Virus record (IMG/VR): IMGVR_UViG_3300037258_000066
Span: 1 to 45,669 of that record
Reading direction: 5' to 3' (one strand)
Source of the DNA: a virus
DNA: 45,669 nt
Notes under the pieces: generated by a model
What the model was told of the DNA's origin: nothing
The model's database searches: none
What the model saw: only the letters and a program-made list of their open reading frames with translations
Made by a program: the position numbers and the translations under genes
Part shown: piece by piece, positions 1-45,669 of the stretch
Layout of the letters: every line of letters starts with the position of its first letter
Numbering within the stretch: the first letter of the stretch is position 1

Positions 1-127
1 CGGTACGGGAGTTTGAGTACAGCGGCGGCGAAAGACTTGATGTCGATAGCCTGGAAGCCAAACGGGAAGCGATGCGCGAAGCGGTGACAGTACCAGTAGA
101 CCCAAGTGAAGTCGAAGCCAGACGGGT
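1..127. repeat. Left copy of 127-bp terminal direct repeat
   Basis: These 127 bases are identical to 45543-45669. The minus-strand exonuclease reading frame continues correctly when position 1 is joined to 45542, so the repeat is one sequence seen twice. A length of exactly 127 is also the usual largest k-mer of short-read assemblers, so this is probably the overlap of a circular assembly graph rather than a biological terminal repeat. Confidence 0.95.
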
Positions 128-428
128 AGCAGACAGCGGTTGGCTTGCCGCGCGAGACGGCCCACTTATTGAAATCGGCGATGGCGTCGAATGGACGAGT
201 TAGGCAGATGCGTGTTTTCTCATAGGCGCGGCGCAACTCGGGAGTCGAGTGCCACCACTTCATAGTTGCGGTGTCCTCAATGGCGTCCGGCAAGGTTTCA
301 AGATTGCGCTGCCAAGATTCGAGTAGCACGCCATTATCGTCGAACATCGCCGCGCCCAATTGGAGCATAGAGTTCTCGCCTGGGCAGGGGCCGTCGGCTT
401 CAATGTCGAGACTAATGTAAATGCTCAC
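1..428 (-). CDS. DEDDh 3'-5' exonuclease (RNase T/DnaQ-like), N-terminal part
   Basis: This is the first 142 codons of a 184-aa protein that crosses the ends of the window and finishes at 45416. It is too broken by the window edge to appear as one reading frame. The start is GTG at 428, overlapping the previous stop as GTGA. Exonuclease motif I is SLDIEADG with D8 and E10, and the second Asp is D106 in SGFDFTW. Motif III (H163, D168) lies in the other part. These five residues are the complete metal-binding set of the DEDDh family, which removes nucleotides from 3' ends of DNA or RNA. It is the last gene of the MazG-side early cluster and probably acts in phage DNA metabolism or host nucleic acid turnover. 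The substrate cannot be told from sequence. Confidence 0.88.
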   Translation of the reverse strand, partial: MSIYISLDIEADGPCPGENSMLQLGAAMFDDNGVLLESWQRNLETLPDAIEDTATMKWWHSTPELRRAYEKTRICLTRPFDAIADFNKWAVSRGKPTAVCYPSGFDFTWVYWYCHRFAHRFPFGFQAIDIKSFAAAVLKLPY

Positions 429-625
429 TTGGCACCCTCCAGTATCGCGATGATCGGGGCGAGAGAGTCCGCACACTCGTCTATTGCCCATTCGCGATGC
501 GATTTATATTCAGGCTCGTTGGCTCGATCACGCCACTTCTGCTGTTCCGCCACCAGTTGCCCGAGCGCGGACGCGAGCGCAGCGGCCAGCTTCGCGTGGG
601 AAGGGTCCGAACAGTGGGTGCTCAT
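425..625 (-). CDS. Small hypothetical protein (66 aa)
   Basis: Starts at ATG 625, which overlaps the stop of the MazG-like gene as ATGA, and ends overlapping the exonuclease start as GTGA. A longer upstream extension of the frame exists but lies wholly over the MazG-like gene and is rejected. The product is Ala-rich and helical in the first half, with a W/R/E-rich middle (EQQKWRDRANEPEYKSHREW) and an acidic tail. I recognise no family. The tight coupling on both sides supports a real gene. Confidence 0.7.
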   Translation of the reverse strand: MSTHCSDPSHAKLAAALASALGQLVAEQQKWRDRANEPEYKSHREWAIDECADSLAPIIAILEGAK

Positions 626-936
626 AGGAATATCTCTGAACCACGACGCTCCGATACTTCGTTGAACTTCTCTCGAATTGGTCCCGAGAGACGGACCCCT
701 AAGCGAGCAGCCAGCAAGTCCAAGTAGATAATCACGTCCGCGATCTCGTCCATGACGGCTTTCATCGGAATGTCCTCGCCGCGTTTTCGTTTCTTCAGCA
801 GATTGCACAGTTCGCCCATCTCGCCAGCGGCGGCACATCCCCATTCCATTTCGCTCCAATCTTCTAGTGAGTGTTTGAAGTCGCGCTCACAACGCAGCTT
901 GTTTGCTTTCCGCAATTCGAGTAGGTCTAAGCTCAT
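622..936 (-). CDS. MazG-like nucleotide pyrophosphohydrolase
   Basis: A 104-aa protein with the all-alpha NTP-PPase signature: E39 and E42 in GEMGEL, followed about 22 residues later by E64 and D67 in DEIADVIIYLD. This is the ExxE...ExxD metal site of MazG-type enzymes, which hydrolyse NTPs or dNTPs to NMP and pyrophosphate. Phage members are thought to cleanse nucleotide pools or lower host alarmone effects; the substrate here is unknown. The length is typical for single-domain phage MazG. It overlaps both neighbours by four bases (ATGA at 933-936 and 622-625), so it is co-translated with the flanking genes. Confidence 0.85.
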   Translation of the reverse strand: MSLDLLELRKANKLRCERDFKHSLEDWSEMEWGCAAAGEMGELCNLLKKRKRGEDIPMKAVMDEIADVIIYLDLLAARLGVRLSGPIREKFNEVSERRGSEIFL

Positions 937-1526
937 TTTCGGTCTCCTTCCAACTCTCGGGCGATGGCGTCCTGCACGGCTGTATCAACGAGCGATTCCA
1001 AGTAGTTCCAATCCAGAACATCGCCTTCGTTGAGCGATTCCTCGTAATCTGAGACGGCTTTTTGCACCGCGAGTGAAATCGAATCAATCTGGTCCCCCGT
1101 CAGCTTCTCGCCCGCCAGCCGCTCGCGTTCCTGGGGGATGGCGGGTGGAGCGAGGGCACGAACTGCGTCCAATAAATTGCCTTGTCCTTCGTGGCGCTGA
1201 AACCACGCGATGATCGTCTCGCAAGCCGCCTCAATCGCCTCCGCATAGGCTTGCTGGCGGATGTCCTTTGCCACTTCATTGTGCTCAAACTCCTCTTGCA
1301 CAATGTTATAGTGCCCGTGCAAACCTTCCTCATTGAATCGCTTCCGCAATCTAGCGATGGTCAACGCTTCAGCACGTTCATACGCTTGCTGGCGGATGCG
1401 CTCGCGGTCAGCGGTTATGACTGCCTTGATTGCGGGGATATGCACGGCAGAATTAGGATTAGCCGCGATTAACTCGATTAGCGCGTCCAGAGGATCGTGT
1501 TCGCGTGTTTCAGCCGGGTCAGCCAC
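933..1526 (-). CDS. Hypothetical helical protein (197 aa)
   Basis: Starts at GTG 1526 with AAGGAG seven bases upstream. The protein is almost all helix-forming, charged and Ala/Glu/Arg-rich. It holds two similar segments (RIRQQAYERAEA near residue 43 and DIRQQAYAEAIEAA near residue 88), suggesting an internal duplication. No catalytic motif is visible and I do not recognise the family. It overlaps the MazG-like gene by ATGA and the preceding Cys-rich gene by eight bases. Confidence 0.75.
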   Translation of the reverse strand: MADPAETREHDPLDALIELIAANPNSAVHIPAIKAVITADRERIRQQAYERAEALTIARLRKRFNEEGLHGHYNIVQEEFEHNEVAKDIRQQAYAEAIEAACETIIAWFQRHEGQGNLLDAVRALAPPAIPQERERLAGEKLTGDQIDSISLAVQKAVSDYEESLNEGDVLDWNYLESLVDTAVQDAIARELEGDRK

Positions 1527-1749
1527 GGGATTGCTCCTTCCCCCGAACTTTCTGCGGACATGGCTTGTTTACGTCGATCACCCCGAAGCCCATGCACACG
1601 GCGGCGTCATACAGATGCCCGACAGACCTTCGTACGCAGCTAGAGCATGACTTAACTGGCCCATATCGCTTGATTTCGGCGTCTGGGCGATCACAAACCC
1701 GCACCCCGCACAAATCGCACATATCGTGACGGCAAGACAGGTCGCTCAT
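1519..1749 (-). CDS. Cys-rich small protein, putative zinc binder (76 aa)
   Basis: ATG at 1749 overlaps the preceding stop as ATGA. Cysteines occur as CRHDMCDLCGVRVC near residues 6-19, as CSSC near residues 35-38, and near the C terminus. The first two clusters have the spacing of a treble-clef or zinc-ribbon knuckle pair, so zinc binding is likely. Function is not recognised. It lies in a run of small proteins typical of phage early regions. Confidence 0.7.
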   Translation of the reverse strand: MSDLSCRHDMCDLCGVRVCDRPDAEIKRYGPVKSCSSCVRRSVGHLYDAAVCMGFGVIDVNKPCPQKVRGKEQSRG

Positions 1750-2006
1750 CGCTTCCGCATTCCTTTCTTCGGGCGGGGCAGGCGCTCTTGCCGCGCCATC
1801 TCAGCGTACATTTCGTTGTGATATGGGCACTCAAAGTCGCATTCTTCGCTTCCCGCTTTGCCGCAGCCGACCAGTTTATGGGTCCGCGCATCCCGTATCG
1901 CTCCGCAATCAAATTCCTCCTCTTCATCATCGAAATCTTCGTCGTCGTAATCGTCCCGTTCGGCGTCAGGCTCATGCAAATTGGCACCCATCTTCCCGTA
2001 GCTCAT
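1746..2006 (-). CDS. Acidic protein with C-terminal Cys/His cluster (86 aa)
   Basis: ATG at 2006 overlaps the upstream stop as ATGA. Residues 15-32 are almost all Asp and Glu. The second half contains CGAIRD, CGKAGSEEC and CPYHNEMY, a plausible zinc site, and the tail is strongly basic (RPRPKKGMRKR). The opposed acidic and basic ends are unusual. A DNA-mimic or adaptor role is possible but not shown; no family is recognised. Confidence 0.7.
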   Translation of the reverse strand: MSYGKMGANLHEPDAERDDYDDEDFDDEEEEFDCGAIRDARTHKLVGCGKAGSEECDFECPYHNEMYAEMARQERLPRPKKGMRKR

Positions 2007-2515
2007 CGTGCGACCTCCTCCAGCCTCCGCGCGTCCTCACCCCTGAAATAGATCGTCCCGCCTATGTCGCGCCGGGCGCAGTCCATGATCTCGCGCAGCT
2101 CCAAGCGGATTCCATTTCTGTATGCAATCAATTGTTCGTCTCTTATGTACAGCCGCTCAGCTCCCTCCAAGGCTCGGCACAGCATGTTCAGCATCGCATC
2201 TGTCTGCGTGCGGTGGGCATCGAAGGAAGCGACGTAGGATTCGAGGGCTTTGTCAGATTCGCCGCACTGCCGCTGCAAATCAGCCATCCTCTGAACGTGA
2301 GACAGACAGCGACACTTCCAGCCTTCCACTGACGCACGCAATTTTTCGGCATCTCCAGATTCCGCCAGTAGCGCCAGGATCGCCCCCAGCGCGATCTCTT
2401 GCTGCTCTTTGTGCCGATAATCTCTGGCGATAATTGCGATATCCCGCTTCAGACATTCTCGGCAGCGGCGAACGCGGCGGATTTTTGGCTGCTTGCGCTT
2501 CACGGGCGCTTTCAC
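2003..2515 (-). CDS. Hypothetical coiled-coil protein (170 aa)
   Basis: I place the start at GTG 2515, which overlaps the stop of the upstream 57-aa gene as GTGA and has GGAG about eight bases before it. The frame is open to 2563, but the extra codons lie over that upstream gene. The N terminus is very basic (VKAPVKRKQPKIRRVRR) and followed by CREC. The rest is helical with heptad-like spacing and scattered Cys. No known domain is visible. Confidence 0.7.
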   Translation of the reverse strand: MKAPVKRKQPKIRRVRRCRECLKRDIAIIARDYRHKEQQEIALGAILALLAESGDAEKLRASVEGWKCRCLSHVQRMADLQRQCGESDKALESYVASFDAHRTQTDAMLNMLCRALEGAERLYIRDEQLIAYRNGIRLELREIMDCARRDIGGTIYFRGEDARRLEEVAR

Positions 2516-2685
2516 CGGCGGCCTCCATTCATGGCTACTTGCTGGCACTTCTCGGAAGGGCAATAAAATCCTTCAGCCCCTTGCCACCACCATTCCGATT
2601 CTGGCTTCTTTGTGCTCATGCAATCCGGGTAAGTGGCTTCCAGGCCGCACACGCAGCAGTGAATTACCCACATCTTAGTTTTCAT
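2512..2685 (-). CDS. Short Cys-rich protein, zinc-ribbon-like (57 aa)
   Basis: ATG at 2685 follows a strong Shine-Dalgarno sequence, GGAGGAAG. The protein has CCVCGLEATYPDC near residues 10-22 and a second pair (C42, C48) near the end, which would make a small zinc ribbon. The middle is Trp-rich (EWWWQG). Its stop overlaps the next start by GTGA. The function is unknown; the ribosome-binding site, overlap and Cys pattern support a genuine gene. Confidence 0.75.
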   Translation of the reverse strand: MKTKMWVIHCCVCGLEATYPDCMSTKKPESEWWWQGAEGFYCPSEKCQQVAMNGGRR

Positions 2686-2728
2686 TCCGTTACTTCCTCC
2701 ACTGCGGCCCGGCTGGCGTGAGGGAGTC

Positions 2729-3073
2729 TCAAGTCCGCAGCTCCCGCGTGCTGAAGAAATCTCGCAGATCCGACTCTTGGCTCATTATCTTGCGCGCATA
2801 CCTCGAATAATATCTGTCGTCCAGCCGGAAATGTTCCTCCGGTCCGCGCGTGCCTGTGTCGTAGTGCCAGCGCATGACTGCCCAAATCGTCTTGATTGAG
2901 TACCTCGTGAATCCTCGTGCTTTGATCTGCCGCGCATAGTCCACTAAAACTCGGTACACCTTCGGATTCTGACGATGGAAATATTCAAAGCGTTCCTGTG
3001 CGGACGCGAAGTGCTTGATCAGCCGCGGCGCCTCGTCGAACAGGTTTAGAGTTGTTCCGCTTTGAGTGTCCAT
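2729..3073 (-). CDS. Conserved phage-type hypothetical protein (114 aa)
   Basis: I choose ATG 3073, because codons further upstream lie over the nuclease-like gene; the remaining overlap is 28 bases. The protein is rich in aromatic and basic residues (RFEYFHRQNPKVYRVLVDYA, then a helical segment with WAVMRWHYD), then SRYARKIM and a DLRDFFSTREL end. This arrangement resembles a small uncharacterised phage protein often placed beside nuclease genes; that is my memory of similar sequences and cannot be checked here. No catalytic residues are evident. Confidence 0.75.
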   Translation of the reverse strand: MDTQSGTTLNLFDEAPRLIKHFASAQERFEYFHRQNPKVYRVLVDYARQIKARGFTRYSIKTIWAVMRWHYDTGTRGPEEHFRLDDRYYSRYARKIMSQESDLRDFFSTRELRT

Positions 3074-3396
3074 GTCTTGCGTTTGCCGCGCGGGCCGCGC
3101 TTGGCCCACGAGTGAAGAAATATTTTTCCGCCGGCCGACTTCCATAATTCGGCTAAAGGCTCGGCCATAATCTTTTCTCGCCGCGCGTTGTGATTGCTGC
3201 CGCTCGTCACTTGCACAAGTGCGATGACTCCTTGGAACGGAATAACGTCGTCACGCCGCGCAGCCAAAAGATCGCCGAATCCATAGCAGTCTTTCGTTAC
3301 AAACTTTCCGGGAATCGGCAAACGCTGCTCTACTTTTGCCACGATGTAGCCTTCATCGCGGAGAGCCTTCATGCTGCGTGCGGAGGGAGAGGGCAT
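3046..3396 (-). CDS. Putative PD-(D/E)XK-like nuclease (116 aa)
   Basis: ATG 3396 overlaps the preceding stop as TGATG; the longer frame to 3588 lies over that gene. The core reads KDCYGFGDLLAARR, a hydrophobic strand, then ALVQVTSGSNHNARREKI. A conserved Asp at the end of a strand followed by a strand with Q-x-T and a basic helix resembles the Hjc/VRR-NUC fold, but the usual ExK is replaced by QVT, so activity is uncertain. It may act as a Holliday junction or structure-specific nuclease in phage recombination. It is followed by a conserved companion gene. Confidence 0.6.
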   Translation of the reverse strand: MPSPSARSMKALRDEGYIVAKVEQRLPIPGKFVTKDCYGFGDLLAARRDDVIPFQGVIALVQVTSGSNHNARREKIMAEPLAELWKSAGGKIFLHSWAKRGPRGKRKTWTLKAEQL

Positions 3397-3878
3397 CAGA
3401 GTTCCTTGAGAGAATATTTCCCTCCGCCGCGATTTATCAGACCTAGTTTGTAGAGTTCGCTTGTCGTCTGGTTTATGCTGCCATCTGGAACTCCAGAGGA
3501 CACTCGCAACTGCTGGCGTGTCATTTCTCCGTGCTCTAGAAGAGCGCGGATGATGGCGGCTCGATTGCCGCCTAATTGAGCAATCCACTTTTCATAGACG
3601 GTGTTTGCCCGAGTAGGAGATGAATTATGCGTTTCTTCGATCTTTCCAGCGTCTACACGCGAGATTTCCCCGAAGATCATACGTAGAGCGTTATAGAACG
3701 GCTCCGTCGCTTTACGCAGCGCGCGGATGGCGTGAATCGAATCCGCCGCGGCTGCTTTGGCTTTGGTCTCGCCGTCGCGGGCTTCTTGTAGTTCCTTTTC
3801 GAGACCGGCAATTTCCCGCCGCAGCCGAACAGCTTCATCTACTTCGATGCGGCCCTCAAGCATTGGCCGTGACGACAT
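3396..3878 (-). CDS. Coiled-coil plus winged-helix DNA-binding protein (160 aa)
   Basis: Residues 10-60 form a charged coiled coil (EAVRLRREIAGLEKELQEAR). Residues about 100-160 look like a winged helix: RAAIIRALLEHGEMTRQQL, then the turn VSSGVPDGSINQTTSEL, and a wing with LINRGGGKYSL. This is the layout of MarR or IclR-type HTH domains, so sequence-specific DNA binding as a dimer is plausible. It overlaps the J-domain gene by 23 bases. Its role may be regulation of early genes or replication; no target site is visible. Confidence 0.65.
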   Translation of the reverse strand: MSSRPMLEGRIEVDEAVRLRREIAGLEKELQEARDGETKAKAAAADSIHAIRALRKATEPFYNALRMIFGEISRVDAGKIEETHNSSPTRANTVYEKWIAQLGGNRAAIIRALLEHGEMTRQQLRVSSGVPDGSINQTTSELYKLGLINRGGGKYSLKEL

Positions 3879-4461
3879 TGGTTCCCTCCGTAAGCGCGAA
3901 CCCTTGTAGCGTGCGCTCCAACATCACCGAAGTTCCGTCGCGCTCCATCTGCCGGAACGAGTACACCGTGTTGCTCACCGCGAAAATGTTCCAGCGAATC
4001 TCGGTGTACTTGTCGGCGGCGATGACGTGATCGTGCGTGGCCCCGGACATCCGCCTCGCGTAACGGATGGCCGCGTCTTTGTGCTTCGTCAGCTCTTTGA
4101 AAAGATCGGCATCGCCGCCCCGGTCGGGATGGTGAGGTGCCACTAAGCGGCGATAAGCTGAATTGATTTCGTCGACGCTCGGAGCCGGATTGTCCAGTTG
4201 CAACACGCGCTGCCAGGAGAAGTCTTCGCGCTTTGATTTCCGGGAAAAGTAAACGGCAATCGAAGGATCGGACGCGCCGCGAATGTCGTTCGGGTCCTTG
4301 CGCGTAATGACGCTAGAAATCACGTCAAACCGCTTCAATTCCTGTTCGAGGTCCTTGATGGATTGGAGTTCGGTTTTCTTCCAGCCCTTGCGTTCTTCGC
4401 GGTCGCCGAGAAATGTTCGCGGCCAACCTTCCGGCCACTGCAACGGATACGTCTCTTTCAT
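3856..4461 (-). CDS. J-domain (DnaJ-like) protein
   Basis: A 201-aa protein with a C-terminal-half J domain: helix SVDEINSAYRRLVAPH, the diagnostic HPD at 111-113, then DRGGDADLFKELTKHKDAA. HPD is the motif by which J proteins stimulate the ATPase of Hsp70/DnaK. There is no G/F region, zinc domain or substrate-binding domain. It probably recruits host DnaK, for example for replication complex remodelling; that is inference. The start ATG 4461 has AAGGAG upstream. Confidence 0.8.
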   Translation of the reverse strand: MKETYPLQWPEGWPRTFLGDREERKGWKKTELQSIKDLEQELKRFDVISSVITRKDPNDIRGASDPSIAVYFSRKSKREDFSWQRVLQLDNPAPSVDEINSAYRRLVAPHHPDRGGDADLFKELTKHKDAAIRYARRMSGATHDHVIAADKYTEIRWNIFAVSNTVYSFRQMERDGTSVMLERTLQGFALTEGTNVVTANA

Positions 4462-4473
4462 TGCATCTCCTTT

Positions 4474-4680
4474 TTAGCCGACATCCTCCAATTCAACTTC
4501 TGCGGGCGTGATCGTACACGGTAGAGGTTTTTTCCTGGCGATCTCGGCCACGCGCCGCACCCACTCGTTTCCTGTGGCGGTCCGGACTTTGTCCGGGAAC
4601 CAGATGGCTTGGCCGACCGCCTTCTTGAATCTCTCGTTAGCGGCGAAGCGCGCCTCCATGATTTCTTCGTAGTAGGTCAT
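4474..4680 (-). CDS. Small hypothetical protein (68 aa)
   Basis: ATG 4680 overlaps the stop of the DNA methyltransferase by ATGA. The protein is mainly helical (EEIMEARFAANERFKKAVGQ) and ends acidic (PAEVELEDVG). It contains a single Cys and no recognisable motif. The position directly after the methyltransferase, with coupled translation, hints at a related function, but the sequence does not show one. Confidence 0.65.
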   Translation of the reverse strand: MTYYEEIMEARFAANERFKKAVGQAIWFPDKVRTATGNEWVRRVAEIARKKPLPCTITPAEVELEDVG

Positions 4681-5414
4681 GCGGCCCTCCGAATGTACTC
4701 AAGGGCTTGCTTGCCGATGAATTCCGAATACGCCGGCGGGATGGCCTGCGAGAGTTCGTAATCCTTCATCCACTCAATGCCCATCGCCTCTTTGCGCTCC
4801 TGTGTGTTGAACATCTGCGTTCCGTCTCGGCGCGACTTTCCACCGGCGTGCCCGTACACGCCAACCGTAGTCGGAGAATATCCTCCCTGTTTACTCACTA
4901 CCGTTACGGTGCGCCGCCTGTCTCTGCCGTGGCCGCCATAAACTCCACACACTCGATTTGCAAGATGACGGCAGGAAGGAGCGAGCATGTGAAAGCTGCA
5001 TTCAAACCAGCGATGGCGCCGAAGCTCTGCGTTCGCAGCAATAATTCCAAGGTCAAACATCGTGCCGCAGAGCATCAGGCTTCCGGCAAGTAGCGGCGCG
5101 CCTGGAACATTTTCGATCACGTAATCCGTGCCGGAAGAAATCAGCCTGTGGCGCATCGGTTCAACGAGATCGGGATGATCGGACTTCGCGTTGAACATCG
5201 TTTTCATGGCCGTATATTTCTGGCATGGCGGACTGGCCCAAATGAAGTCGTACCCTTCGAGCGGGTACCGCAGGGCGTCGGCGATTCGGAAGCAGTCGCC
5301 CACGTACCGCGGCTGCGGATTGATGTCCACGCCCGTCACGTGGAATCCCGCGCGCATCAAGCCCATCGTGGCCCCACCCGCCCCGCAAAACAGGTCTAAC
5401 GCTCGTGGCTTCAT
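4677..5414 (-). CDS. DNA (cytosine-5-)-methyltransferase
   Basis: A 245-aa C5 methyltransferase. Motif I is ALDLFCGAGGATMGL (S-adenosylmethionine binding), motif IV is ASPPCQ with nucleophile C64, motif VI is ENV at 101-103, and motif X-like residues occur at the C terminus (PPAYSEFIGKQALEYI). It is shorter than typical bacterial enzymes (300-400 aa) with a short target-recognition region near 150-200. There is no endonuclease partner nearby, so it is an orphan enzyme, most simply protecting phage DNA from host restriction. The recognition sequence cannot be read from the protein. It is linked to the HTH gene by ATGA. Confidence 0.9.
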   Translation of the reverse strand: MKPRALDLFCGAGGATMGLMRAGFHVTGVDINPQPRYVGDCFRIADALRYPLEGYDFIWASPPCQKYTAMKTMFNAKSDHPDLVEPMRHRLISSGTDYVIENVPGAPLLAGSLMLCGTMFDLGIIAANAELRRHRWFECSFHMLAPSCRHLANRVCGVYGGHGRDRRRTVTVVSKQGGYSPTTVGVYGHAGGKSRRDGTQMFNTQERKEAMGIEWMKDYELSQAIPPAYSEFIGKQALEYIRRAA

Positions 5415-5938
5415 CGCGGGCCGCTCCCGACCATGAGTTCTCGTTGCAAGTCATCCTGTTGTTTCAGGCGCTTTTGCTTTGCTTCTCGCCTTCGGTTTAT
5501 TTCCTCGTCGATGTGGTTGCGCGCCGCACGGCTTTCGCGGCGGGGTTTGACGGTTCTAATGACGGTTAATGATGATTCGGGTGCAGTGGGTGTCACCCTT
5601 TCTCGCTGTGGATGGCACCCTTTCTGCGTAGACTGCACCCCTGTGGAAATCTTAAAGGGCGACAGATTGGCACCCTTTTCAGGTCGGACACAATAGGTAG
5701 TGGGGCGGTTTCGTCCACCTTTCGTGTTTCCGACCGAATCAAGCAGGCCAATGGACTTGAATCCAGCGATCATTCTTTGTACGGAACGCTCGGATATTCC
5801 GCACTTCCACGCGATCCGCCGCACGCTAGGAAAGCAAAGTCCTCCATCGTTCGCGTGATCGGCGAATCCCAGCAGGACCAGCTTTTCCGTGGAAGGTAGG
5901 TCGAGCTCCCACACGGCGGACATGATCTTGATGCTCAC
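5411..5938 (-). CDS. HTH replication protein (phage O/replisome-organizer-like)
   Basis: A 175-aa protein starting at GTG 5938, overlapping the upstream stop as GTGA; an ATG five codons later is the alternative. The frame is open to 6472, but that part lies over two other genes. The N terminus (SIKIMSAVWELDLPSTEKL, then LLGFADHANDGGLCFPSV) followed by the helix-turn-helix ISERSVQRMIAGFKSIGLL is the pattern of phage helix-turn-helix replication initiators. The C-terminal half is basic and disordered. It probably recognises a replication origin, which may lie in or near this gene; no iterons are visible. It sits between recombination and modification genes. Confidence 0.75.
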   Translation of the reverse strand: MSIKIMSAVWELDLPSTEKLVLLGFADHANDGGLCFPSVRRIAWKCGISERSVQRMIAGFKSIGLLDSVGNTKGGRNRPTTYCVRPEKGANLSPFKISTGVQSTQKGCHPQRERVTPTAPESSLTVIRTVKPRRESRAARNHIDEEINRRREAKQKRLKQQDDLQRELMVGSGPR

Positions 5939-6246
5939 TCCTCGTCGCCTTCCTTCTTGACGCGCACCTTGACGGATTCTTCTTCGTGCGTGACTTCGAT
6001 CTCCACGCCGTTGTAGGAGTATTTTTCTTTGCCGTGGGATTTCATCAGCCGCAGCAAGTCTTGTTTGAGGTCTACTTCTTGCGTGGTGAGGGCTTGCCGC
6101 TGATCGCGTATGCTGGCGTAGCTCAGTGCTGCGTCGTGCAAATCCTCGATCTTGGCATCCTCCATGCCGGTGAGTCTTGGCTGCCTTGCGCGCTTCGTGT
6201 GGTGCGGGGCCGGTTCGAGCTTGCGCTTCTTTGCTGCCTTTGCCAT
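5935..6246 (-). CDS. Hypothetical basic protein (103 aa)
   Basis: The first 25 residues are highly basic (KAAKKRKLEPAPHHTKRARQ), followed by a helical segment (IEDLHDAALSYASIRDQRQA, then LKQDLLRLMKSHGK) and a beta-rich acidic end (YNGVEIEVTHEEESVKVRV). The composition suggests a nucleic-acid-associated protein. Similar short proteins occur near phage recombination genes, but I cannot assign a family. It overlaps the replication protein start by GTGA. Confidence 0.7.
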   Translation of the reverse strand: MAKAAKKRKLEPAPHHTKRARQPRLTGMEDAKIEDLHDAALSYASIRDQRQALTTQEVDLKQDLLRLMKSHGKEKYSYNGVEIEVTHEEESVKVRVKKEGDEE

Positions 6247-6261
6247 CTGGTGATTCTCCTT

Positions 6262-6645
6262 TCAGTCTTTGAGCCATGCGGGGATTTCTGCGCGTGGCGG
6301 CGCTGGGCCTGGCTTCGGCCCTGTGGTCGTGTCGTTCTCGCCGAGCTCCAGAAGTTCCTTGATCCGCTCGGGCGTCAACTCGCGGAAGCAGCGAAGTATT
6401 TCCTGGCCGACGATGTGACGCGCCACGGTGACATTGACCACTTGCGTAAGCACCCGATCCCAGTGATTCCAAATTTCGCGGTACAGTTCGTTCGACAGCA
6501 GATCGAAGGTGAAGCGGGTTTTGTGGCCCGGCGACTTGCGCGCACGCTTCTCGCGGTCAACCCAAACCACGTGGACGGTCTCGTTGCCGTGGCCGCTGGC
6601 AATGCGCGCCTTGAGCAGTTCAAATTCTTCTTTGAGAGTTGCCAT
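6262..6645 (-). CDS. Hypothetical protein (127 aa)
   Basis: Starts at ATG 6645, separated by one base from the preceding stop. The protein is alpha-rich with segments LLSNELYREIWNHWDRVL and ELTPERIKELLEL and a proline-rich tail (PKPGPAPPRAEIPAW). It has no visible catalytic motif and no recognised family. It lies downstream of the RecT-like gene, in the recombination and replication block. Confidence 0.7.
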   Translation of the reverse strand: MATLKEEFELLKARIASGHGNETVHVVWVDREKRARKSPGHKTRFTFDLLSNELYREIWNHWDRVLTQVVNVTVARHIVGQEILRCFRELTPERIKELLELGENDTTTGPKPGPAPPRAEIPAWLKD

Positions 6646-6646
6646 A

Positions 6647-6895
6647 TCAGTCCGTTAGAATTTCGTGCTCACAGACTGCTTTGTGTGGGAAGCCTCGCAC
6701 CGAATAAAATTTCGTCGCGTCACATCCCATCATTCTGAACAGCTCTAATTCTGGGTGACCCGGCTCGCGCACGAAGATTAACTTCCCGTGCATTTCGTTT
6801 GCCTTGGGAGTTGTTTCGTCCTCGCCCACAATCGAGTAAAAACTTGGGGGCCTCTCGTGCACCCTAATAAATCGTGCTGGTTGCCACTTGCTCAT
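6647..6895 (-). CDS. Hypothetical protein (82 aa)
   Basis: I choose ATG 6895, overlapping the stop of the RecT-like gene as ATGA, rather than the longer frame to 6925. The product mixes short strands and helices (KLIFVREPGHPELELFRMMG) with two Cys and a His near the C terminus (CDATKFYSVRGFPHKAVCEH). No family is recognised. Confidence 0.65.
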   Translation of the reverse strand: MSKWQPARFIRVHERPPSFYSIVGEDETTPKANEMHGKLIFVREPGHPELELFRMMGCDATKFYSVRGFPHKAVCEHEILTD

Positions 6896-7839
6896 TCGCC
6901 CGGCTCCCTTTTCGGCGGCGGCCACTCGATGAAGCGAACTTTCCGCTGTTCGAATTGTGAAATCAGCTTTCCAAGTTGCTGCGGATTAGCGACGATGGCC
7001 CCGACCGTCATGCTCCACAAATCGCGCAGCAGATCCCGATGTGCTTCTTTCAGCGATTGCGCGCCGTCGATGGTGTAGGTGTCTGACTCTTTCACATGCA
7101 CGTAGAACAGGCAGTCGGTTGGCCGGTCGATGGTCGCGTCGGCCATCTTGGACTTGACGACTTTCTGCTGATCGGGTGTGAGTTTGCTGATGCCCTCGGC
7201 CTCGCGAGCCTTCCAGTTTTCTTCTGATGGCGAGAGTTGGGGCTGCACGGGCGTCATGATGCGTCCGCCGGGCGTCAGTGTTCCGTATTCGGCCACGGTA
7301 TCCAGCTCTGATTCGTCGAGGAAGCCGAGTCCAGCTAGTGAGAGCGTGGCGCGCCGCTTGGCTTTCGTTTCGGCCTTCATAATCGCGTTCGCACGATCTT
7401 TGCCGGTGAGCTTGCCGAGGTCCACGACGCCAGTGCCGGTATCCGTGCGCCCATGCTTGTCTTGCGCCTTCACGTGGACGACGTACAGGCCATCTTCGTG
7501 ATCTGCCTTAGATTCCACGATGGCGATGCCGTGAATCTTCCGGAGCTGCTCCGTACAATCCTTCCGCGCGTAGAGCTGGAGTCTGCCTTCAAACGAAATA
7601 TATTCAAACGGACGGGTGAGTGGATTGAGGCCGAGCGATTGGCAGACCTTCTTGTAGTAGTCGAGCCGCTGTTCGACCGTCAGGTTGACCAAGTTCCCCG
7701 ATAGAAGAACTTGCTCGATGGCTTCTGAGACAGTCGGCGGCTGCGCTTTAACGATAGCCTGTGTCGGCGCTGGCTTGCGCTGTGGCGCCGGACGGCGGGG
7801 GATGGCCTTGGACTTCGATTTCTTGCGCGCTTGCGGCAT
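6892..7839 (-). CDS. RecT-like single-strand DNA annealing protein (putative)
   Basis: A 315-aa protein with a basic, proline-rich N terminus of about 30 residues. The core carries LDYYKKVCQSLGLNPLTRPF, YISFEGRLQLYARKDC, then TGTGVVDLGKLTGKDRANAI and KAETKAKRRATLSLAGLGFL. The 'GLNPLT.PF' element and the 'A..KAETKAKRRA.LSL.GL' element resemble annealing proteins of the RecT/Red-beta group, which pair complementary single strands during phage recombination. A separate recombination exonuclease is not next to it; the DEDDh exonuclease lies 6.5 kb downstream in the same operon. Distant family assignment, so confidence is moderate. Confidence 0.7.
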   Translation of the reverse strand: MPQARKKSKSKAIPRRPAPQRKPAPTQAIVKAQPPTVSEAIEQVLLSGNLVNLTVEQRLDYYKKVCQSLGLNPLTRPFEYISFEGRLQLYARKDCTEQLRKIHGIAIVESKADHEDGLYVVHVKAQDKHGRTDTGTGVVDLGKLTGKDRANAIMKAETKAKRRATLSLAGLGFLDESELDTVAEYGTLTPGGRIMTPVQPQLSPSEENWKAREAEGISKLTPDQQKVVKSKMADATIDRPTDCLFYVHVKESDTYTIDGAQSLKEAHRDLLRDLWSMTVGAIVANPQQLGKLISQFEQRKVRFIEWPPPKREPGE

Positions 7840-7848
7840 GGAAGCTCC

Positions 7849-8055
7849 TTATGAAAACGTGACTTTCTGGCCGCGCTTTTCTAGTTCTGCGCTCACGGAG
7901 TTCCAACATGGATCGACACCGCTGTTGAGAACATCACGAATGGCTCGTGCGCCCTCGCGCGTTTCGATCAAATCGTATTCCACGCCACCCATGACGCGCT
8001 CTACTACTGCGAAACCATCCTTCTTCGAGCCGATAACTTTGTATTTAAGCGGCAT
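7849..8055 (-). CDS. Small hypothetical protein (68 aa)
   Basis: ATG 8055 has GAGGA five bases upstream, so it is preferred to the start four codons earlier. The product (KYKVIGSKKDGFAVVERVMG, then YDLIETREGARAIRDVLN) has a beta-beta-alpha look with one Cys. No family is recognised. It sits alone between two larger recombination-region genes, with a structured 77-base leader upstream. Confidence 0.65.
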   Translation of the reverse strand: MPLKYKVIGSKKDGFAVVERVMGGVEYDLIETREGARAIRDVLNSGVDPCWNSVSAELEKRGQKVTFS

Positions 8056-8132
8056 TTTGATCCTCAAATCTTTGGCCCCTGCGAAGCGTCAAGCTCGCCA
8101 CACGTCCGCCCTGACCGGAGGGGCCATCTCGT
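8056..8132 (-). other. Structured intergenic leader
   Basis: This 77-base gap contains a perfect 8-bp inverted repeat, TGGCCCCT/AGGGGCCA (8119-8126 with 8073-8080), and an inner TCCG/CGGA pair. The long stem would form in minus-strand RNA just before the next gene's ribosome-binding site. It lacks a U tract, so it is not a good terminator. A role in mRNA stability or translation is possible. Confidence 0.35.
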
Positions 8133-8918
8133 CTAAATAGAATCTTCTGTGTAGACTTCGATCCCCGGGCAGATGCTCTCAGCCTCGGCTTTGTTCTTGA
8201 TGTTGCGCACCATCGCGCCAATAGCCGTTTCGTCGGCACATTGATACGTGCGCGGAATCTTTCGCTCGTCCGTGATCTTGAACTTCCAGTTCACTCGTGC
8301 TTTTATCCCAGCGACCTTCGGCACATTCGGCGCGACGGTGACTTGCGGCGCTGGCGCGGCCTTAGCCTCATCTGCGGCAGCAGAGGCGGCTGCGAGAGCG
8401 GCTTCCTCGTCCGCTCCAGCCAGCTTCAATAGTTTTTCAGCCTGCCGCTTGCCGATCAGTCCAGCTTTCAGATCCGCGCGAATCTCGGCCACTTTTTCTT
8501 TCCGCTGTTCTTTGGCGATGCGCTCGGCCTCGATGCGGTCCTCTTCGGCCTTGGCTGCAGCCACGCGCTGCGCTTCACGGTTGATACGTTCCTGCTCGAC
8601 TTGCGCTTTCCGGCGTTCCTCGGCTTTCCATCCTTCGGCTTTCTGCGAGGCGGCTTGGTCGATGGCTTCGGCCGGCGCGAGATACGCCTTCATGTCGTTC
8701 TGCAATCGCTGCAAGTGCGTCTTGGCCGAATCAATCCCTGGGCCGAGTTTCGATTTCACGTCCTTCATGTAGGAGCGCGCATCAAGGGCAATCTGGCAGG
8801 CGAGGATGTAGCTCTCCTGGTCGTGGACCACGATGGCGTTGGCTCGATCGCGCAAGCCGGTCAACGCCATTTCGATATTTACTTTTACGAGGTCGGTTCC
8901 GGTTGCTGTGGCAGACAT
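8133..8918 (-). CDS. Coiled-coil phage early protein (261 aa)
   Basis: ATG 8918 has AGGAGAAC upstream; the frame to 9050 lies over the HNH-like gene. Residues 1-85 are helical (NIEMALTGLRDRANAIVVHD, then a segment with ACQIALDARSYMKDVKSK). About 95-195 is a continuous charged coiled coil rich in A, E, R and K. A low-complexity Ala stretch follows, and the C terminus forms a small domain (ARVNWKFKITDERKIPR, then AESICPGIEVYTED). Similar three-part proteins accompany phage recombination genes, but their function is unknown to me. Confidence 0.75.
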   Translation of the reverse strand: MSATATGTDLVKVNIEMALTGLRDRANAIVVHDQESYILACQIALDARSYMKDVKSKLGPGIDSAKTHLQRLQNDMKAYLAPAEAIDQAASQKAEGWKAEERRKAQVEQERINREAQRVAAAKAEEDRIEAERIAKEQRKEKVAEIRADLKAGLIGKRQAEKLLKLAGADEEAALAAASAAADEAKAAPAPQVTVAPNVPKVAGIKARVNWKFKITDERKIPRTYQCADETAIGAMVRNIKNKAEAESICPGIEVYTEDSI

Positions 8919-9334
8919 TTTTGTTCTCCTTCGGGATACAAGTGTTTGAAATCTCGGATAGCCTTCTTTGCCTTGCGCTGCTCTTTGGCTGATCGGCGGA
9001 AACCGAGCGTGCGGTGCGCGTGGCAATCTCGCCCCGTCAGCGTCGAGCACCGAATCTCGCTACATGGAATGCAGTCGCAATTTTTCGGGTGGTGCCAGTC
9101 GCCGCGCATTTGGTTCGGAGCATCGTCAGTTCCCCAGATTTCCGCTCTGCATACGCAGCATTTGTTTCGATGGTGGATGAATACCCGCACGCGCTGCGCG
9201 GACTTGTCGGCACCGAACAGAAACAGGTGCGGCTCGTTATAGTTCGAGGACACGAAACTGCGCTTGTCCGCGAAGATGCCGTTGCGGAAAAGAAGTGCAG
9301 TAACCGATTTGTCTTTTCTAGCTCCGCGCGGCAT
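8885..9334 (-). CDS. HNH-like zinc-binding protein (149 aa)
   Basis: ATG 9334 overlaps the stop of the 40-aa membrane protein as TGATG. The middle holds FIHHRNKCCVCRAEIWG, then GDWHHPKNCDCIPCSEIRC and GRDCHAHRTLGF. The pairs of Cys with WHH and CHAHR resemble a degenerate HNH or treble-clef nuclease fold, in which a His-His beta-turn binds metal. I cannot confirm the third catalytic residue. It may be a nuclease or a structural zinc protein. It overlaps the downstream gene by 34 bases. Confidence 0.6.
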   Translation of the reverse strand: MPRGARKDKSVTALLFRNGIFADKRSFVSSNYNEPHLFLFGADKSAQRVRVFIHHRNKCCVCRAEIWGTDDAPNQMRGDWHHPKNCDCIPCSEIRCSTLTGRDCHAHRTLGFRRSAKEQRKAKKAIRDFKHLYPEGEQKCLPQQPEPTS

Positions 9335-9456
9335 CAGCGATTCACCCAATATCCGTGAAAAATAATTGCCACGAGCAGCGCGCCGATGACGAAGCCTATC
9401 GCCCACCAAACTACGTTGTCATTCGGCGGCTTCGGAGAGCGATAGCGCCAGGGCAT
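9334..9456 (-). CDS. 40-aa single-pass membrane microprotein
   Basis: ATG 9456 follows the upstream stop by one base and the stop overlaps the next start as TGATG, so the gene exactly fills its gap. After a short Pro/Arg-rich N terminus (PWRYRSPKPPND), residues about 14-34 form one hydrophobic helix (VVWWAIGFVIGALLVAIIF). It would sit in the inner membrane. The function is unknown; small early membrane proteins often alter host membrane or exclude other phages. Confidence 0.65.
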   Translation of the reverse strand: MPWRYRSPKPPNDNVVWWAIGFVIGALLVAIIFHGYWVNR

Positions 9457-9457
9457 G

Positions 9458-9670
9458 TTATTCCGTCAACTTTCCGGTCGAGAGCCATCGGGCGAACATC
9501 TTTGACGCACAGCCATCGCCGCAGGTGTGAAATTCGTAGTTGTCAGTTATGCCTTCTTGCACGGCTACGCCGATCTCATCGAACAGCTTCATGGATCGCC
9601 AATGGTTCGTATCATCGTGCCGGAACTTTCCGCAGCCGTTACACTTCACGCTGGCAGGGATCACGCTCAC
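9458..9670 (-). CDS. Cys-rich small protein (70 aa)
   Basis: GTG 9670 overlaps the preceding stop as TAGTG. The protein contains CNGCGKFRHDD near residue 10 and CGDGCASKMF near residue 50, two CxxC-type knuckles that could bind one zinc. Between them is a helix (WRSMKLFDEIGVAVQEG). No family is recognised. The ATG at 9742 in the same frame lies over the upstream gene and is rejected. Confidence 0.7.
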   Translation of the reverse strand: MSVIPASVKCNGCGKFRHDDTNHWRSMKLFDEIGVAVQEGITDNYEFHTCGDGCASKMFARWLSTGKLTE

Positions 9671-9891
9671 TAGACCAACCCCACTGCACGCAGAACGTAG
9701 ATCAGCGCGGCGGAAGTAATTACCGCGAAATACATTGTCCAAAGAATTTGTCGGAACACTTTGCGCCGCCGCTGCCGCCGTTGCCCGGTCCGGTATCCCT
9801 CGACGATGCCGCGGTAGAAGTCTTGCTCTGCGGCGCGCGCATCGACGACGGGATTCGGCGGAATCAGGAGTTCTTGCTGCTCGTCGATCAT
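9670..9891 (-). CDS. Small protein with C-terminal membrane helix (73 aa)
   Basis: ATG 9891 overlaps the upstream stop as ATGA. Residues 1-45 are soluble and charged, with a basic stretch (RTGQRRQRRRK). Residues about 50-70 are hydrophobic (ILWTMYFAVITSAALIYVL), giving a tail-anchored protein with its bulk probably in the cytoplasm. The function is unknown. Confidence 0.65.
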   Translation of the reverse strand: MIDEQQELLIPPNPVVDARAAEQDFYRGIVEGYRTGQRRQRRRKVFRQILWTMYFAVITSAALIYVLRAVGLV

Positions 9892-10097
9892 TGGCCGTAT
9901 CTCCCCTCCGTGGATTCGGTGTCCCATGCCACAGCTTTCCCTATGCGTTTGAGGAAGGCATCGTAGTTGCGCTCGGCAGTTTCGTTCGGAGAGTCAGTGC
10001 TAGAAGGGGTAGACACTGACTCCCCGTTCGCAGCAGCGCGGGAAGGCGGCGGCGAATCCAAATAGATCATGTCGCGAAATACGTTGATGCGGTTCAT
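9888..10097 (-). CDS. Small hypothetical protein (69 aa)
   Basis: ATG 10097 overlaps the ribbon-helix-helix stop as ATGA, and the stop overlaps the next ATG in the same way. The middle is Ser/Pro-rich and likely disordered (DSPPPSRAAANGESVSTPSS). The C-terminal part contains a helix (ERNYDAFLKRIGKAVAW). No family is recognised. It is the second gene of the early operon. Confidence 0.65.
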   Translation of the reverse strand: MNRINVFRDMIYLDSPPPSRAAANGESVSTPSSTDSPNETAERNYDAFLKRIGKAVAWDTESTEGRYGQ

Positions 10098-10270
10098 TGG
10101 CCCTCCGGCATCCGCCGACCGTTCGTGTCGCGGCCTATGTTGTCACTCACGATGAGTTCAGATATGTACTCGGTGAGGTTCTGCTTTTGGGCCTTGGCTG
10201 CGCGGCGAGCGGCCCACTTGATTGCTGGCTTCACTCGGATGATTATGACGTCCTTCGCTTGGCTTGCCAT
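10094..10270 (-). CDS. Ribbon-helix-helix (Arc/CopG-like) regulator, first gene of the early operon
   Basis: A 58-aa protein starting at ATG 10270. A short strand (DVIIIRVKP) is followed by two helices (AIKWAARRAAKAQKQN and LTEYISELIVSD), the ribbon-helix-helix plan, in which the paired strand of a dimer enters the DNA major groove. The C-terminal tail is polar. The start codon lies exactly where transcription should begin from the promoter at 10277-10305, so the mRNA would be leaderless. A perfect 12-bp palindrome overlaps the -10 element. Autoregulation, and control of the divergent PAP2 gene, is therefore likely, by inference. Confidence 0.72.
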   Translation of the reverse strand: MASQAKDVIIIRVKPAIKWAARRAAKAQKQNLTEYISELIVSDNIGRDTNGRRMPEGQ

Positions 10271-10305
10271 ACGCCAAATATAGCTATATGCAATATACTT
10301 GTCAA
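10270..10305 (-). promoter_or_regulatory. Early sigma70-type promoter, predicted leaderless start
   Basis: On the minus strand TTGACA (10305-10300) is followed by a 17-base spacer and TATATT (10282-10277). Six bases later comes the ATG of the ribbon-helix-helix gene. The -35 matches consensus fully and the -10 in five of six positions. With +1 at 10270, the A of the ATG, no 5' leader remains. This is the best promoter seen in the window and can account for the whole leftward early operon. Confidence 0.82.
10278..10289. promoter_or_regulatory. Palindromic operator candidate ATATAGCTATAT
   Basis: A perfect 12-bp palindrome covers most of the -10 element and the start of the spacer of the early promoter. 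A bound dimer would block RNA polymerase. It lies next to a ribbon-helix-helix gene, whose family usually binds short inverted or tandem operators. The assignment of protein to site is inference. Confidence 0.5.
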
Positions 10306-10327
10306 GAAGATTCTTTGGGATTATGAT
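10299..10327 (+). promoter_or_regulatory. Promoter for the PAP2 gene, overlapping the early -35
   Basis: On the plus strand TTGTCA (10299-10304), 17 bases, then TATGAT (10322-10327). The -35 bases are the same ones used by the opposite-strand early promoter, because CTTGTCAAG is nearly self-complementary. The start would be near 10334, giving an untranslated leader of about 87 bases. Polymerase could not occupy both promoters together. Confidence 0.6.
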
Positions 10328-10420
10328 GGCAGCCGAAATGTATCATCTATTGGCAGATCAGCTCTAAATGGCGGTTAGCAACCATGAACGGGAACGAGTT
10401 TTCATTAAGAGGGAAACCAA

Positions 10421-11149
10421 ATGCTCTCCTACGCCTTAGCGGGATTCCTGCTGATTATGCTGGTATCGTTCTTGCGCGGAACCAAAGACAAATATCTTGA
10501 TCTCTACGTTTCTGCCGCGCTGCCGATCTTTATATCTTTCCTGATCTTGCTGGGGCCGATCACTTCTTGGATTAGGCCGGAGACGATCGACGGCCAGTTG
10601 AGAGCGATTGACCTGGCTCTAGGTCTCGATGGTTTTGCTTTGACGCGATGGATGCTCGCACATTGTTATTTCTTTGTGCGGCCTGTCTACTTTGCGCTGC
10701 CGCTGATGATGGCCTGTGCATGGGTTCTTGAACGACCGCGAACGCTCTTGCGCGCGGCGGTGATCGGAGCTGGGCTAGCGTTTCTGATCTATCTGATCTT
10801 TCCGGCTGTGGGGCCGCAGTATGCGTTCGCAAATTTTCCCGATGCCTCGGCGCGGCTCATGCCCACAATCGGCTCCGTCTATCCGCGTAATTGCATCCCT
10901 TCGATGCACTTCACGTGGGCGTTTCTCTTGGCGCTGAATCTTTCGGACAAACGCTGGCGATGGATTTTCTTTGTCTACGCAGGGCTCATGGCTTTGGTGA
11001 CGGTGGCTGGTGGCGCGCACTATGCAATCGACGTGATCGTGGCCGTGCCCTTCACCTTTGCAGTTCAGCGGATTGCCGATTCAGGTATTCAGCGTATTGT
11101 CAGAAGTCGGTTATATTCTAAGATTACAGAGGCGCGGGAGGCTATCTAA
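10421..11149 (+). CDS. PAP2-superfamily membrane phosphatase/transferase, Aur1/IPC-synthase-like
   Basis: A 242-aa integral membrane protein with about six hydrophobic helices (near 2-18, 30-48, 83-103, 112-131, 164-174/181-197 and 203-216). The PAP2 second motif is CIPSMHFTWAF with H163, and the third is GGAHYAIDVI with H200 and D204. The first motif may be the RPVYF region near 87. This arrangement fits PAP2_3/Aur1-like enzymes, which move phosphorylated head groups between lipids or act as lipid phosphatases. AGAGGG lies upstream of ATG 10421. It is the only plus-strand gene and has its own promoter, so it looks like an independently expressed accessory gene, possibly for envelope modification or exclusion; this is inference. 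Confidence 0.8.
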   Translation: MLSYALAGFLLIMLVSFLRGTKDKYLDLYVSAALPIFISFLILLGPITSWIRPETIDGQLRAIDLALGLDGFALTRWMLAHCYFFVRPVYFALPLMMACAWVLERPRTLLRAAVIGAGLAFLIYLIFPAVGPQYAFANFPDASARLMPTIGSVYPRNCIPSMHFTWAFLLALNLSDKRWRWIFFVYAGLMALVTVAGGAHYAIDVIVAVPFTFAVQRIADSGIQRIVRSRLYSKITEAREAI

Positions 11150-11156
11150 TACTTTA

Positions 11157-11175
11157 CGATCCTTGGCCGGGATCG
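11157..11175. terminator. Weak bidirectional hairpin between convergent genes
   Basis: CGATCC (11157-11162) pairs perfectly with GGATCG (11170-11175) around a seven-base loop, in the 38-base gap between the stop of the PAP2 gene and the stop of the last leftward gene. There is no U tract in either direction, so termination would be weak or factor-dependent. Confidence 0.35.
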
Positions 11176-11187
11176 CCGCCCGCACCT

Positions 11188-11547
11188 CTACTTCTCTGCT
11201 AACTGTTGCAACGTGATGGTTTCCGGTACCCCGAGATAGTTTGCGACGTTCCTCGACCAGTTGGCATCTCCACCGGAATATTTCAGCCCGACTTGCTCAA
11301 GGGTAAGTGTGAGCGGATACACGGCGGAGTTGCCCGAGAGCATCCGATGAACCTTGATGTGCAATGCGCTCCATCCGTCATCCGCATTGACGAATTTCAA
11401 CACACCTTCTTTGTTGGCCACGCCGCACGTGCGGAAGCTGCCTGCATCTTTGCCGGTGAGGTCACCCGGGTTATTCCATTCGGGATTGCTGCCCTCAGCG
11501 ACCGCGATGGCCTTGGCGAGCTTCAGCACTGAGTCGGGCCAGATCAC
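11188..11547 (-). CDS. Putative lysozyme/transglycosylase-like endolysin (119 aa)
   Basis: Starts at GTG 11547. The N-terminal helix AKAIAVAEGSNPEWNNPGDL places a Glu before an N-N-P-G-D-L turn, as in lysozyme-fold phage proteins. Further segments are FVNADDGWSALHIKVHRML and GGDANWSRNVANYLGVPE, which resemble tail-associated or lytic murein enzymes of that type. It ends the late operon and follows membrane proteins and a lipoprotein, so an endolysin role is likely. No signal peptide is present, so a holin would be needed. The family match is from memory and distant. Confidence 0.6.
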   Translation of the reverse strand: MIWPDSVLKLAKAIAVAEGSNPEWNNPGDLTGKDAGSFRTCGVANKEGVLKFVNADDGWSALHIKVHRMLSGNSAVYPLTLTLEQVGLKYSGGDANWSRNVANYLGVPETITLQQLAEK

Positions 11548-11554
11548 GCTAAAC

Positions 11555-11869
11555 CTAGGCCGCGGGCGCCGCTGGCGTGTTGGCCGTGATAGCTGCGGCG
11601 AGGTCGCTGGCTGACTTGTTGAGGCCGTCCGTCAGTGCCTTCAGAGCAACCGGGTCCGTCCCGGCCGCCGTGATCTGCGCTGCGAGTCCCTGAATCAGCG
11701 TGACAGCGGACTCTTCAGTGCTTTCGTTCTGCGCGACTTGAGCTTGTAAATCTGCGAGCGCCTGATTGGTTGTGGCCATTTTTTCTCCTTGATTTTTGAG
11801 AATCCGAATCACCGCGAACAGCAAAACCCACGTAAACAGAAAACACACGAACTCGAACGGTCGCCACAT
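11555..11869 (-). CDS. Membrane-anchored Ala-rich helical protein with internal start (104/74 aa)
   Basis: ATG 11869 overlaps the upstream stop as TGATG and gives an N-terminal hydrophobic helix (FEFVCFLFTWVLLFAVIRIL). An in-frame ATG at 11779, preceded by AAGGAGAAAAA, gives a 74-aa soluble form (MATTNQALADLQAQVAQNES then an Ala-rich helix). The ribbon of Ala, Thr and Leu resembles small helical phage proteins often found near tail fibre or lysis genes. Two starts could make membrane and soluble versions, as in holin/antiholin pairs; this is not proven. The strong internal ribosome-binding site suggests the short form is the main product. Confidence 0.6.
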   Translation of the reverse strand: MWRPFEFVCFLFTWVLLFAVIRILKNQGEKMATTNQALADLQAQVAQNESTEESAVTLIQGLAAQITAAGTDPVALKALTDGLNKSASDLAAAITANTPAAPAA

Positions 11870-12096
11870 CAAGGCACGGGCTGTTCGAGAGGAATCTTGG
11901 TGACATCGAATGGTTGACCGGTTTCCTGCTGATAGAGCGTGGTTGCGCTCTGGAAGATCCCGAGAAACGTGCTCGCCAGTCCTGCCGCGAGGCTGGTAAC
12001 CGGAACGGCTTGCAGGCCGGCCAGGGCCAACTGAATGATCTGGAGGATCCCTTGCAACTTGCTCGGTGCTGGAGTTGTCGGAGTGCTGGACATCAT
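11869..12096 (-). CDS. Small amphipathic/hydrophobic protein (75 aa)
   Basis: ATG 12096 overlaps the lipoprotein gene stop by ATGA. The protein is mostly Leu/Ala/Gly with a mildly hydrophobic middle (LQGILQIIQLALAGLQAVPV, then SLAAGLASTFLGIFQSATTL) and a polar end (YQQETGQPFDVTKIPLEQP). It could be a membrane-active lysis helper or a structural helix; the segments are borderline for membrane insertion. No family is recognised. Confidence 0.6.
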   Translation of the reverse strand: MMSSTPTTPAPSKLQGILQIIQLALAGLQAVPVTSLAAGLASTFLGIFQSATTLYQQETGQPFDVTKIPLEQPVP

Positions 12097-12506
12097 TGAC
12101 CTGCTTTCGCGGTCGTGAGCTGCGCCGTAGAAGTGTTCACCTGATTCAGGTCGTTGGTGAGTTGCGTCGATTGCGCCGGTGTCGCCGTGCCGGCCATCGC
12201 TAGAGCATGGTAGGAGCCGGGCGCACAAGTCAGCGGTGTACCCACCGGTTGGCCGCAGTAGAACGTGTCCGCGATATTGTAGGCGTTGATGAGGCCGTTG
12301 AGCGCCGTCTTGACGTTCCCCGCGATGGACGCCGGGAACTTGTTGGCCGCAAGATCGTTGCGAGTTGACTGGATCACGTTGTCCGCGACAGAGAGCGTGT
12401 CGTACGCGCCGGAATCAAACGCGTTCGCAGTGCCAGGATGGATCGGATGAGCCGCGCAACCACACAGAAACATAAGCAGAATCGGAATAAGCCGCTTCAT
12501 TTTCAT
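12093..12506 (-). CDS. Lipoprotein, possible o-spanin (137 aa)
   Basis: The N terminus KMKRLIPILLMFLCGCAAH is a lipoprotein signal with lipobox L-C-G-C, lipidated at C17. The mature part is helical and Asn/Thr/Ala-rich, with two further Cys (YCGQPVGTPLTCAPG) that may form a disulfide in the periplasm. It overlaps the upstream membrane coiled-coil gene by four bases. Adjacent inner-membrane coiled-coil and outer-membrane lipoprotein genes in a lysis region fit a two-component spanin. The size is large and proline content low for an o-spanin, so this is tentative. Confidence 0.65.
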   Translation of the reverse strand: MKMKRLIPILLMFLCGCAAHPIHPGTANAFDSGAYDTLSVADNVIQSTRNDLAANKFPASIAGNVKTALNGLINAYNIADTFYCGQPVGTPLTCAPGSYHALAMAGTATPAQSTQLTNDLNQVNTSTAQLTTAKAGQ

Positions 12507-12811
12507 TTCCCTCTTTTCCGAAGATCGTCCAAAAGCGTCTGCTGAAAGGTAAGCCGGTCGATGATGAGTTGGTCGCGCTGCCCGATTACCTCCAGATGAT
12601 CGTTCAAGTTTTTCTGATTCGACGCGCGGTCTGTGTTGGCGACTCCAAGCGATTTCATGGTATCAGTCAGAATGATTTGAGATTTCGCGCCGTTGGATGC
12701 GATCGTTCTACCTACATACAATGTGCAGAGGACCATCGTTGTTATGATGAACCCGATGAGGAGGACGGTATCCCACCCCCGTTGCAAGCCGTATTTTTCA
12801 AACGGAGTCAT
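12503..12811 (-). CDS. Inner-membrane coiled-coil protein, possible i-spanin (102 aa)
   Basis: Residues about 14-36 form one hydrophobic helix (WDTVLLIGFIITTMVLCTLY). Residues 40-102 are a charged helix with coiled-coil character (LNDHLEVIGQRDQLIIDRLT, then LLDDLRKRGK). The topology would be N-in with the coil in the periplasm. This is the arrangement of i-spanins such as Rz. It overlaps the lipoprotein gene and the upstream gene by four bases each. The role is inferred from topology and position. Confidence 0.55.
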   Translation of the reverse strand: MTPFEKYGLQRGWDTVLLIGFIITTMVLCTLYVGRTIASNGAKSQIILTDTMKSLGVANTDRASNQKNLNDHLEVIGQRDQLIIDRLTFQQTLLDDLRKRGK

Positions 12812-13107
12812 TGCCGTTTCAGGAGCATTTCTTCAAGCGTCTTGGATTGCTGGTCCTGCATTCCTTCGATGCGGTGCTGCATCTCCTCGACGGTTGAAAG
12901 TTTGGCGTTCACCACATCGGCCCTCACGAATACCATGTCATCATTATCCAGATGTTTTTCGATGGCATTCATCCGCCCGTTGATCTGAGCATCAGAGAAG
13001 CCTGCTTTGAATGCCACGCTGAAACAGGCCAATACGACGCTCGCAAGAGTAACGTATACGTGCCACTTTTGAAGCGTTCCATTAGGCCCTCGGCTGGGTT
13101 CGGTCAT
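12808..13107 (-). CDS. Small membrane protein with C-terminal coiled coil (99 aa)
   Basis: A short polar N terminus is followed by one hydrophobic helix (WHVYVTLASVVLACFSVAF) at about 15-33. Residues 42-99 form a charged coiled coil with ALSTVEEMQHRIE-type heptads. This resembles XhlA-like lysis helper proteins, though those usually carry the membrane helix at the other end. A role in lysis or as a second spanin-like factor is possible. Position and coupling support a real gene. Confidence 0.6.
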   Translation of the reverse strand: MTEPSRGPNGTLQKWHVYVTLASVVLACFSVAFKAGFSDAQINGRMNAIEKHLDNDDMVFVRADVVNAKLSTVEEMQHRIEGMQDQQSKTLEEMLLKRQ

Positions 13108-13110
13108 CGC

Positions 13111-13425
13111 TCAATGTTTTTCCGATGGATTATTGGATGCGCGGTCTGCCGGACTGCCTGGAATGTGTAGTTTATCCCAATTGGCAGCGGCGGCGTGAAG
13201 GGCCGCATAGAGCCACTTGACCCAGTAATTATTCCCAAAGTATGGGGGCATCGTGGCGATTACAACGTCAATGAATAAAAACTTCCCTGCTGCTCCTATT
13301 GAAATCCATTCCCACGGGGCTAGGTAATGGTGGTGCATGGGCGCCTCAATGATGTTCGCTTTGCCCGAATAGTCAACAGTCGCTTTTCGCCTTTGTTTCG
13401 CAACCGCTATCTCTAGCTGACCCAT
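13111..13425 (-). CDS. Putative holin-like membrane protein (104 aa)
   Basis: I choose ATG 13425, overlapping the Ig-domain gene end by 13 bases; the frame to 13554 lies further over that gene. The middle is hydrophobic and aromatic (WEWISIGAAGKFLFIDVVIA, then MPPYF and YWVKWLYAALHAAAANW), giving one or two membrane segments. The tail is polar. It is the first gene of the lysis block. Holins have no common sequence, so the call rests on size, topology and position only. Confidence 0.5.
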   Translation of the reverse strand: MGQLEIAVAKQRRKATVDYSGKANIIEAPMHHHYLAPWEWISIGAAGKFLFIDVVIATMPPYFGNNYWVKWLYAALHAAAANWDKLHIPGSPADRASNNPSEKH

Positions 13426-13844
13426 CCGTAATTGCTCGCTGCCGCTGCATTGATGACGATAGTGATGGAAGTGGAGTCTGATCCCAGCGTGTTCGTCGCC
13501 GTCAGCGTGAAGGTGTAACTTCCTGCTGTAGTGGGCGTCCCGCTGATTTCCCATTCGCGCGAGCTGTCGGGCGAAGAAAGTGAAAGGCCGGGCGGCAAGC
13601 TGCCGCTTGAAATTGTGTAGGTGATCGGCGCGAGAACCGTGGGCGGATCAATCGTCGCCTCCGCCGTGTACACTACGCCGACCGTGCCGCCCGGCAATTG
13701 CACCGGTCCGATATATGGCTTCGAGGGAACTGGCGTGGGCGTGGACGCGCCTTGATAGCCCACGAGGTTGATATTCAGATTCACGATCTCGGACTTGCCG
13801 ATTTCAGCATTCGCCGAATTGAAAGAAGTATAGGGCTGAGCCAT
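13413..13844 (-). CDS. Ig-like (He_PIG) domain virion protein (143 aa)
   Basis: The first 50 residues are a Gly/Pro/Thr-rich lead. Residues about 55-135 form a putative Ig domain of the He_PIG type: GVVYTAEATIDPPTVLAPIT, SGSLPPGLSLSS, SGTPTTAGSYTFTLTATNT. Such domains decorate phage tails and capsids and bind weakly to cell-surface sugars. It lies between the tail-tip block and lysis genes, so a tail or fibre-associated accessory role is likely. No signal peptide is present, unlike four other Ig/beta-rich genes of this genome. Confidence 0.72.
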   Translation of the reverse strand: MAQPYTSFNSANAEIGKSEIVNLNINLVGYQGASTPTPVPSKPYIGPVQLPGGTVGVVYTAEATIDPPTVLAPITYTISSGSLPPGLSLSSPDSSREWEISGTPTTAGSYTFTLTATNTLGSDSTSITIVINAAAASNYGWVS

Positions 13845-13850
13845 GTGGCT

Positions 13851-14744
13851 TTATTCGTAGCGCATTAGCAGCGCGCCGCTGTTGCTGCCGTTCGCAAATC
13901 TTCCAATAAAGATCAACTCGTTCTGCTTCGTGGCCAGGAAAGCGTGATTGGCTCCGTACATATTCACGGTGATCGTGGTGCCATTGCTCTCGGCGACGTC
14001 CGCCGCGGCCGCCGAGCAGAAGCCGAGCATTTGATTGCCCGGATAACCTACCAGCGGAATAATGGGATTCGCCGCCGTGGTGCCGGGGACGCTGTAAAAT
14101 TCGGTTTGCGGTCCGCTGCTGGTGGACGTGAACGTCATCAGGTTGACTTCCGCAGGTGTGACATTAGAACTTCCGGTCGCCATGCTTTGTTGTACCCACC
14201 CGGTAAGACTCGCGGCATTTACGGCTACGAAAGTTACATAGTCGGTCGTCTTCGCCCCGCTCGAATCCTTGCTGCGCTCGATGCCGAACACGCATTCGGC
14301 AATGGTGCTGGTTTGCCACATCATCGCCCGAAATTCGCCGGAGTCTCCGCTCAAATAACAAGAGAAAGTGGTGGCACCCTGGTTAAGAATGCTCCCCGCA
14401 GCCTCGGTAATAACGTAAGGCCCCATGATTGAGCCGGTGATGGTGCCGCTGCCGTTGGAGCCGCTGCCCGTTGTTAACCGAATCCGGATGGCCGTGGCCG
14501 AGAAGCCGTACTCCACCTTGATATAAATCGGCGTGGTGCTCGCCTGCGAATCCGCCGCCTTCCAGATTTCGTAGACGTAGGCGCTCGAGGGAACGCTCGC
14601 GATCGTGCCCCAGTTCACCTGCCCGCTATCCGCCGTCTGCGTCCAGCCGAACGAGGCGAAAGCGTTGGAGATCACCTGCGCCCAGGATTTAAAGTTCGCC
14701 AGGGTCGAATTATCGCAAACCACGCTGGAAGTTGCCGTCGCCAT
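13851..14744 (-). CDS. Putative tail fibre/receptor-region protein (297 aa)
   Basis: ATG 14744 begins one base after the large tip gene stop, with GGAG eight bases upstream; a longer frame to 14819 lies over that gene. The protein is beta-rich with many Ser, Thr and Gly (VVCDNSTLANFKSWAQVISN, TTGSGSNGSGTITGSIMG). Near 30-45 is AFASFGWTQTADSGQVNW, a pattern common in phage fibre or adhesion proteins. It directly follows the tip protein, where receptor-binding proteins are usually encoded. No enzymatic motif is visible. Confidence 0.6.
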   Translation of the reverse strand: MATATSSVVCDNSTLANFKSWAQVISNAFASFGWTQTADSGQVNWGTIASVPSSAYVYEIWKAADSQASTTPIYIKVEYGFSATAIRIRLTTGSGSNGSGTITGSIMGPYVITEAAGSILNQGATTFSCYLSGDSGEFRAMMWQTSTIAECVFGIERSKDSSGAKTTDYVTFVAVNAASLTGWVQQSMATGSSNVTPAEVNLMTFTSTSSGPQTEFYSVPGTTAANPIIPLVGYPGNQMLGFCSAAAADVAESNGTTITVNMYGANHAFLATKQNELIFIGRFANGSNSGALLMRYE

Positions 14745-14745
14745 T

Positions 14746-17700
14746 CTAGGTCTCCAATAGAATCGTGCAGATCCACGCGCTCGATCCGCTGGTGATGTCG
14801 ATCGTGAATATGTCGCCATCCGCCACGGGCAACGGCGAGGAAGTGAGCGCGGTGAACGTGCTCAGCGTTCCGCCGGCGGTGCCGTGGGCGACCGTGGGAT
14901 CGGAAGAAAACACGTCCACGCCGTTCTGCTTGATCTTGAAGGTCAAATCCACGGATGCGTCACTGGCTTTGGTGACCACTTTGCATCTGCTCACCGTTCC
15001 AGCGTGCGGCGCGGGAAGCTCCGGCCCTATGTTCGTGCCCGCAGAGCCGTCGTTGACGATGAAATTGATTGTCAGCAAATCAGAAGGCGGGGTCGGGAAT
15101 CCACCAGAGCCGCTTTGCACTCCGCCGCCAGCGGGAATTGCCACGATGGAGCCGATGAAGACCTCTCCCGGCACGCCGACCAGAGCATTCGAAGTCTGGC
15201 AATTATCGGATAGCGTGGGAGTCGGCCCCACGTCTCCGGCCTGATTCGGGTCTGCGATGGTGACGTAGTACGTTGTGGGCGCGGTCGGCGCGGTAATCGT
15301 GAAAGTGCGCGCGTCGTAATACACCGTGGTTCCCGGAAACTGCGCCGTGGCCGCGTCCATGTGGATTGTGGTCGCTGTTGGCTGGGTCAATGCTCCGCCG
15401 GTGATGGTGTAGGACGGCTGACTGGTCGTTCCAGTTGTCGATCCCGAACCTGACGTCGCTGTCGCTATCCCCATGGGCGCGTAGGTGTAATCCGGCAAAG
15501 TGGAAATGTCCTGCTGGCCGCCTCCGAAACTATTGAAGGCCACAAACTTGAAATTCAGGGTCAGGCCGATCCATGATGGGTCGAGTTGGACTTTGAGGAT
15601 TCCCGGCACGCTTGCGACTTCGCGCGAATCGAGATAGGCGAATCGAGAGGCAGTCGGGCTGATGGGGTGATCTTCGCCGCTGCCTGCGTTCGGCATCCCG
15701 AACACTCCGCGGCGGATGGGATTCCCGCTCGATCCCACGATGTCGTATTTATAAGTCGCGGTGAGCGTCGGCACCTGATAGGCGCTCAGTTCGTAGATTG
15801 GCGAACCCTCAAGATACACGGGATAGGTGAAGTTCGCCTCGTCCGTCGCGCCCACTGTTGGCAGAGTCCCTAAGCTCTCCGTCAGGTCCACACTCAGGGT
15901 ATTCGTCTCATCCGGATCACTTGACGCCGGGAAATCTGCGGTAAGTATTCCGGTCGGCGCGTTGCCTGTGATCGTGCCGAGCATATTGTAAGTCGATCCA
16001 CCGTCAGTTGAAACGAATACGACGCATCCGCCATAAGTGGGATCGGAATCGCTGACCACGAACCACACTTCCGGCTTTCCGCTCAGGCACATGCGCAGAG
16101 GCGGCTCAAAGATGATCGGAGTATTGATGTCAGCGGGTTCCGCTGAGGGATTGGGCACATAGGGACTGAGCACTGTCGTTTCCAAAATATCGGGAGCATG
16201 GACCCCGTAGATGTAGGGTTCGGCTTCGCATTCGAGTTCGTATTTATCGTTCTCCACGACTTTCGTCAGCCGCACCGGGAGTTTGTTGATCCCCAATTTC
16301 GGTTCGGTGATCGTCACCAAATCCATTGCTTCGAGGAAAATAAACTTCGGGTGCAACTTGAAAGCATAGCCATTCCGAAGGTAAGTCCTTCGCCGCACCG
16401 AAATGGCATTGACCTTCCGCGCCACGTCGGAACTCACGATCATGTTCAGTACTTTGGGAGCGAGTTTCCGGGGTCCGTAGAGCGCGATTGAGCCGGATTC
16501 CGGCTCCGAGGCCGTGGCCTGATTGTATTTATTGTTGCGGTCGAAGTACTGCGTCTGCACGATGTCGTTCGAATCGGCCTGTGCGTTGCGTATCACAGTG
16601 ACTGGCGGCGTTTTGTCGTCTCCGATGAAATCGTCTTCGCTCAGGTCCACGATGGGACCAAGGGATGTGGGCGCCCAATATACCGAGGCCAGTCCACCGA
16701 AAGTTACGGGCGTCGTGCTGTCCACGTTCGCCAGACTACCGTCGCCGACAACTGAAACTTCACTTCGAGCAATGGATTTTAATTTGAATCCAGACCACAC
16801 CGGCGCGGCGTCAGCGCACTCGTAGAGATCGGCCAGCCAATCAGCCGCCTTCCTCTGCGAATCCATCGCGAGCGATCCCTGCAAACCCCCGGCACGACAT
16901 TGTAGGCGGACATTGAATAGTGAATCGTAATCCACGATGTTCCCGAGGGCCTTGGGGTAAGGCACTGTCCCCGCTGCTTGGCCGGAAACCAAGGAGAACA
17001 GCACGACGTATACGCTCCCCAGCCCCAGAGCTTGTACTTTCAAATTATAAGTTCCCGGACTGGAAACTTTGCGCCCATAGACGTTAGACCATGCAGGAAC
17101 GGCCTGGGGGAAAAGTCTGGACCATTGCGGGGTCGGATACGCGGCGTAAGAGTTGCCGCCTGATAGAATTATGGCGACGATATAGCTCGGTCTTCCACTG
17201 GTCGTAATCGAGCACTGCTGCGTCGTGCCGGTTGGAACCGAAATCACGACCGGTGCACCGTCAATAGTGTTCGAGCCAGGGTCCATCTCCATGATGAAAG
17301 CGTCCACACCTTCGCCCCCAACGTGCAGATTTACGGTGTTGCGACCGCCGCTAGGGATGCAGCCGTTGACGTAGAAACACCCGGAAGCTCCCGGCCCAAC
17401 CGCATTGTCGGATAGCGCCGTCAGCCAGGAGTTGCCGTCCGTGTCGTCCACGGTCGGAAGCGGCGAACCGAAATTGCTGTCGCTGTTGCCCGCCGCGATT
17501 AAAATGCTTCCCGCCGTATTCGGCTGGGGGAAGATCGTTGGGGCGGTTACCCAGAATCCGTTGCGCTGGCCGAAGTTCTTCTGCACTGGGCCAGGTAGAT
17601 CATTGCAGTTGCAGCCGCGCTGGATGTAGCCGAGTTCCGCGCCGTACTGCATCATGCCGCTCTTGATAAGATCTTCGATGATGTCCGCGAATTCGGCATC

Positions 17701-18687
17701 TGCGCGCGCGCCCACGTTGTCGATGGTCTCGGGACCGCTATAAACTGCCACTCCTGCGAGCGTCGAGGGCAAGAATCCGTAACTACCCTGAATCTCTAGC
17801 CGCAAGGAAGGAATCGCCGCCGATGATCCTAGGTCTATGTCGCTTGATTCAATCCCGGCGTAGGGCGGGTAGATGATCTGTTGCGAACCGAGACCGGCAT
17901 CACCATATTCGTCGCCGGTTCCAAGTTGGCTTTCGAATATCAGGCGGAGTCTAGCGAGTGGGGATTGGAACTTCGTGGCGCTCGTAGTGGCCGCATAGTA
18001 GATGTTGTAAATGAAGTCTTGTCCGAAGGGATATTGATGAATGCTGGGATTCGGCATCATGACCCCAGCCATCCGTTCGAGAATCCCTTCCTCGGGAGTG
18101 ATTACGGTGGGGCCGTCCGAGGGTGCCCAAATATAATATGGGAATCGCGCGACGTTCGGATCGGAGAGATCGGGGCCATGCTGTGCGGCATTCCACAGAG
18201 GGAATTCATAGCACTGCACTGCTTCGACGCTAGCATTGTAATAGGTCACCGGAAAGGGTGCACCATAATCGTTGAACGTGATAGGGCTGCCGCCAATTGC
18301 CGTACGGATCGTAACCGCAATTACCGCGTAGAAATGCGCATCGGGGATAGTAACGGTATCGTTCCAGCTTCCGCCGTGATTGGAAGCGAAGCGATAGCAT
18401 TTGAAGTCGAGCGGATAGCTGTCGCTCTGATTCGCCCAAATTTGCAGGATTGTTGTAATCGGATTCGAACCGAGCAGCATGTCGATGTTCTCGACGTAGG
18501 CGACGATTCCCTTTTTCTTGTTCTTGAGCTTCTTCCCGCTTCCCCCTTGGCGCAGATTGGCCGCCCAGATCGGCAAGGGCACGCCTCGCGGCGTTCCATA
18601 ATGCGATGGAATCGTCGCGCCGTAGGTCGAGGACTGCAACAGGGTGCCGAGCGCCGTGGGCCGCGCGATGCTCTGCTTACCGATCAT
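14746..18687 (-). CDS. Large tail-tip / host-specificity protein (1313 aa, GTA 'megatron'/gpJ-like position)
   Basis: The largest gene of the window. Residues 1-450 resemble tail-hub N termini (ARPTALGTLLQSSTYGATIP, GGSGKKLKNKKK, and SAEFADIIEDLIKSGMM-like helices). Residues about 560-830 hold mixed domains with GGLASVYWAPTSLGPIVDLS and DLVTITEPKLGINKLPVRLT, as in baseplate-hub folds. The C-terminal third is a set of beta-rich, FN3-like or Ig-like modules. It follows an NlpC/P60 gene, as in gene transfer agents and lambdoid phages, and should form the tip that contacts the host. The C terminus would set receptor specificity. It overlaps the peptidase gene by 11 bases. Confidence 0.78.
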   Translation of the reverse strand: MIGKQSIARPTALGTLLQSSTYGATIPSHYGTPRGVPLPIWAANLRQGGSGKKLKNKKKGIVAYVENIDMLLGSNPITTILQIWANQSDSYPLDFKCYRFASNHGGSWNDTVTIPDAHFYAVIAVTIRTAIGGSPITFNDYGAPFPVTYYNASVEAVQCYEFPLWNAAQHGPDLSDPNVARFPYYIWAPSDGPTVITPEEGILERMAGVMMPNPSIHQYPFGQDFIYNIYYAATTSATKFQSPLARLRLIFESQLGTGDEYGDAGLGSQQIIYPPYAGIESSDIDLGSSAAIPSLRLEIQGSYGFLPSTLAGVAVYSGPETIDNVGARADAEFADIIEDLIKSGMMQYGAELGYIQRGCNCNDLPGPVQKNFGQRNGFWVTAPTIFPQPNTAGSILIAAGNSDSNFGSPLPTVDDTDGNSWLTALSDNAVGPGASGCFYVNGCIPSGGRNTVNLHVGGEGVDAFIMEMDPGSNTIDGAPVVISVPTGTTQQCSITTSGRPSYIVAIILSGGNSYAAYPTPQWSRLFPQAVPAWSNVYGRKVSSPGTYNLKVQALGLGSVYVVLFSLVSGQAAGTVPYPKALGNIVDYDSLFNVRLQCRAGGLQGSLAMDSQRKAADWLADLYECADAAPVWSGFKLKSIARSEVSVVGDGSLANVDSTTPVTFGGLASVYWAPTSLGPIVDLSEDDFIGDDKTPPVTVIRNAQADSNDIVQTQYFDRNNKYNQATASEPESGSIALYGPRKLAPKVLNMIVSSDVARKVNAISVRRRTYLRNGYAFKLHPKFIFLEAMDLVTITEPKLGINKLPVRLTKVVENDKYELECEAEPYIYGVHAPDILETTVLSPYVPNPSAEPADINTPIIFEPPLRMCLSGKPEVWFVVSDSDPTYGGCVVFVSTDGGSTYNMLGTITGNAPTGILTADFPASSDPDETNTLSVDLTESLGTLPTVGATDEANFTYPVYLEGSPIYELSAYQVPTLTATYKYDIVGSSGNPIRRGVFGMPNAGSGEDHPISPTASRFAYLDSREVASVPGILKVQLDPSWIGLTLNFKFVAFNSFGGGQQDISTLPDYTYAPMGIATATSGSGSTTGTTSQPSYTITGGALTQPTATTIHMDAATAQFPGTTVYYDARTFTITAPTAPTTYYVTIADPNQAGDVGPTPTLSDNCQTSNALVGVPGEVFIGSIVAIPAGGGVQSGSGGFPTPPSDLLTINFIVNDGSAGTNIGPELPAPHAGTVSRCKVVTKASDASVDLTFKIKQNGVDVFSSDPTVAHGTAGGTLSTFTALTSSPLPVADGDIFTIDITSGSSAWICTILLET

Positions 18688-19177
18688 TCATCTTCTCCCA
18701 GGGATCGAAAAGCTGCACGACTTTGCCTGACCAGAGCCAGTGCGTCGAGGCGTCGATTTCTTTGACCTGATCTGGCGCCGCGTGAATCAGCTTCGGCCAA
18801 TCGGTAACAATCCCTCCGTGGTTGTAGACCCGGCTGCCGACGTTTCGCATGAGCGCGACGTTTCCGGTCTTGGCCTTGAGGCTCGGGAAGCTGACAGCTT
18901 CCGCCACTCGCGATGCGTGCCTGAGCATTCGGAAAATGTAAGATTCATCGTTCGTGTGGCAGCCGAAGTCATGGCCGAATATCCCGATCTTTTCATCGGG
19001 GATCAGCCCACACTTGTTGTAGACCGCATAGATGAACCGCGCACAATCGACTCCCGCACCAATCGCCATCTGGTTGAGTTCATAGGGCGTGCCAATCCAA
19101 CCGCGCGCCTCAGTGACAACCCAGGAGCGCCATTCGCTGACCTCGATCTCAGAGAGCCGTTTCAGGGTCTGGAACAT
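18677..19177 (-). CDS. NlpC/P60 family tail peptidase (166 aa)
   Basis: ATG 19177 has AGGA about nine bases upstream; codons further up lie over the previous gene. The catalytic Cys is C45 in GAGVDCARFIYAVY, preceded by ARGWIGTPYE. The His is H120 in SRVYNHGGIVTDW, and a polar third residue may be the His of KLIHAAP. This is the NlpC/P60 triad of gamma-D-glutamyl-diaminopimelate peptidases. In tailed phages and gene transfer agents it cuts peptidoglycan during DNA entry. It sits exactly between the DUF2163-like gene and the large tip gene, the usual order. Confidence 0.85.
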   Translation of the reverse strand: MFQTLKRLSEIEVSEWRSWVVTEARGWIGTPYELNQMAIGAGVDCARFIYAVYNKCGLIPDEKIGIFGHDFGCHTNDESYIFRMLRHASRVAEAVSFPSLKAKTGNVALMRNVGSRVYNHGGIVTDWPKLIHAAPDQVKEIDASTHWLWSGKVVQLFDPWEKMNDR

Positions 19178-20087
19178 AAGGGAAGTCCTGATATTGATTG
19201 CCGGGATCGGATTGATTGATCGGCGGCTGTGTCGCCACGTAAAACGTGTCGCCGGGTGTCGGATCGTACGGGAAAGGCGTATAGACCGTGAATCCGTTGT
19301 AGTGGAGCCCGCCGCCCGGCGAGTACTCCACGTTAGCTGCGACTGCGCTCCACGCGCCCGCGAGAGAAGAGTCCGGCATGAAAACCATGTAGCCCCGGAT
19401 GAATCGGTTCTTGGCATAAATCTTGCCCGCTGTCGGCTGAATGCACTGACCGTTGATCTGCACCGCACTGGATGGGGCAATCACCGTGAAGGTCGGCACG
19501 GATGTTTCGCTGTCGGCCAGCACTGGCGTACCTGCCGTATAGCCAGCAAGTGTGCTCTGGGAAGAAATCACGTTCGGCGGGACCATCTGATTGACGACAC
19601 TCAGGAAGCTGTCGTCCTTGAATACGATGGAGTTCCTGACAACCGTATTCTCGCCGATCCATCCTCCGAACCACTCGCAAGCTCCGAATGTATTGGCGTC
19701 CCCTGGTGTGGGCATGACCGTGCGCCATACGCGAAGTTTCTTATTGTCGTAGTATCCGATCTGCGCAAGCTGGTACGGGCTGACCGAAGACAAGTCGCTG
19801 CCCGGAGTTCCGAAAATTCCTAGTGGCGGAGACCAGTTGACGCTCATGCTCGTGACCTCGAGGCCGATCTGCGAAGTAACCTTGTCCCTGCTGATGGTCG
19901 CGGGCAGGAACGTGCCCCAAACGGGCCACGCCAGAGGCGATTCCCAGTTCGTCAGCCACAGCGCATCAGGGTCTTCCGTCTCCCCGATGAGGTACAGATC
20001 GGCAAATTGATACTTGTTGTTGGCCAGCAGATAAGCCTTCACTGCTGCCGTTGAATCGTTGCCGTTGCCATCAGTAAATTTCCTCAT
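19149..20087 (-). CDS. DUF2163-like tail-tip protein (312 aa)
   Basis: ATG 20087 overlaps the previous stop as TGATG. The N-terminal half reads LYLIGETEDPDALWLTNWES and later KVTSQIGLEVTSMSVNWSP and YDNKKLRVWRTVMP. The C terminus has CIQPTAGKIYAKNRFIRGYM and TPGDTFYVATQPP. The order of strands and the 'A..NRF.G' region fit phage BR0599/DUF2163 hub proteins (gp13 of the Rhodobacter gene transfer agent). Context is strong: a DUF2460-like gene upstream and an NlpC/P60 gene downstream. It probably forms part of the distal tail hub. Confidence 0.72.
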   Translation of the reverse strand: MRKFTDGNGNDSTAAVKAYLLANNKYQFADLYLIGETEDPDALWLTNWESPLAWPVWGTFLPATISRDKVTSQIGLEVTSMSVNWSPPLGIFGTPGSDLSSVSPYQLAQIGYYDNKKLRVWRTVMPTPGDANTFGACEWFGGWIGENTVVRNSIVFKDDSFLSVVNQMVPPNVISSQSTLAGYTAGTPVLADSETSVPTFTVIAPSSAVQINGQCIQPTAGKIYAKNRFIRGYMVFMPDSSLAGAWSAVAANVEYSPGGGLHYNGFTVYTPFPYDPTPGDTFYVATQPPINQSDPGNQYQDFPYVPDPETAL

Positions 20088-21880
20088 CAGAATGTCGCGC
20101 AAGCCTCAAGCGAATTGGAACTCTCGACGGTGTAGGGCGGGTTTGGCCCAGTCGCCGCCACCACGTAGCAATAGGTGTTGCCGTGCATCGGAGTGGTATC
20201 GTCGTAGCTCGTGACGTTGCCCAGGCTGGTCAGCAGAGAATACGGTCCTCCAACTTGCGTCCCCCGATAGACTTTATAGCCAGTCACGCTCGCGCTATCG
20301 GAGGCTGTCCACGCCAGAGAAATCTTTGTCCCCGACATCGTGCCGGTACCCGTCAGGTTTTGCATGATCGAGCCGACTGTGCCGCCGATCGACGTCCAGT
20401 CGATCTCTAGGATCGCCGATTCTGCGGCGGTTGTGGACGGCGTGAAGGTGAGGATGAATCCGCAAGATTGGCCCGGAGCGTTCACGTACCCGCTGCCGCT
20501 GTTGAGAAATTGCCCATCCGCGCAGGTGCTTCCCGATAACACGAAGTCCGCCGCATCGGTCCCGGTGACCGTATAAAACGGCGTGGCGAAATCCATGTAA
20601 TTCGCGCCGGCGTTCACGAGGGTCACCGCGCGCGCCGTGGGCGTCGATTCAGTCACCGATCCGAAGTCATAGCCGGTCGAATCCATCTGAGAATTCAGCA
20701 CCAGGAGAGACGGATAGCCCACCGCCGGATATGTCTTGGTCATCCCGAGCGGAATGGATTGCGGGTTGTTGGCCGCGTTGCTGTTCACGGTGAGCGTGGC
20801 CGACTCCGAGAAACTGATCGTATATGGCCCTTGATCGGTCCAGACGAGCGTGTCTGGCCCCTCCGTCGTGGTGCCGCCCGATTCGTCCCAGTTAGGAACT
20901 CCGGGGTAACCCAGTCCTGGAGAATTGTCTCCCGACGTTCCCGCCGTGGTCGCTTTTTGTAAATGCGGGATGACGTTCGGCAGGCGATTGGCGTTGTCTG
21001 AGATCACGTCATTCAAGGCGTAGGCGTTCTCCGCCGTCCATCCCGGTATCTGCGCCGGGAATCCCGAAGGTGTTCCGGTTATTTGAATCGAACAACTGGC
21101 GTTCTTGCGCAGTACCATGCCATTTGCGCACGTCCCTCCGACTTGCGCGAAGTCGGCGCTATCCGTTCCGCTGATGGTGTAGAACGGAGACCCCAGTGTG
21201 ACTATTCCCTGCAAGGAAGAAATCACTGCGGTCCCGGTAAGCGAAGTGCCCAAGACGACGTTCGAGATGGAGAGTTGCGGCTGCCCGCTGCCGATCACGT
21301 CCGCTTTGTCGAGCGTGCCGATAGACGCCGCGGTGAAAGCGCCGTTGTAGACTAGGATGTGATGAGTCGTGGAAGGGGAAGAAGAAATCAGCGTTCCGGA
21401 AATCGTTCCTGTCAATTCTCCGGCGGAAACAAAAGTCGTGGTGACCGCCTGCCAGTCGAAGAGGATGGTCGCGGTTGAATTGAAGTCCGAGCCGTAGACG
21501 GTGATCGGCGTATCGACAGGGCTAAAGACGGTCGGCGAATAAGAAGTAATCGAGGCCAGCGGAGTTAGAACTCGGAACCGCACCGCATTCGACACGGCGC
21601 TGCTGCTGACGGTCACGGTAAAGGAGCCGATGGCCGCGAGCCTTGCAGCAGATACAGTCGCGGTCAGGAGCTGCGCGGAAAGGCGCGTCGTGGAAAGATT
21701 GGCGCCGTTGAATACGATCACGCTCGGAGGGCTGGAACTGAAATGCGTCCCATTCACAGACAAAGTGATGTCGCCTGATCCCGCGAGTACGTGGTCGGGA
21801 GAAATCGAGCCAATGACCGGAGCCTGTGCCCAGGCCGGGAGCGAGAACAGCAGCGCCAGCACTAGACTTGCTAATTTCAT
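20087..21880 (-). CDS. Secreted multi-domain Ig-like protein: TIG, anchor-D, FN3 (597 aa)
   Basis: ATG 21880 overlaps the DUF2460 stop as ATGA. Residues 1-20 are a clear Sec signal peptide (MKLASLVLALLFSLPAWAQA). Then come two IPT/TIG domains (about 22-105 and 108-205; PVIGSISPDHVLAGSGDITL), two choice-of-anchor-D-type domains (about 215-290 and 395-500; YTVTGTDAADFVLSGSTC), an insert with HLQKATTAGTSGDNSPG resembling a carbohydrate-binding motif, and a C-terminal FN3 domain. These are secreted or surface domains. Its place between two tail-tip genes makes it either an unusual virion protein or a cargo gene. It would be exported if made in the cell. Confidence 0.85.
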   Translation of the reverse strand: MKLASLVLALLFSLPAWAQAPVIGSISPDHVLAGSGDITLSVNGTHFSSSPPSVIVFNGANLSTTRLSAQLLTATVSAARLAAIGSFTVTVSSSAVSNAVRFRVLTPLASITSYSPTVFSPVDTPITVYGSDFNSTATILFDWQAVTTTFVSAGELTGTISGTLISSSPSTTHHILVYNGAFTAASIGTLDKADVIGSGQPQLSISNVVLGTSLTGTAVISSLQGIVTLGSPFYTISGTDSADFAQVGGTCANGMVLRKNASCSIQITGTPSGFPAQIPGWTAENAYALNDVISDNANRLPNVIPHLQKATTAGTSGDNSPGLGYPGVPNWDESGGTTTEGPDTLVWTDQGPYTISFSESATLTVNSNAANNPQSIPLGMTKTYPAVGYPSLLVLNSQMDSTGYDFGSVTESTPTARAVTLVNAGANYMDFATPFYTVTGTDAADFVLSGSTCADGQFLNSGSGYVNAPGQSCGFILTFTPSTTAAESAILEIDWTSIGGTVGSIMQNLTGTGTMSGTKISLAWTASDSASVTGYKVYRGTQVGGPYSLLTSLGNVTSYDDTTPMHGNTYCYVVAATGPNPPYTVESSNSLEACATF

Positions 21881-22620
21881 GGCGTGGGCGGCCGCGCCGT
21901 CGTCAGGGTCAGATACTGAGAGTTGGTCGCGTACGGCCCGCCGATGCACCACACTCGCACTCCGTTGATGAATTGATCGAACTCCCGCTGGTCAGTGTCA
22001 AACCTCACTCGGAAGTAGAAGTTGAATTGCGCGGTCACCGGCGAAGCCGGAGGGCCGACTGGCGAGGTGATGGCCCATTTGAGGTACAGCCCGGCAAAAG
22101 AGTATCCAGGTATGGCAAGACCCGGGCCCAACACGGTGTAATTGGTGGGACTCGATTTCGCCACGCCGTCCGCATAGACCTGAATTCCTCCGTTGAGATC
22201 CGTGATGTCCTCGTAGAACTGGCCACCCATGTTTCGCTGGATCGGGGAATAGTAGTAGGTTCCATCGGTGACAACTTGCAATTCCGCCTGGGTGTTCGGC
22301 GTCATATCGGTATTGAGCGCCGGCCCTACGTAATCATCCGATGGGTCGTCGTAGAGGAAATCGTCGTACTGCCCCTGCCGCGCCATGTAGAAGCCCATCA
22401 TGGTTTGCAAATCCGTGTAGGTCAGGCCGACGGGAATGTCTTTCGGGTTGTCTTTGAGATAGTTCCAGGTCAGCCAAAACTTCCAGATCGGATTTTGCAT
22501 CTGCGCGAGGCGCGTGGTGTAGCCCGATGGCGCTTCCTGCACGAGCGTCGAGAATGTCGGCGCCTTGGTCACGTTCACGTCGAGGCCGCGGATGGTGCTC
22601 GGAAATATTTGGCCGCTCAT
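21877..22620 (-). CDS. DUF2460/TIGR02217-like distal tail protein (247 aa)
   Basis: The N terminus begins IFPSTIRGLDVNVTKAPTFS and continues with YTTRLAQMQNPIWKFWLTWN and DLQTMMGFYMARQGQYDDFL. The pattern of F-W-x-W and 'FY..RQG..D.FLY.DP.D' is characteristic of DUF2460 proteins (gp12 of the Rhodobacter gene transfer agent), the distal tail ring. It follows the tape measure gene and precedes the tip block. The start is ATG 22620, overlapping the tape measure stop by ATGA. The length is close to the family norm of about 200-250 aa. Confidence 0.82.
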   Translation of the reverse strand: MSGQIFPSTIRGLDVNVTKAPTFSTLVQEAPSGYTTRLAQMQNPIWKFWLTWNYLKDNPKDIPVGLTYTDLQTMMGFYMARQGQYDDFLYDDPSDDYVGPALNTDMTPNTQAELQVVTDGTYYYSPIQRNMGGQFYEDITDLNGGIQVYADGVAKSSPTNYTVLGPGLAIPGYSFAGLYLKWAITSPVGPPASPVTAQFNFYFRVRFDTDQREFDQFINGVRVWCIGGPYATNSQYLTLTTARPPTP

Positions 22621-25253
22621 AGGTGTTTGGTCATATCCAGCGCCCCGGAACGCATCCCGCGCTTCACGGCCATGGTGATCTCGTCCACGCTCATCTTTCC
22701 GCCGCTCTGCGTCACGTTAATGGTCGGCTGGTAGTGATTGGTGACGTGTGAAGTATTTCCTCCGCCGCCGGCCACCGACGGAGGCGTACTGTTCATAAAG
22801 CTGTTGAAATTGTGAATCGCCGGAACGGCCCCTTGGAGTGCCGAAGAGATGGGCCGGGGCAGGATCATCTCCTGGTCGTGCGCGTAGACCATCTGATCTC
22901 CAGGGACGATACCGCCTTCTTTGAATGCCAATGCGGCGGCAAACACGAGCGGTCCCACGATCAGGTCAAGAGGAAAAGGGGTGCTGGCCATTGCTTTGGC
23001 CGCGGCAGTTTTGGCACTTGATAGGCGACTCACTTCGTCACTAGCAGTCGAATCGGCCGTTTGTTTTGCATTCGCCGCAATGCTCGCGACCAGTTTCATA
23101 TTTTCTGTTTCGAGCCACTGTTCGCCCATCTTCAGCACATCGGTCACGAAGGACGCGACCATGCTGTTCCACATGGCGATCATCACTGATGAGAAGGACT
23201 GGCCGGTCTGCATCATGCGGATGAATTGCTGATTGAAGGTATTGAACCCGGTATTCAAGGCCTTCTGCATCGACTGCTCGATTTGCTGCCAGGAATTGAT
23301 CATCTCGGCTTGCAGTCCGACCTGTTTGATCTGTAGCTGGCCGATGGAGTTCTGTAACTGGCCGATCAGTTGATTCGCATTCCGCAGCCGTTCGATTTCT
23401 TCAGGTGTCAGGATTCCGGCGCCAGCGAGCTTGGCGCCAAGTTGCGCGGAGATAATCACGGTCTCTGCGAGTTGCTGATTGAGGCGTGCGAGTTCGGTGT
23501 CGTATGCTTTTAGCTGCTCGTCATTGAACTGATCTTTGAGAGCTTCTGTCAGCGGGCCGGCGCCAATCCCCGTCATCGCCGCTTTGAGTTCGGCCTGCCG
23601 CAGAGCCATCGCCCGCTTCTGGTCTTCGGTGACCTGTTCTTGCGCGCGCTTGGCTTCTGAGATTTCCAGTTCGGCCATGCGCTCGGCGGCTTTCTCCGCA
23701 TCTTCGGCCTGCCGGATGAGCATGGCCCGGTATTTCTGTTCATAGTCGCGGTTCGAGGCGTTCTTCTTTTCATCCGCTGCGGCATTGATCTGTACGATCT
23801 GCAAATCGTAGGTGGCTTCATCCTGCGCTTTAGTGGCGACGGCCTTGCGATACTCCTCGGTTCCCTGCCGGTAGAGTGCGATCTCTTTGTTGTCCGCGTC
23901 GATCTTGATTTGATAAATCTGATCGGCTGCTAGAAGTTCGTCCGCGCGCTCGGCGTCCAGCGCGTCTGCCACTGCTTTCTTTTTGGCGTCAATCTCGGGC
24001 AGCGAAAGTTCAGGAAGTGCCTTGCTAGTTTCGAGAGTGGCTTGCGCGGCGGCCTGGGCCTGTACTGCGGCTGTCTTGGAAATGGTTTCTTGTAGTTTTT
24101 CCTGCGCGGATATTTCCCGCGCGGCCTGCTCAACGACTGCCTTGTCACGATCTGCCGCTTGGTTGCGGATCTTGTCGGCAGTGATCTTTTGCTGGGTTTC
24201 GAGGGACTGTTTTTCTTTCTCCAGGATGTCGATGGCCATCTGTGTCCGCGCCGCATCGAGATTGCGCCCAGCTTCCTTCTCATCGTTTTGGTACTTCTCG
24301 GCCTTGACGATCTCCATATTGATACCGACAAGCGCCGAGGTTACGTCTTTGTTCTCGTTGACTTTATCGTTGATAATGCGGATAGCGGCTTCGGCATCCT
24401 TGGCCGAGTACGCAAACTCGGCCATATGCTTGGTGCTGCCGACGAGTCCGAGCGTTCCGATGGCCGCCAGAACGATGATGGCGTGCTGCGCTTCCGCCGC
24501 GAGATATGTCCACGCCGTCGATTCATCTTCGAGCAGCTTCGTCAGCTTGGTTGTTTCGTTCGACAGGTCCAGACTCAGCGAGGGAATATCTCGCAGTTCC
24601 TTTTCGTATGCCGCGATAGGCCCTTGCGTGATGCGGACATACTCCTCGTCCAGCTTCATCAGCTCGTCGTTTTGTTTGGCCGAGGCTTCATTGACCCCAT
24701 GCTCGGCGTCCGCTAAATCAAGACTCGCTTTACCTAGTTTTTCAATCTCTGGAATGAATGCGGCGACGATGGCGATGGGAAGGGCTATTTCCCACAGAGG
24801 CCCGAGGACGGGAAGGAATTGAGCCATGCGCGCTAGCGGATAGCTCGCCATTCCGAGACCAGCTTCCATGCCAGCGAGACGCGCCGTGGTATAACCGGCA
24901 GCCCGTTCGAATCCCGACATTGATACCGTAGCAACTTCAGTCTCAGCGGTCTCTTCCGCCAGAGCCACTGAGACCTGATTTATCATCGAGGAAGCTACCT
25001 TCGCTGCCTCCGCAACTCTTTCCTCCCCTACTCCCAACTGGATTAGTTTTTGCGTGGCCCCTTCAACCGAGGAGCCCAGAGAAACCATGCGGACGATTTG
25101 CCCGGCGAGGACAGCGCCGGATTCGGTGGCTTGCTGGGCGACCTGAAGAAGTTTCTCTCTCATCCCCTCCATCGAAGCTGAGGCCCGCTGCGCGCCAGCG
25201 ACTATCGGGCCGACATCGAACTCTGCTCCAACTTTGAGAATATTGTCCGCCAC
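22617..25253 (-). CDS. Tail tape measure protein (878 aa)
   Basis: GTG 25253 overlaps the previous stop as TAGTG. The N terminus (ILKVGAEFDVGPIVAGAQRA) is typical of tape measure proteins. A hydrophobic segment lies near 150-170 (LWEIALPIAIVAAFIPEIEK). Residues about 190-650 are a very long charged coiled coil rich in A, E, K and Q. The C terminus has Gly/Ser/His-rich stretches (VPAIHNFNSFMNS, GGGGNTSHVTNHYQ). Tape measures set the tail length, and 878 residues would correspond to a tail of roughly 130 nm by the usual rule. Its position between chaperones and the distal tail gene confirms the role. Confidence 0.9.
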   Translation of the reverse strand: MADNILKVGAEFDVGPIVAGAQRASASMEGMREKLLQVAQQATESGAVLAGQIVRMVSLGSSVEGATQKLIQLGVGEERVAEAAKVASSMINQVSVALAEETAETEVATVSMSGFERAAGYTTARLAGMEAGLGMASYPLARMAQFLPVLGPLWEIALPIAIVAAFIPEIEKLGKASLDLADAEHGVNEASAKQNDELMKLDEEYVRITQGPIAAYEKELRDIPSLSLDLSNETTKLTKLLEDESTAWTYLAAEAQHAIIVLAAIGTLGLVGSTKHMAEFAYSAKDAEAAIRIINDKVNENKDVTSALVGINMEIVKAEKYQNDEKEAGRNLDAARTQMAIDILEKEKQSLETQQKITADKIRNQAADRDKAVVEQAAREISAQEKLQETISKTAAVQAQAAAQATLETSKALPELSLPEIDAKKKAVADALDAERADELLAADQIYQIKIDADNKEIALYRQGTEEYRKAVATKAQDEATYDLQIVQINAAADEKKNASNRDYEQKYRAMLIRQAEDAEKAAERMAELEISEAKRAQEQVTEDQKRAMALRQAELKAAMTGIGAGPLTEALKDQFNDEQLKAYDTELARLNQQLAETVIISAQLGAKLAGAGILTPEEIERLRNANQLIGQLQNSIGQLQIKQVGLQAEMINSWQQIEQSMQKALNTGFNTFNQQFIRMMQTGQSFSSVMIAMWNSMVASFVTDVLKMGEQWLETENMKLVASIAANAKQTADSTASDEVSRLSSAKTAAAKAMASTPFPLDLIVGPLVFAAALAFKEGGIVPGDQMVYAHDQEMILPRPISSALQGAVPAIHNFNSFMNSTPPSVAGGGGNTSHVTNHYQPTINVTQSGGKMSVDEITMAVKRGMRSGALDMTKHL

Positions 25254-25540
25254 TATTCGACTCGCTTCTGATGGAACTCCAAGGTCAGATAGGTCATCTG
25301 GTAATTGTCTCGTTCAGCGCGGCTGAGAATCCCGGCGGATTGCAAAATATATTCTGCCGATTCGATTCGATCATCTGTCTCGCGCAAGACTCGCGCCGCC
25401 TCCACACGATCCATGCCGAAAGAATAGTGTTTCGAGTCGTATGCGTTGAATTCGTAACTATCCAAACGATGAGGTTTTAAGATCGGCGCGATTGGAAGTC
25501 TTTCCGGTATTGCATCCTTGGTTTCGGTTTCATCAGCCAC
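25253..25540 (-). CDS. Hypothetical protein between tail chaperone and tape measure (95 aa)
   Basis: GTG 25540 has AAGGAG about eight bases upstream and overlaps the second chaperone frame by eight bases. The N terminus is acidic, then PERLPIAPILKPHRLDSYEF and a helix DDRIESAEYILQSAGILSRA. The position directly before the tape measure suggests a tail assembly role, but I cannot assign a family. Confidence 0.65.
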   Translation of the reverse strand: MADETETKDAIPERLPIAPILKPHRLDSYEFNAYDSKHYSFGMDRVEAARVLRETDDRIESAEYILQSAGILSRAERDNYQMTYLTLEFHQKRVE

Positions 25541-25775
25541 GTTTTTTCTCCTTCACTTGCTGTTTCAGCGCCTCGAATCTCTGGCGGTCGATATCCGACG
25601 CCTGACTCAACTTCTGCGCGCGCCGCCCGCCGCTGATCACCCGCATATCGCGCGCCGCATCTATTGCGTTGAACTTCGGTTGCGATTCGTAGCCGAGATA
25701 GCTGCGCACCATCAAATGCAGCGGCGGATAGTCGGCCCAATACTCGAAAAGTTCCACGATGTCGCCGAACGGCAT
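25533..25775 (-). CDS. Tail assembly chaperone, second frame (gpT-like), probably made by -1 frameshift
   Basis: From ATG 25775 this is 80 aa (PFGDIVELFEYWADYPPLHL, then YLGYESQPKFNA). The ATG has GAGGAG with zero spacing, which is poor for initiation. The frame is open upstream across 25776-25850, and the extra codons look protein-like (SLSFRELEGCLITATGWNLE). This joins the end of the first chaperone if the ribosome slips -1 near 25848-25862. Lambda-like phages make G and GT chaperones in this way. It probably guards the tape measure during tail assembly. Confidence 0.7.
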   Translation of the reverse strand: MPFGDIVELFEYWADYPPLHLMVRSYLGYESQPKFNAIDAARDMRVISGGRRAQKLSQASDIDRQRFEALKQQVKEKKRG

Positions 25776-25825
25776 CTCCTCGATTTCTTCGAGGTTCCAG
25801 CCGGTCGCGGTGATCAGGCAGCCCT

Positions 25826-26167
25826 CTAGTTCGCGGAAGCTGAGGCTGCCTTCCCTTCCCCCTCGCCGCTCACACGCAATCCTGATTTCTCCAGGATGAA
25901 CAGATACATGCCGGTAAGCGTGGGGCTGTCGTAGTCATCGGTGAGTTTTTCAACGGTCGGCAAATCGCCGTTCGCCCCGGCGCGCATCATTGATTCAAGA
26001 ATAGTTTTGTTGCGCCGGTCGAGCCATTCCTGAGCCGGAAGTTGCTCGCCTTTGTTCAGCATCTCTTGCCCTTGCGCCGTGAAGCGTTTCGCTATGCCTT
26101 CCGACATCGAGGCGAGCTTGACCGATTCTGCGGAACCTTCTATGCGGAAATCGAATACACGGATCAT
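25826..26167 (-). CDS. Tail assembly chaperone, first frame (gpG-like, 113 aa)
   Basis: ATG 26167 has AAGGAAGTGAG upstream. The product begins MIRVFDFRIEG, then a helix (KLASMSEGIAKRFTAQGQEM) and a C-terminal acidic region (TLTGMYLFILEKSGLRVSGE, then GEGKAASASAN). It lies between the tail tube and tape measure genes, where tail assembly chaperones are always found. The G-rich stretch just before its stop is the probable frameshift site. Confidence 0.7.
   Translation of the reverse strand: MIRVFDFRIEGSAESVKLASMSEGIAKRFTAQGQEMLNKGEQLPAQEWLDRRNKTILESMMRAGANGDLPTVEKLTDDYDSPTLTGMYLFILEKSGLRVSGEGEGKAASASAN
25848..25862 (-). promoter_or_regulatory. Putative -1 ribosomal frameshift site
   Basis: Minus-strand sequence GGGGGAAGGGAAGGC near the end of the first chaperone gene. 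Zero-frame codons GGG GAA GGG AAG can slip one base back onto G-rich codons, giving access to the second chaperone frame. It is not a perfect X XXY YYZ heptamer, so the exact slip point is uncertain. The reading-frame evidence is stronger than the motif. Confidence 0.5.
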
Positions 26168-26198
26168 CTCTCACTTCCTTTTGTTGGTTGGATTGTCC

Positions 26199-26214
26199 GG
26201 CCCGTGGAGGCCGT
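26199..26214 (-). terminator. GC-rich hairpin after the tail tube gene (weak)
   Basis: In the gap after the tail tube gene, CGGCC and GGCCG form a five-base stem around a six-base loop in minus-strand RNA. No U tract follows. It may slow polymerase or protect the 3' end of the abundant tail tube transcript. Confidence 0.3.
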
Positions 26215-26245
26215 CCTACTGAATTACTAGCGGGTTGTGCTGCGG

Positions 26246-27016
26246 CTAATCCTCATAGAAAAGTGCAACGTTTCCGGCCGAGTCTGCATATGCCTCGCCC
26301 TCGATCGGCACGATGACGTAATCCGCGCGCTTGATCGGCGCGCCTGTCTTTGTGACTTTGCACGCGAACAGCTTCAGATAGTTGGGGACGAGCGGCGTGA
26401 ATTCCTGATAGGGGTTCGCGCAGTAAATCTCGATGCCCGGGCCCCAGCCTTGCGTGTGGTTCGTCACGAGCAAGCTGCGGCCAGTCGTCACCGTCGAAAT
26501 ATACGAGAGGTTGACCTTGAGACCCGCATCGGCAGCGGCAAAGGTATACACGCCAGCCGATACGATGTACTGGCCGGTCGATGGAGAACTCACGCCGTTG
26601 TTCTGTAATTTCTGCCCAACTTGCGCTGGCGTGCCACTCGCGTAGATCACGCCTTCATCTTTTACGAAATCGGCTGAATTGGTGACACTGATCGTGTAGG
26701 GAGATGATGCGGGAACGGTGTGCTGCTCGTTGACGTTCACATCTTCTCCGCCGGGGGTGATGGCTGATTCGCCGAAAATCAGGTTATTGTAAACGTCGAT
26801 GTCCATGCGCCCGGTGCCGCACTTCCATGTCAGCTTGCGGTCGGCATCGGCGGTGTCATCGGGAAATTGATACTGCCCGCGCAATTCCTTCACTGTGACG
26901 TCGATGTCCACGGAGAAATCCTGCAAGGTCAAGAGTTGCTGGTTAGTTGGAAGCGTAGGAATATTCCCGGTTGTCGGGTTCATAAAGACGTTCGCCACTC
27001 CGAACCATATTCGCAT
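26246..27016 (-). CDS. Major tail tube protein (256 aa)
   Basis: ATG 27016 has GGAGG six bases upstream, the strongest ribosome-binding site in the tail region. The product is beta-rich: MRIWFGVANVFMNPTTGNIP, LTLQDFSVDIDVTVKELRGQ, GEDVNVNEQHTVPASSPYTI and a long C-terminal set of strands with FACKVTKTGAPIKRADYVIV. The 'VDIDVTVKELRGQYQFP' region, which fixes the tube subunit, is common in phage tail tube proteins. It lies between the tail completion gene and the chaperones and is preceded by a hairpin/U-tract element. Confidence 0.78.
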   Translation of the reverse strand: MRIWFGVANVFMNPTTGNIPTLPTNQQLLTLQDFSVDIDVTVKELRGQYQFPDDTADADRKLTWKCGTGRMDIDVYNNLIFGESAITPGGEDVNVNEQHTVPASSPYTISVTNSADFVKDEGVIYASGTPAQVGQKLQNNGVSSPSTGQYIVSAGVYTFAAADAGLKVNLSYISTVTTGRSLLVTNHTQGWGPGIEIYCANPYQEFTPLVPNYLKLFACKVTKTGAPIKRADYVIVPIEGEAYADSAGNVALFYED

Positions 27017-27029
27017 TCGCTGCCTCCTG

Positions 27030-27070
27030 AAAAACAAAAAGGCCAGCTAGGGAGTTACCCCTAACTGGCC
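27030..27070 (-). terminator. Hairpin plus U-tract element before the tail tube gene (copy 1)
   Basis: In minus-strand RNA GGCCAG pairs with CUGGCC (27065-27070 with 27041-27046), then one mismatch, five more pairs (27048-27052 with 27059-27063) and a six-base loop. UUUUUGUUUUU follows at once (27040-27030). It looks like an intrinsic terminator but sits only about ten bases before the start codon and overlaps the ribosome-binding region. A sister copy lies before the capsid gene. Confidence 0.75.
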
Positions 27071-27106
27071 TCGGATTTCTTCCGTCAGCCAGACGCTGCT
27101 AGTTGC

Positions 27107-27559
27107 TCAAAGCCCTGTGTCTACCGTGACCGGAATTAAGAGTGCGCACTGCTGGTCGAGAATCCCGGTGTCCATCAGCACATCGCCTTCGATCCAGCAG
27201 TTATCCACCAGTCCGCCAAGAGTCTGCCGCTCGCCGATGGGCACGCTGCGCAGCACATTCACAATAGCCTTGAGTGCGGCATTGATCTGCGTTGCAGGCA
27301 CGGCAGACGGTATCGCATCGGCACGAATGTAGACGAGAACCCTAAAATGCAAAAGCCATTTTTCGAGTCCTTGTGCCTGATTCTCAACCTGTGCCATGCC
27401 GAGCTGCACGAGTCCGAGATAGGGTTGATCGGCTGAGTTCACGTTCTCGGGCAGATCACCTTTCCGGTCGTAGGTTTGGAAGGGATAGCCGCTGGTCTGC
27501 AAAAGATTGAACAGGGCGACGGCGATGGTCTCAGGATCGAATTGCGGAAAGGGACTCAT
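27107..27559 (-). CDS. Tail completion/terminator-like protein (150 aa)
   Basis: The N-terminal helix DPETIAVALFNLLQTSGYPF is followed by FQTYDRKGDLPENV and strands with LHFRVLVYIRADAIPSAVPA, LKAIVNVLRSVP, then GGLVDNCWIEGDVLMDTGIL and LLIPVTVDTG. This mixed alpha/beta pattern with a late 'I.G....D.G....Q....IPV' strand pair fits the gpU/gp17-like tail terminator superfamily. It sits just before the tail tube gene, as expected. It caps the tail at the head side. Confidence 0.65.
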   Translation of the reverse strand: MSPFPQFDPETIAVALFNLLQTSGYPFQTYDRKGDLPENVNSADQPYLGLVQLGMAQVENQAQGLEKWLLHFRVLVYIRADAIPSAVPATQINAALKAIVNVLRSVPIGERQTLGGLVDNCWIEGDVLMDTGILDQQCALLIPVTVDTGL

Positions 27560-27602
27560 CCGAGACTCACGGGATGCTCTTGCTGTTTTTGGACCGCCAG
27601 TG

Positions 27603-28112
27603 TCATTGTACGAGCGCCGTCACTTCCGCATTGAGTTCCGCGATGATCTGCTCCTGCATGTCGTCAAGACCTTGCTGCATGAAGGGCCGCGCCTTCAATC
27701 CAGGATGAGTCACGCTGCGCACGATGATCTTCTTGCCGTCGATTAAGAATGAAAGCGCTTTTTTATTGAAGGGCAATATCTGGAAGCTGTGCGAGATGCC
27801 CGCGTGCTGCACGGCGGCGTAATCGACTGCCGCGCCTGACTTCAGTGTGACTTTAGTTGTGCCCGGACCGCCAGCCTGAACTTCTCCGCGAATGATCGTT
27901 CCCTCCAACTCTGCCGGTATCGCGCGCACCGACGCGGCAATGTTCGGAGCGCCCTTGGGAAACATGGCGGGGATTTCTTCGCCGACGATCTTCGATTGCA
28001 ACTTGAACATGAGCAGATTCATTCTCTCGGTGAGCGCGGCGATGATCTGCGGACCTTTCGCGCGCAGCCGGTCGATGTTATCGGGAGTTTGGTTGATCTT
28101 TATGCGGAACAT
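27603..28112 (-). CDS. HK97 gp10-like head-tail joining protein (169 aa)
   Basis: The N terminus (FRIKINQTPDNIDRLRAKGP) is followed by a long helix, then AAVDYAAVQHAGISHSFQIL and FNKKALSFLIDGKKIIVRSV, and THPGLKARPFMQQGLDDMQE at the end. 'YA..QH.G', then a beta strand and 'HPG.KARPFM', is the hallmark of the HK97 gp10 family, which joins heads to tails. The location between connector and tail terminator agrees. The length is somewhat above the family average. Confidence 0.85.
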   Translation of the reverse strand: MFRIKINQTPDNIDRLRAKGPQIIAALTERMNLLMFKLQSKIVGEEIPAMFPKGAPNIAASVRAIPAELEGTIIRGEVQAGGPGTTKVTLKSGAAVDYAAVQHAGISHSFQILPFNKKALSFLIDGKKIIVRSVTHPGLKARPFMQQGLDDMQEQIIAELNAEVTALVQ

Positions 28113-28113
28113 T

Positions 28114-28389
28114 TTATTTGAGCGAGGTCACTGAGAAGTTATTCCAGAGCGACGTTAGATCTTCTTCCATTTGTCGCAACAACATCCAATCGCAAAAATC
28201 ACGATAGGCGGTTCGCGGCCCCCTGCGAATTTCCCTTCTGTCGATCTGTGACATCTTGAATCTCCCTAAGAAGGTAGTTGGATCGGGGATCGAACTCAAT
28301 TTGCTATTCTTCTCCAACCAAGAGACATCCCCGACGCGACTTCTCCTTAGCATATTTCTCATCGGGTAACAGCGGACCAGTTCTTTCAA
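28114..28389 (-). CDS. Small hypothetical protein (91 or 46 aa)
   Basis: TTG 28389 has AGGAGA six bases upstream and overlaps the connector stop as TTGA, giving 91 aa. An internal ATG at 28254 with GGGAG also fits and would give 46 aa (MSQIDRREIRRGPRTAYRDF at its start). The C-terminal half is basic and helical with MLLRQMEEDLTSLWNNF. No family is recognised; it is in the head-tail joining region. Confidence 0.55.
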   Translation of the reverse strand: MKELVRCYPMRNMLRRSRVGDVSWLEKNSKLSSIPDPTTFLGRFKMSQIDRREIRRGPRTAYRDFCDWMLLRQMEEDLTSLWNNFSVTSLK

Positions 28390-29072
28390 GCGACTCTCCT
28401 ATCGTAATAGTGAATTGTCCGCTCGCAATCCTGATCCATTTCCCAGGTGCCGTAGCTGAGTGTTCCGGCGCCCGATGCCATCGCCTGAGACTTTTGACCA
28501 ATCCAGCCGCGCCGTTTATAGTTCAATGCACAGACCTTGCGCGCGGTCATTTCCAAATCAAACGGCACGCTGTTGAATCCTGCCACGGATACGATGTGTA
28601 CGTTCTGTACGCCGTTGCAGAACCCCGGACCTTGCGCGCCGAAGCCCCCGCGGCCGCCCTGATAGCGATAATTTTGGAAGGTTGCAACCGATGGCGAATA
28701 GCCGCCGCGAATGGAAATGAATCTCTTGTCTTGGTCTACGACGAAGCCCCACACATTCAGAGAAGTCGATTGCGGGATTTCTGATCCGTTCACATTGACT
28801 GAGGAAACCGAGACGATGGGCCAGTTGCGGATCGGCTGCCGGAGCGTCCCTGAGCCGTCATAAAATTCGTCGTAGCTGACAGGCGTGACGAACGGCGAAG
28901 CAGCGGGAATAGAACCGTCAGTGGGCCCGCGCCCGGTGAGATGCAGAACGTATGAAGAAAAGGCCGTGATCGCGTCTTGGATAATTTGGTCATCGCCCGT
29001 TCCTGTCACGCCCGCCCACGATTTGACAGCGGTTAAAGTAGAGAGGTCAATCGGATTCGCGGTGGGCGGCAC
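28386..29072 (-). CDS. Head-tail connector (gp6-like) (228 aa)
   Basis: GTG 29072 is the likely start; the ribosome-binding site is weak. The N-terminal half reads DLSTLTAVKSWAGVTGTGDD, IQDAITAFSSYVLHLTGRGP and then SYDEFYDGSGTLRQPIRNWP and IVSVSSVNVNGSEIP. The helix-turn then 'E.YDG.G...L....P...V.SV.V.G' pattern is characteristic of gp6/gp15-like connector adaptors. It should form a ring beneath the portal. An extended -10 promoter candidate lies upstream. Confidence 0.8.
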   Translation of the reverse strand: MPPTANPIDLSTLTAVKSWAGVTGTGDDQIIQDAITAFSSYVLHLTGRGPTDGSIPAASPFVTPVSYDEFYDGSGTLRQPIRNWPIVSVSSVNVNGSEIPQSTSLNVWGFVVDQDKRFISIRGGYSPSVATFQNYRYQGGRGGFGAQGPGFCNGVQNVHIVSVAGFNSVPFDLEMTARKVCALNYKRRGWIGQKSQAMASGAGTLSYGTWEMDQDCERTIHYYDRRVA

Positions 29073-29156
29073 TTCCAGTTAGAGGGGCGGACAGCATCGC
29101 GCGGTTCCTTGCCTTCCCGCCCCCGGAATCTCCTTTCGCAAAACTCGGATGCGGCG

Positions 29157-29165
29157 AATATAACA
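29157..29165 (-). promoter_or_regulatory. Extended -10 promoter candidate before the connector gene
   Basis: Minus-strand TGTTATATT is a TGn motif plus a TATATT hexamer. No good -35 is visible 16-18 bases upstream. It lies in the 99-base gap between the LuxR-type HTH gene and the connector gene, the longest gap in this part of the operon. A start near 29150 would give a leader of about 80 bases. Confidence 0.4.
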
Positions 29166-29171
29166 CAAACT

Positions 29172-29381
29172 TCAAGATAGTTGTCCGCGAACAGCTAAGA
29201 CGACCATCTTGCGCTTCGAATCGTCTCCCCGCGCAAGACCGGCACGGCGCTTGATTTCTTCCACGCGCCACCTCACTGAGCGTATCGGCAGACCGATCGA
29301 AGAGGATATTTCTTTATTAGTGAGTCCTTCGGCAATGCAGGCAATGATCTGCTGATCATAGAAGCGAGGAGTAAGTTTCAT
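29172..29381 (-). CDS. LuxR/GerE-type HTH protein (69 aa)
   Basis: ATG 29381 has AAGGG upstream; the longer frame lies over the FN3 gene. The protein is almost only a helix-turn-helix: IIACIAEGLTNKEISSSIGL, then PIRSVRWRVEEIKRRAGL. 'GL.NKEI....L....VK.....I' is the LuxR/GerE signature. There is no receiver or ligand domain. It sits inside the virion gene block, before the connector, and could control late or accessory genes. No target is visible. Confidence 0.78.
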   Translation of the reverse strand: MKLTPRFYDQQIIACIAEGLTNKEISSSIGLPIRSVRWRVEEIKRRAGLARGDDSKRKMVVLAVRGQLS

Positions 29382-29388
29382 TTTTCCC

Positions 29389-29763
29389 TTACTGCGTCGT
29401 CCCGGTAATCGAGGGAGGTGGGGGAATCGCTGCGGCGACAGGAGCCGTGTAGCTCGGTGTCGTGATTTGCATAGTCCCGCTCGGCGTTGATTCTCCGGCC
29501 GCATTGACTGCCGTCACATAATAGCAGCGCACAGCGCCATCGGGCAGCCCGGATTCAGAAAATGCCGCAGAGGTTACCGGGGCAGCGGTGACCTTTCCGA
29601 ACGTGGCTCCGGCACATGCGGACTGGGACTTATAGACGTTGTATCCCGTCGCGTTCGCTACTACCGGCCAAGTGAGGCTCACCGTGCGATTACCCGGAGT
29701 CTGCGCTTGCGCAGCGACGCAGAGACTCAGAATGGAAATCACAAGTCCGATTGCCTTGAACAT
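29389..29763 (-). CDS. Secreted single FN3-domain protein (124 aa)
   Basis: The N terminus MFKAIGLVISILSLCVAAQA is a Sec signal peptide, probably cleaved after AQA. The mature protein is one fibronectin type III domain (VSLTWPVVANATGYNVYKSQ, RCYYVTAVNAAGESTPSG) with a Pro-rich tail. The 'TGYNVYKS' and 'YYV.AVN..GES..S' strands are diagnostic. It follows the major capsid gene after a terminator-like hairpin. It may decorate the virion or be exported to the host surface; see the findings. Confidence 0.82.
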   Translation of the reverse strand: MFKAIGLVISILSLCVAAQAQTPGNRTVSLTWPVVANATGYNVYKSQSACAGATFGKVTAAPVTSAAFSESGLPDGAVRCYYVTAVNAAGESTPSGTMQITTPSYTAPVAAAIPPPPSITGTTQ

Positions 29764-29779
29764 TCACTGCTCCTTTGCC

Positions 29780-29821
29780 GAAAAGAGAAAGGGCGGCGAG
29801 AATTTCTTCCCCGTCGCCCTT
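29780..29821 (-). terminator. Terminator after the major capsid gene
   Basis: In minus-strand RNA AAGGGCG (29821-29815) pairs with CGCCCUU (29795-29789), with two further pairs after a mismatch, followed by UCUCUUUUC. A second hairpin (CUCACC/GGUGAG, 29828-29848) comes just before it. Together they could end or protect the abundant capsid transcript. Confidence 0.65.
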
Positions 29822-29857
29822 CGGTGACTCACCTTCGCCTGGGGTGAGACGAACTTT

Positions 29858-31789
29858 TTACGCGCTGCCCAGGATGCCCGTGCGAATAGTCAGCAGCCCG
29901 GGGATGTAATCGCCATACGTCTCATGCACGTATGTGCCGAAGGTCCATGCGCGTGTCGTCACGGGCCATTCTATCCCGTAGTAGTCGCGCTGCACGAACA
30001 TTCCGCTGACGCCAGGGATGCGCGAGTGCGGATAGGGATTACTCGTCTTGCGGTAGACGATGGTTCCCGGCGGCAACATCGGGTGGATGTGAATCGGCAG
30101 TTCTTCAGATCCCGTGGCCTTCATGCTGTACTGCGACTTGTAACCCGAGACCACGAAGCCTCCAAGAATGTTGCCCTGCATATCGCGGCTCACTTCGAAG
30201 CGGTAGGCCGGCACGCCGGAGGTGTTCTTGAACAACGCCTGAGCGATGGAGAGCTTGGCATCGACCGAAGCCCAAATTTCATCGGCCACGGTCTGGAAGG
30301 AAGTCCACTGCGCTTTGAGGTCGTACTCGATTTCCGCCACGGCAGGTACGGAGCTCGAGGAGTTGGTCATGCCAGGAGTCAGCAATCCGGTGTTGGTGAC
30401 GCCAGTGATCGGGCTCTTGGAAGTCAGGTCGCTCATGTTGATGAACGAGCCGTTGTTCACGCACCATGCGATGATTCCGGCGAAGTCGAGAGCCTGTTGG
30501 CTGTTGTCCGTGCTCAGGCCGGTGGCCGCTGCGGTGTAGCTAGCGTTCGCCGTGCCGTTCGCCAGATACACGAAAGGAACAGTGGTGATCGCCACCAGTT
30601 GCGCGTTGGCAGTCGTTGGCGTGGTCGCATCGCTCACGTCCACGAACCAAGCCCATGCGAATACGCCCTTCTTTGGCAGGACGTCGGCCAGCACGTAGGG
30701 ATAGGAAGTTCCTGCGCTGACGACGTTCGATGCCGCGCTCACCGCGCCCATTCCGCCCTTGATCGGATCGGTGGTGGTGTCGGCGTTTGTGCGCGTGAAG
30801 CTGGGAGTCAGGCCGCTCGCGACGGTCGGAGCTGCCTGGTAGCCGAATTGAGCGTTGTTCGGATTGCCGAGCATGGTCAATTCGACCACGCGGACAGATA
30901 CGTTCGTGCCGCCGCCGGTGAATCCGGTGCCGCCATCGGTCACAAGCCCGGCCGCCCCAGTCGGAAGAGCAGTTTTGAGCGCCACGGTCGGCGTATTGGC
31001 CGTCCCCAAAGCAAATCCGTTGAGGCCAGCCGCCGTGCCGGGGTTTCCGCCCCACATCAGAGATTCTTCTTGCAGCCACAATTCGTGCGCGCCGCGGATG
31101 TGCTCGTCGGCCACATTGTCCGTGTACCCCTCCCCAGCAAATTCTGCCGTAAACGTCACCGAGCGTTCGACACCTAGTTCGGCATAGGTCGCGAGGCCGT
31201 TGTTCTCGTTCGGGGTCGCGTATGCCACGCGCTCGCCTTCCTTGGCGCCCGCATAGGAAGTTCCCGGCCCGAGAGAGGTGTACTTCCAGTTGACGGCCGT
31301 GCCGTATCCGGCGTTGACCTTACCCCAGCGCGGGAGAGAGTTGCGCAGCGGCGTGTTCACCGGGTAAATCAGATAAGCCGGTCCGCGCAGATCGTAAAAG
31401 TTGTATCCGAGAGAGGTGGAGACGCCGGCTTTCTGCATTCGATTTGAATAGTCTTGAACGAGTTCCTTCATCAGATCGTTGGCTGCTGCGGCCCGATTAC
31501 CAAACTCGATCTCGGACTTGGCCATAAACAGTTCGTATTCGGCCTTCGATACGGCAGAACCTTTGGCCGCTGATTTGTATTCGATCCATTCGTTGATTCC
31601 GTCGCGCAGCCGCCTAAGCTGGGAAACGCCTCGAGCGTACTTCGCGAGCCTATCGCGGTTGTCTTGTTTCCAGCCCTTGACTAACTCGCGGGCATTTTTG
31701 TCTTGCTCCCTGGTCCACAAATCTCCTTGCGGGCCTCCCCATGTGGCCATTGATCCGCGAGTGATGCCAGGGTAGGCTGTGCGATTCAT
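29858..31789 (-). CDS. Major capsid protein, HK97-fold (643 aa)
   Basis: ATG 31789 has GGAGGAAAT upstream. Residues about 15-120 are charged and helical (DKNARELVKGWKQDNRDRLA, and SKAEYELFMAKSEIEFGNRA), like a delta or scaffold-like domain. Then comes a beta-rich core with YLIYPVNTPLRNSLPRWGKV, RVAYATPNENNGLATYAELG and EEIWASVDAKLS-type spine segments. The C terminus has HPMLPPGTIVYRKTSNPYPH and RTGILGSA. These are features of HK97-fold capsid proteins with the 'G..ILYR.P' loop. It is larger than the usual 300-450 aa because of a Gly/Thr/Ala-rich insert near 270-430. Its position after the protease-scaffold gene agrees. Confidence 0.8.
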   Translation of the reverse strand: MNRTAYPGITRGSMATWGGPQGDLWTREQDKNARELVKGWKQDNRDRLAKYARGVSQLRRLRDGINEWIEYKSAAKGSAVSKAEYELFMAKSEIEFGNRAAAANDLMKELVQDYSNRMQKAGVSTSLGYNFYDLRGPAYLIYPVNTPLRNSLPRWGKVNAGYGTAVNWKYTSLGPGTSYAGAKEGERVAYATPNENNGLATYAELGVERSVTFTAEFAGEGYTDNVADEHIRGAHELWLQEESLMWGGNPGTAAGLNGFALGTANTPTVALKTALPTGAAGLVTDGGTGFTGGGTNVSVRVVELTMLGNPNNAQFGYQAAPTVASGLTPSFTRTNADTTTDPIKGGMGAVSAASNVVSAGTSYPYVLADVLPKKGVFAWAWFVDVSDATTPTTANAQLVAITTVPFVYLANGTANASYTAAATGLSTDNSQQALDFAGIIAWCVNNGSFINMSDLTSKSPITGVTNTGLLTPGMTNSSSSVPAVAEIEYDLKAQWTSFQTVADEIWASVDAKLSIAQALFKNTSGVPAYRFEVSRDMQGNILGGFVVSGYKSQYSMKATGSEELPIHIHPMLPPGTIVYRKTSNPYPHSRIPGVSGMFVQRDYYGIEWPVTTRAWTFGTYVHETYGDYIPGLLTIRTGILGSA

Positions 31790-31813
31790 ATTTCCTCCGT
31801 TGGACTCAGGGTA

Positions 31814-31857
31814 GCCAAAAACAAAAAGGCCAGCCGGGGATCACTCCCCAACTGGCC
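31814..31857 (-). terminator. Hairpin plus U-tract element before the capsid gene (copy 2)
   Basis: In minus-strand RNA GGCCAG pairs with CUGGCC (31852-31857 with 31828-31833), then a 2x2 internal loop, five upper pairs (31836-31840 with 31845-31849) and a four-base loop. UUUUUGUUUUU follows (31827-31817). It shares the lower stem and the U5GU5 tail with the copy at 27030-27070, but the upper stem differs. It lies about 28 bases before the capsid start codon. Confidence 0.75.
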
Positions 31858-31879
31858 TCTGAACTTTCAGTCAGCCCGA

Positions 31880-32035
31880 CTACTGGAACTTTATTTTCTG
31901 CGTCACCATCTCAGCGGCGCACGGTACTCCGTCTTGAATCTTCAGCTTTTCGATCTCTCCGAATTTCAGTTTCTCGCAGAACTTAATGAAATCCGCCCAG
32001 CGAACTTTTTTTTCTGCGAACTCCTCAACCGCCAT
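31880..32035 (-). CDS. Small hypothetical protein before the capsid gene (51 aa)
   Basis: ATG 32035 is five bases after the protease-scaffold stop. The product is basic and helical (AVEEFAEKKVRWADFIKFCE) with a C-terminal basic strand (AAEMVTQKIKFQ). No strong ribosome-binding site is visible, so translation would depend on coupling. Function unknown; small genes at this place often encode capsid decoration or scaffolding helpers. Confidence 0.55.
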   Translation of the reverse strand: MAVEEFAEKKVRWADFIKFCEKLKFGEIEKLKIQDGVPCAAEMVTQKIKFQ

Positions 32036-32040
32036 TTGCG

Positions 32041-33462
32041 CTAGACCGGGAACGGATCTGACACATTGCTCTGTTGCGTCTTGCCGACTTCTCGATCTCG
32101 CGGCACGGCAAACAATCGGGCTGGCGAAGGAGCCGGCAGAGCCTCGACGGCTTTCTTGATCGCATCGGCGATCAGCTTTTCGGCGTCGGCCTTCGTCATG
32201 GAATCGGAGGTGCCGTTCGTCGCGGCGGCTGCGGCAGCTTTCGCGGCAGCGTCGTCAACTACCGGCGGCCGCATCTCATCGAGCAGCGCCTTGAGCGCCT
32301 TCTCCGCTTCCTTTTCGTCCGAGCCCATCACGTCCTTGCACGCCTTCATGCACTTGCCGAGATGAGTAGACATTTTCTCGTGCATGCCACCGAGGGCGGT
32401 GTGCGCCTTGTGCATGGCGTCGTGGTGCTCCATCGCGGCTTCCATGTGCGCGTGCAGCGCGGCCAGGCCCTTCTTGGCTTTGGCGAGATCATCGGAGGGC
32501 ACGAACTGCTTTTTGAAATCGTCCTCGCTGACGCCGAGAGCCGCTGCGCATTTCTTGATCTGTTCAGGATTCATGTTCGCTCCTGTTGCTGCGCACTGTT
32601 TTGCCATCAAACGTTCTACCAGCGCAGTGATTTTTTGCATCTCTGTGTCTAATTCAGAATCCCCGATATATTCGAGCTTCGCCATTTCATCGAGAATCGA
32701 CTTCGAGGACGGTGGCTCCATGCCCTCTTGTCGATAGATTTCTTTCAGGTGGGCGATGGCCTGCTCTTTGCCGGGGCCTTCGTATTTGTTGCCGCGATAA
32801 CCCCCATGAAGGGCGGCCCATGCAGCACCCATGTGGCTGTGGGACGGCTTGCCTGATTCGTCCGTGTAGGGTAGATGCCCAGCGCCAGCGAGATACTTGA
32901 CGCCTTTTTCGAGAGACAGCGCGAGAGCTTTGGTGATTCGCTCGACATCCGCGTCGGTGAGCTTTTGCTCCGGCGTCTTGAACATCTCGGTCGTTCCGTC
33001 GGCTTTCGCATATTCGATGAATGCTCCTGGCAGGCACGGATTATCGACGAGAGAAACTTCGCCCGGCTGCGCGGTGTAATATTTCTTCGCGCCTTCGGTC
33101 CATCGCTTGACGTACTTTCCGCCCTGGCTAAATCCGAGAAGAACTTTTTCGGTGACCTTCTTCCATGTGGAATCGTCCACGACTTTGAAGGCCATGCGGA
33201 TCTGCTTCTTGCTATCGTCGAAGTCAATCGTCTTTCCGGCGCCGACCGCGTTCAATTGGTGCATCTCACGCAGCGGCATGATGTTCTGCCCGTCAGAGGC
33301 TTTGCCTAGCTCATCGTTCACCGCCTTGTATTCTGGTTTCGTCGATTCGTAATGGCACGTCTCGCCGTCCTTGTCCTCTGCCTCTGCGGTAACGAGTCCG
33401 TAGACGAGGCGCTGCTCAATATCGACTTTGACGAGGGGGAAAAACTTTAGGAGCTTGTCCAC
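32041..33462 (-). CDS. XkdF-like prohead protease fused to scaffold-like domain (473 aa)
   Basis: GTG 33462 is the start. Residues 1-150 resemble phage prohead serine proteases of the XkdF type: RLVYGLVTAEAEDKDGETCH, MPLREMHQLNAVG with H68, and AQPGEVSLVDNP with S137. Residues 190-250 hold a conserved linker (AAWAALHGGYRGNKY, AIAHLKEIYRQEGMEPP). Residues 290-460 are helical and Ala/Met/His-rich (ALHAHMEAAMEHHDAMHKAH), like a scaffold. Protease-scaffold fusion lets the scaffold be cleaved during capsid maturation. It is placed before the capsid gene, as usual. Confidence 0.8.
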   Translation of the reverse strand: MDKLLKFFPLVKVDIEQRLVYGLVTAEAEDKDGETCHYESTKPEYKAVNDELGKASDGQNIMPLREMHQLNAVGAGKTIDFDDSKKQIRMAFKVVDDSTWKKVTEKVLLGFSQGGKYVKRWTEGAKKYYTAQPGEVSLVDNPCLPGAFIEYAKADGTTEMFKTPEQKLTDADVERITKALALSLEKGVKYLAGAGHLPYTDESGKPSHSHMGAAWAALHGGYRGNKYEGPGKEQAIAHLKEIYRQEGMEPPSSKSILDEMAKLEYIGDSELDTEMQKITALVERLMAKQCAATGANMNPEQIKKCAAALGVSEDDFKKQFVPSDDLAKAKKGLAALHAHMEAAMEHHDAMHKAHTALGGMHEKMSTHLGKCMKACKDVMGSDEKEAEKALKALLDEMRPPVVDDAAAKAAAAAATNGTSDSMTKADAEKLIADAIKKAVEALPAPSPARLFAVPRDREVGKTQQSNVSDPFPV

Positions 33463-33468
33463 GCGCGC

Positions 33469-33477
33469 AGCATACCA
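33469..33477 (-). promoter_or_regulatory. Extended -10 promoter candidate before the protease gene
   Basis: Minus-strand TGGTATGCT is a TGn extension plus TATGCT, six bases before the GTG start at 33462. The geometry equals that of the early promoter, so +1 would be the first base of the start codon. No -35 or ribosome-binding site is visible. The 96-base gap before this gene, following a secreted-protein gene, is a logical place for a late promoter. Confidence 0.4.
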
Positions 33478-33558
33478 GATGCGGCTATCGCTTTCTGTTC
33501 GCTGTGCTCAATTAGGAAACGCCGCGCGCTTCACGGTCTCGCGCCAGTCGGAGGCATC

Positions 33559-35271
33559 TCAGGGAATGCTCCCAAAGAACAGGGCCCCGCTACTCGGATA
33601 GTTCGGAATCACGTTCGCGTTTCCGCCTGCCCAAGCACTCAATTCAGCATTAGCTATTGCTGCAGCAGGGTCCACCGATGCTCCGGCCGCGCCGCTGGTA
33701 ATTGGAGTGGCATCCACGACCACGCTTACGAGATAGCCGTTTAGGTATACATCAATTACAGCGCCGACGACACATGCCGTTATGGCATCGCCTATTTGAA
33801 GAACTACAGATGGAGTTCTGTCCGTAAGGTCCGTATAAGTACCGCTTGCTAATCTCTGGTCAATTATCGAAGCCGATGTCGTTCCTGCCTTTCCTGTCCA
33901 ATGAATCCGATAGGCCGTCAATACTCCAGAAGTATTCACGCGCAACAAAGGGAGCACTGTGTCTGTGGACGTACCAAGAGCCTTGATTGTGATTTGTGAC
34001 CACTGGTCATTTGGCCAAGTCGCGGCGTTCCAAAAGGAATCGGGGTTACTGTTTACCGTTGATGAAGCGAAGGAATTGGATAAAAGTTGAGCCGCTACGA
34101 AACCCGCCGAAGAACTAAATCGAGTCCAGTTTCCCCCAATAGGATTAGCATCGGCTCTAGTGAAATTGTCGGAAGCAAGCAGGCCAAAGTTCAAACTCTT
34201 TGTTCCACCCGGAAACGGGATGGGAATGTTCTGCACGCCCTCGTACGTGTTGACAAGTGTTGCCAGCGGCGCACTTGCGGTCGCATGGTTGATATATCCC
34301 GTCGTGGCTTCCGCTGTGCCATCAGGAACAGCCGTGTAAAATAGGTGCGTGACTCCAGCAACTTCCAAAATCGTAGGGTCGGCCACTTGACCCTTTCCGG
34401 AGTTGACGCCTTCTGTGCTGGCGTTCCTGTAATAAGTAAGGGTTCCGGTGGGGGTCCAAGGACCGGCTGCGGACGGCGCCGACCAGCGCATGATGTCGGA
34501 CGGCAATGAATACACGGGCAAGACCGCATTGGGATAGTTCTTCTGCGTCGTCTGCGACCAGCCGTAATATCTGCCGTTGACCTTGGCGAATGTAAAGTTT
34601 CCGCCTCCAGTCCACGGTGCGCCAGATAAGAACGTGCCTGTGGACATCGAATCTACCCTGCTAGGATTCGATGGCTTGGTCCAAGTTAGGCCGTCCGTTG
34701 AGGTCGCCATCCCCGTCCCATAGACCGGAGTTCCGTTGGACCCGCCGCTATAGTAGCCATACCACGTTCCTCCGACCACATCACAGACAGTGAGCTGATA
34801 AACTCCGCTTCCTTCCCAGGTCTGCGTCGGAGTCAGAGCAGTGGCGTTTTGAAGCGTCCAAGTAACTCCATCGGAAGACGTGTATGCGGAAATGGCCGTG
34901 CCGGAAAAATTTCCGGGACCGCAATAGAGATAGTACGTTGATCCATTCTTGAATACTTTCGTTCCTCCGCCGACCGCAGCGATGATCGGATTAAGCGGAT
35001 CTTCAGTCCAAATCGTTCCGTCCAAAGATTCCGCATAGTAGATTCCGTATGGGGAAGCCACGTTGTCGTACCACATCTTAAAAACATTGCCCGCCCCGAG
35101 GCCTAGTTGAGAATTTCCTTCGTAGAGAACAGTGGGCTGTCCCGGCGAGAATCCAGCGGCCTTGTTAATTACGGTGCCAAGCGGCTGCCAGTAGTTAATC
35201 GCCGCATGGGAAATAGGCGAGAAAATCCCAATGAATAAAACCAACGCGCAGAATGCCCGTCTCAGGTTCAC
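33559..35271 (-). CDS. Secreted GH43/GH-F-like five-bladed beta-propeller glycoside hydrolase (570 aa)
   Basis: GTG 35271 overlaps the previous stop as GTGA. Residues 1-23 are a Sec signal peptide (NLRRAFCALVLFIGIFSPIS). Residues about 30-350 repeat propeller blade motifs: VLYEGNSQLG, MWYDNVASPYGIYYAESLDG, VFKNGSTYYLYCGPGN, SSDGVTWT and ADPTILEVAGVTHLFYTAVP. This pattern fits the GH43/68/32 clan, which cut arabinans, xylans or fructans. The C-terminal third (LASDNFTRADANPIGGNWTR) is a jelly-roll or LamG-like module. A depolymerase acting on host or matrix sugars is likely. It lies between the portal-side gene and the protease, which is unusual. Confidence 0.75.
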   Translation of the reverse strand: MNLRRAFCALVLFIGIFSPISHAAINYWQPLGTVINKAAGFSPGQPTVLYEGNSQLGLGAGNVFKMWYDNVASPYGIYYAESLDGTIWTEDPLNPIIAAVGGGTKVFKNGSTYYLYCGPGNFSGTAISAYTSSDGVTWTLQNATALTPTQTWEGSGVYQLTVCDVVGGTWYGYYSGGSNGTPVYGTGMATSTDGLTWTKPSNPSRVDSMSTGTFLSGAPWTGGGNFTFAKVNGRYYGWSQTTQKNYPNAVLPVYSLPSDIMRWSAPSAAGPWTPTGTLTYYRNASTEGVNSGKGQVADPTILEVAGVTHLFYTAVPDGTAEATTGYINHATASAPLATLVNTYEGVQNIPIPFPGGTKSLNFGLLASDNFTRADANPIGGNWTRFSSSAGFVAAQLLSNSFASSTVNSNPDSFWNAATWPNDQWSQITIKALGTSTDTVLPLLRVNTSGVLTAYRIHWTGKAGTTSASIIDQRLASGTYTDLTDRTPSVVLQIGDAITACVVGAVIDVYLNGYLVSVVVDATPITSGAAGASVDPAAAIANAELSAWAGGNANVIPNYPSSGALFFGSIP

Positions 35272-36059
35272 TGGCTCAGCTCACAATTCGCGTTCGTTCC
35301 ATCGAGGTAGCAGGTAGCGAAAGCCCACACCCCCGCCGTCTCGGCCAGTGTCGGCGGAGTCGTGGTAAAGCCCGCGCCCGAGGACCAGTAACCTCCGCTC
35401 ACCTGACCGGTCCCCGAAGCCGGTGAGATAATTTTCAGGACTACCGTGGCTGTGCCAGAACTTGGCTGCGTGAAAGTAATCGCGCAAGTGTCGCTGGCCG
35501 TGAGCGTGACACTTTGGTGGTTGCCGTTCGCGGGATTGAGTGTCAGAGCAGTAGTGCAAGTACCGTCCGAATGCTCGGCCGTCGTGTAAATAACGCATGG
35601 CCCTAAAGTGGGACTCGGATAATTTCCCGCAAGGCACCCGCCCGCTGGACCGGAGGGAGCGCCGCCGCCGGAACTGGCAGCCGTTGAGTAATTGATCGTG
35701 ACCGTGGCCGTCCCGCTGGAATATGCCGAAGCTCGCACGCGGAAAGTCGTTGGTGCGCTGGATGATCCGCTGAATGTGTAGGTCGTCACGCCGGGAGAAG
35801 TGATTGCCGATCCTGATGACGTCCACGTGTTTCCGCCGTCGGACGATTGCTCTGGCGCGAGAGTGGCGCTGAATGTATTGCCCGTTGTCACCGCTACGCT
35901 GGATGCGTTCGCTGGGAGCTTCTGAATCACGCACGCGGTGCTCGAAACGGCCTGGCACGCGCCGGTCGCTGTGATGTTTCCAGTGATCGGGTTAACCTGA
36001 GCGCGAAGCGGCAGCGCACAGCAAAAGAAAAGCGCGAGAAACAAAATCAATCTTCTCAT
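35268..36059 (-). CDS. Secreted beta-rich protein with signal peptide (263 aa)
   Basis: ATG 36059 has AAGGAG five bases upstream; an in-frame GTG at 36065 also overlaps the portal stop. The N terminus RRLILFLALFFCCALPLRAQ is a Sec signal peptide. The mature protein is Ser/Thr/Gly-rich and beta-type (TTFRVRASAYSSGTATVTIN) with a collagen-like linker (SSGGGAPSGPAGGCL). The end (TASDTCAITFTQPSSGTATV, GYWSSGAGFTTTP) resembles a C-terminal beta module seen in phage and bacterial surface proteins. Function unknown; probably works with the following GH43-like enzyme. Confidence 0.7.
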   Translation of the reverse strand: MRRLILFLALFFCCALPLRAQVNPITGNITATGACQAVSSTACVIQKLPANASSVAVTTGNTFSATLAPEQSSDGGNTWTSSGSAITSPGVTTYTFSGSSSAPTTFRVRASAYSSGTATVTINYSTAASSGGGAPSGPAGGCLAGNYPSPTLGPCVIYTTAEHSDGTCTTALTLNPANGNHQSVTLTASDTCAITFTQPSSGTATVVLKIISPASGTGQVSGGYWSSGAGFTTTPPTLAETAGVWAFATCYLDGTNANCELSQ

Positions 36060-36061
36060 CG

Positions 36062-38371
36062 TCACTCCTTGAATCCCACAGCCTGCAAGATGCAGTAGCA
36101 GTCCGGATGCGCCGTCGGGTACTTGTCGCCGCTCGGGTATTCAGCGCCGAGCGCACGTTCCAAACCTGCATTGCTTTCGCACACTGGGCAGGGATCGGGA
36201 CCGAGAGCGAGCCACTTCGTCTTTGTGACTAGGCCGCTTTGCTTCCACACTTCGAAGTTCGCGCCTACCTGAGCACGCGATATTTCACTCTTGGCGATCA
36301 TGGCCGCACGCGACTCGCTGAAAATGTCCGCGTTGCGGATGTCGTCAATCACCTCAGAGAATGGCGTCTTTTCCGCGAAGGCGTTCTTCACGATCTCGCG
36401 CAGCCGGTCGCGCGTCGTGTCGCTGATGGCCCACTTCGCCGAGGGATTCTTGACCAGCTCGCCCGCGTCGTTGTATTTCATGCCCACGAGTTCCGCCGCG
36501 CGCTTGCTGGCATAGTCCTGAGCGATTGTATTCACCGATGAAAGCAGGCCCGCGTCCGACAGTTCGATCTGCAGGAAAGCATCCGATATACCCGATTGCC
36601 CCGCTTGCTCTAGAGATGCGCGCGTTTCCGCCGGCAACGTCAGCCATTCCGCCTCGACTGCGCGATAAATGGCATCCGCCGTCGTATCTGATTCATCTTC
36701 TTTGGCCTTGCGCATCTTCATCAATCGGCTGGCCTCGACCGCGGCCTTTTCCTTTTGCCGCATGAACACTCGCGACAGAGCCGATTCCAGGCGTGCTTGC
36801 GCTTGGCGCGTATCCGGCGTACGACGGTCAGGATCGATGCGCGGCGTCTTGCGCTTCTCTACGGGCGGTTTGCCGTTGCCGCCCATTGGCTCCGGAGGTG
36901 GCTTGGCCGCAAACATATCCTTCGCGTGCGCGACCTGATCACCCAAATCAACAGGGACCGTTCCAGTCGCCGTAGTAATCATCAGTTCCGCCGCGTCTCC
37001 GCCAACTTCATCGAGTCCGCGAGCCGTCCGCGCTTCGTCGCGAGTAATGATTCCAGAATCCACATCGCTCTTGTCCGCCGTTGACCGTTTGACGACATCG
37101 AGCTCTTTCTGCGCGTCGAAGGTCATCTCGTATTCGTTGAATCCAAATCCGAATATGCGCGCGATGATCCAGTTCACCATTCCAGCCGCAGACAGGGCGA
37201 CTGGCATCGTGCCTTCTTCTTCGGACGATTGCTGGTTCGATTCCGCGCTGGCCCGGTTCATTTGCTTCAGGATTCTCTGCGCGGAGACGCCGACGCCATA
37301 GAAGATTTTGCGGATGTGCATCTCATCGAACGGATCGGCGAACAGCTTTTCCTTGGGATTGACAAACTGGTCGCCGCTCGAAGCGCCGGGCTGCGCACGA
37401 TCGACGAATCCCTGAATCAGCCGAATGGTCCCTGATCTCTTGAACGCCTGGCCGCTCAGTTCCGCCTCGATTGTTTTCTGCGTGGCGCTGATCTGGTCTG
37501 GAGACACATTTGGCGGAACGACGTGGAGAAGATCAGGCATTTGCCCGGAGATGTACCACGCTAGAACGAAGTCAAGCCGCGCTTGGCCGAGTTGGATTTC
37601 TTCGGCATTCTGTTCGGTCATGCTCATGCCGTACAGAAAGCTAGAAACTGTGTTGCGCGGGACGATGTTGCGCGGCCGATAGACCAAATCATTCATGGTT
37701 AGATTGGTGAAAGGTATTCCGCCAACGGTTGAGGGCGTTCCGCTCCAGAGTTGCTGATAGGCCCATGGAGGATTATCGGTCGGCTGCGGCGTGTAGCCCC
37801 ATTCGTCCACCAGCCGCGTAATGAACGCGCCGTCGATCACCCGCAACTGGCCGGGCTTACCGCCGCGCGAGCGCCGCACCAGCACCGAACCAGCATCAAT
37901 GGTGTACACGTATTCCAGCCACTCGCGTATCCATGTGGCCCAGTCGTGCTCACCGTCGGGACAATCGAATAAATCGTTGAGCATCTTGAGCGTGGTGTCG
38001 CCCTTGCTGCGCTTGTCTACGTCCGAGTTTTTCTCTCCGGGTTTCTTCTTGGCGCGGATCTGCCGCGGCAGGTTGGCGATGATGTCCTTGGCGTTCTCGA
38101 TGGCGATGCGATGCAGCGGATAAAGAGATAGGCTGCGCAGTGCTTGTGCCGTGAATTCCGCGTCGGGCCGCGGCGTGAACACCATGTTCTGATTGACCCA
38201 GTATTGCCAGCCGCGCGCTTCGGTTCCTGGCGGTGCGATGGGCGCAACCGAGATTCCCGGCCCGAAGTAATTGGACATATCGCCATTCGACATTGCGGTC
38301 TGCGGATTGCGGCGCGAGACGAGGCGCGAGAGGCCAGTCAGTTGGCGAACGATTGCGGTGGATGGTGCCAC
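36062..38371 (-). CDS. Portal protein fused to MuF-like head morphogenesis domain (769 aa)
   Basis: GTG 38371 is the likely start; ATG codons near residues 26 and 32 are alternatives. Residues about 60-440 resemble phage portals: LSLYPLHRIAIENAKDIIAN, TIDAGSVLVRRSRGGKPGQL, QIQLGQARLDFVLAWYISGQ-type helices and NPKEKLFADPFDEMHIRKIF. The C-terminal part carries a MuF/SPP1 gp7 domain: RAAMIAKSEISRAQVGANFE, then LGPDPCPVCESNAG and TAHPDCYCIL with paired Cys that may bind zinc. One gene covers two proteins that are separate in many phages. The portal is the DNA gate and the MuF part goes into the head. Confidence 0.85.
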   Translation of the reverse strand: MAPSTAIVRQLTGLSRLVSRRNPQTAMSNGDMSNYFGPGISVAPIAPPGTEARGWQYWVNQNMVFTPRPDAEFTAQALRSLSLYPLHRIAIENAKDIIANLPRQIRAKKKPGEKNSDVDKRSKGDTTLKMLNDLFDCPDGEHDWATWIREWLEYVYTIDAGSVLVRRSRGGKPGQLRVIDGAFITRLVDEWGYTPQPTDNPPWAYQQLWSGTPSTVGGIPFTNLTMNDLVYRPRNIVPRNTVSSFLYGMSMTEQNAEEIQLGQARLDFVLAWYISGQMPDLLHVVPPNVSPDQISATQKTIEAELSGQAFKRSGTIRLIQGFVDRAQPGASSGDQFVNPKEKLFADPFDEMHIRKIFYGVGVSAQRILKQMNRASAESNQQSSEEEGTMPVALSAAGMVNWIIARIFGFGFNEYEMTFDAQKELDVVKRSTADKSDVDSGIITRDEARTARGLDEVGGDAAELMITTATGTVPVDLGDQVAHAKDMFAAKPPPEPMGGNGKPPVEKRKTPRIDPDRRTPDTRQAQARLESALSRVFMRQKEKAAVEASRLMKMRKAKEDESDTTADAIYRAVEAEWLTLPAETRASLEQAGQSGISDAFLQIELSDAGLLSSVNTIAQDYASKRAAELVGMKYNDAGELVKNPSAKWAISDTTRDRLREIVKNAFAEKTPFSEVIDDIRNADIFSESRAAMIAKSEISRAQVGANFEVWKQSGLVTKTKWLALGPDPCPVCESNAGLERALGAEYPSGDKYPTAHPDCYCILQAVGFKE

Positions 38372-38389
38372 GACGAAAGTTGTACGTGA

Positions 38390-38632
38390 TTATTTGTCTT
38401 TGAACAAGTCGGGAGCAACGGGCGGTTGCGTAACGATACAACCACACGTCTTGCAGCGGCGGTTAACTTTCTTCGTGTCGGCCTGATAGGCGAGTTCGCA
38501 GTCGCGGTGTCCGCACGCTGGGCAGGGAGAATCGAGCGGGATGATGGGACCTTTGCGTATCTTTAGAAACAAAGAACCCGCAAACCACCCCAGGGAAGCA
38601 ATAGCAGTGCCTTCTAACATTGGCCAGTTCAT
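38390..38632 (-). CDS. Zinc-ribbon small protein with N-terminal hydrophobic helix (80 aa)
   Basis: Starts at ATG 38632. Residues about 8-24 are hydrophobic (GTAIASLGWFAGSLFL). Residues 36-66 hold CPACGHRDC and CKTCGC, a zinc-ribbon pair. The two parts suggest a membrane-anchored zinc ribbon. It lies between TerL and the portal; function unknown. Confidence 0.65.
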   Translation of the reverse strand: MNWPMLEGTAIASLGWFAGSLFLKIRKGPIIPLDSPCPACGHRDCELAYQADTKKVNRRCKTCGCIVTQPPVAPDLFKDK

Positions 38633-38636
38633 TTCA

Positions 38637-38813
38637 TCATCGCCCTTCCGCCGAGTCTGGCAGGGTGAAAGTTAGAAGTATCTCGCTTTTACCGAAGACT
38701 CGCTCCCTCCATGCAAGATACTCGGGAGTTTCGACGATCAGCAGATATTTGGAATCCGGAACCGAAATCGCCTGTGCGACCTGTCCCTTAGCGAGTACCT
38801 TTTCGTCTTTCAT
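38637..38813 (-). CDS. Small hypothetical protein (58 aa)
   Basis: ATG 38813 overlaps the TerL stop as ATGA. The product has strands and a helix (VAQAISVPDSKYLLIVETPE, then YLAWRERVFG and EILLTFTLPD). I recognise no family. Tight coupling with TerL suggests co-expression in the packaging block. Confidence 0.6.
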   Translation of the reverse strand: MKDEKVLAKGQVAQAISVPDSKYLLIVETPEYLAWRERVFGKSEILLTFTLPDSAEGR

Positions 38814-40264
38814 TTCACAAGGCTCCTTCCGCCCGTCGCCGCCGGAGCAGGAGCGTTGCCCCATTCTTGGCCGCAGCTATTGCAATGTTTCAGCGGGCCG
38901 CGCTGCACAACCGCCGTCGATCCGCAGATGCAGTGCTGCGCGTTGTCAGGCATGACCGGCTTCGCGAGCGTTGAGGCTTGGACCTTCTCAACCTTCTGCA
39001 TTTCTTCTATGCGCGAGTCTACCAGAGTCAGCCGCACGCGCTCGGGGAATAGTTCGGTCAGCGCCCAGACCAGCCAATCCATGCGATTCGGCGACGTCTT
39101 GCTCAGAATGGGAACGTAGGAGCACTGCTCCTCTTCCAGTTTCTCGAATACGCCGACGTGGTGAATGACTTCTTTTTCGTAGAGCGCCGCGATCGGCTCG
39201 GCTCTAACGATCTTGCCGCGCGTGGCCGTGACGTCGTGATAGTTGACGTTTTCGTCGACGGTGTGAATGACTTCCTTTACCATGTCGCCGCCGTAGTTTC
39301 GCTCGCCTACCATGCGGTCAGCCTTCAGATGCCAATAGAGCCAGACTGCTTGCTGCGCCCAGGCTCGCGAGGTCGGCGCCAGCATCGACTCGTCGGCGAG
39401 AATGTATCCGTGGCCGTCGCTACCGAGAGCTGCGGCACCAATGCCCGCTTCGTTGGTTGAGCTTCCTGTCGGGTCCACGGCCACAACCACGCGAATGAAC
39501 GGCAGAGCTGCAGGCGGAACAGATTTCACGCGGGTCTTTTCAATGAGGGCGAGAGTCCACAACGCGCCCGGAACTTCGTCAATGTCCTCGGCCATGATCT
39601 CTTGACGAATGGCGAGTTGCGTCATGTCGGCTGAGACTTCGGCGATGCCTTCTTCTGAGACGTGCGGGTTATCGTGCGAGGTCCAGTGAATGCAGAGCCA
39701 TCGCGGATCGGCTTTGTGCTCTTTGAACATGCGCGCGGCGTGGCGCTTGTCCGTGGCCTTCGATGCCGAGCGCGTGTGGAGCGATGGCGGCGTATAGATC
39801 AGCACCGCATCTCCGTTATTGTCCATCAACATTGGCAGGCCGACGACACCCCAGGCATCCTCATTCATCAACTGGAATTCATCGAGGATCAGCAGATCGG
39901 CGTAATCGCCGCGCAGTGTGTCTGCGTTCCATGCTGTCTTGGCGCGGATGCGCTGCTCTGTTCCCGGGTATTCGATGATCTTGTCGGATTCGTATTTCTT
40001 GACCACGCCAAACTCGATTAGCTCGGCCATTGCCAGAACGACTTCGTGCCAGAACCGCGCGATCTGGTCTCCCGTGGGCACAGCGTAGAGCACGCGCCGC
40101 TTCTCTGCTACCAGCTTTTCGACTGCGAGGATCGAAACGCCAGTGGTTTTTCCGCTGCGGCGGCCGGCGCGCGCCATCTTGCGCTTGAGCGGCGAGTCTA
40201 TGAATGCCCGTTGCTGCTTGAAGGGTTCGAGGAGGTGGACGGAATATTCAACGTGCTGGACGAT
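38810..40264 (-). CDS. Terminase large subunit (TerL), start unclear (484 aa from ATC 40264)
   Basis: Walker A is RAGRRSGKTTG, Walker B with the catalytic Glu is YADLLILDEF, and the nuclease domain begins with VVVAVDPTGSS and contains a further acidic segment near RMDWLVWALTE. The C terminus has a zinc-ribbon-like CICGSTAVVQRGPLKHCNSC, an addition to the usual fold. TerL cuts and pumps DNA into the prohead. The conserved part begins near LLEPFKQQRAFIDSP, but there is no ATG, GTG or TTG between codon 1 of an overlapping long frame (GTG 40618) and ATG inside Walker A. An ATC at 40264 with GGAGG eight bases upstream is the best-placed start. See the findings. Confidence 0.85.
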   Translation of the reverse strand: MVQHVEYSVHLLEPFKQQRAFIDSPLKRKMARAGRRSGKTTGVSILAVEKLVAEKRRVLYAVPTGDQIARFWHEVVLAMAELIEFGVVKKYESDKIIEYPGTEQRIRAKTAWNADTLRGDYADLLILDEFQLMNEDAWGVVGLPMLMDNNGDAVLIYTPPSLHTRSASKATDKRHAARMFKEHKADPRWLCIHWTSHDNPHVSEEGIAEVSADMTQLAIRQEIMAEDIDEVPGALWTLALIEKTRVKSVPPAALPFIRVVVAVDPTGSSTNEAGIGAAALGSDGHGYILADESMLAPTSRAWAQQAVWLYWHLKADRMVGERNYGGDMVKEVIHTVDENVNYHDVTATRGKIVRAEPIAALYEKEVIHHVGVFEKLEEEQCSYVPILSKTSPNRMDWLVWALTELFPERVRLTLVDSRIEEMQKVEKVQASTLAKPVMPDNAQHCICGSTAVVQRGPLKHCNSCGQEWGNAPAPAATGGRSLVK

Positions 40265-40611
40265 AGCTCCTTCCTCCGGTCGTGCTTCACTAGGATCGTG
40301 ATCTCTTTTCGTTCCGTGCCCGTTATCTCCAGCCGCATCGGAGCCTTGCCCTCGATCGCTTCCCTGATTTCCTTGGATGACTGATTGCCGTTCTTGCTCA
40401 TCGCGTCCAAAAACCTCCGCAAAGCGTTCGCCTGCGAGAACGTCAACCCTTTCGGCAGTTTGAGAGCTTTTAGGATTTTGTCGGGAACTTCCACGTTTGC
40501 CAGGGCGAAGTACTCGTCCGTGATTGGCCTTTTCCTTGGCCGACCACCCGGATTTCCGCTTACGCCCTTCGGGAAGGGTTTTAGATTCGCGAGGCTTCGT
40601 TTTCTGACCAT
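40198..40611 (-). CDS. Terminase small subunit-like protein (137 aa)
   Basis: ATG 40611. The N terminus contains NLKPFPKGVSGNPGGRPRKR, the GNPGGRP motif of DUF5681-type proteins, which often stand for the small terminase in such phages. Next come a helical middle (VEVPDKILKALKLPKGLTFS, and ANALRRFLDAM) and a basic, Ser/Asn-rich tail. It directly precedes TerL, whose frame overlaps it by 67 bases in the -1 register. It should recognise packaging DNA; a pac or cos site is not visible. Confidence 0.7.
   Translation of the reverse strand: MVRKRSLANLKPFPKGVSGNPGGRPRKRPITDEYFALANVEVPDKILKALKLPKGLTFSQANALRRFLDAMSKNGNQSSKEIREAIEGKAPMRLEITGTERKEITILVKHDRRKELSSSTLNIPSTSSNPSSSNGHS
40267..40277 (-). promoter_or_regulatory. 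Strong Shine-Dalgarno sequence GGAGGAAGGAG inside terS
   Basis: This purine-rich run lies within the small terminase gene on the minus strand, in a place where TerL translation should begin. The GGAGG part is eight bases before an ATC codon in the TerL frame. No ATG, GTG or TTG lies in that frame downstream before Walker A. It decides the proposed TerL start. Confidence 0.55.
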
Positions 40612-40614
40612 TTC

Positions 40615-41307
40615 TCACTGAAGAATATCACTGTTTTGAGAGACGCGGAGTTTGTCGATCAACTCCATTCGCCAAGGGTCCATCGCATCCTTTGCGTCCT
40701 GCTTGTTCGGCCGCCAGAGATAATAATAGAGCGCGCTGTTGACGTAGTGCTCTGTCTTCACTTTGCCGCGCATGGCCGCAGCCCAGCGGCAGTCTTCTCC
40801 GATTCCGCCGCTCATGGGAACCTGAAGTGCCAGTTCGCGCCGCATTGGGTTGATATGTGAGATGTCGCGGCAGTAGGCTCCTTCTAGGCCCATGCGCCCG
40901 TTGACTGGATTGATCCATTTGCCGTACTTGAGTGAATGATAGACGGGCGCTTGCAGTTCGTGACCGGAATACATTTTCACTTCGAAACCTACCTGGTCTA
41001 CGCCGTCGAGCAGCGGCAGGATCGAGGAAATATAGTTCGGAGCGATGAGGTCGTCGTCATCGAGAAAGCAAATGTATTCGCCCTGAGATTTTTGGCGCAT
41101 CGCCTCGCGTTTCTCTCCAACTTGAACGGGCGATGAACCATCCGACCAGCGCATCCACGAGCCGGGCTCATCTTCACAGATTAGAATATCGACTTGATCG
41201 AACTTATTGAGGCCCAGCGCGCTGATCTGCTGCTCAAGAATCGAGAGAAGCTGCAAGAGCATTTCTGCGCGAGCCCGCTGGGTCAGGATGAGGATTTGGA
41301 ATTTCAT
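40615..41307 (-). CDS. GT-A glycosyltransferase, family 2-like (230 aa)
   Basis: ATG 41307 overlaps the stop of the 39-aa gene as TAATG. The N-terminal strand KFQILILTQRARAEMLLQLL, a donor-binding ICEDEPGSW region and the acidic FLDDDDLIAPNY at 81-92 are those of GT2-type enzymes. The D-x-D-like group binds metal and nucleotide sugar. The C-terminal half (RRELALQVPMSGGIGEDCRW) fits an acceptor domain. No membrane helix is seen. It could glycosylate a phage protein or a host surface glycan. Confidence 0.82.
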   Translation of the reverse strand: MKFQILILTQRARAEMLLQLLSILEQQISALGLNKFDQVDILICEDEPGSWMRWSDGSSPVQVGEKREAMRQKSQGEYICFLDDDDLIAPNYISSILPLLDGVDQVGFEVKMYSGHELQAPVYHSLKYGKWINPVNGRMGLEGAYCRDISHINPMRRELALQVPMSGGIGEDCRWAAAMRGKVKTEHYVNSALYYYLWRPNKQDAKDAMDPWRMELIDKLRVSQNSDILQ

Positions 41308-41426
41308 TAGCAGTATTTCTTTCTGCGGATTGCCCGACAGGACTTCCTATGCCATCCGTATTCCGCCCCAAGGTGGTCACAATCGCACCAAGCCTCAAGC
41401 CACATTTGAGCTATCCATTTTTTCAC
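41307..41426 (-). CDS. 39-aa Cys-rich microprotein between two glycosyltransferases
   Basis: GTG 41426 overlaps the preceding stop as GTGA and the stop overlaps the next ATG as TAATG, so the gene exactly fills the gap. The product is basic and has Trp, Cys and His (KKWIAQMWLEAWCDCDHLGA and CRAIRRKKYC). The CDCDH...C...C set could bind zinc. I do not recognise it. The perfect fit on both sides is the main support. Confidence 0.6.
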   Translation of the reverse strand: MKKWIAQMWLEAWCDCDHLGAEYGWHRKSCRAIRRKKYC

Positions 41427-42088
41427 GGCTGCATCACCGCGCGCAGTTTTTCCGCATCTCTTTGCCGCTCCGCAATCCGCGAAGCATACAACTGCGGAGT
41501 TTTATCCCTCGCCATGCGCTCGCGGTTCTCTTGATAGGTCTGATCGTCCGGCGCTTTGCCCCACATCACGTGGCAGTGCTCGGTGAGAATGGGTAGGAGT
41601 TTCTTGCGCCCGATCATTTCGGCTACGTCTTGCGGCCAGGTGTCGGAGAAATCAGCAGAGAATCCGGGTCCAGTAAAGTAGCCGATCGTATTGACCCACT
41701 GGCGCGAGACGAAGGGTAGTGTGGCGAATGTCTTGCCGTTCGGCCCACCGTCATCGCCGTAGCAGAGCAAGATTTTATCAGCGGATTCGGCGAACGCAGC
41801 CTCCACCGTTATGTCCCAGTTCTTCGTGCGGAACAGTACGTCGTCCGCGCAGAGCATAAAAATATTTCCTGCCGCGTGCGGAATAAGCGCGTTCCAAAGG
41901 TCGGACATGATCAGCCGCTCGCCGACCACGAAATGCACTTCCGGGAAAACTAGCGGATCATACGAGTCATCTTCGGGCGTGACGTAGCAGAGAATCTCTG
42001 GCCGCATGTAGGCAGTCGCGAGCACAGAATCAATCATGGCGCGAAGACGCTGCGGCCGCTTGCGTGTTGGCGTGAGTAGCGAGATCAT
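41423..42088 (-). CDS. GT-A-like glycosyltransferase (221 aa)
   Basis: ATG 42088 overlaps the previous stop as ATGA. The N-terminal strand MISLLTPTRKRPQRLRAMID matches the start of GT2 folds, and MLCADDVLFRTKNWDI at 78-93 holds the A-D-D acidic motif. A later CYGDDGGPNGKTFATLPFVS and HVMWGKAPDDQTYQENRERM complete the domain. It is short for the family, with no C-terminal membrane part. It acts with the two other glycosyltransferases nearby. Confidence 0.78.
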   Translation of the reverse strand: MISLLTPTRKRPQRLRAMIDSVLATAYMRPEILCYVTPEDDSYDPLVFPEVHFVVGERLIMSDLWNALIPHAAGNIFMLCADDVLFRTKNWDITVEAAFAESADKILLCYGDDGGPNGKTFATLPFVSRQWVNTIGYFTGPGFSADFSDTWPQDVAEMIGRKKLLPILTEHCHVMWGKAPDDQTYQENRERMARDKTPQLYASRIAERQRDAEKLRAVMQP

Positions 42089-42363
42089 TTTCCTGGCTTT
42101 GAATTAAATCCTGGCAAGTCCTGACCACCGGGGACATCTACAAATGATGGTTGGTCGGCCAGCGGCATTTCGCTGAGCGTTAGCAACCGCTTCGTGTCGA
42201 ACCATCCGCCCTTGGTGAGTTCCTGCTTATCGTTCGGCATTGCAGCTATTACGTACGCTTGGATACATCCCGATATGTCAAAAGAGACGGATGAGACGAC
42301 GCCTTCAAAATTTGTAATCAGATCACGAACACGATGGCCCAGCAAACTCAGATGCTCTTTCAT
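42085..42363 (-). CDS. Hypothetical protein (92 aa), phage-typical
   Basis: ATG 42363 has GGAGGAAA upstream and overlaps the methyltransferase stop. The first half reads SLLGHRVRDLITNFEGVVSS then CIQAYVIAAM; the second has QELTKGGWFDTKRLLTLSEM. The 'L.G..V.D.IT.FEG.V.S' and 'GGWFD..RL' elements match a small protein family common in phages and near metal or surface gene clusters, with unknown function. The family match is from memory. Confidence 0.7.
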   Translation of the reverse strand: MKEHLSLLGHRVRDLITNFEGVVSSVSFDISGCIQAYVIAAMPNDKQELTKGGWFDTKRLLTLSEMPLADQPSFVDVPGGQDLPGFNSKPGK

Positions 42364-43022
42364 TGTTTCCTCCGGTTGAAATTCTCATTCTCTAGCAAAA
42401 TATTGAATCCAAAATCTTGGATCAGTTTCCATCCCGTCGGCTGAAGCATCGCGATCAGTTCCGGCTTCAGTGCTTGGCCGGCGTAGAGTTCAACTTCTTC
42501 CGCCTCCATGAAGCAGTAGCGCGTGCGCGCGAGAGCCTTCGATCCGCCCATAATCATTTCGCGCTCGGCACCCTGGATGTCTACCCATAGCAAATCTATC
42601 TTTGGCAAATTCTCGTGCTCGACGATTTCATCAAGCGTGAAGCATTCGACCATCTGCGATTGATCGAAAGTGATCGTCGGGAAGTGTTCTTTGTGGCCGG
42701 TCGGCTCGATGATGGAGCCCGAACCGCACGCGCCGTCTCGCGAATCATGGGAACGCTGAAATCGGCGCTGTCCGCCGCTGTCGGCGATGGCTCCGTGAAT
42801 TAGCCGCCGATGCGGTCCGAATGGCCGATGCCGGTTTCCTTCGATGAAACGGCAGTTCTCCGTGTCAGGCTCGACCATGACGTGTACGAGATTAGGAGTT
42901 GAATCAACTATTTTCTCGAAATTGTAGGTGTCTTCGCCGCGATACGCGCCGAGTTCCACGATCACCGGGTTCTCGACGTGCTTCATCAATTCATGCACGG
43001 CGTCAAATTCTTGCGGGGTCAT
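42360..43022 (-). CDS. FkbM-family methyltransferase (220 aa)
   Basis: ATG 43022 overlaps the glycosyltransferase stop as ATGA; the frame to 43118 lies over that gene. Motif I is PVIVELGAYRGEDTYNF (S-adenosylmethionine binding), followed by LVHVMVEPDTENCRF. CFTLDEIVEHENLPKIDLLW and VDIQGAEREMIMGGSKAL form the FkbM core with D-I-Q-G-A-E. These enzymes O-methylate sugars. Among glycosyltransferases it probably caps a glycan made by them. A middle basic stretch (QRRFQRSHDSRDG) is unusual. Confidence 0.85.
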   Translation of the reverse strand: MTPQEFDAVHELMKHVENPVIVELGAYRGEDTYNFEKIVDSTPNLVHVMVEPDTENCRFIEGNRHRPFGPHRRLIHGAIADSGGQRRFQRSHDSRDGACGSGSIIEPTGHKEHFPTITFDQSQMVECFTLDEIVEHENLPKIDLLWVDIQGAEREMIMGGSKALARTRYCFMEAEEVELYAGQALKPELIAMLQPTGWKLIQDFGFNILLENENFNRRKQ

Positions 43023-43816
43023 GTCGTCTTGCCCTTCCATCCGCTCATCTCGGCGTCGGTGATCCTGTGGCCGAAGAGTTCTTTGCGCCGTTCGCGGTTC
43101 GTGAGCATCGCGCGGCATTGTGCTACGCGGTCCTCAAAACTTCCAGTAGGTCGTTCGCGGCCTGGAGGACAATTCGGCCCCCACCAGCCTAAATGTGTCG
43201 CAAGAGGTATCGGAGGGAAGCGAGTTTTCCATCCGTGAAATTCTATGCATCTTAGAAGCATCCCGTCTTGCTCGAATCCCCCTTTTTTGTACTTGGAATT
43301 AGGGAACATCTGCTCATCGAGAACTTTGCCCATCTCCTCGCGCGACGGTGAGAAATATCTGGGCACGACATGCTCTAGGCAATGCCGCAGTTTTTCGGCG
43401 TTCCAACTCGCACAGGGAGACTCGTACCAGTGCGTAATGTGCGGCGATCCGATGCGCCCGCAGACGGCGGCGTATTCTCCTGATTTCAATTGCTCGCGAG
43501 CCCAGGCCAGATAGCCTTTGTGGATGATCGTGTCATCTTCGATGAGGTGGATGATTTCGGCGCTAGGACACAGTTCGAGAATGTATTTGCAGGCTTTCAG
43601 CAGATTCCAACTGTTGCCATAGAACGAATGCCTCCAGCGGCACACTGCAAGGGCAGCGAATTTCACGCACATCTCTTGCGCATCGTCAGACCAGCAATCA
43701 CGGTCACTGAATACCTGGGTTGGAATAGTTTCATCGTCTCTCCGGATCGCTTCGAGGCAGAGATAGAGCAGTTCGTCTCTGTCCATCGTGGTCACGATTA
43801 CGACATCGTTCCTCAC
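43019..43816 (-). CDS. GT-A-like glycosyltransferase (265 aa)
   Basis: GTG 43816 overlaps the upstream stop as GTGA. The N-terminal strand DVVIVTTMDRDELLYLCLEA and IIHLIEDDTIIHKGYLAWAR at 88-107, with E-D-D, are the donor-binding signature of GT-A enzymes. Later come YFSPSREEMGKVLDEQM and HGWKTRFPPIPLATHLGWWG, which resemble acceptor-side parts. A C-terminal basic tail follows. It is the first of three related enzymes in the cluster. Target unknown. Confidence 0.78.
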   Translation of the reverse strand: MRNDVVIVTTMDRDELLYLCLEAIRRDDETIPTQVFSDRDCWSDDAQEMCVKFAALAVCRWRHSFYGNSWNLLKACKYILELCPSAEIIHLIEDDTIIHKGYLAWAREQLKSGEYAAVCGRIGSPHITHWYESPCASWNAEKLRHCLEHVVPRYFSPSREEMGKVLDEQMFPNSKYKKGGFEQDGMLLRCIEFHGWKTRFPPIPLATHLGWWGPNCPPGRERPTGSFEDRVAQCRAMLTNRERRKELFGHRITDAEMSGWKGKTT

Positions 43817-44031
43817 GGCTCCTTGACCTCTCGGATGGCCCGCCACTTCGCTTCAATTTCAGTACTCAACGACTCAGACTGCTCAATCGGCATGTCTTCT
43901 GCCCAAGTGATCGAAACTCCAACTGTGTGCGGCCAGCAGTACGGAGAATCTAAGCGCTTACAGCACTTATTCGGACAATCGGGGACAGCGCACCCAGGCC
44001 AGCCTTTTAACATTTGCTCCAAGTTACTCAT
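43813..44031 (-). CDS. Small Cys-rich protein, zinc-finger-like (72 aa)
   Basis: ATG 44031 has GGAG nine bases upstream, better than the start at 44067. The product begins SNLEQMLKGWPGCAVPDCPN and then KCCKRLDSPYCWPH. The run of five Cys and one His could form a zinc knuckle. The C-terminal part is helical (TEIEAKWRAIREVKE). It overlaps the glycosyltransferase start. Function unknown. Confidence 0.65.
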   Translation of the reverse strand: MSNLEQMLKGWPGCAVPDCPNKCCKRLDSPYCWPHTVGVSITWAEDMPIEQSESLSTEIEAKWRAIREVKEP

Positions 44032-44070
44032 CGCCCCTACTCCTTCCTCGCGTCTGGCTCTGCGCATAGC

Positions 44071-44340
44071 TCAGTCCTCATCAAATATCCCGGAGAATCC
44101 GCTGGACATTGAGTCATCGCCTTTTACGGTAAATGGGTTTTCACCGGCCAATAAATAAATTAGCTCTACAAGCCCGAATCCGCCGCGATCAGCTAGCCTT
44201 TCAGCGGATTGGCCGCTGTAATGTTTGGCGTATTCTTCCCACGCCTTCTGATGAATTCGCCACGGAACTCGAAACTGTATTCCGTGCGGAACATACCCGT
44301 GGTGCGGCATTTGTATCGGAGCATTGCGCCGTTCGTTCAC
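44071..44340 (-). CDS. Hypothetical protein (89 aa)
   Basis: GTG 44340 overlaps the preceding stop as GTGA. The first part is His/Pro-rich (PHHGYVPHGIQFRVPWRIHQ); the middle is helical (AWEEYAKHYSGQSAERLADR) and the end acidic (GFSGIFDED). A segment GFGLVELIYLLAGENPF looks like a conserved helix. No family is recognised. Confidence 0.65.
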   Translation of the reverse strand: MNERRNAPIQMPHHGYVPHGIQFRVPWRIHQKAWEEYAKHYSGQSAERLADRGGFGLVELIYLLAGENPFTVKGDDSMSSGFSGIFDED

Positions 44341-44696
44341 TGGTCCTCCTTGGCTGGCTCGGCGGGGGCGGAGAGGGCGGCAAGCAACTGTCGCGCGGTT
44401 TCTAGCTTGTGGTATGGCTCCGTACCCTCAAGGACTTCATTGGCTAGCAAGTTGGCAAGTTCACGTATTTTCGCGCTTGGCACCCGCTCTCTTTGGTCCC
44501 GCGCATAGTTGGCGCATGCTTCTTCTATTCGATGATCCTCAAGATCGCCGTCGTACTCGACGCCGCAGCTACAGCGGAACCCGTGGAATAGGTAAGTGAT
44601 ATTCTCATGACGCGAGCACTCTAATTTCCACGCTTCCAGCAGCTTATTGTTGGGCCATCTCAGCGCGGGTGCATCCGGTCTAGCTGCGGGGTTCAC
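44337..44696 (-). CDS. Hypothetical protein with Cys pair (119 aa)
   Basis: GTG 44696 overlaps the stop of the 53-aa gene as GTGA. FHGFRCSCGVEYDGDLEDHR is a CxC motif with a downstream His, which may bind zinc. The second half is a long helix (SAKIRELANLLANEVLEGTE). No family is recognised. Confidence 0.65.
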   Translation of the reverse strand: MNPAARPDAPALRWPNNKLLEAWKLECSRHENITYLFHGFRCSCGVEYDGDLEDHRIEEACANYARDQRERVPSAKIRELANLLANEVLEGTEPYHKLETARQLLAALSAPAEPAKEDQ

Positions 44697-44854
44697 GTGG
44701 CCCTACCTTGTTGTACGATGTGGCGATGCAGGCTACGAATTGTATTCCGCATCTTGCCGCAGTAACACTGGAATCCGCCATCTTTTCGGCCCAACAAATC
44801 ATGATAGACGCGGTCCTTTCGTCTCGGACCGTGGGACGTAATCTTGTGACTCAT
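44693..44854 (-). CDS. 53-aa basic protein with C2H2-like cluster
   Basis: ATG 44854 has AGGAGGCGGG upstream. After a basic, His-containing N terminus (KITSHGPRRKDRVYHDLLGR) comes FQCYCGKMRNTIRSLHRHIV, which has the C-x-C ... H-x-H spacing of a short zinc finger. Both ends overlap neighbours (ATGA with the 10-codon leader, GTGA with the next gene). It probably binds nucleic acid; target unknown. Confidence 0.68.
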   Translation of the reverse strand: MSHKITSHGPRRKDRVYHDLLGRKDGGFQCYCGKMRNTIRSLHRHIVQQGRAT

Positions 44855-44883
44855 CGCCCGCCTCCTGGTCTAGCTGTGTCCAT
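44851..44883 (-). CDS. 10-codon leader peptide candidate
   Basis: ATG 44883 follows a full GGAGG Shine-Dalgarno sequence, encodes MDTARPGGGR and ends with a stop that overlaps the next ATG (ATGA at 44851-44854). It could be a short leader that couples ribosomes to the next gene. There is no obvious repeated amino acid run, so attenuation is not supported. Confidence 0.45.
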   Translation of the reverse strand: MDTARPGGGR

Positions 44884-44950
44884 TGTTCAGCCTCCGAGTT
44901 CAAAAGATTTTGCGCTTAGATCAAGGTTAAGTGCGCGCAAGGGCAACTTC

Positions 44951-45352
44951 TTATGGCCAGTCGAGCACTACATCTGTCGGCCGCAATGGCTGCGTCCATT
45001 TCCACGAGTTTGCGTTTGTGATAATTCGCTGATAGTGATTGCACTCCATATTGGAAATCAGGATTTTGTCTTTGGATGTGGCGCGAGCTTTGACTTCTTC
45101 GAGCGTTTCAACTTTACCGCCTAGATAATAGAGCGGGCTTTGCGCGATCTCGTGTGAGTCCAGGTCATCATCGTCTCGGCCTCGCGTGCTGAATCTGAAG
45201 CCGTAGGGAACCGCTCCGTAGCGTTCCTTGATTTCGCGAGCCATCTTCTTCGCCTGCTCAACATCCCAAGAGTCGATGGGCTTCTCTGTGGTCTCAGCAA
45301 CAAATGTGCCGGGACTGTAGAACGTTACGAAATGCTTCTCAACTTTGCTCAC
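44951..45352 (-). CDS. Hypothetical protein (133 aa), phage-typical
   Basis: GTG 45352 has AAAGGAG seven bases upstream. The protein begins SKVEKHFVTFYSPGTFVAET and has PIDSWDVEQAKKMAREIKER then YGAVPYGFRFSTRGRDDDDL. 'FYSPGTFV.E....PI.SWD...A..MA..I.ERYGA.PYGF.F' is a pattern I associate with a phage protein family of unknown function. The second half is mixed (ILISNMECNHYQRIITNANS). It is the first gene after the exonuclease on the circular map. Confidence 0.75.
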   Translation of the reverse strand: MSKVEKHFVTFYSPGTFVAETTEKPIDSWDVEQAKKMAREIKERYGAVPYGFRFSTRGRDDDDLDSHEIAQSPLYYLGGKVETLEEVKARATSKDKILISNMECNHYQRIITNANSWKWTQPLRPTDVVLDWP

Positions 45353-45376
45353 AGATTTTCTCCTTTCACTTTGCCT

Positions 45377-45408
45377 GCCCGCGAACTGGACCCTGAAATT
45401 ACGCGGGC
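45377..45408 (-). other. GC-rich inverted repeat after the exonuclease gene
   Basis: GCCCGCG (45377-45383) pairs perfectly with CGCGGGC (45402-45408) around an 18-base loop, in the gap between the exonuclease stop and the next start. No U tract follows in the minus direction, so it is at best a weak or factor-dependent terminator. Confidence 0.3.
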
Positions 45409-45415
45409 CAAATCT

Positions 45416-45669
45416 TTACTTACTCGCCTCTCGCACTTTGAAGAATAGATAGCCTTGCTCGATAGCGTCATCGCAGCCGTCGTGAGTGTGCGGAGGTAAG
45501 CCTACGAACCACTCCTTCGGCATATTGCGTTTGGTTGCATCACGGTACGGGAGTTTGAGTACAGCGGCGGCGAAAGACTTGATGTCGATAGCCTGGAAGC
45601 CAAACGGGAAGCGATGCGCGAAGCGGTGACAGTACCAGTAGACCCAAGTGAAGTCGAAGCCAGACGGGT
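45416..45669 (-). CDS. DEDDh 3'-5' exonuclease, C-terminal part (continues at 1-428)
   Basis: This is the 3' end of the exonuclease that begins at 428. Bases 45543-45669 duplicate positions 1-127, and 45416-45542 hold the unique last 42 codons. The segment contains the third exonuclease motif, HTHDGCDDAIEQGYLFF, with H163 and D168. The stop is TAA at 45416-45418. The continuity of frame, catalytic motifs and total length (184 aa) across the join proves that the two window ends belong together. Confidence 0.88.
   Translation of the reverse strand, partial: PSGFDFTWVYWYCHRFAHRFPFGFQAIDIKSFAAAVLKLPYRDATKRNMPKEWFVGLPPHTHDGCDDAIEQGYLFFKVREASK
45543..45669. repeat. Right copy of 127-bp terminal direct repeat
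   Basis: Identical to positions 1-127. It marks closure of the assembled circle. It lies within the exonuclease gene, which is not a usual place for a physical end of a phage genome, so a circularly permuted (headful) or circular molecule is more likely than a fixed terminal repeat. Confidence 0.95.

Follow-up and report, generated by a model that had tools for sequence, protein, structure and literature searches.

The virion operon of the phage in our window, the whole 45,669-nucleotide stretch of DNA analysed here, contains four genes (SP1, SP2, SP3 and SP4, all on the minus strand) that each open with a Sec signal peptide. The sequences of the signal-bearing operon proteins, with their unlike yet conserved signals, even cysteine numbers and Acidobacteriota-type secreted domains, indicate that export is probably real. 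We give an even chance to the reading that SP1-SP4 belong to a fibre-, spike- and decoration-like, glycan-binding class of virion-operon proteins that is exported through Sec late in infection, with the fibre types docking at lysis.

36062..38371, minus strand: portal protein with Mu-F-like C-terminus (phrog_2662, E 2.8e-57)
35268..36059, minus strand: SP1, 263 aa, Sec signal and beta-rich domain, first gene past the portal
36000..36059, minus strand: SP1 signal peptide, MRRLILFLALFFCCALPLRA before QV, from sequence features (rule score 4.19)
33559..35271, minus strand: SP2, 570 aa, GTG start, Sec signal, predicted five-bladed GH32/43/117/130-type propeller and C-terminal beta domain
35203..35271, minus strand: SP2 signal peptide, MNLRRAFCALVLFIGIFSPISHA before AI (rule score 4.08)
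29858..31789, minus strand: putative major capsid protein (MCP), from position, conservation and synteny with phage Polewnik (phrog_13692, a function-unknown family, E 8.5e-54)
29778..29820, minus strand: terminator-like hairpin with T-rich tail, between MCP and SP3 (fold z -1.5)
29389..29763, minus strand: SP3, 124 aa, Sec signal and one FN3-like domain, in the slot from MCP to head-tail adaptor
29704..29763, minus strand: SP3 signal peptide, MFKAIGLVISILSLCVAAQA before QT (rule score 4.41)
21877..22620, minus strand: Dit-like DUF2460 protein (PF09343, E 1.4e-18)
20087..21880, minus strand: SP4, 597 aa, Sec signal, TIG domain and C-terminal FN3-like domain, in the Dit-to-hub slot
21827..21880, minus strand: SP4 signal peptide, MKLASLVLALLFSLPAWA before QA (rule score 4.30)
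19149..20087, minus strand: candidate hub, phiJL001 Gp84/GTA gp13-like (PF09931, E 0.0016, under the Pfam cut-off)
13851-14819: signal-less fibre-type candidate
13413-13844: signal-less fibre-type candidate

Signal peptides and gene placement

An earlier note had described four signal-bearing genes embedded in the virion operon, and we find that all four are real and belong to the operon by translational placement. Each has a charged n-region, a hydrophobic h-region and an AXA-type cleavage site at its true start. Signals were scored with a rule of our own rather than SignalP; as none of 958 core virion genes from 139 related loci reached 4.0, the window scores of 4.08-4.41 place these signals beyond chance (9 of 4400 shuffled proteins scored at least 4.0). 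For SP1 the best site under the rule lies between CCA and LP, and on inspection we favoured the site between LRA and QV. A check for further membrane anchors gave 19-residue hydropathy maxima of 0.95-1.45 in the mature parts, but 1.94 in SP2.

Three of the four genes overlap a neighbour by one to four bases, as had been claimed: SP1 and SP2 share 4 bases (35268-35271), and SP4 shares 4 with the Dit gene (21877-21880) and 1 with the hub gene (20087). From its ATG at 36059, SP1 starts 2 bases past the portal gene with AAGGAG upstream, and from a GTG at 36065 it overlaps the portal gene by 4 bases. Shine-Dalgarno sequences or stop-start overlaps are located at the first codon of each signal, and wrong start codons were rejected on this ground. 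Lipoproteins were rejected for the absence of a lipobox, and SAR endolysins because no lytic domain was found. The cysteine content of the mature signal-bearing operon proteins, a set that takes in some paralogues and moron-type genes, is even in 22 and odd in 4, compared with 105 and 139 among signal-less neighbours (Fisher p 4e-5); even numbers are what disulfides predict, and export is therefore probably real.

SP1 to SP4 and their relatives

SP4 provides the clearest conservation. Orthologues occupy the same Dit-to-hub slot in G001, L177 and L179, making four phages with the window, and each begins with a Sec signal. Their mature parts are ~40-69% identical in best-matching stretches and all six mature cysteines of SP4 are conserved in G001; the signals themselves have diverged yet all remain Sec-type, which suggests selection on export. 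The TIG domain reported earlier lies above the Pfam cut-off, and the proposed 'anchor-D' domain had no Pfam match. SP4 domains match proteins in 148 of 396 Acidobacteriota genomes versus 3 of 398 Pseudomonadota genomes, and the host of this soil phage is probably an acidobacterium. Acidobacteriota genomes also contain relatives of the MCP, but distant ones, and in one of these (L198) the part of the operon that we read held no signal-bearing gene. The closest named MCP relatives are the Brevundimonas phages Polewnik and Strzyga; the corresponding slots in Polewnik lack a convincing signal.

The mature part of SP1 contains 8 cysteines. Its homologue in G001 (L002 12387-13955) has kept the signal together with ~106 residues at the start of the mature part; the remainder is fibre-type and matches tail and tail-fibre PHROGs. 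No recognised domain was found in SP1, and we make no claim about its fold (AlphaFold from two sequences, pLDDT 46). A PHROG profile search gave no fibre-family match for the window's SP1, SP2 or SP4.

SP3 matches FN3-like stretches within phage tail families, in line with the FN3 domain listed in the earlier note, and has no other fibre match. Its slot holds a signal-bearing FN3 protein in G001 (L002 18065-18988) and two signal-bearing proteins in L003 (15939-16607 and 16604-17029). The terminator said to precede SP3 was located as a hairpin, GGGCGACGGGGAAGAAATTCTCGCCGCCC, at about 29820-29792, followed by TTTCTCTTTT; a fold z of -1.5 makes its support modest, and it is missing from the list of an automated terminator scan. 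SP3 is the only one of the four genes with such a hairpin ahead of it.

Of the GH43-like propeller listed in the earlier note, SP2 shows the fold but not the family. Most of residues 29-330 are confidently predicted as a five-bladed propeller that resembles GH32/43/117/130 glycosidases (Foldseek E 1e-7 to 1e-10; TMt about 0.62 with BT_0996, 4qqs), but identity is only ~9-16% without a family-level sequence match, and no Pfam glycosidase matched at E 0.1; we accordingly do not file SP2 as GH43. Among acidic residues that might form a GH43-type Asp/Asp/Glu catalytic triad, E81, D193, D259 and D298 are invariant across seven sequences. Homologues occur both with and without a signal:

L008/L009 6289-8157: SP2 homologue without signal
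L170 954-3062: SP2 homologue without signal
L172 5192-7228: SP2 homologue without signal
L171 9161-11650: SP2 homologue without signal
L173 9203-11581: SP2 homologue with signal
L174 9965-11680: SP2 homologue with signal

The signal-less proteins of L008, L170 and L172 start at residues aligned to SP2 21-24, the cleavage site, so the predicted mature form of SP2 would correspond to the whole protein in these relatives. Both states occur in the portal-to-protease slot (the window protein has a signal, that of G004 has none). Conservation of the signal among relatives, on which the earlier note had staked its reading, thus differs between genes: SP1 and SP4 keep it, and only 3 of 7 representative SP2 family members do. 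Counting against our preferred reading are the few signal-bearing orthologues each of SP1, SP2 and SP3, the short mature SP3 (104 aa), and the SP2 family cysteines, which are not clearly paired (3 in mature SP2).

Signal-bearing fibres and spikes in other phages

The tailspike of the related podovirus L173 (12794-16354), whose gene follows those for the tail nozzle and internal virion proteins, has a canonical phrog_1640-type N-terminal domain like those of the ZP6 and Skadi-10 tailspikes, but differs in carrying a Sec signal in front of it: the domain begins at residue 24, which aligns with residue 2 of the two signal-less proteins. It has 32 cysteines, including a pair not present in ZP6 or Skadi-10. 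By eye, the region after the N-terminal domain is pectate-lyase-like. A search of 392 Acidobacteriota genomes with the tailspike N-terminus gave one weak match. In G004, the protein at 30568-31539 has a signal score of 5.0 and matches five tail-fibre PHROGs. Searches of 50,697 phage records found no match for P0001, P0002 or P0004, or for the decoration-like signal proteins of L068 and L003.

The cultured Acidobacteriota phages Tunturi_1 and Tunturi_2 resemble the window in that their virion operon has a run of signal-bearing fibre and spike genes (gp12-gp17), although they are podoviruses and homology to SP1-SP4 was not detected. Signals occur on gp12, gp13, gp14 and gp17, all of their large fibre/spike genes, and on the small gp16, with 2.05 Cys per 100 aa; one or other record annotates gp13, gp14 and gp17 as tail fibre, tail spike/pectin lyase or virion structural protein. 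In contrast, the fibres of Tunturi_3, which shares their host strain (Tunturiibacter psychrotolerans X5P2), lack signals and have 0.26 Cys per 100 aa, an 8-fold difference. The paper on the Tunturiibacter phages is silent on signal peptides and gives no virion proteomics results (PMC11924767). A scan with Tunturi_1 gp11 found no uncultivated relatives. With Tunturi_1 (signals) and Tunturi_3 (none) sharing a host strain, the question is now testable.

These data bear on whether the signals act in export at all. Tailed-phage parts are normally assembled in the cytoplasm and some family members have no signal, as would be expected if translation began downstream or if an uncleaved hydrophobic N-terminus were kept in cytoplasmically assembled virions. 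We regard this as very improbable, however, given the Shine-Dalgarno or overlap-coupled starts at the signal's first codon, the n/h/c features kept despite divergence, and the cysteine parity and contrast on a shared host, which point to an oxidising compartment.

A stronger alternative, close to the idea of the earlier note, is a late secretome outside the virion, in which released adhesins and glycan hydrolases would strip or coat host and neighbour surfaces, clear debris, or block re-adsorption. The signals and cysteine pattern, the resemblance of the SP2 propeller to exported glycosidases, the Acidobacteriota matches of SP4 and the other fibre candidates in the window phage would all fit. 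We nonetheless consider it unlikely, though worth serious attention. It leaves unexplained the canonical tailspikes and tail fibres whose virion-type N-termini bear signals, as well as the signal-less versions in virion operons, and it deprives Tunturi_1 and the L173 podovirus, where no signal-less spike candidate was seen, of an evident host-binding part. Of the secretion module first proposed, export is well supported, but its separation from the virion is not, since the relatives are fibre-, spike- or decoration-type proteins with and without signals; the other option in the earlier note, an unusual route of display, is now supported at least as well as export of extracellular proteins.

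Proposed late export and docking at lysis, and known systems

From the signals, slots, conservation, fibre and spike homology and cysteine pattern that we observe, we infer the following course for the preferred reading. Made late, proteins of the virion operon that for the most part bind glycans and resemble fibres, spikes or decoration proteins would leave the cytoplasm through Sec and be cleaved by signal peptidase. They would then fold and acquire disulfides in the periplasm, where they would wait until lysis, while heads and tails are assembled in the cytoplasm as usual. Opening of the envelope would then mix the two pools, and fibre-type members would attach to the particle as host-binding parts added late; SP2 and SP4, as members of the enzyme or adhesin type, would act on host surface glycans, free or virion-bound. 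As the window phage has signal-less fibre-type candidates, SP1-SP4 may be accessory. With export signals on the tail fibres and tailspikes of related and cultured phages, some phages may dispatch the parts that bind the host from the cytoplasm while the particle is still unfinished. More tentatively, and at somewhat less than an even chance, some Acidobacteriota tailed phages would build virions from two compartments, with disulfide-bonded periplasmic fibres and spikes that bypass the reducing cytoplasm and join only at lysis.

Tailed-phage virions are understood as being completed in the cytoplasm, and cleavable export signals on fibres and spikes would be an exception to that rule. If true, this would also explain how binding domains stabilised by disulfides could come into use in phages, and would offer a natural source of export-ready binding proteins and depolymerases. 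For annotation, signal-bearing proteins of soil phages may turn out to bind receptors, including some that may pass for auxiliary metabolic enzymes. Our searches of the open-access literature turned up no description of tail fibres with Sec signals. Sec-exported phage lysis proteins are known, such as fOg44 Lys44 and SAR endolysins (PMC6116005). SP1-SP4 would similarly be late proteins that use host Sec, but no lysis domain is recognised in them and their links are to fibres or glycans.

Exported host-surface proteins are also encoded beside tail genes by lambda lom-type morons, and SP1-SP4 share this predicted export and placement; Lom is an outer-membrane protein, whereas SP1-SP4 look like soluble proteins of beta structure, and some of them have fibre-type homologues. 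The four could on this basis be host-derived secreted-protein genes in permissive operon slots that give lysogens new surface proteins. Their domains are Acidobacteriota-like, and three slots (portal to protease, MCP to adaptor, and g26246 to TMP) contain unrelated signal-bearing genes in proteobacterial relatives. Such an origin is nevertheless improbable: short overlaps couple the translation of three of the four to that of late genes or of one another, four phages share SP4 as a conserved orthologue in a single tail-module slot, the close clade is dominated by fibre-type sequences, and around SP1-SP3 a scan gave no promoter-like site that exceeded chance. By eye, the genes in those proteobacterial slots are lipase-, trypsin- and PLD-like, and lipoproteins also occur among them.

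Signal-bearing genes of the late region and their recurrence

The sequence, a 45,669-base virus record from IMG/VR, belongs to a siphophage whose tail tip is GTA-like. Its late genes are listed below.

minus strand, terL
minus strand, portal (phrog_2662)
35268-36059, minus strand, SP1, signal-bearing
33559-35271, minus strand, SP2, signal-bearing; five-bladed propeller of GH32/43/117/130 type
minus strand, protease-like gene
minus strand, major-capsid-like protein (phrog_13692)
29389-29763, minus strand, SP3, signal-bearing
minus strand, adaptor
minus strand, tape measure
minus strand, Dit-like protein (DUF2460)
20087-21880, minus strand, SP4, signal-bearing
minus strand, hub, phiJL001 Gp84/GTA gp13-like (weak match)
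minus strand, NlpC/P60-like gene (by position)
minus strand, tip protein (Phage-tail_3)

The four signal-bearing reading frames exist as the earlier note described, each with a classical Sec signal scoring 4.08-4.41 under a simple n/h/c-region rule, and no signal of this quality was found in any other virion-operon gene of the window. Of 958 core virion genes (139 related loci), none scored 4.0 or more, and of 4400 shuffled window proteins just 9 did; at a threshold of 3.6, the false-positive rate on core genes was 4/958 (139 more distant loci). The reported overlaps were confirmed (SP1/SP2 and SP4/Dit, 4 bases each; SP4/hub, 1 base), and a terminator-like hairpin was found ahead of SP3, where a terminator had been described. 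A second, strong terminator-like hairpin of 16 pairs (31825-31860, minus strand) separates a small gene (31880-32035) from the capsid gene. By eye, the gene immediately after SP3 (29172-29381, minus strand) encodes a small LuxR/GerE-type helix-turn-helix protein; G001, a relative, has a similar one (about 24301-24507) behind its signal-FN3 gene, and in locus L173 another (11707-11928) precedes the signal-FN3 gene.

Portal and capsid searches identified the close relatives G001 (portal, 96%), G002, G003, G004/G005 and G006. Certain slots repeatedly hold signal-bearing genes: the one after the portal (SP1, G001, L010, L029, L047, and the two Acidobacteriota MAGs L145 and L148), the one after the capsid gene (SP3, G001, G002, L032), the one between Dit and hub (SP4, G001, L177, L179) and, in G004, the one following the tip gene. 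The portal slot region is a general insertion hot spot, and other exported genes carried there by relatives appear lipase-, trypsin- and PLD-like by eye (L113 4222-6839, L156 3150-4574, L094 5723-6256). Fewer signal-bearing genes occur in 139 more distant loci, some of them of moron type; that the window's genes are themselves morons we consider unlikely. In G001 (L002 13969-14508), a signal-less SGNH/GDSL hydrolase (PF13472, E 3.8e-14) occupies the SP2 slot; it matches a tail-fibre PHROG.

Evidence bearing on export

On three independent lines, export of the signal-bearing operon proteins is probably real. SP4 orthologues in four phages all keep a Sec signal, the signals being unlike one another, while identity in the best-matching stretches of the mature parts is about 40-69%. 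Among mature signal-bearing operon proteins, 22 have an even and 4 an odd number of cysteines, versus 105 and 139 among signal-less neighbours (Fisher p 4e-5, which is optimistic because some of the counted proteins are paralogous); the even/odd counts were 31/7 versus 195/246 across all loci, and in a set chosen by hand around the close clade 21/27 were even. Tunturi_1 and Tunturi_3, cultured phages sharing host strain X5P2, provide a same-host contrast, with 2.05 cysteines per 100 aa in the signal-bearing fibres of the former and 0.26 in the signal-less fibres and virion proteins of the latter. Non-functional signals, the alternative on which these patterns bear, seem to us the least probable explanation.

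Fibre-type proteins and possible docking on virions

Several signal-bearing proteins match fibre or spike families. In the SP1 homologue of G001 the signal and first domain are retained and fibre-type sequence follows (tail and tail-fibre PHROGs), and the first of three consecutive signal-bearing genes after the G004 tip gene is of clear tail-fibre type. L173 derives from a podovirus (G405; GP7-type capsid, head-tail connector, tail nozzle) whose fibre region has four signal-bearing genes. The last of them encodes a tailspike with its phrog_1640 domain starting at residue 24, directly past the predicted cleavage site, and the aligned position is where the tailspikes of phages ZP6 and Skadi-10, which lack a signal, start. 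Likewise, the SP2 orthologue of G004 and G005, which also occupies the slot after the portal, has no signal and starts (MIGVWQNKG) in alignment with SP2 residue 24, and the relatives in L170 and L172 start near the same place. These alignments imply, in two unrelated families, that the mature signal-bearing form equals a complete signal-less virion-type protein. SP2 relatives in L173 and L174 have signals, and presence or absence is scattered over a poorly resolved family tree. The L171 relative (9161-11650) is a signal-less propeller protein with a different, extra N-terminal domain, adjoining a terminase/helicase-like gene on a 155 kb viral contig.

Tunturiibacter psychrotolerans is the host of Tunturi_1 and Tunturi_2, whose description reports podovirus particles, makes no mention of signal peptides, and refers to proteomics solely as a future step (PMC11924767). 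Their virion operons have Sec-type signals at the start of gp12, gp13 (the weakest, 3.23), gp14, gp16 and gp17. For gp13, gp14 and gp17, one or other of the two records carries the annotations tail fibre, tail spike or pectin lyase, and virion structural protein. No signals were found on the checked fibre genes of Tunturi_3, 4 and 5, so the signals are a phage strategy rather than a necessity of the host phylum.

Signals, slots, conservation, homology and cysteine pattern form the basis of the mechanism we propose. The proteins would be exported via Sec, their signals cleaved and disulfides formed; they would be stored in the periplasm until released by lysis, and fibre-type members may then dock on virions, the least certain step. 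Docking is favoured for the class because Tunturi_1 and the L173 phage apparently lack other spike candidates, but is weaker for the window's four proteins because signal-less fibre candidates are also present. For SP2 and SP4, free action on surface glycans is just as plausible, and a late secretome that is purely free is a possible, less favoured reading. To the combined explanation, export and release at lysis with some docking, we assign about an even chance. Exported phage endolysins are already known (PMC6116005). Searches of an open-access library found no report of tail fibres or tailspikes bearing Sec signals, and virion assembly in two compartments would, if demonstrated, be new in kind.

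Flanking genes and host

Downstream of the virion operon, 12093-12506 (minus strand) encodes a lipobox protein (LCGC; MKRLIPILLMFLCGCAAH), perhaps an outer spanin or lysis lipoprotein, that shares 30% identity with a protein of Tunturi_1, and 12808-13107 encodes a membrane segment; both look like lysis-cassette genes. Upstream of terL (40615-43846, minus strand) are several genes resembling family-2 glycosyltransferases by eye (N-termini e.g. MISLLTPTRKRPQRLRAMIDSVLAT).

The product of 13851-14819 has its sole match among 50,697 phage records in Tunturi_5 (37.6%), and the SP4 TIG and FN3 domains match 148/396 Acidobacteriota genomes versus 3/398 Pseudomonadota; from these matches we infer that the host is probably an acidobacterium. 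The fibre-like family of 13851-14819 (minus strand) has one copy in the window and four in tandem in the jumbo phage Tunturi_5 (L214 33318-36736).
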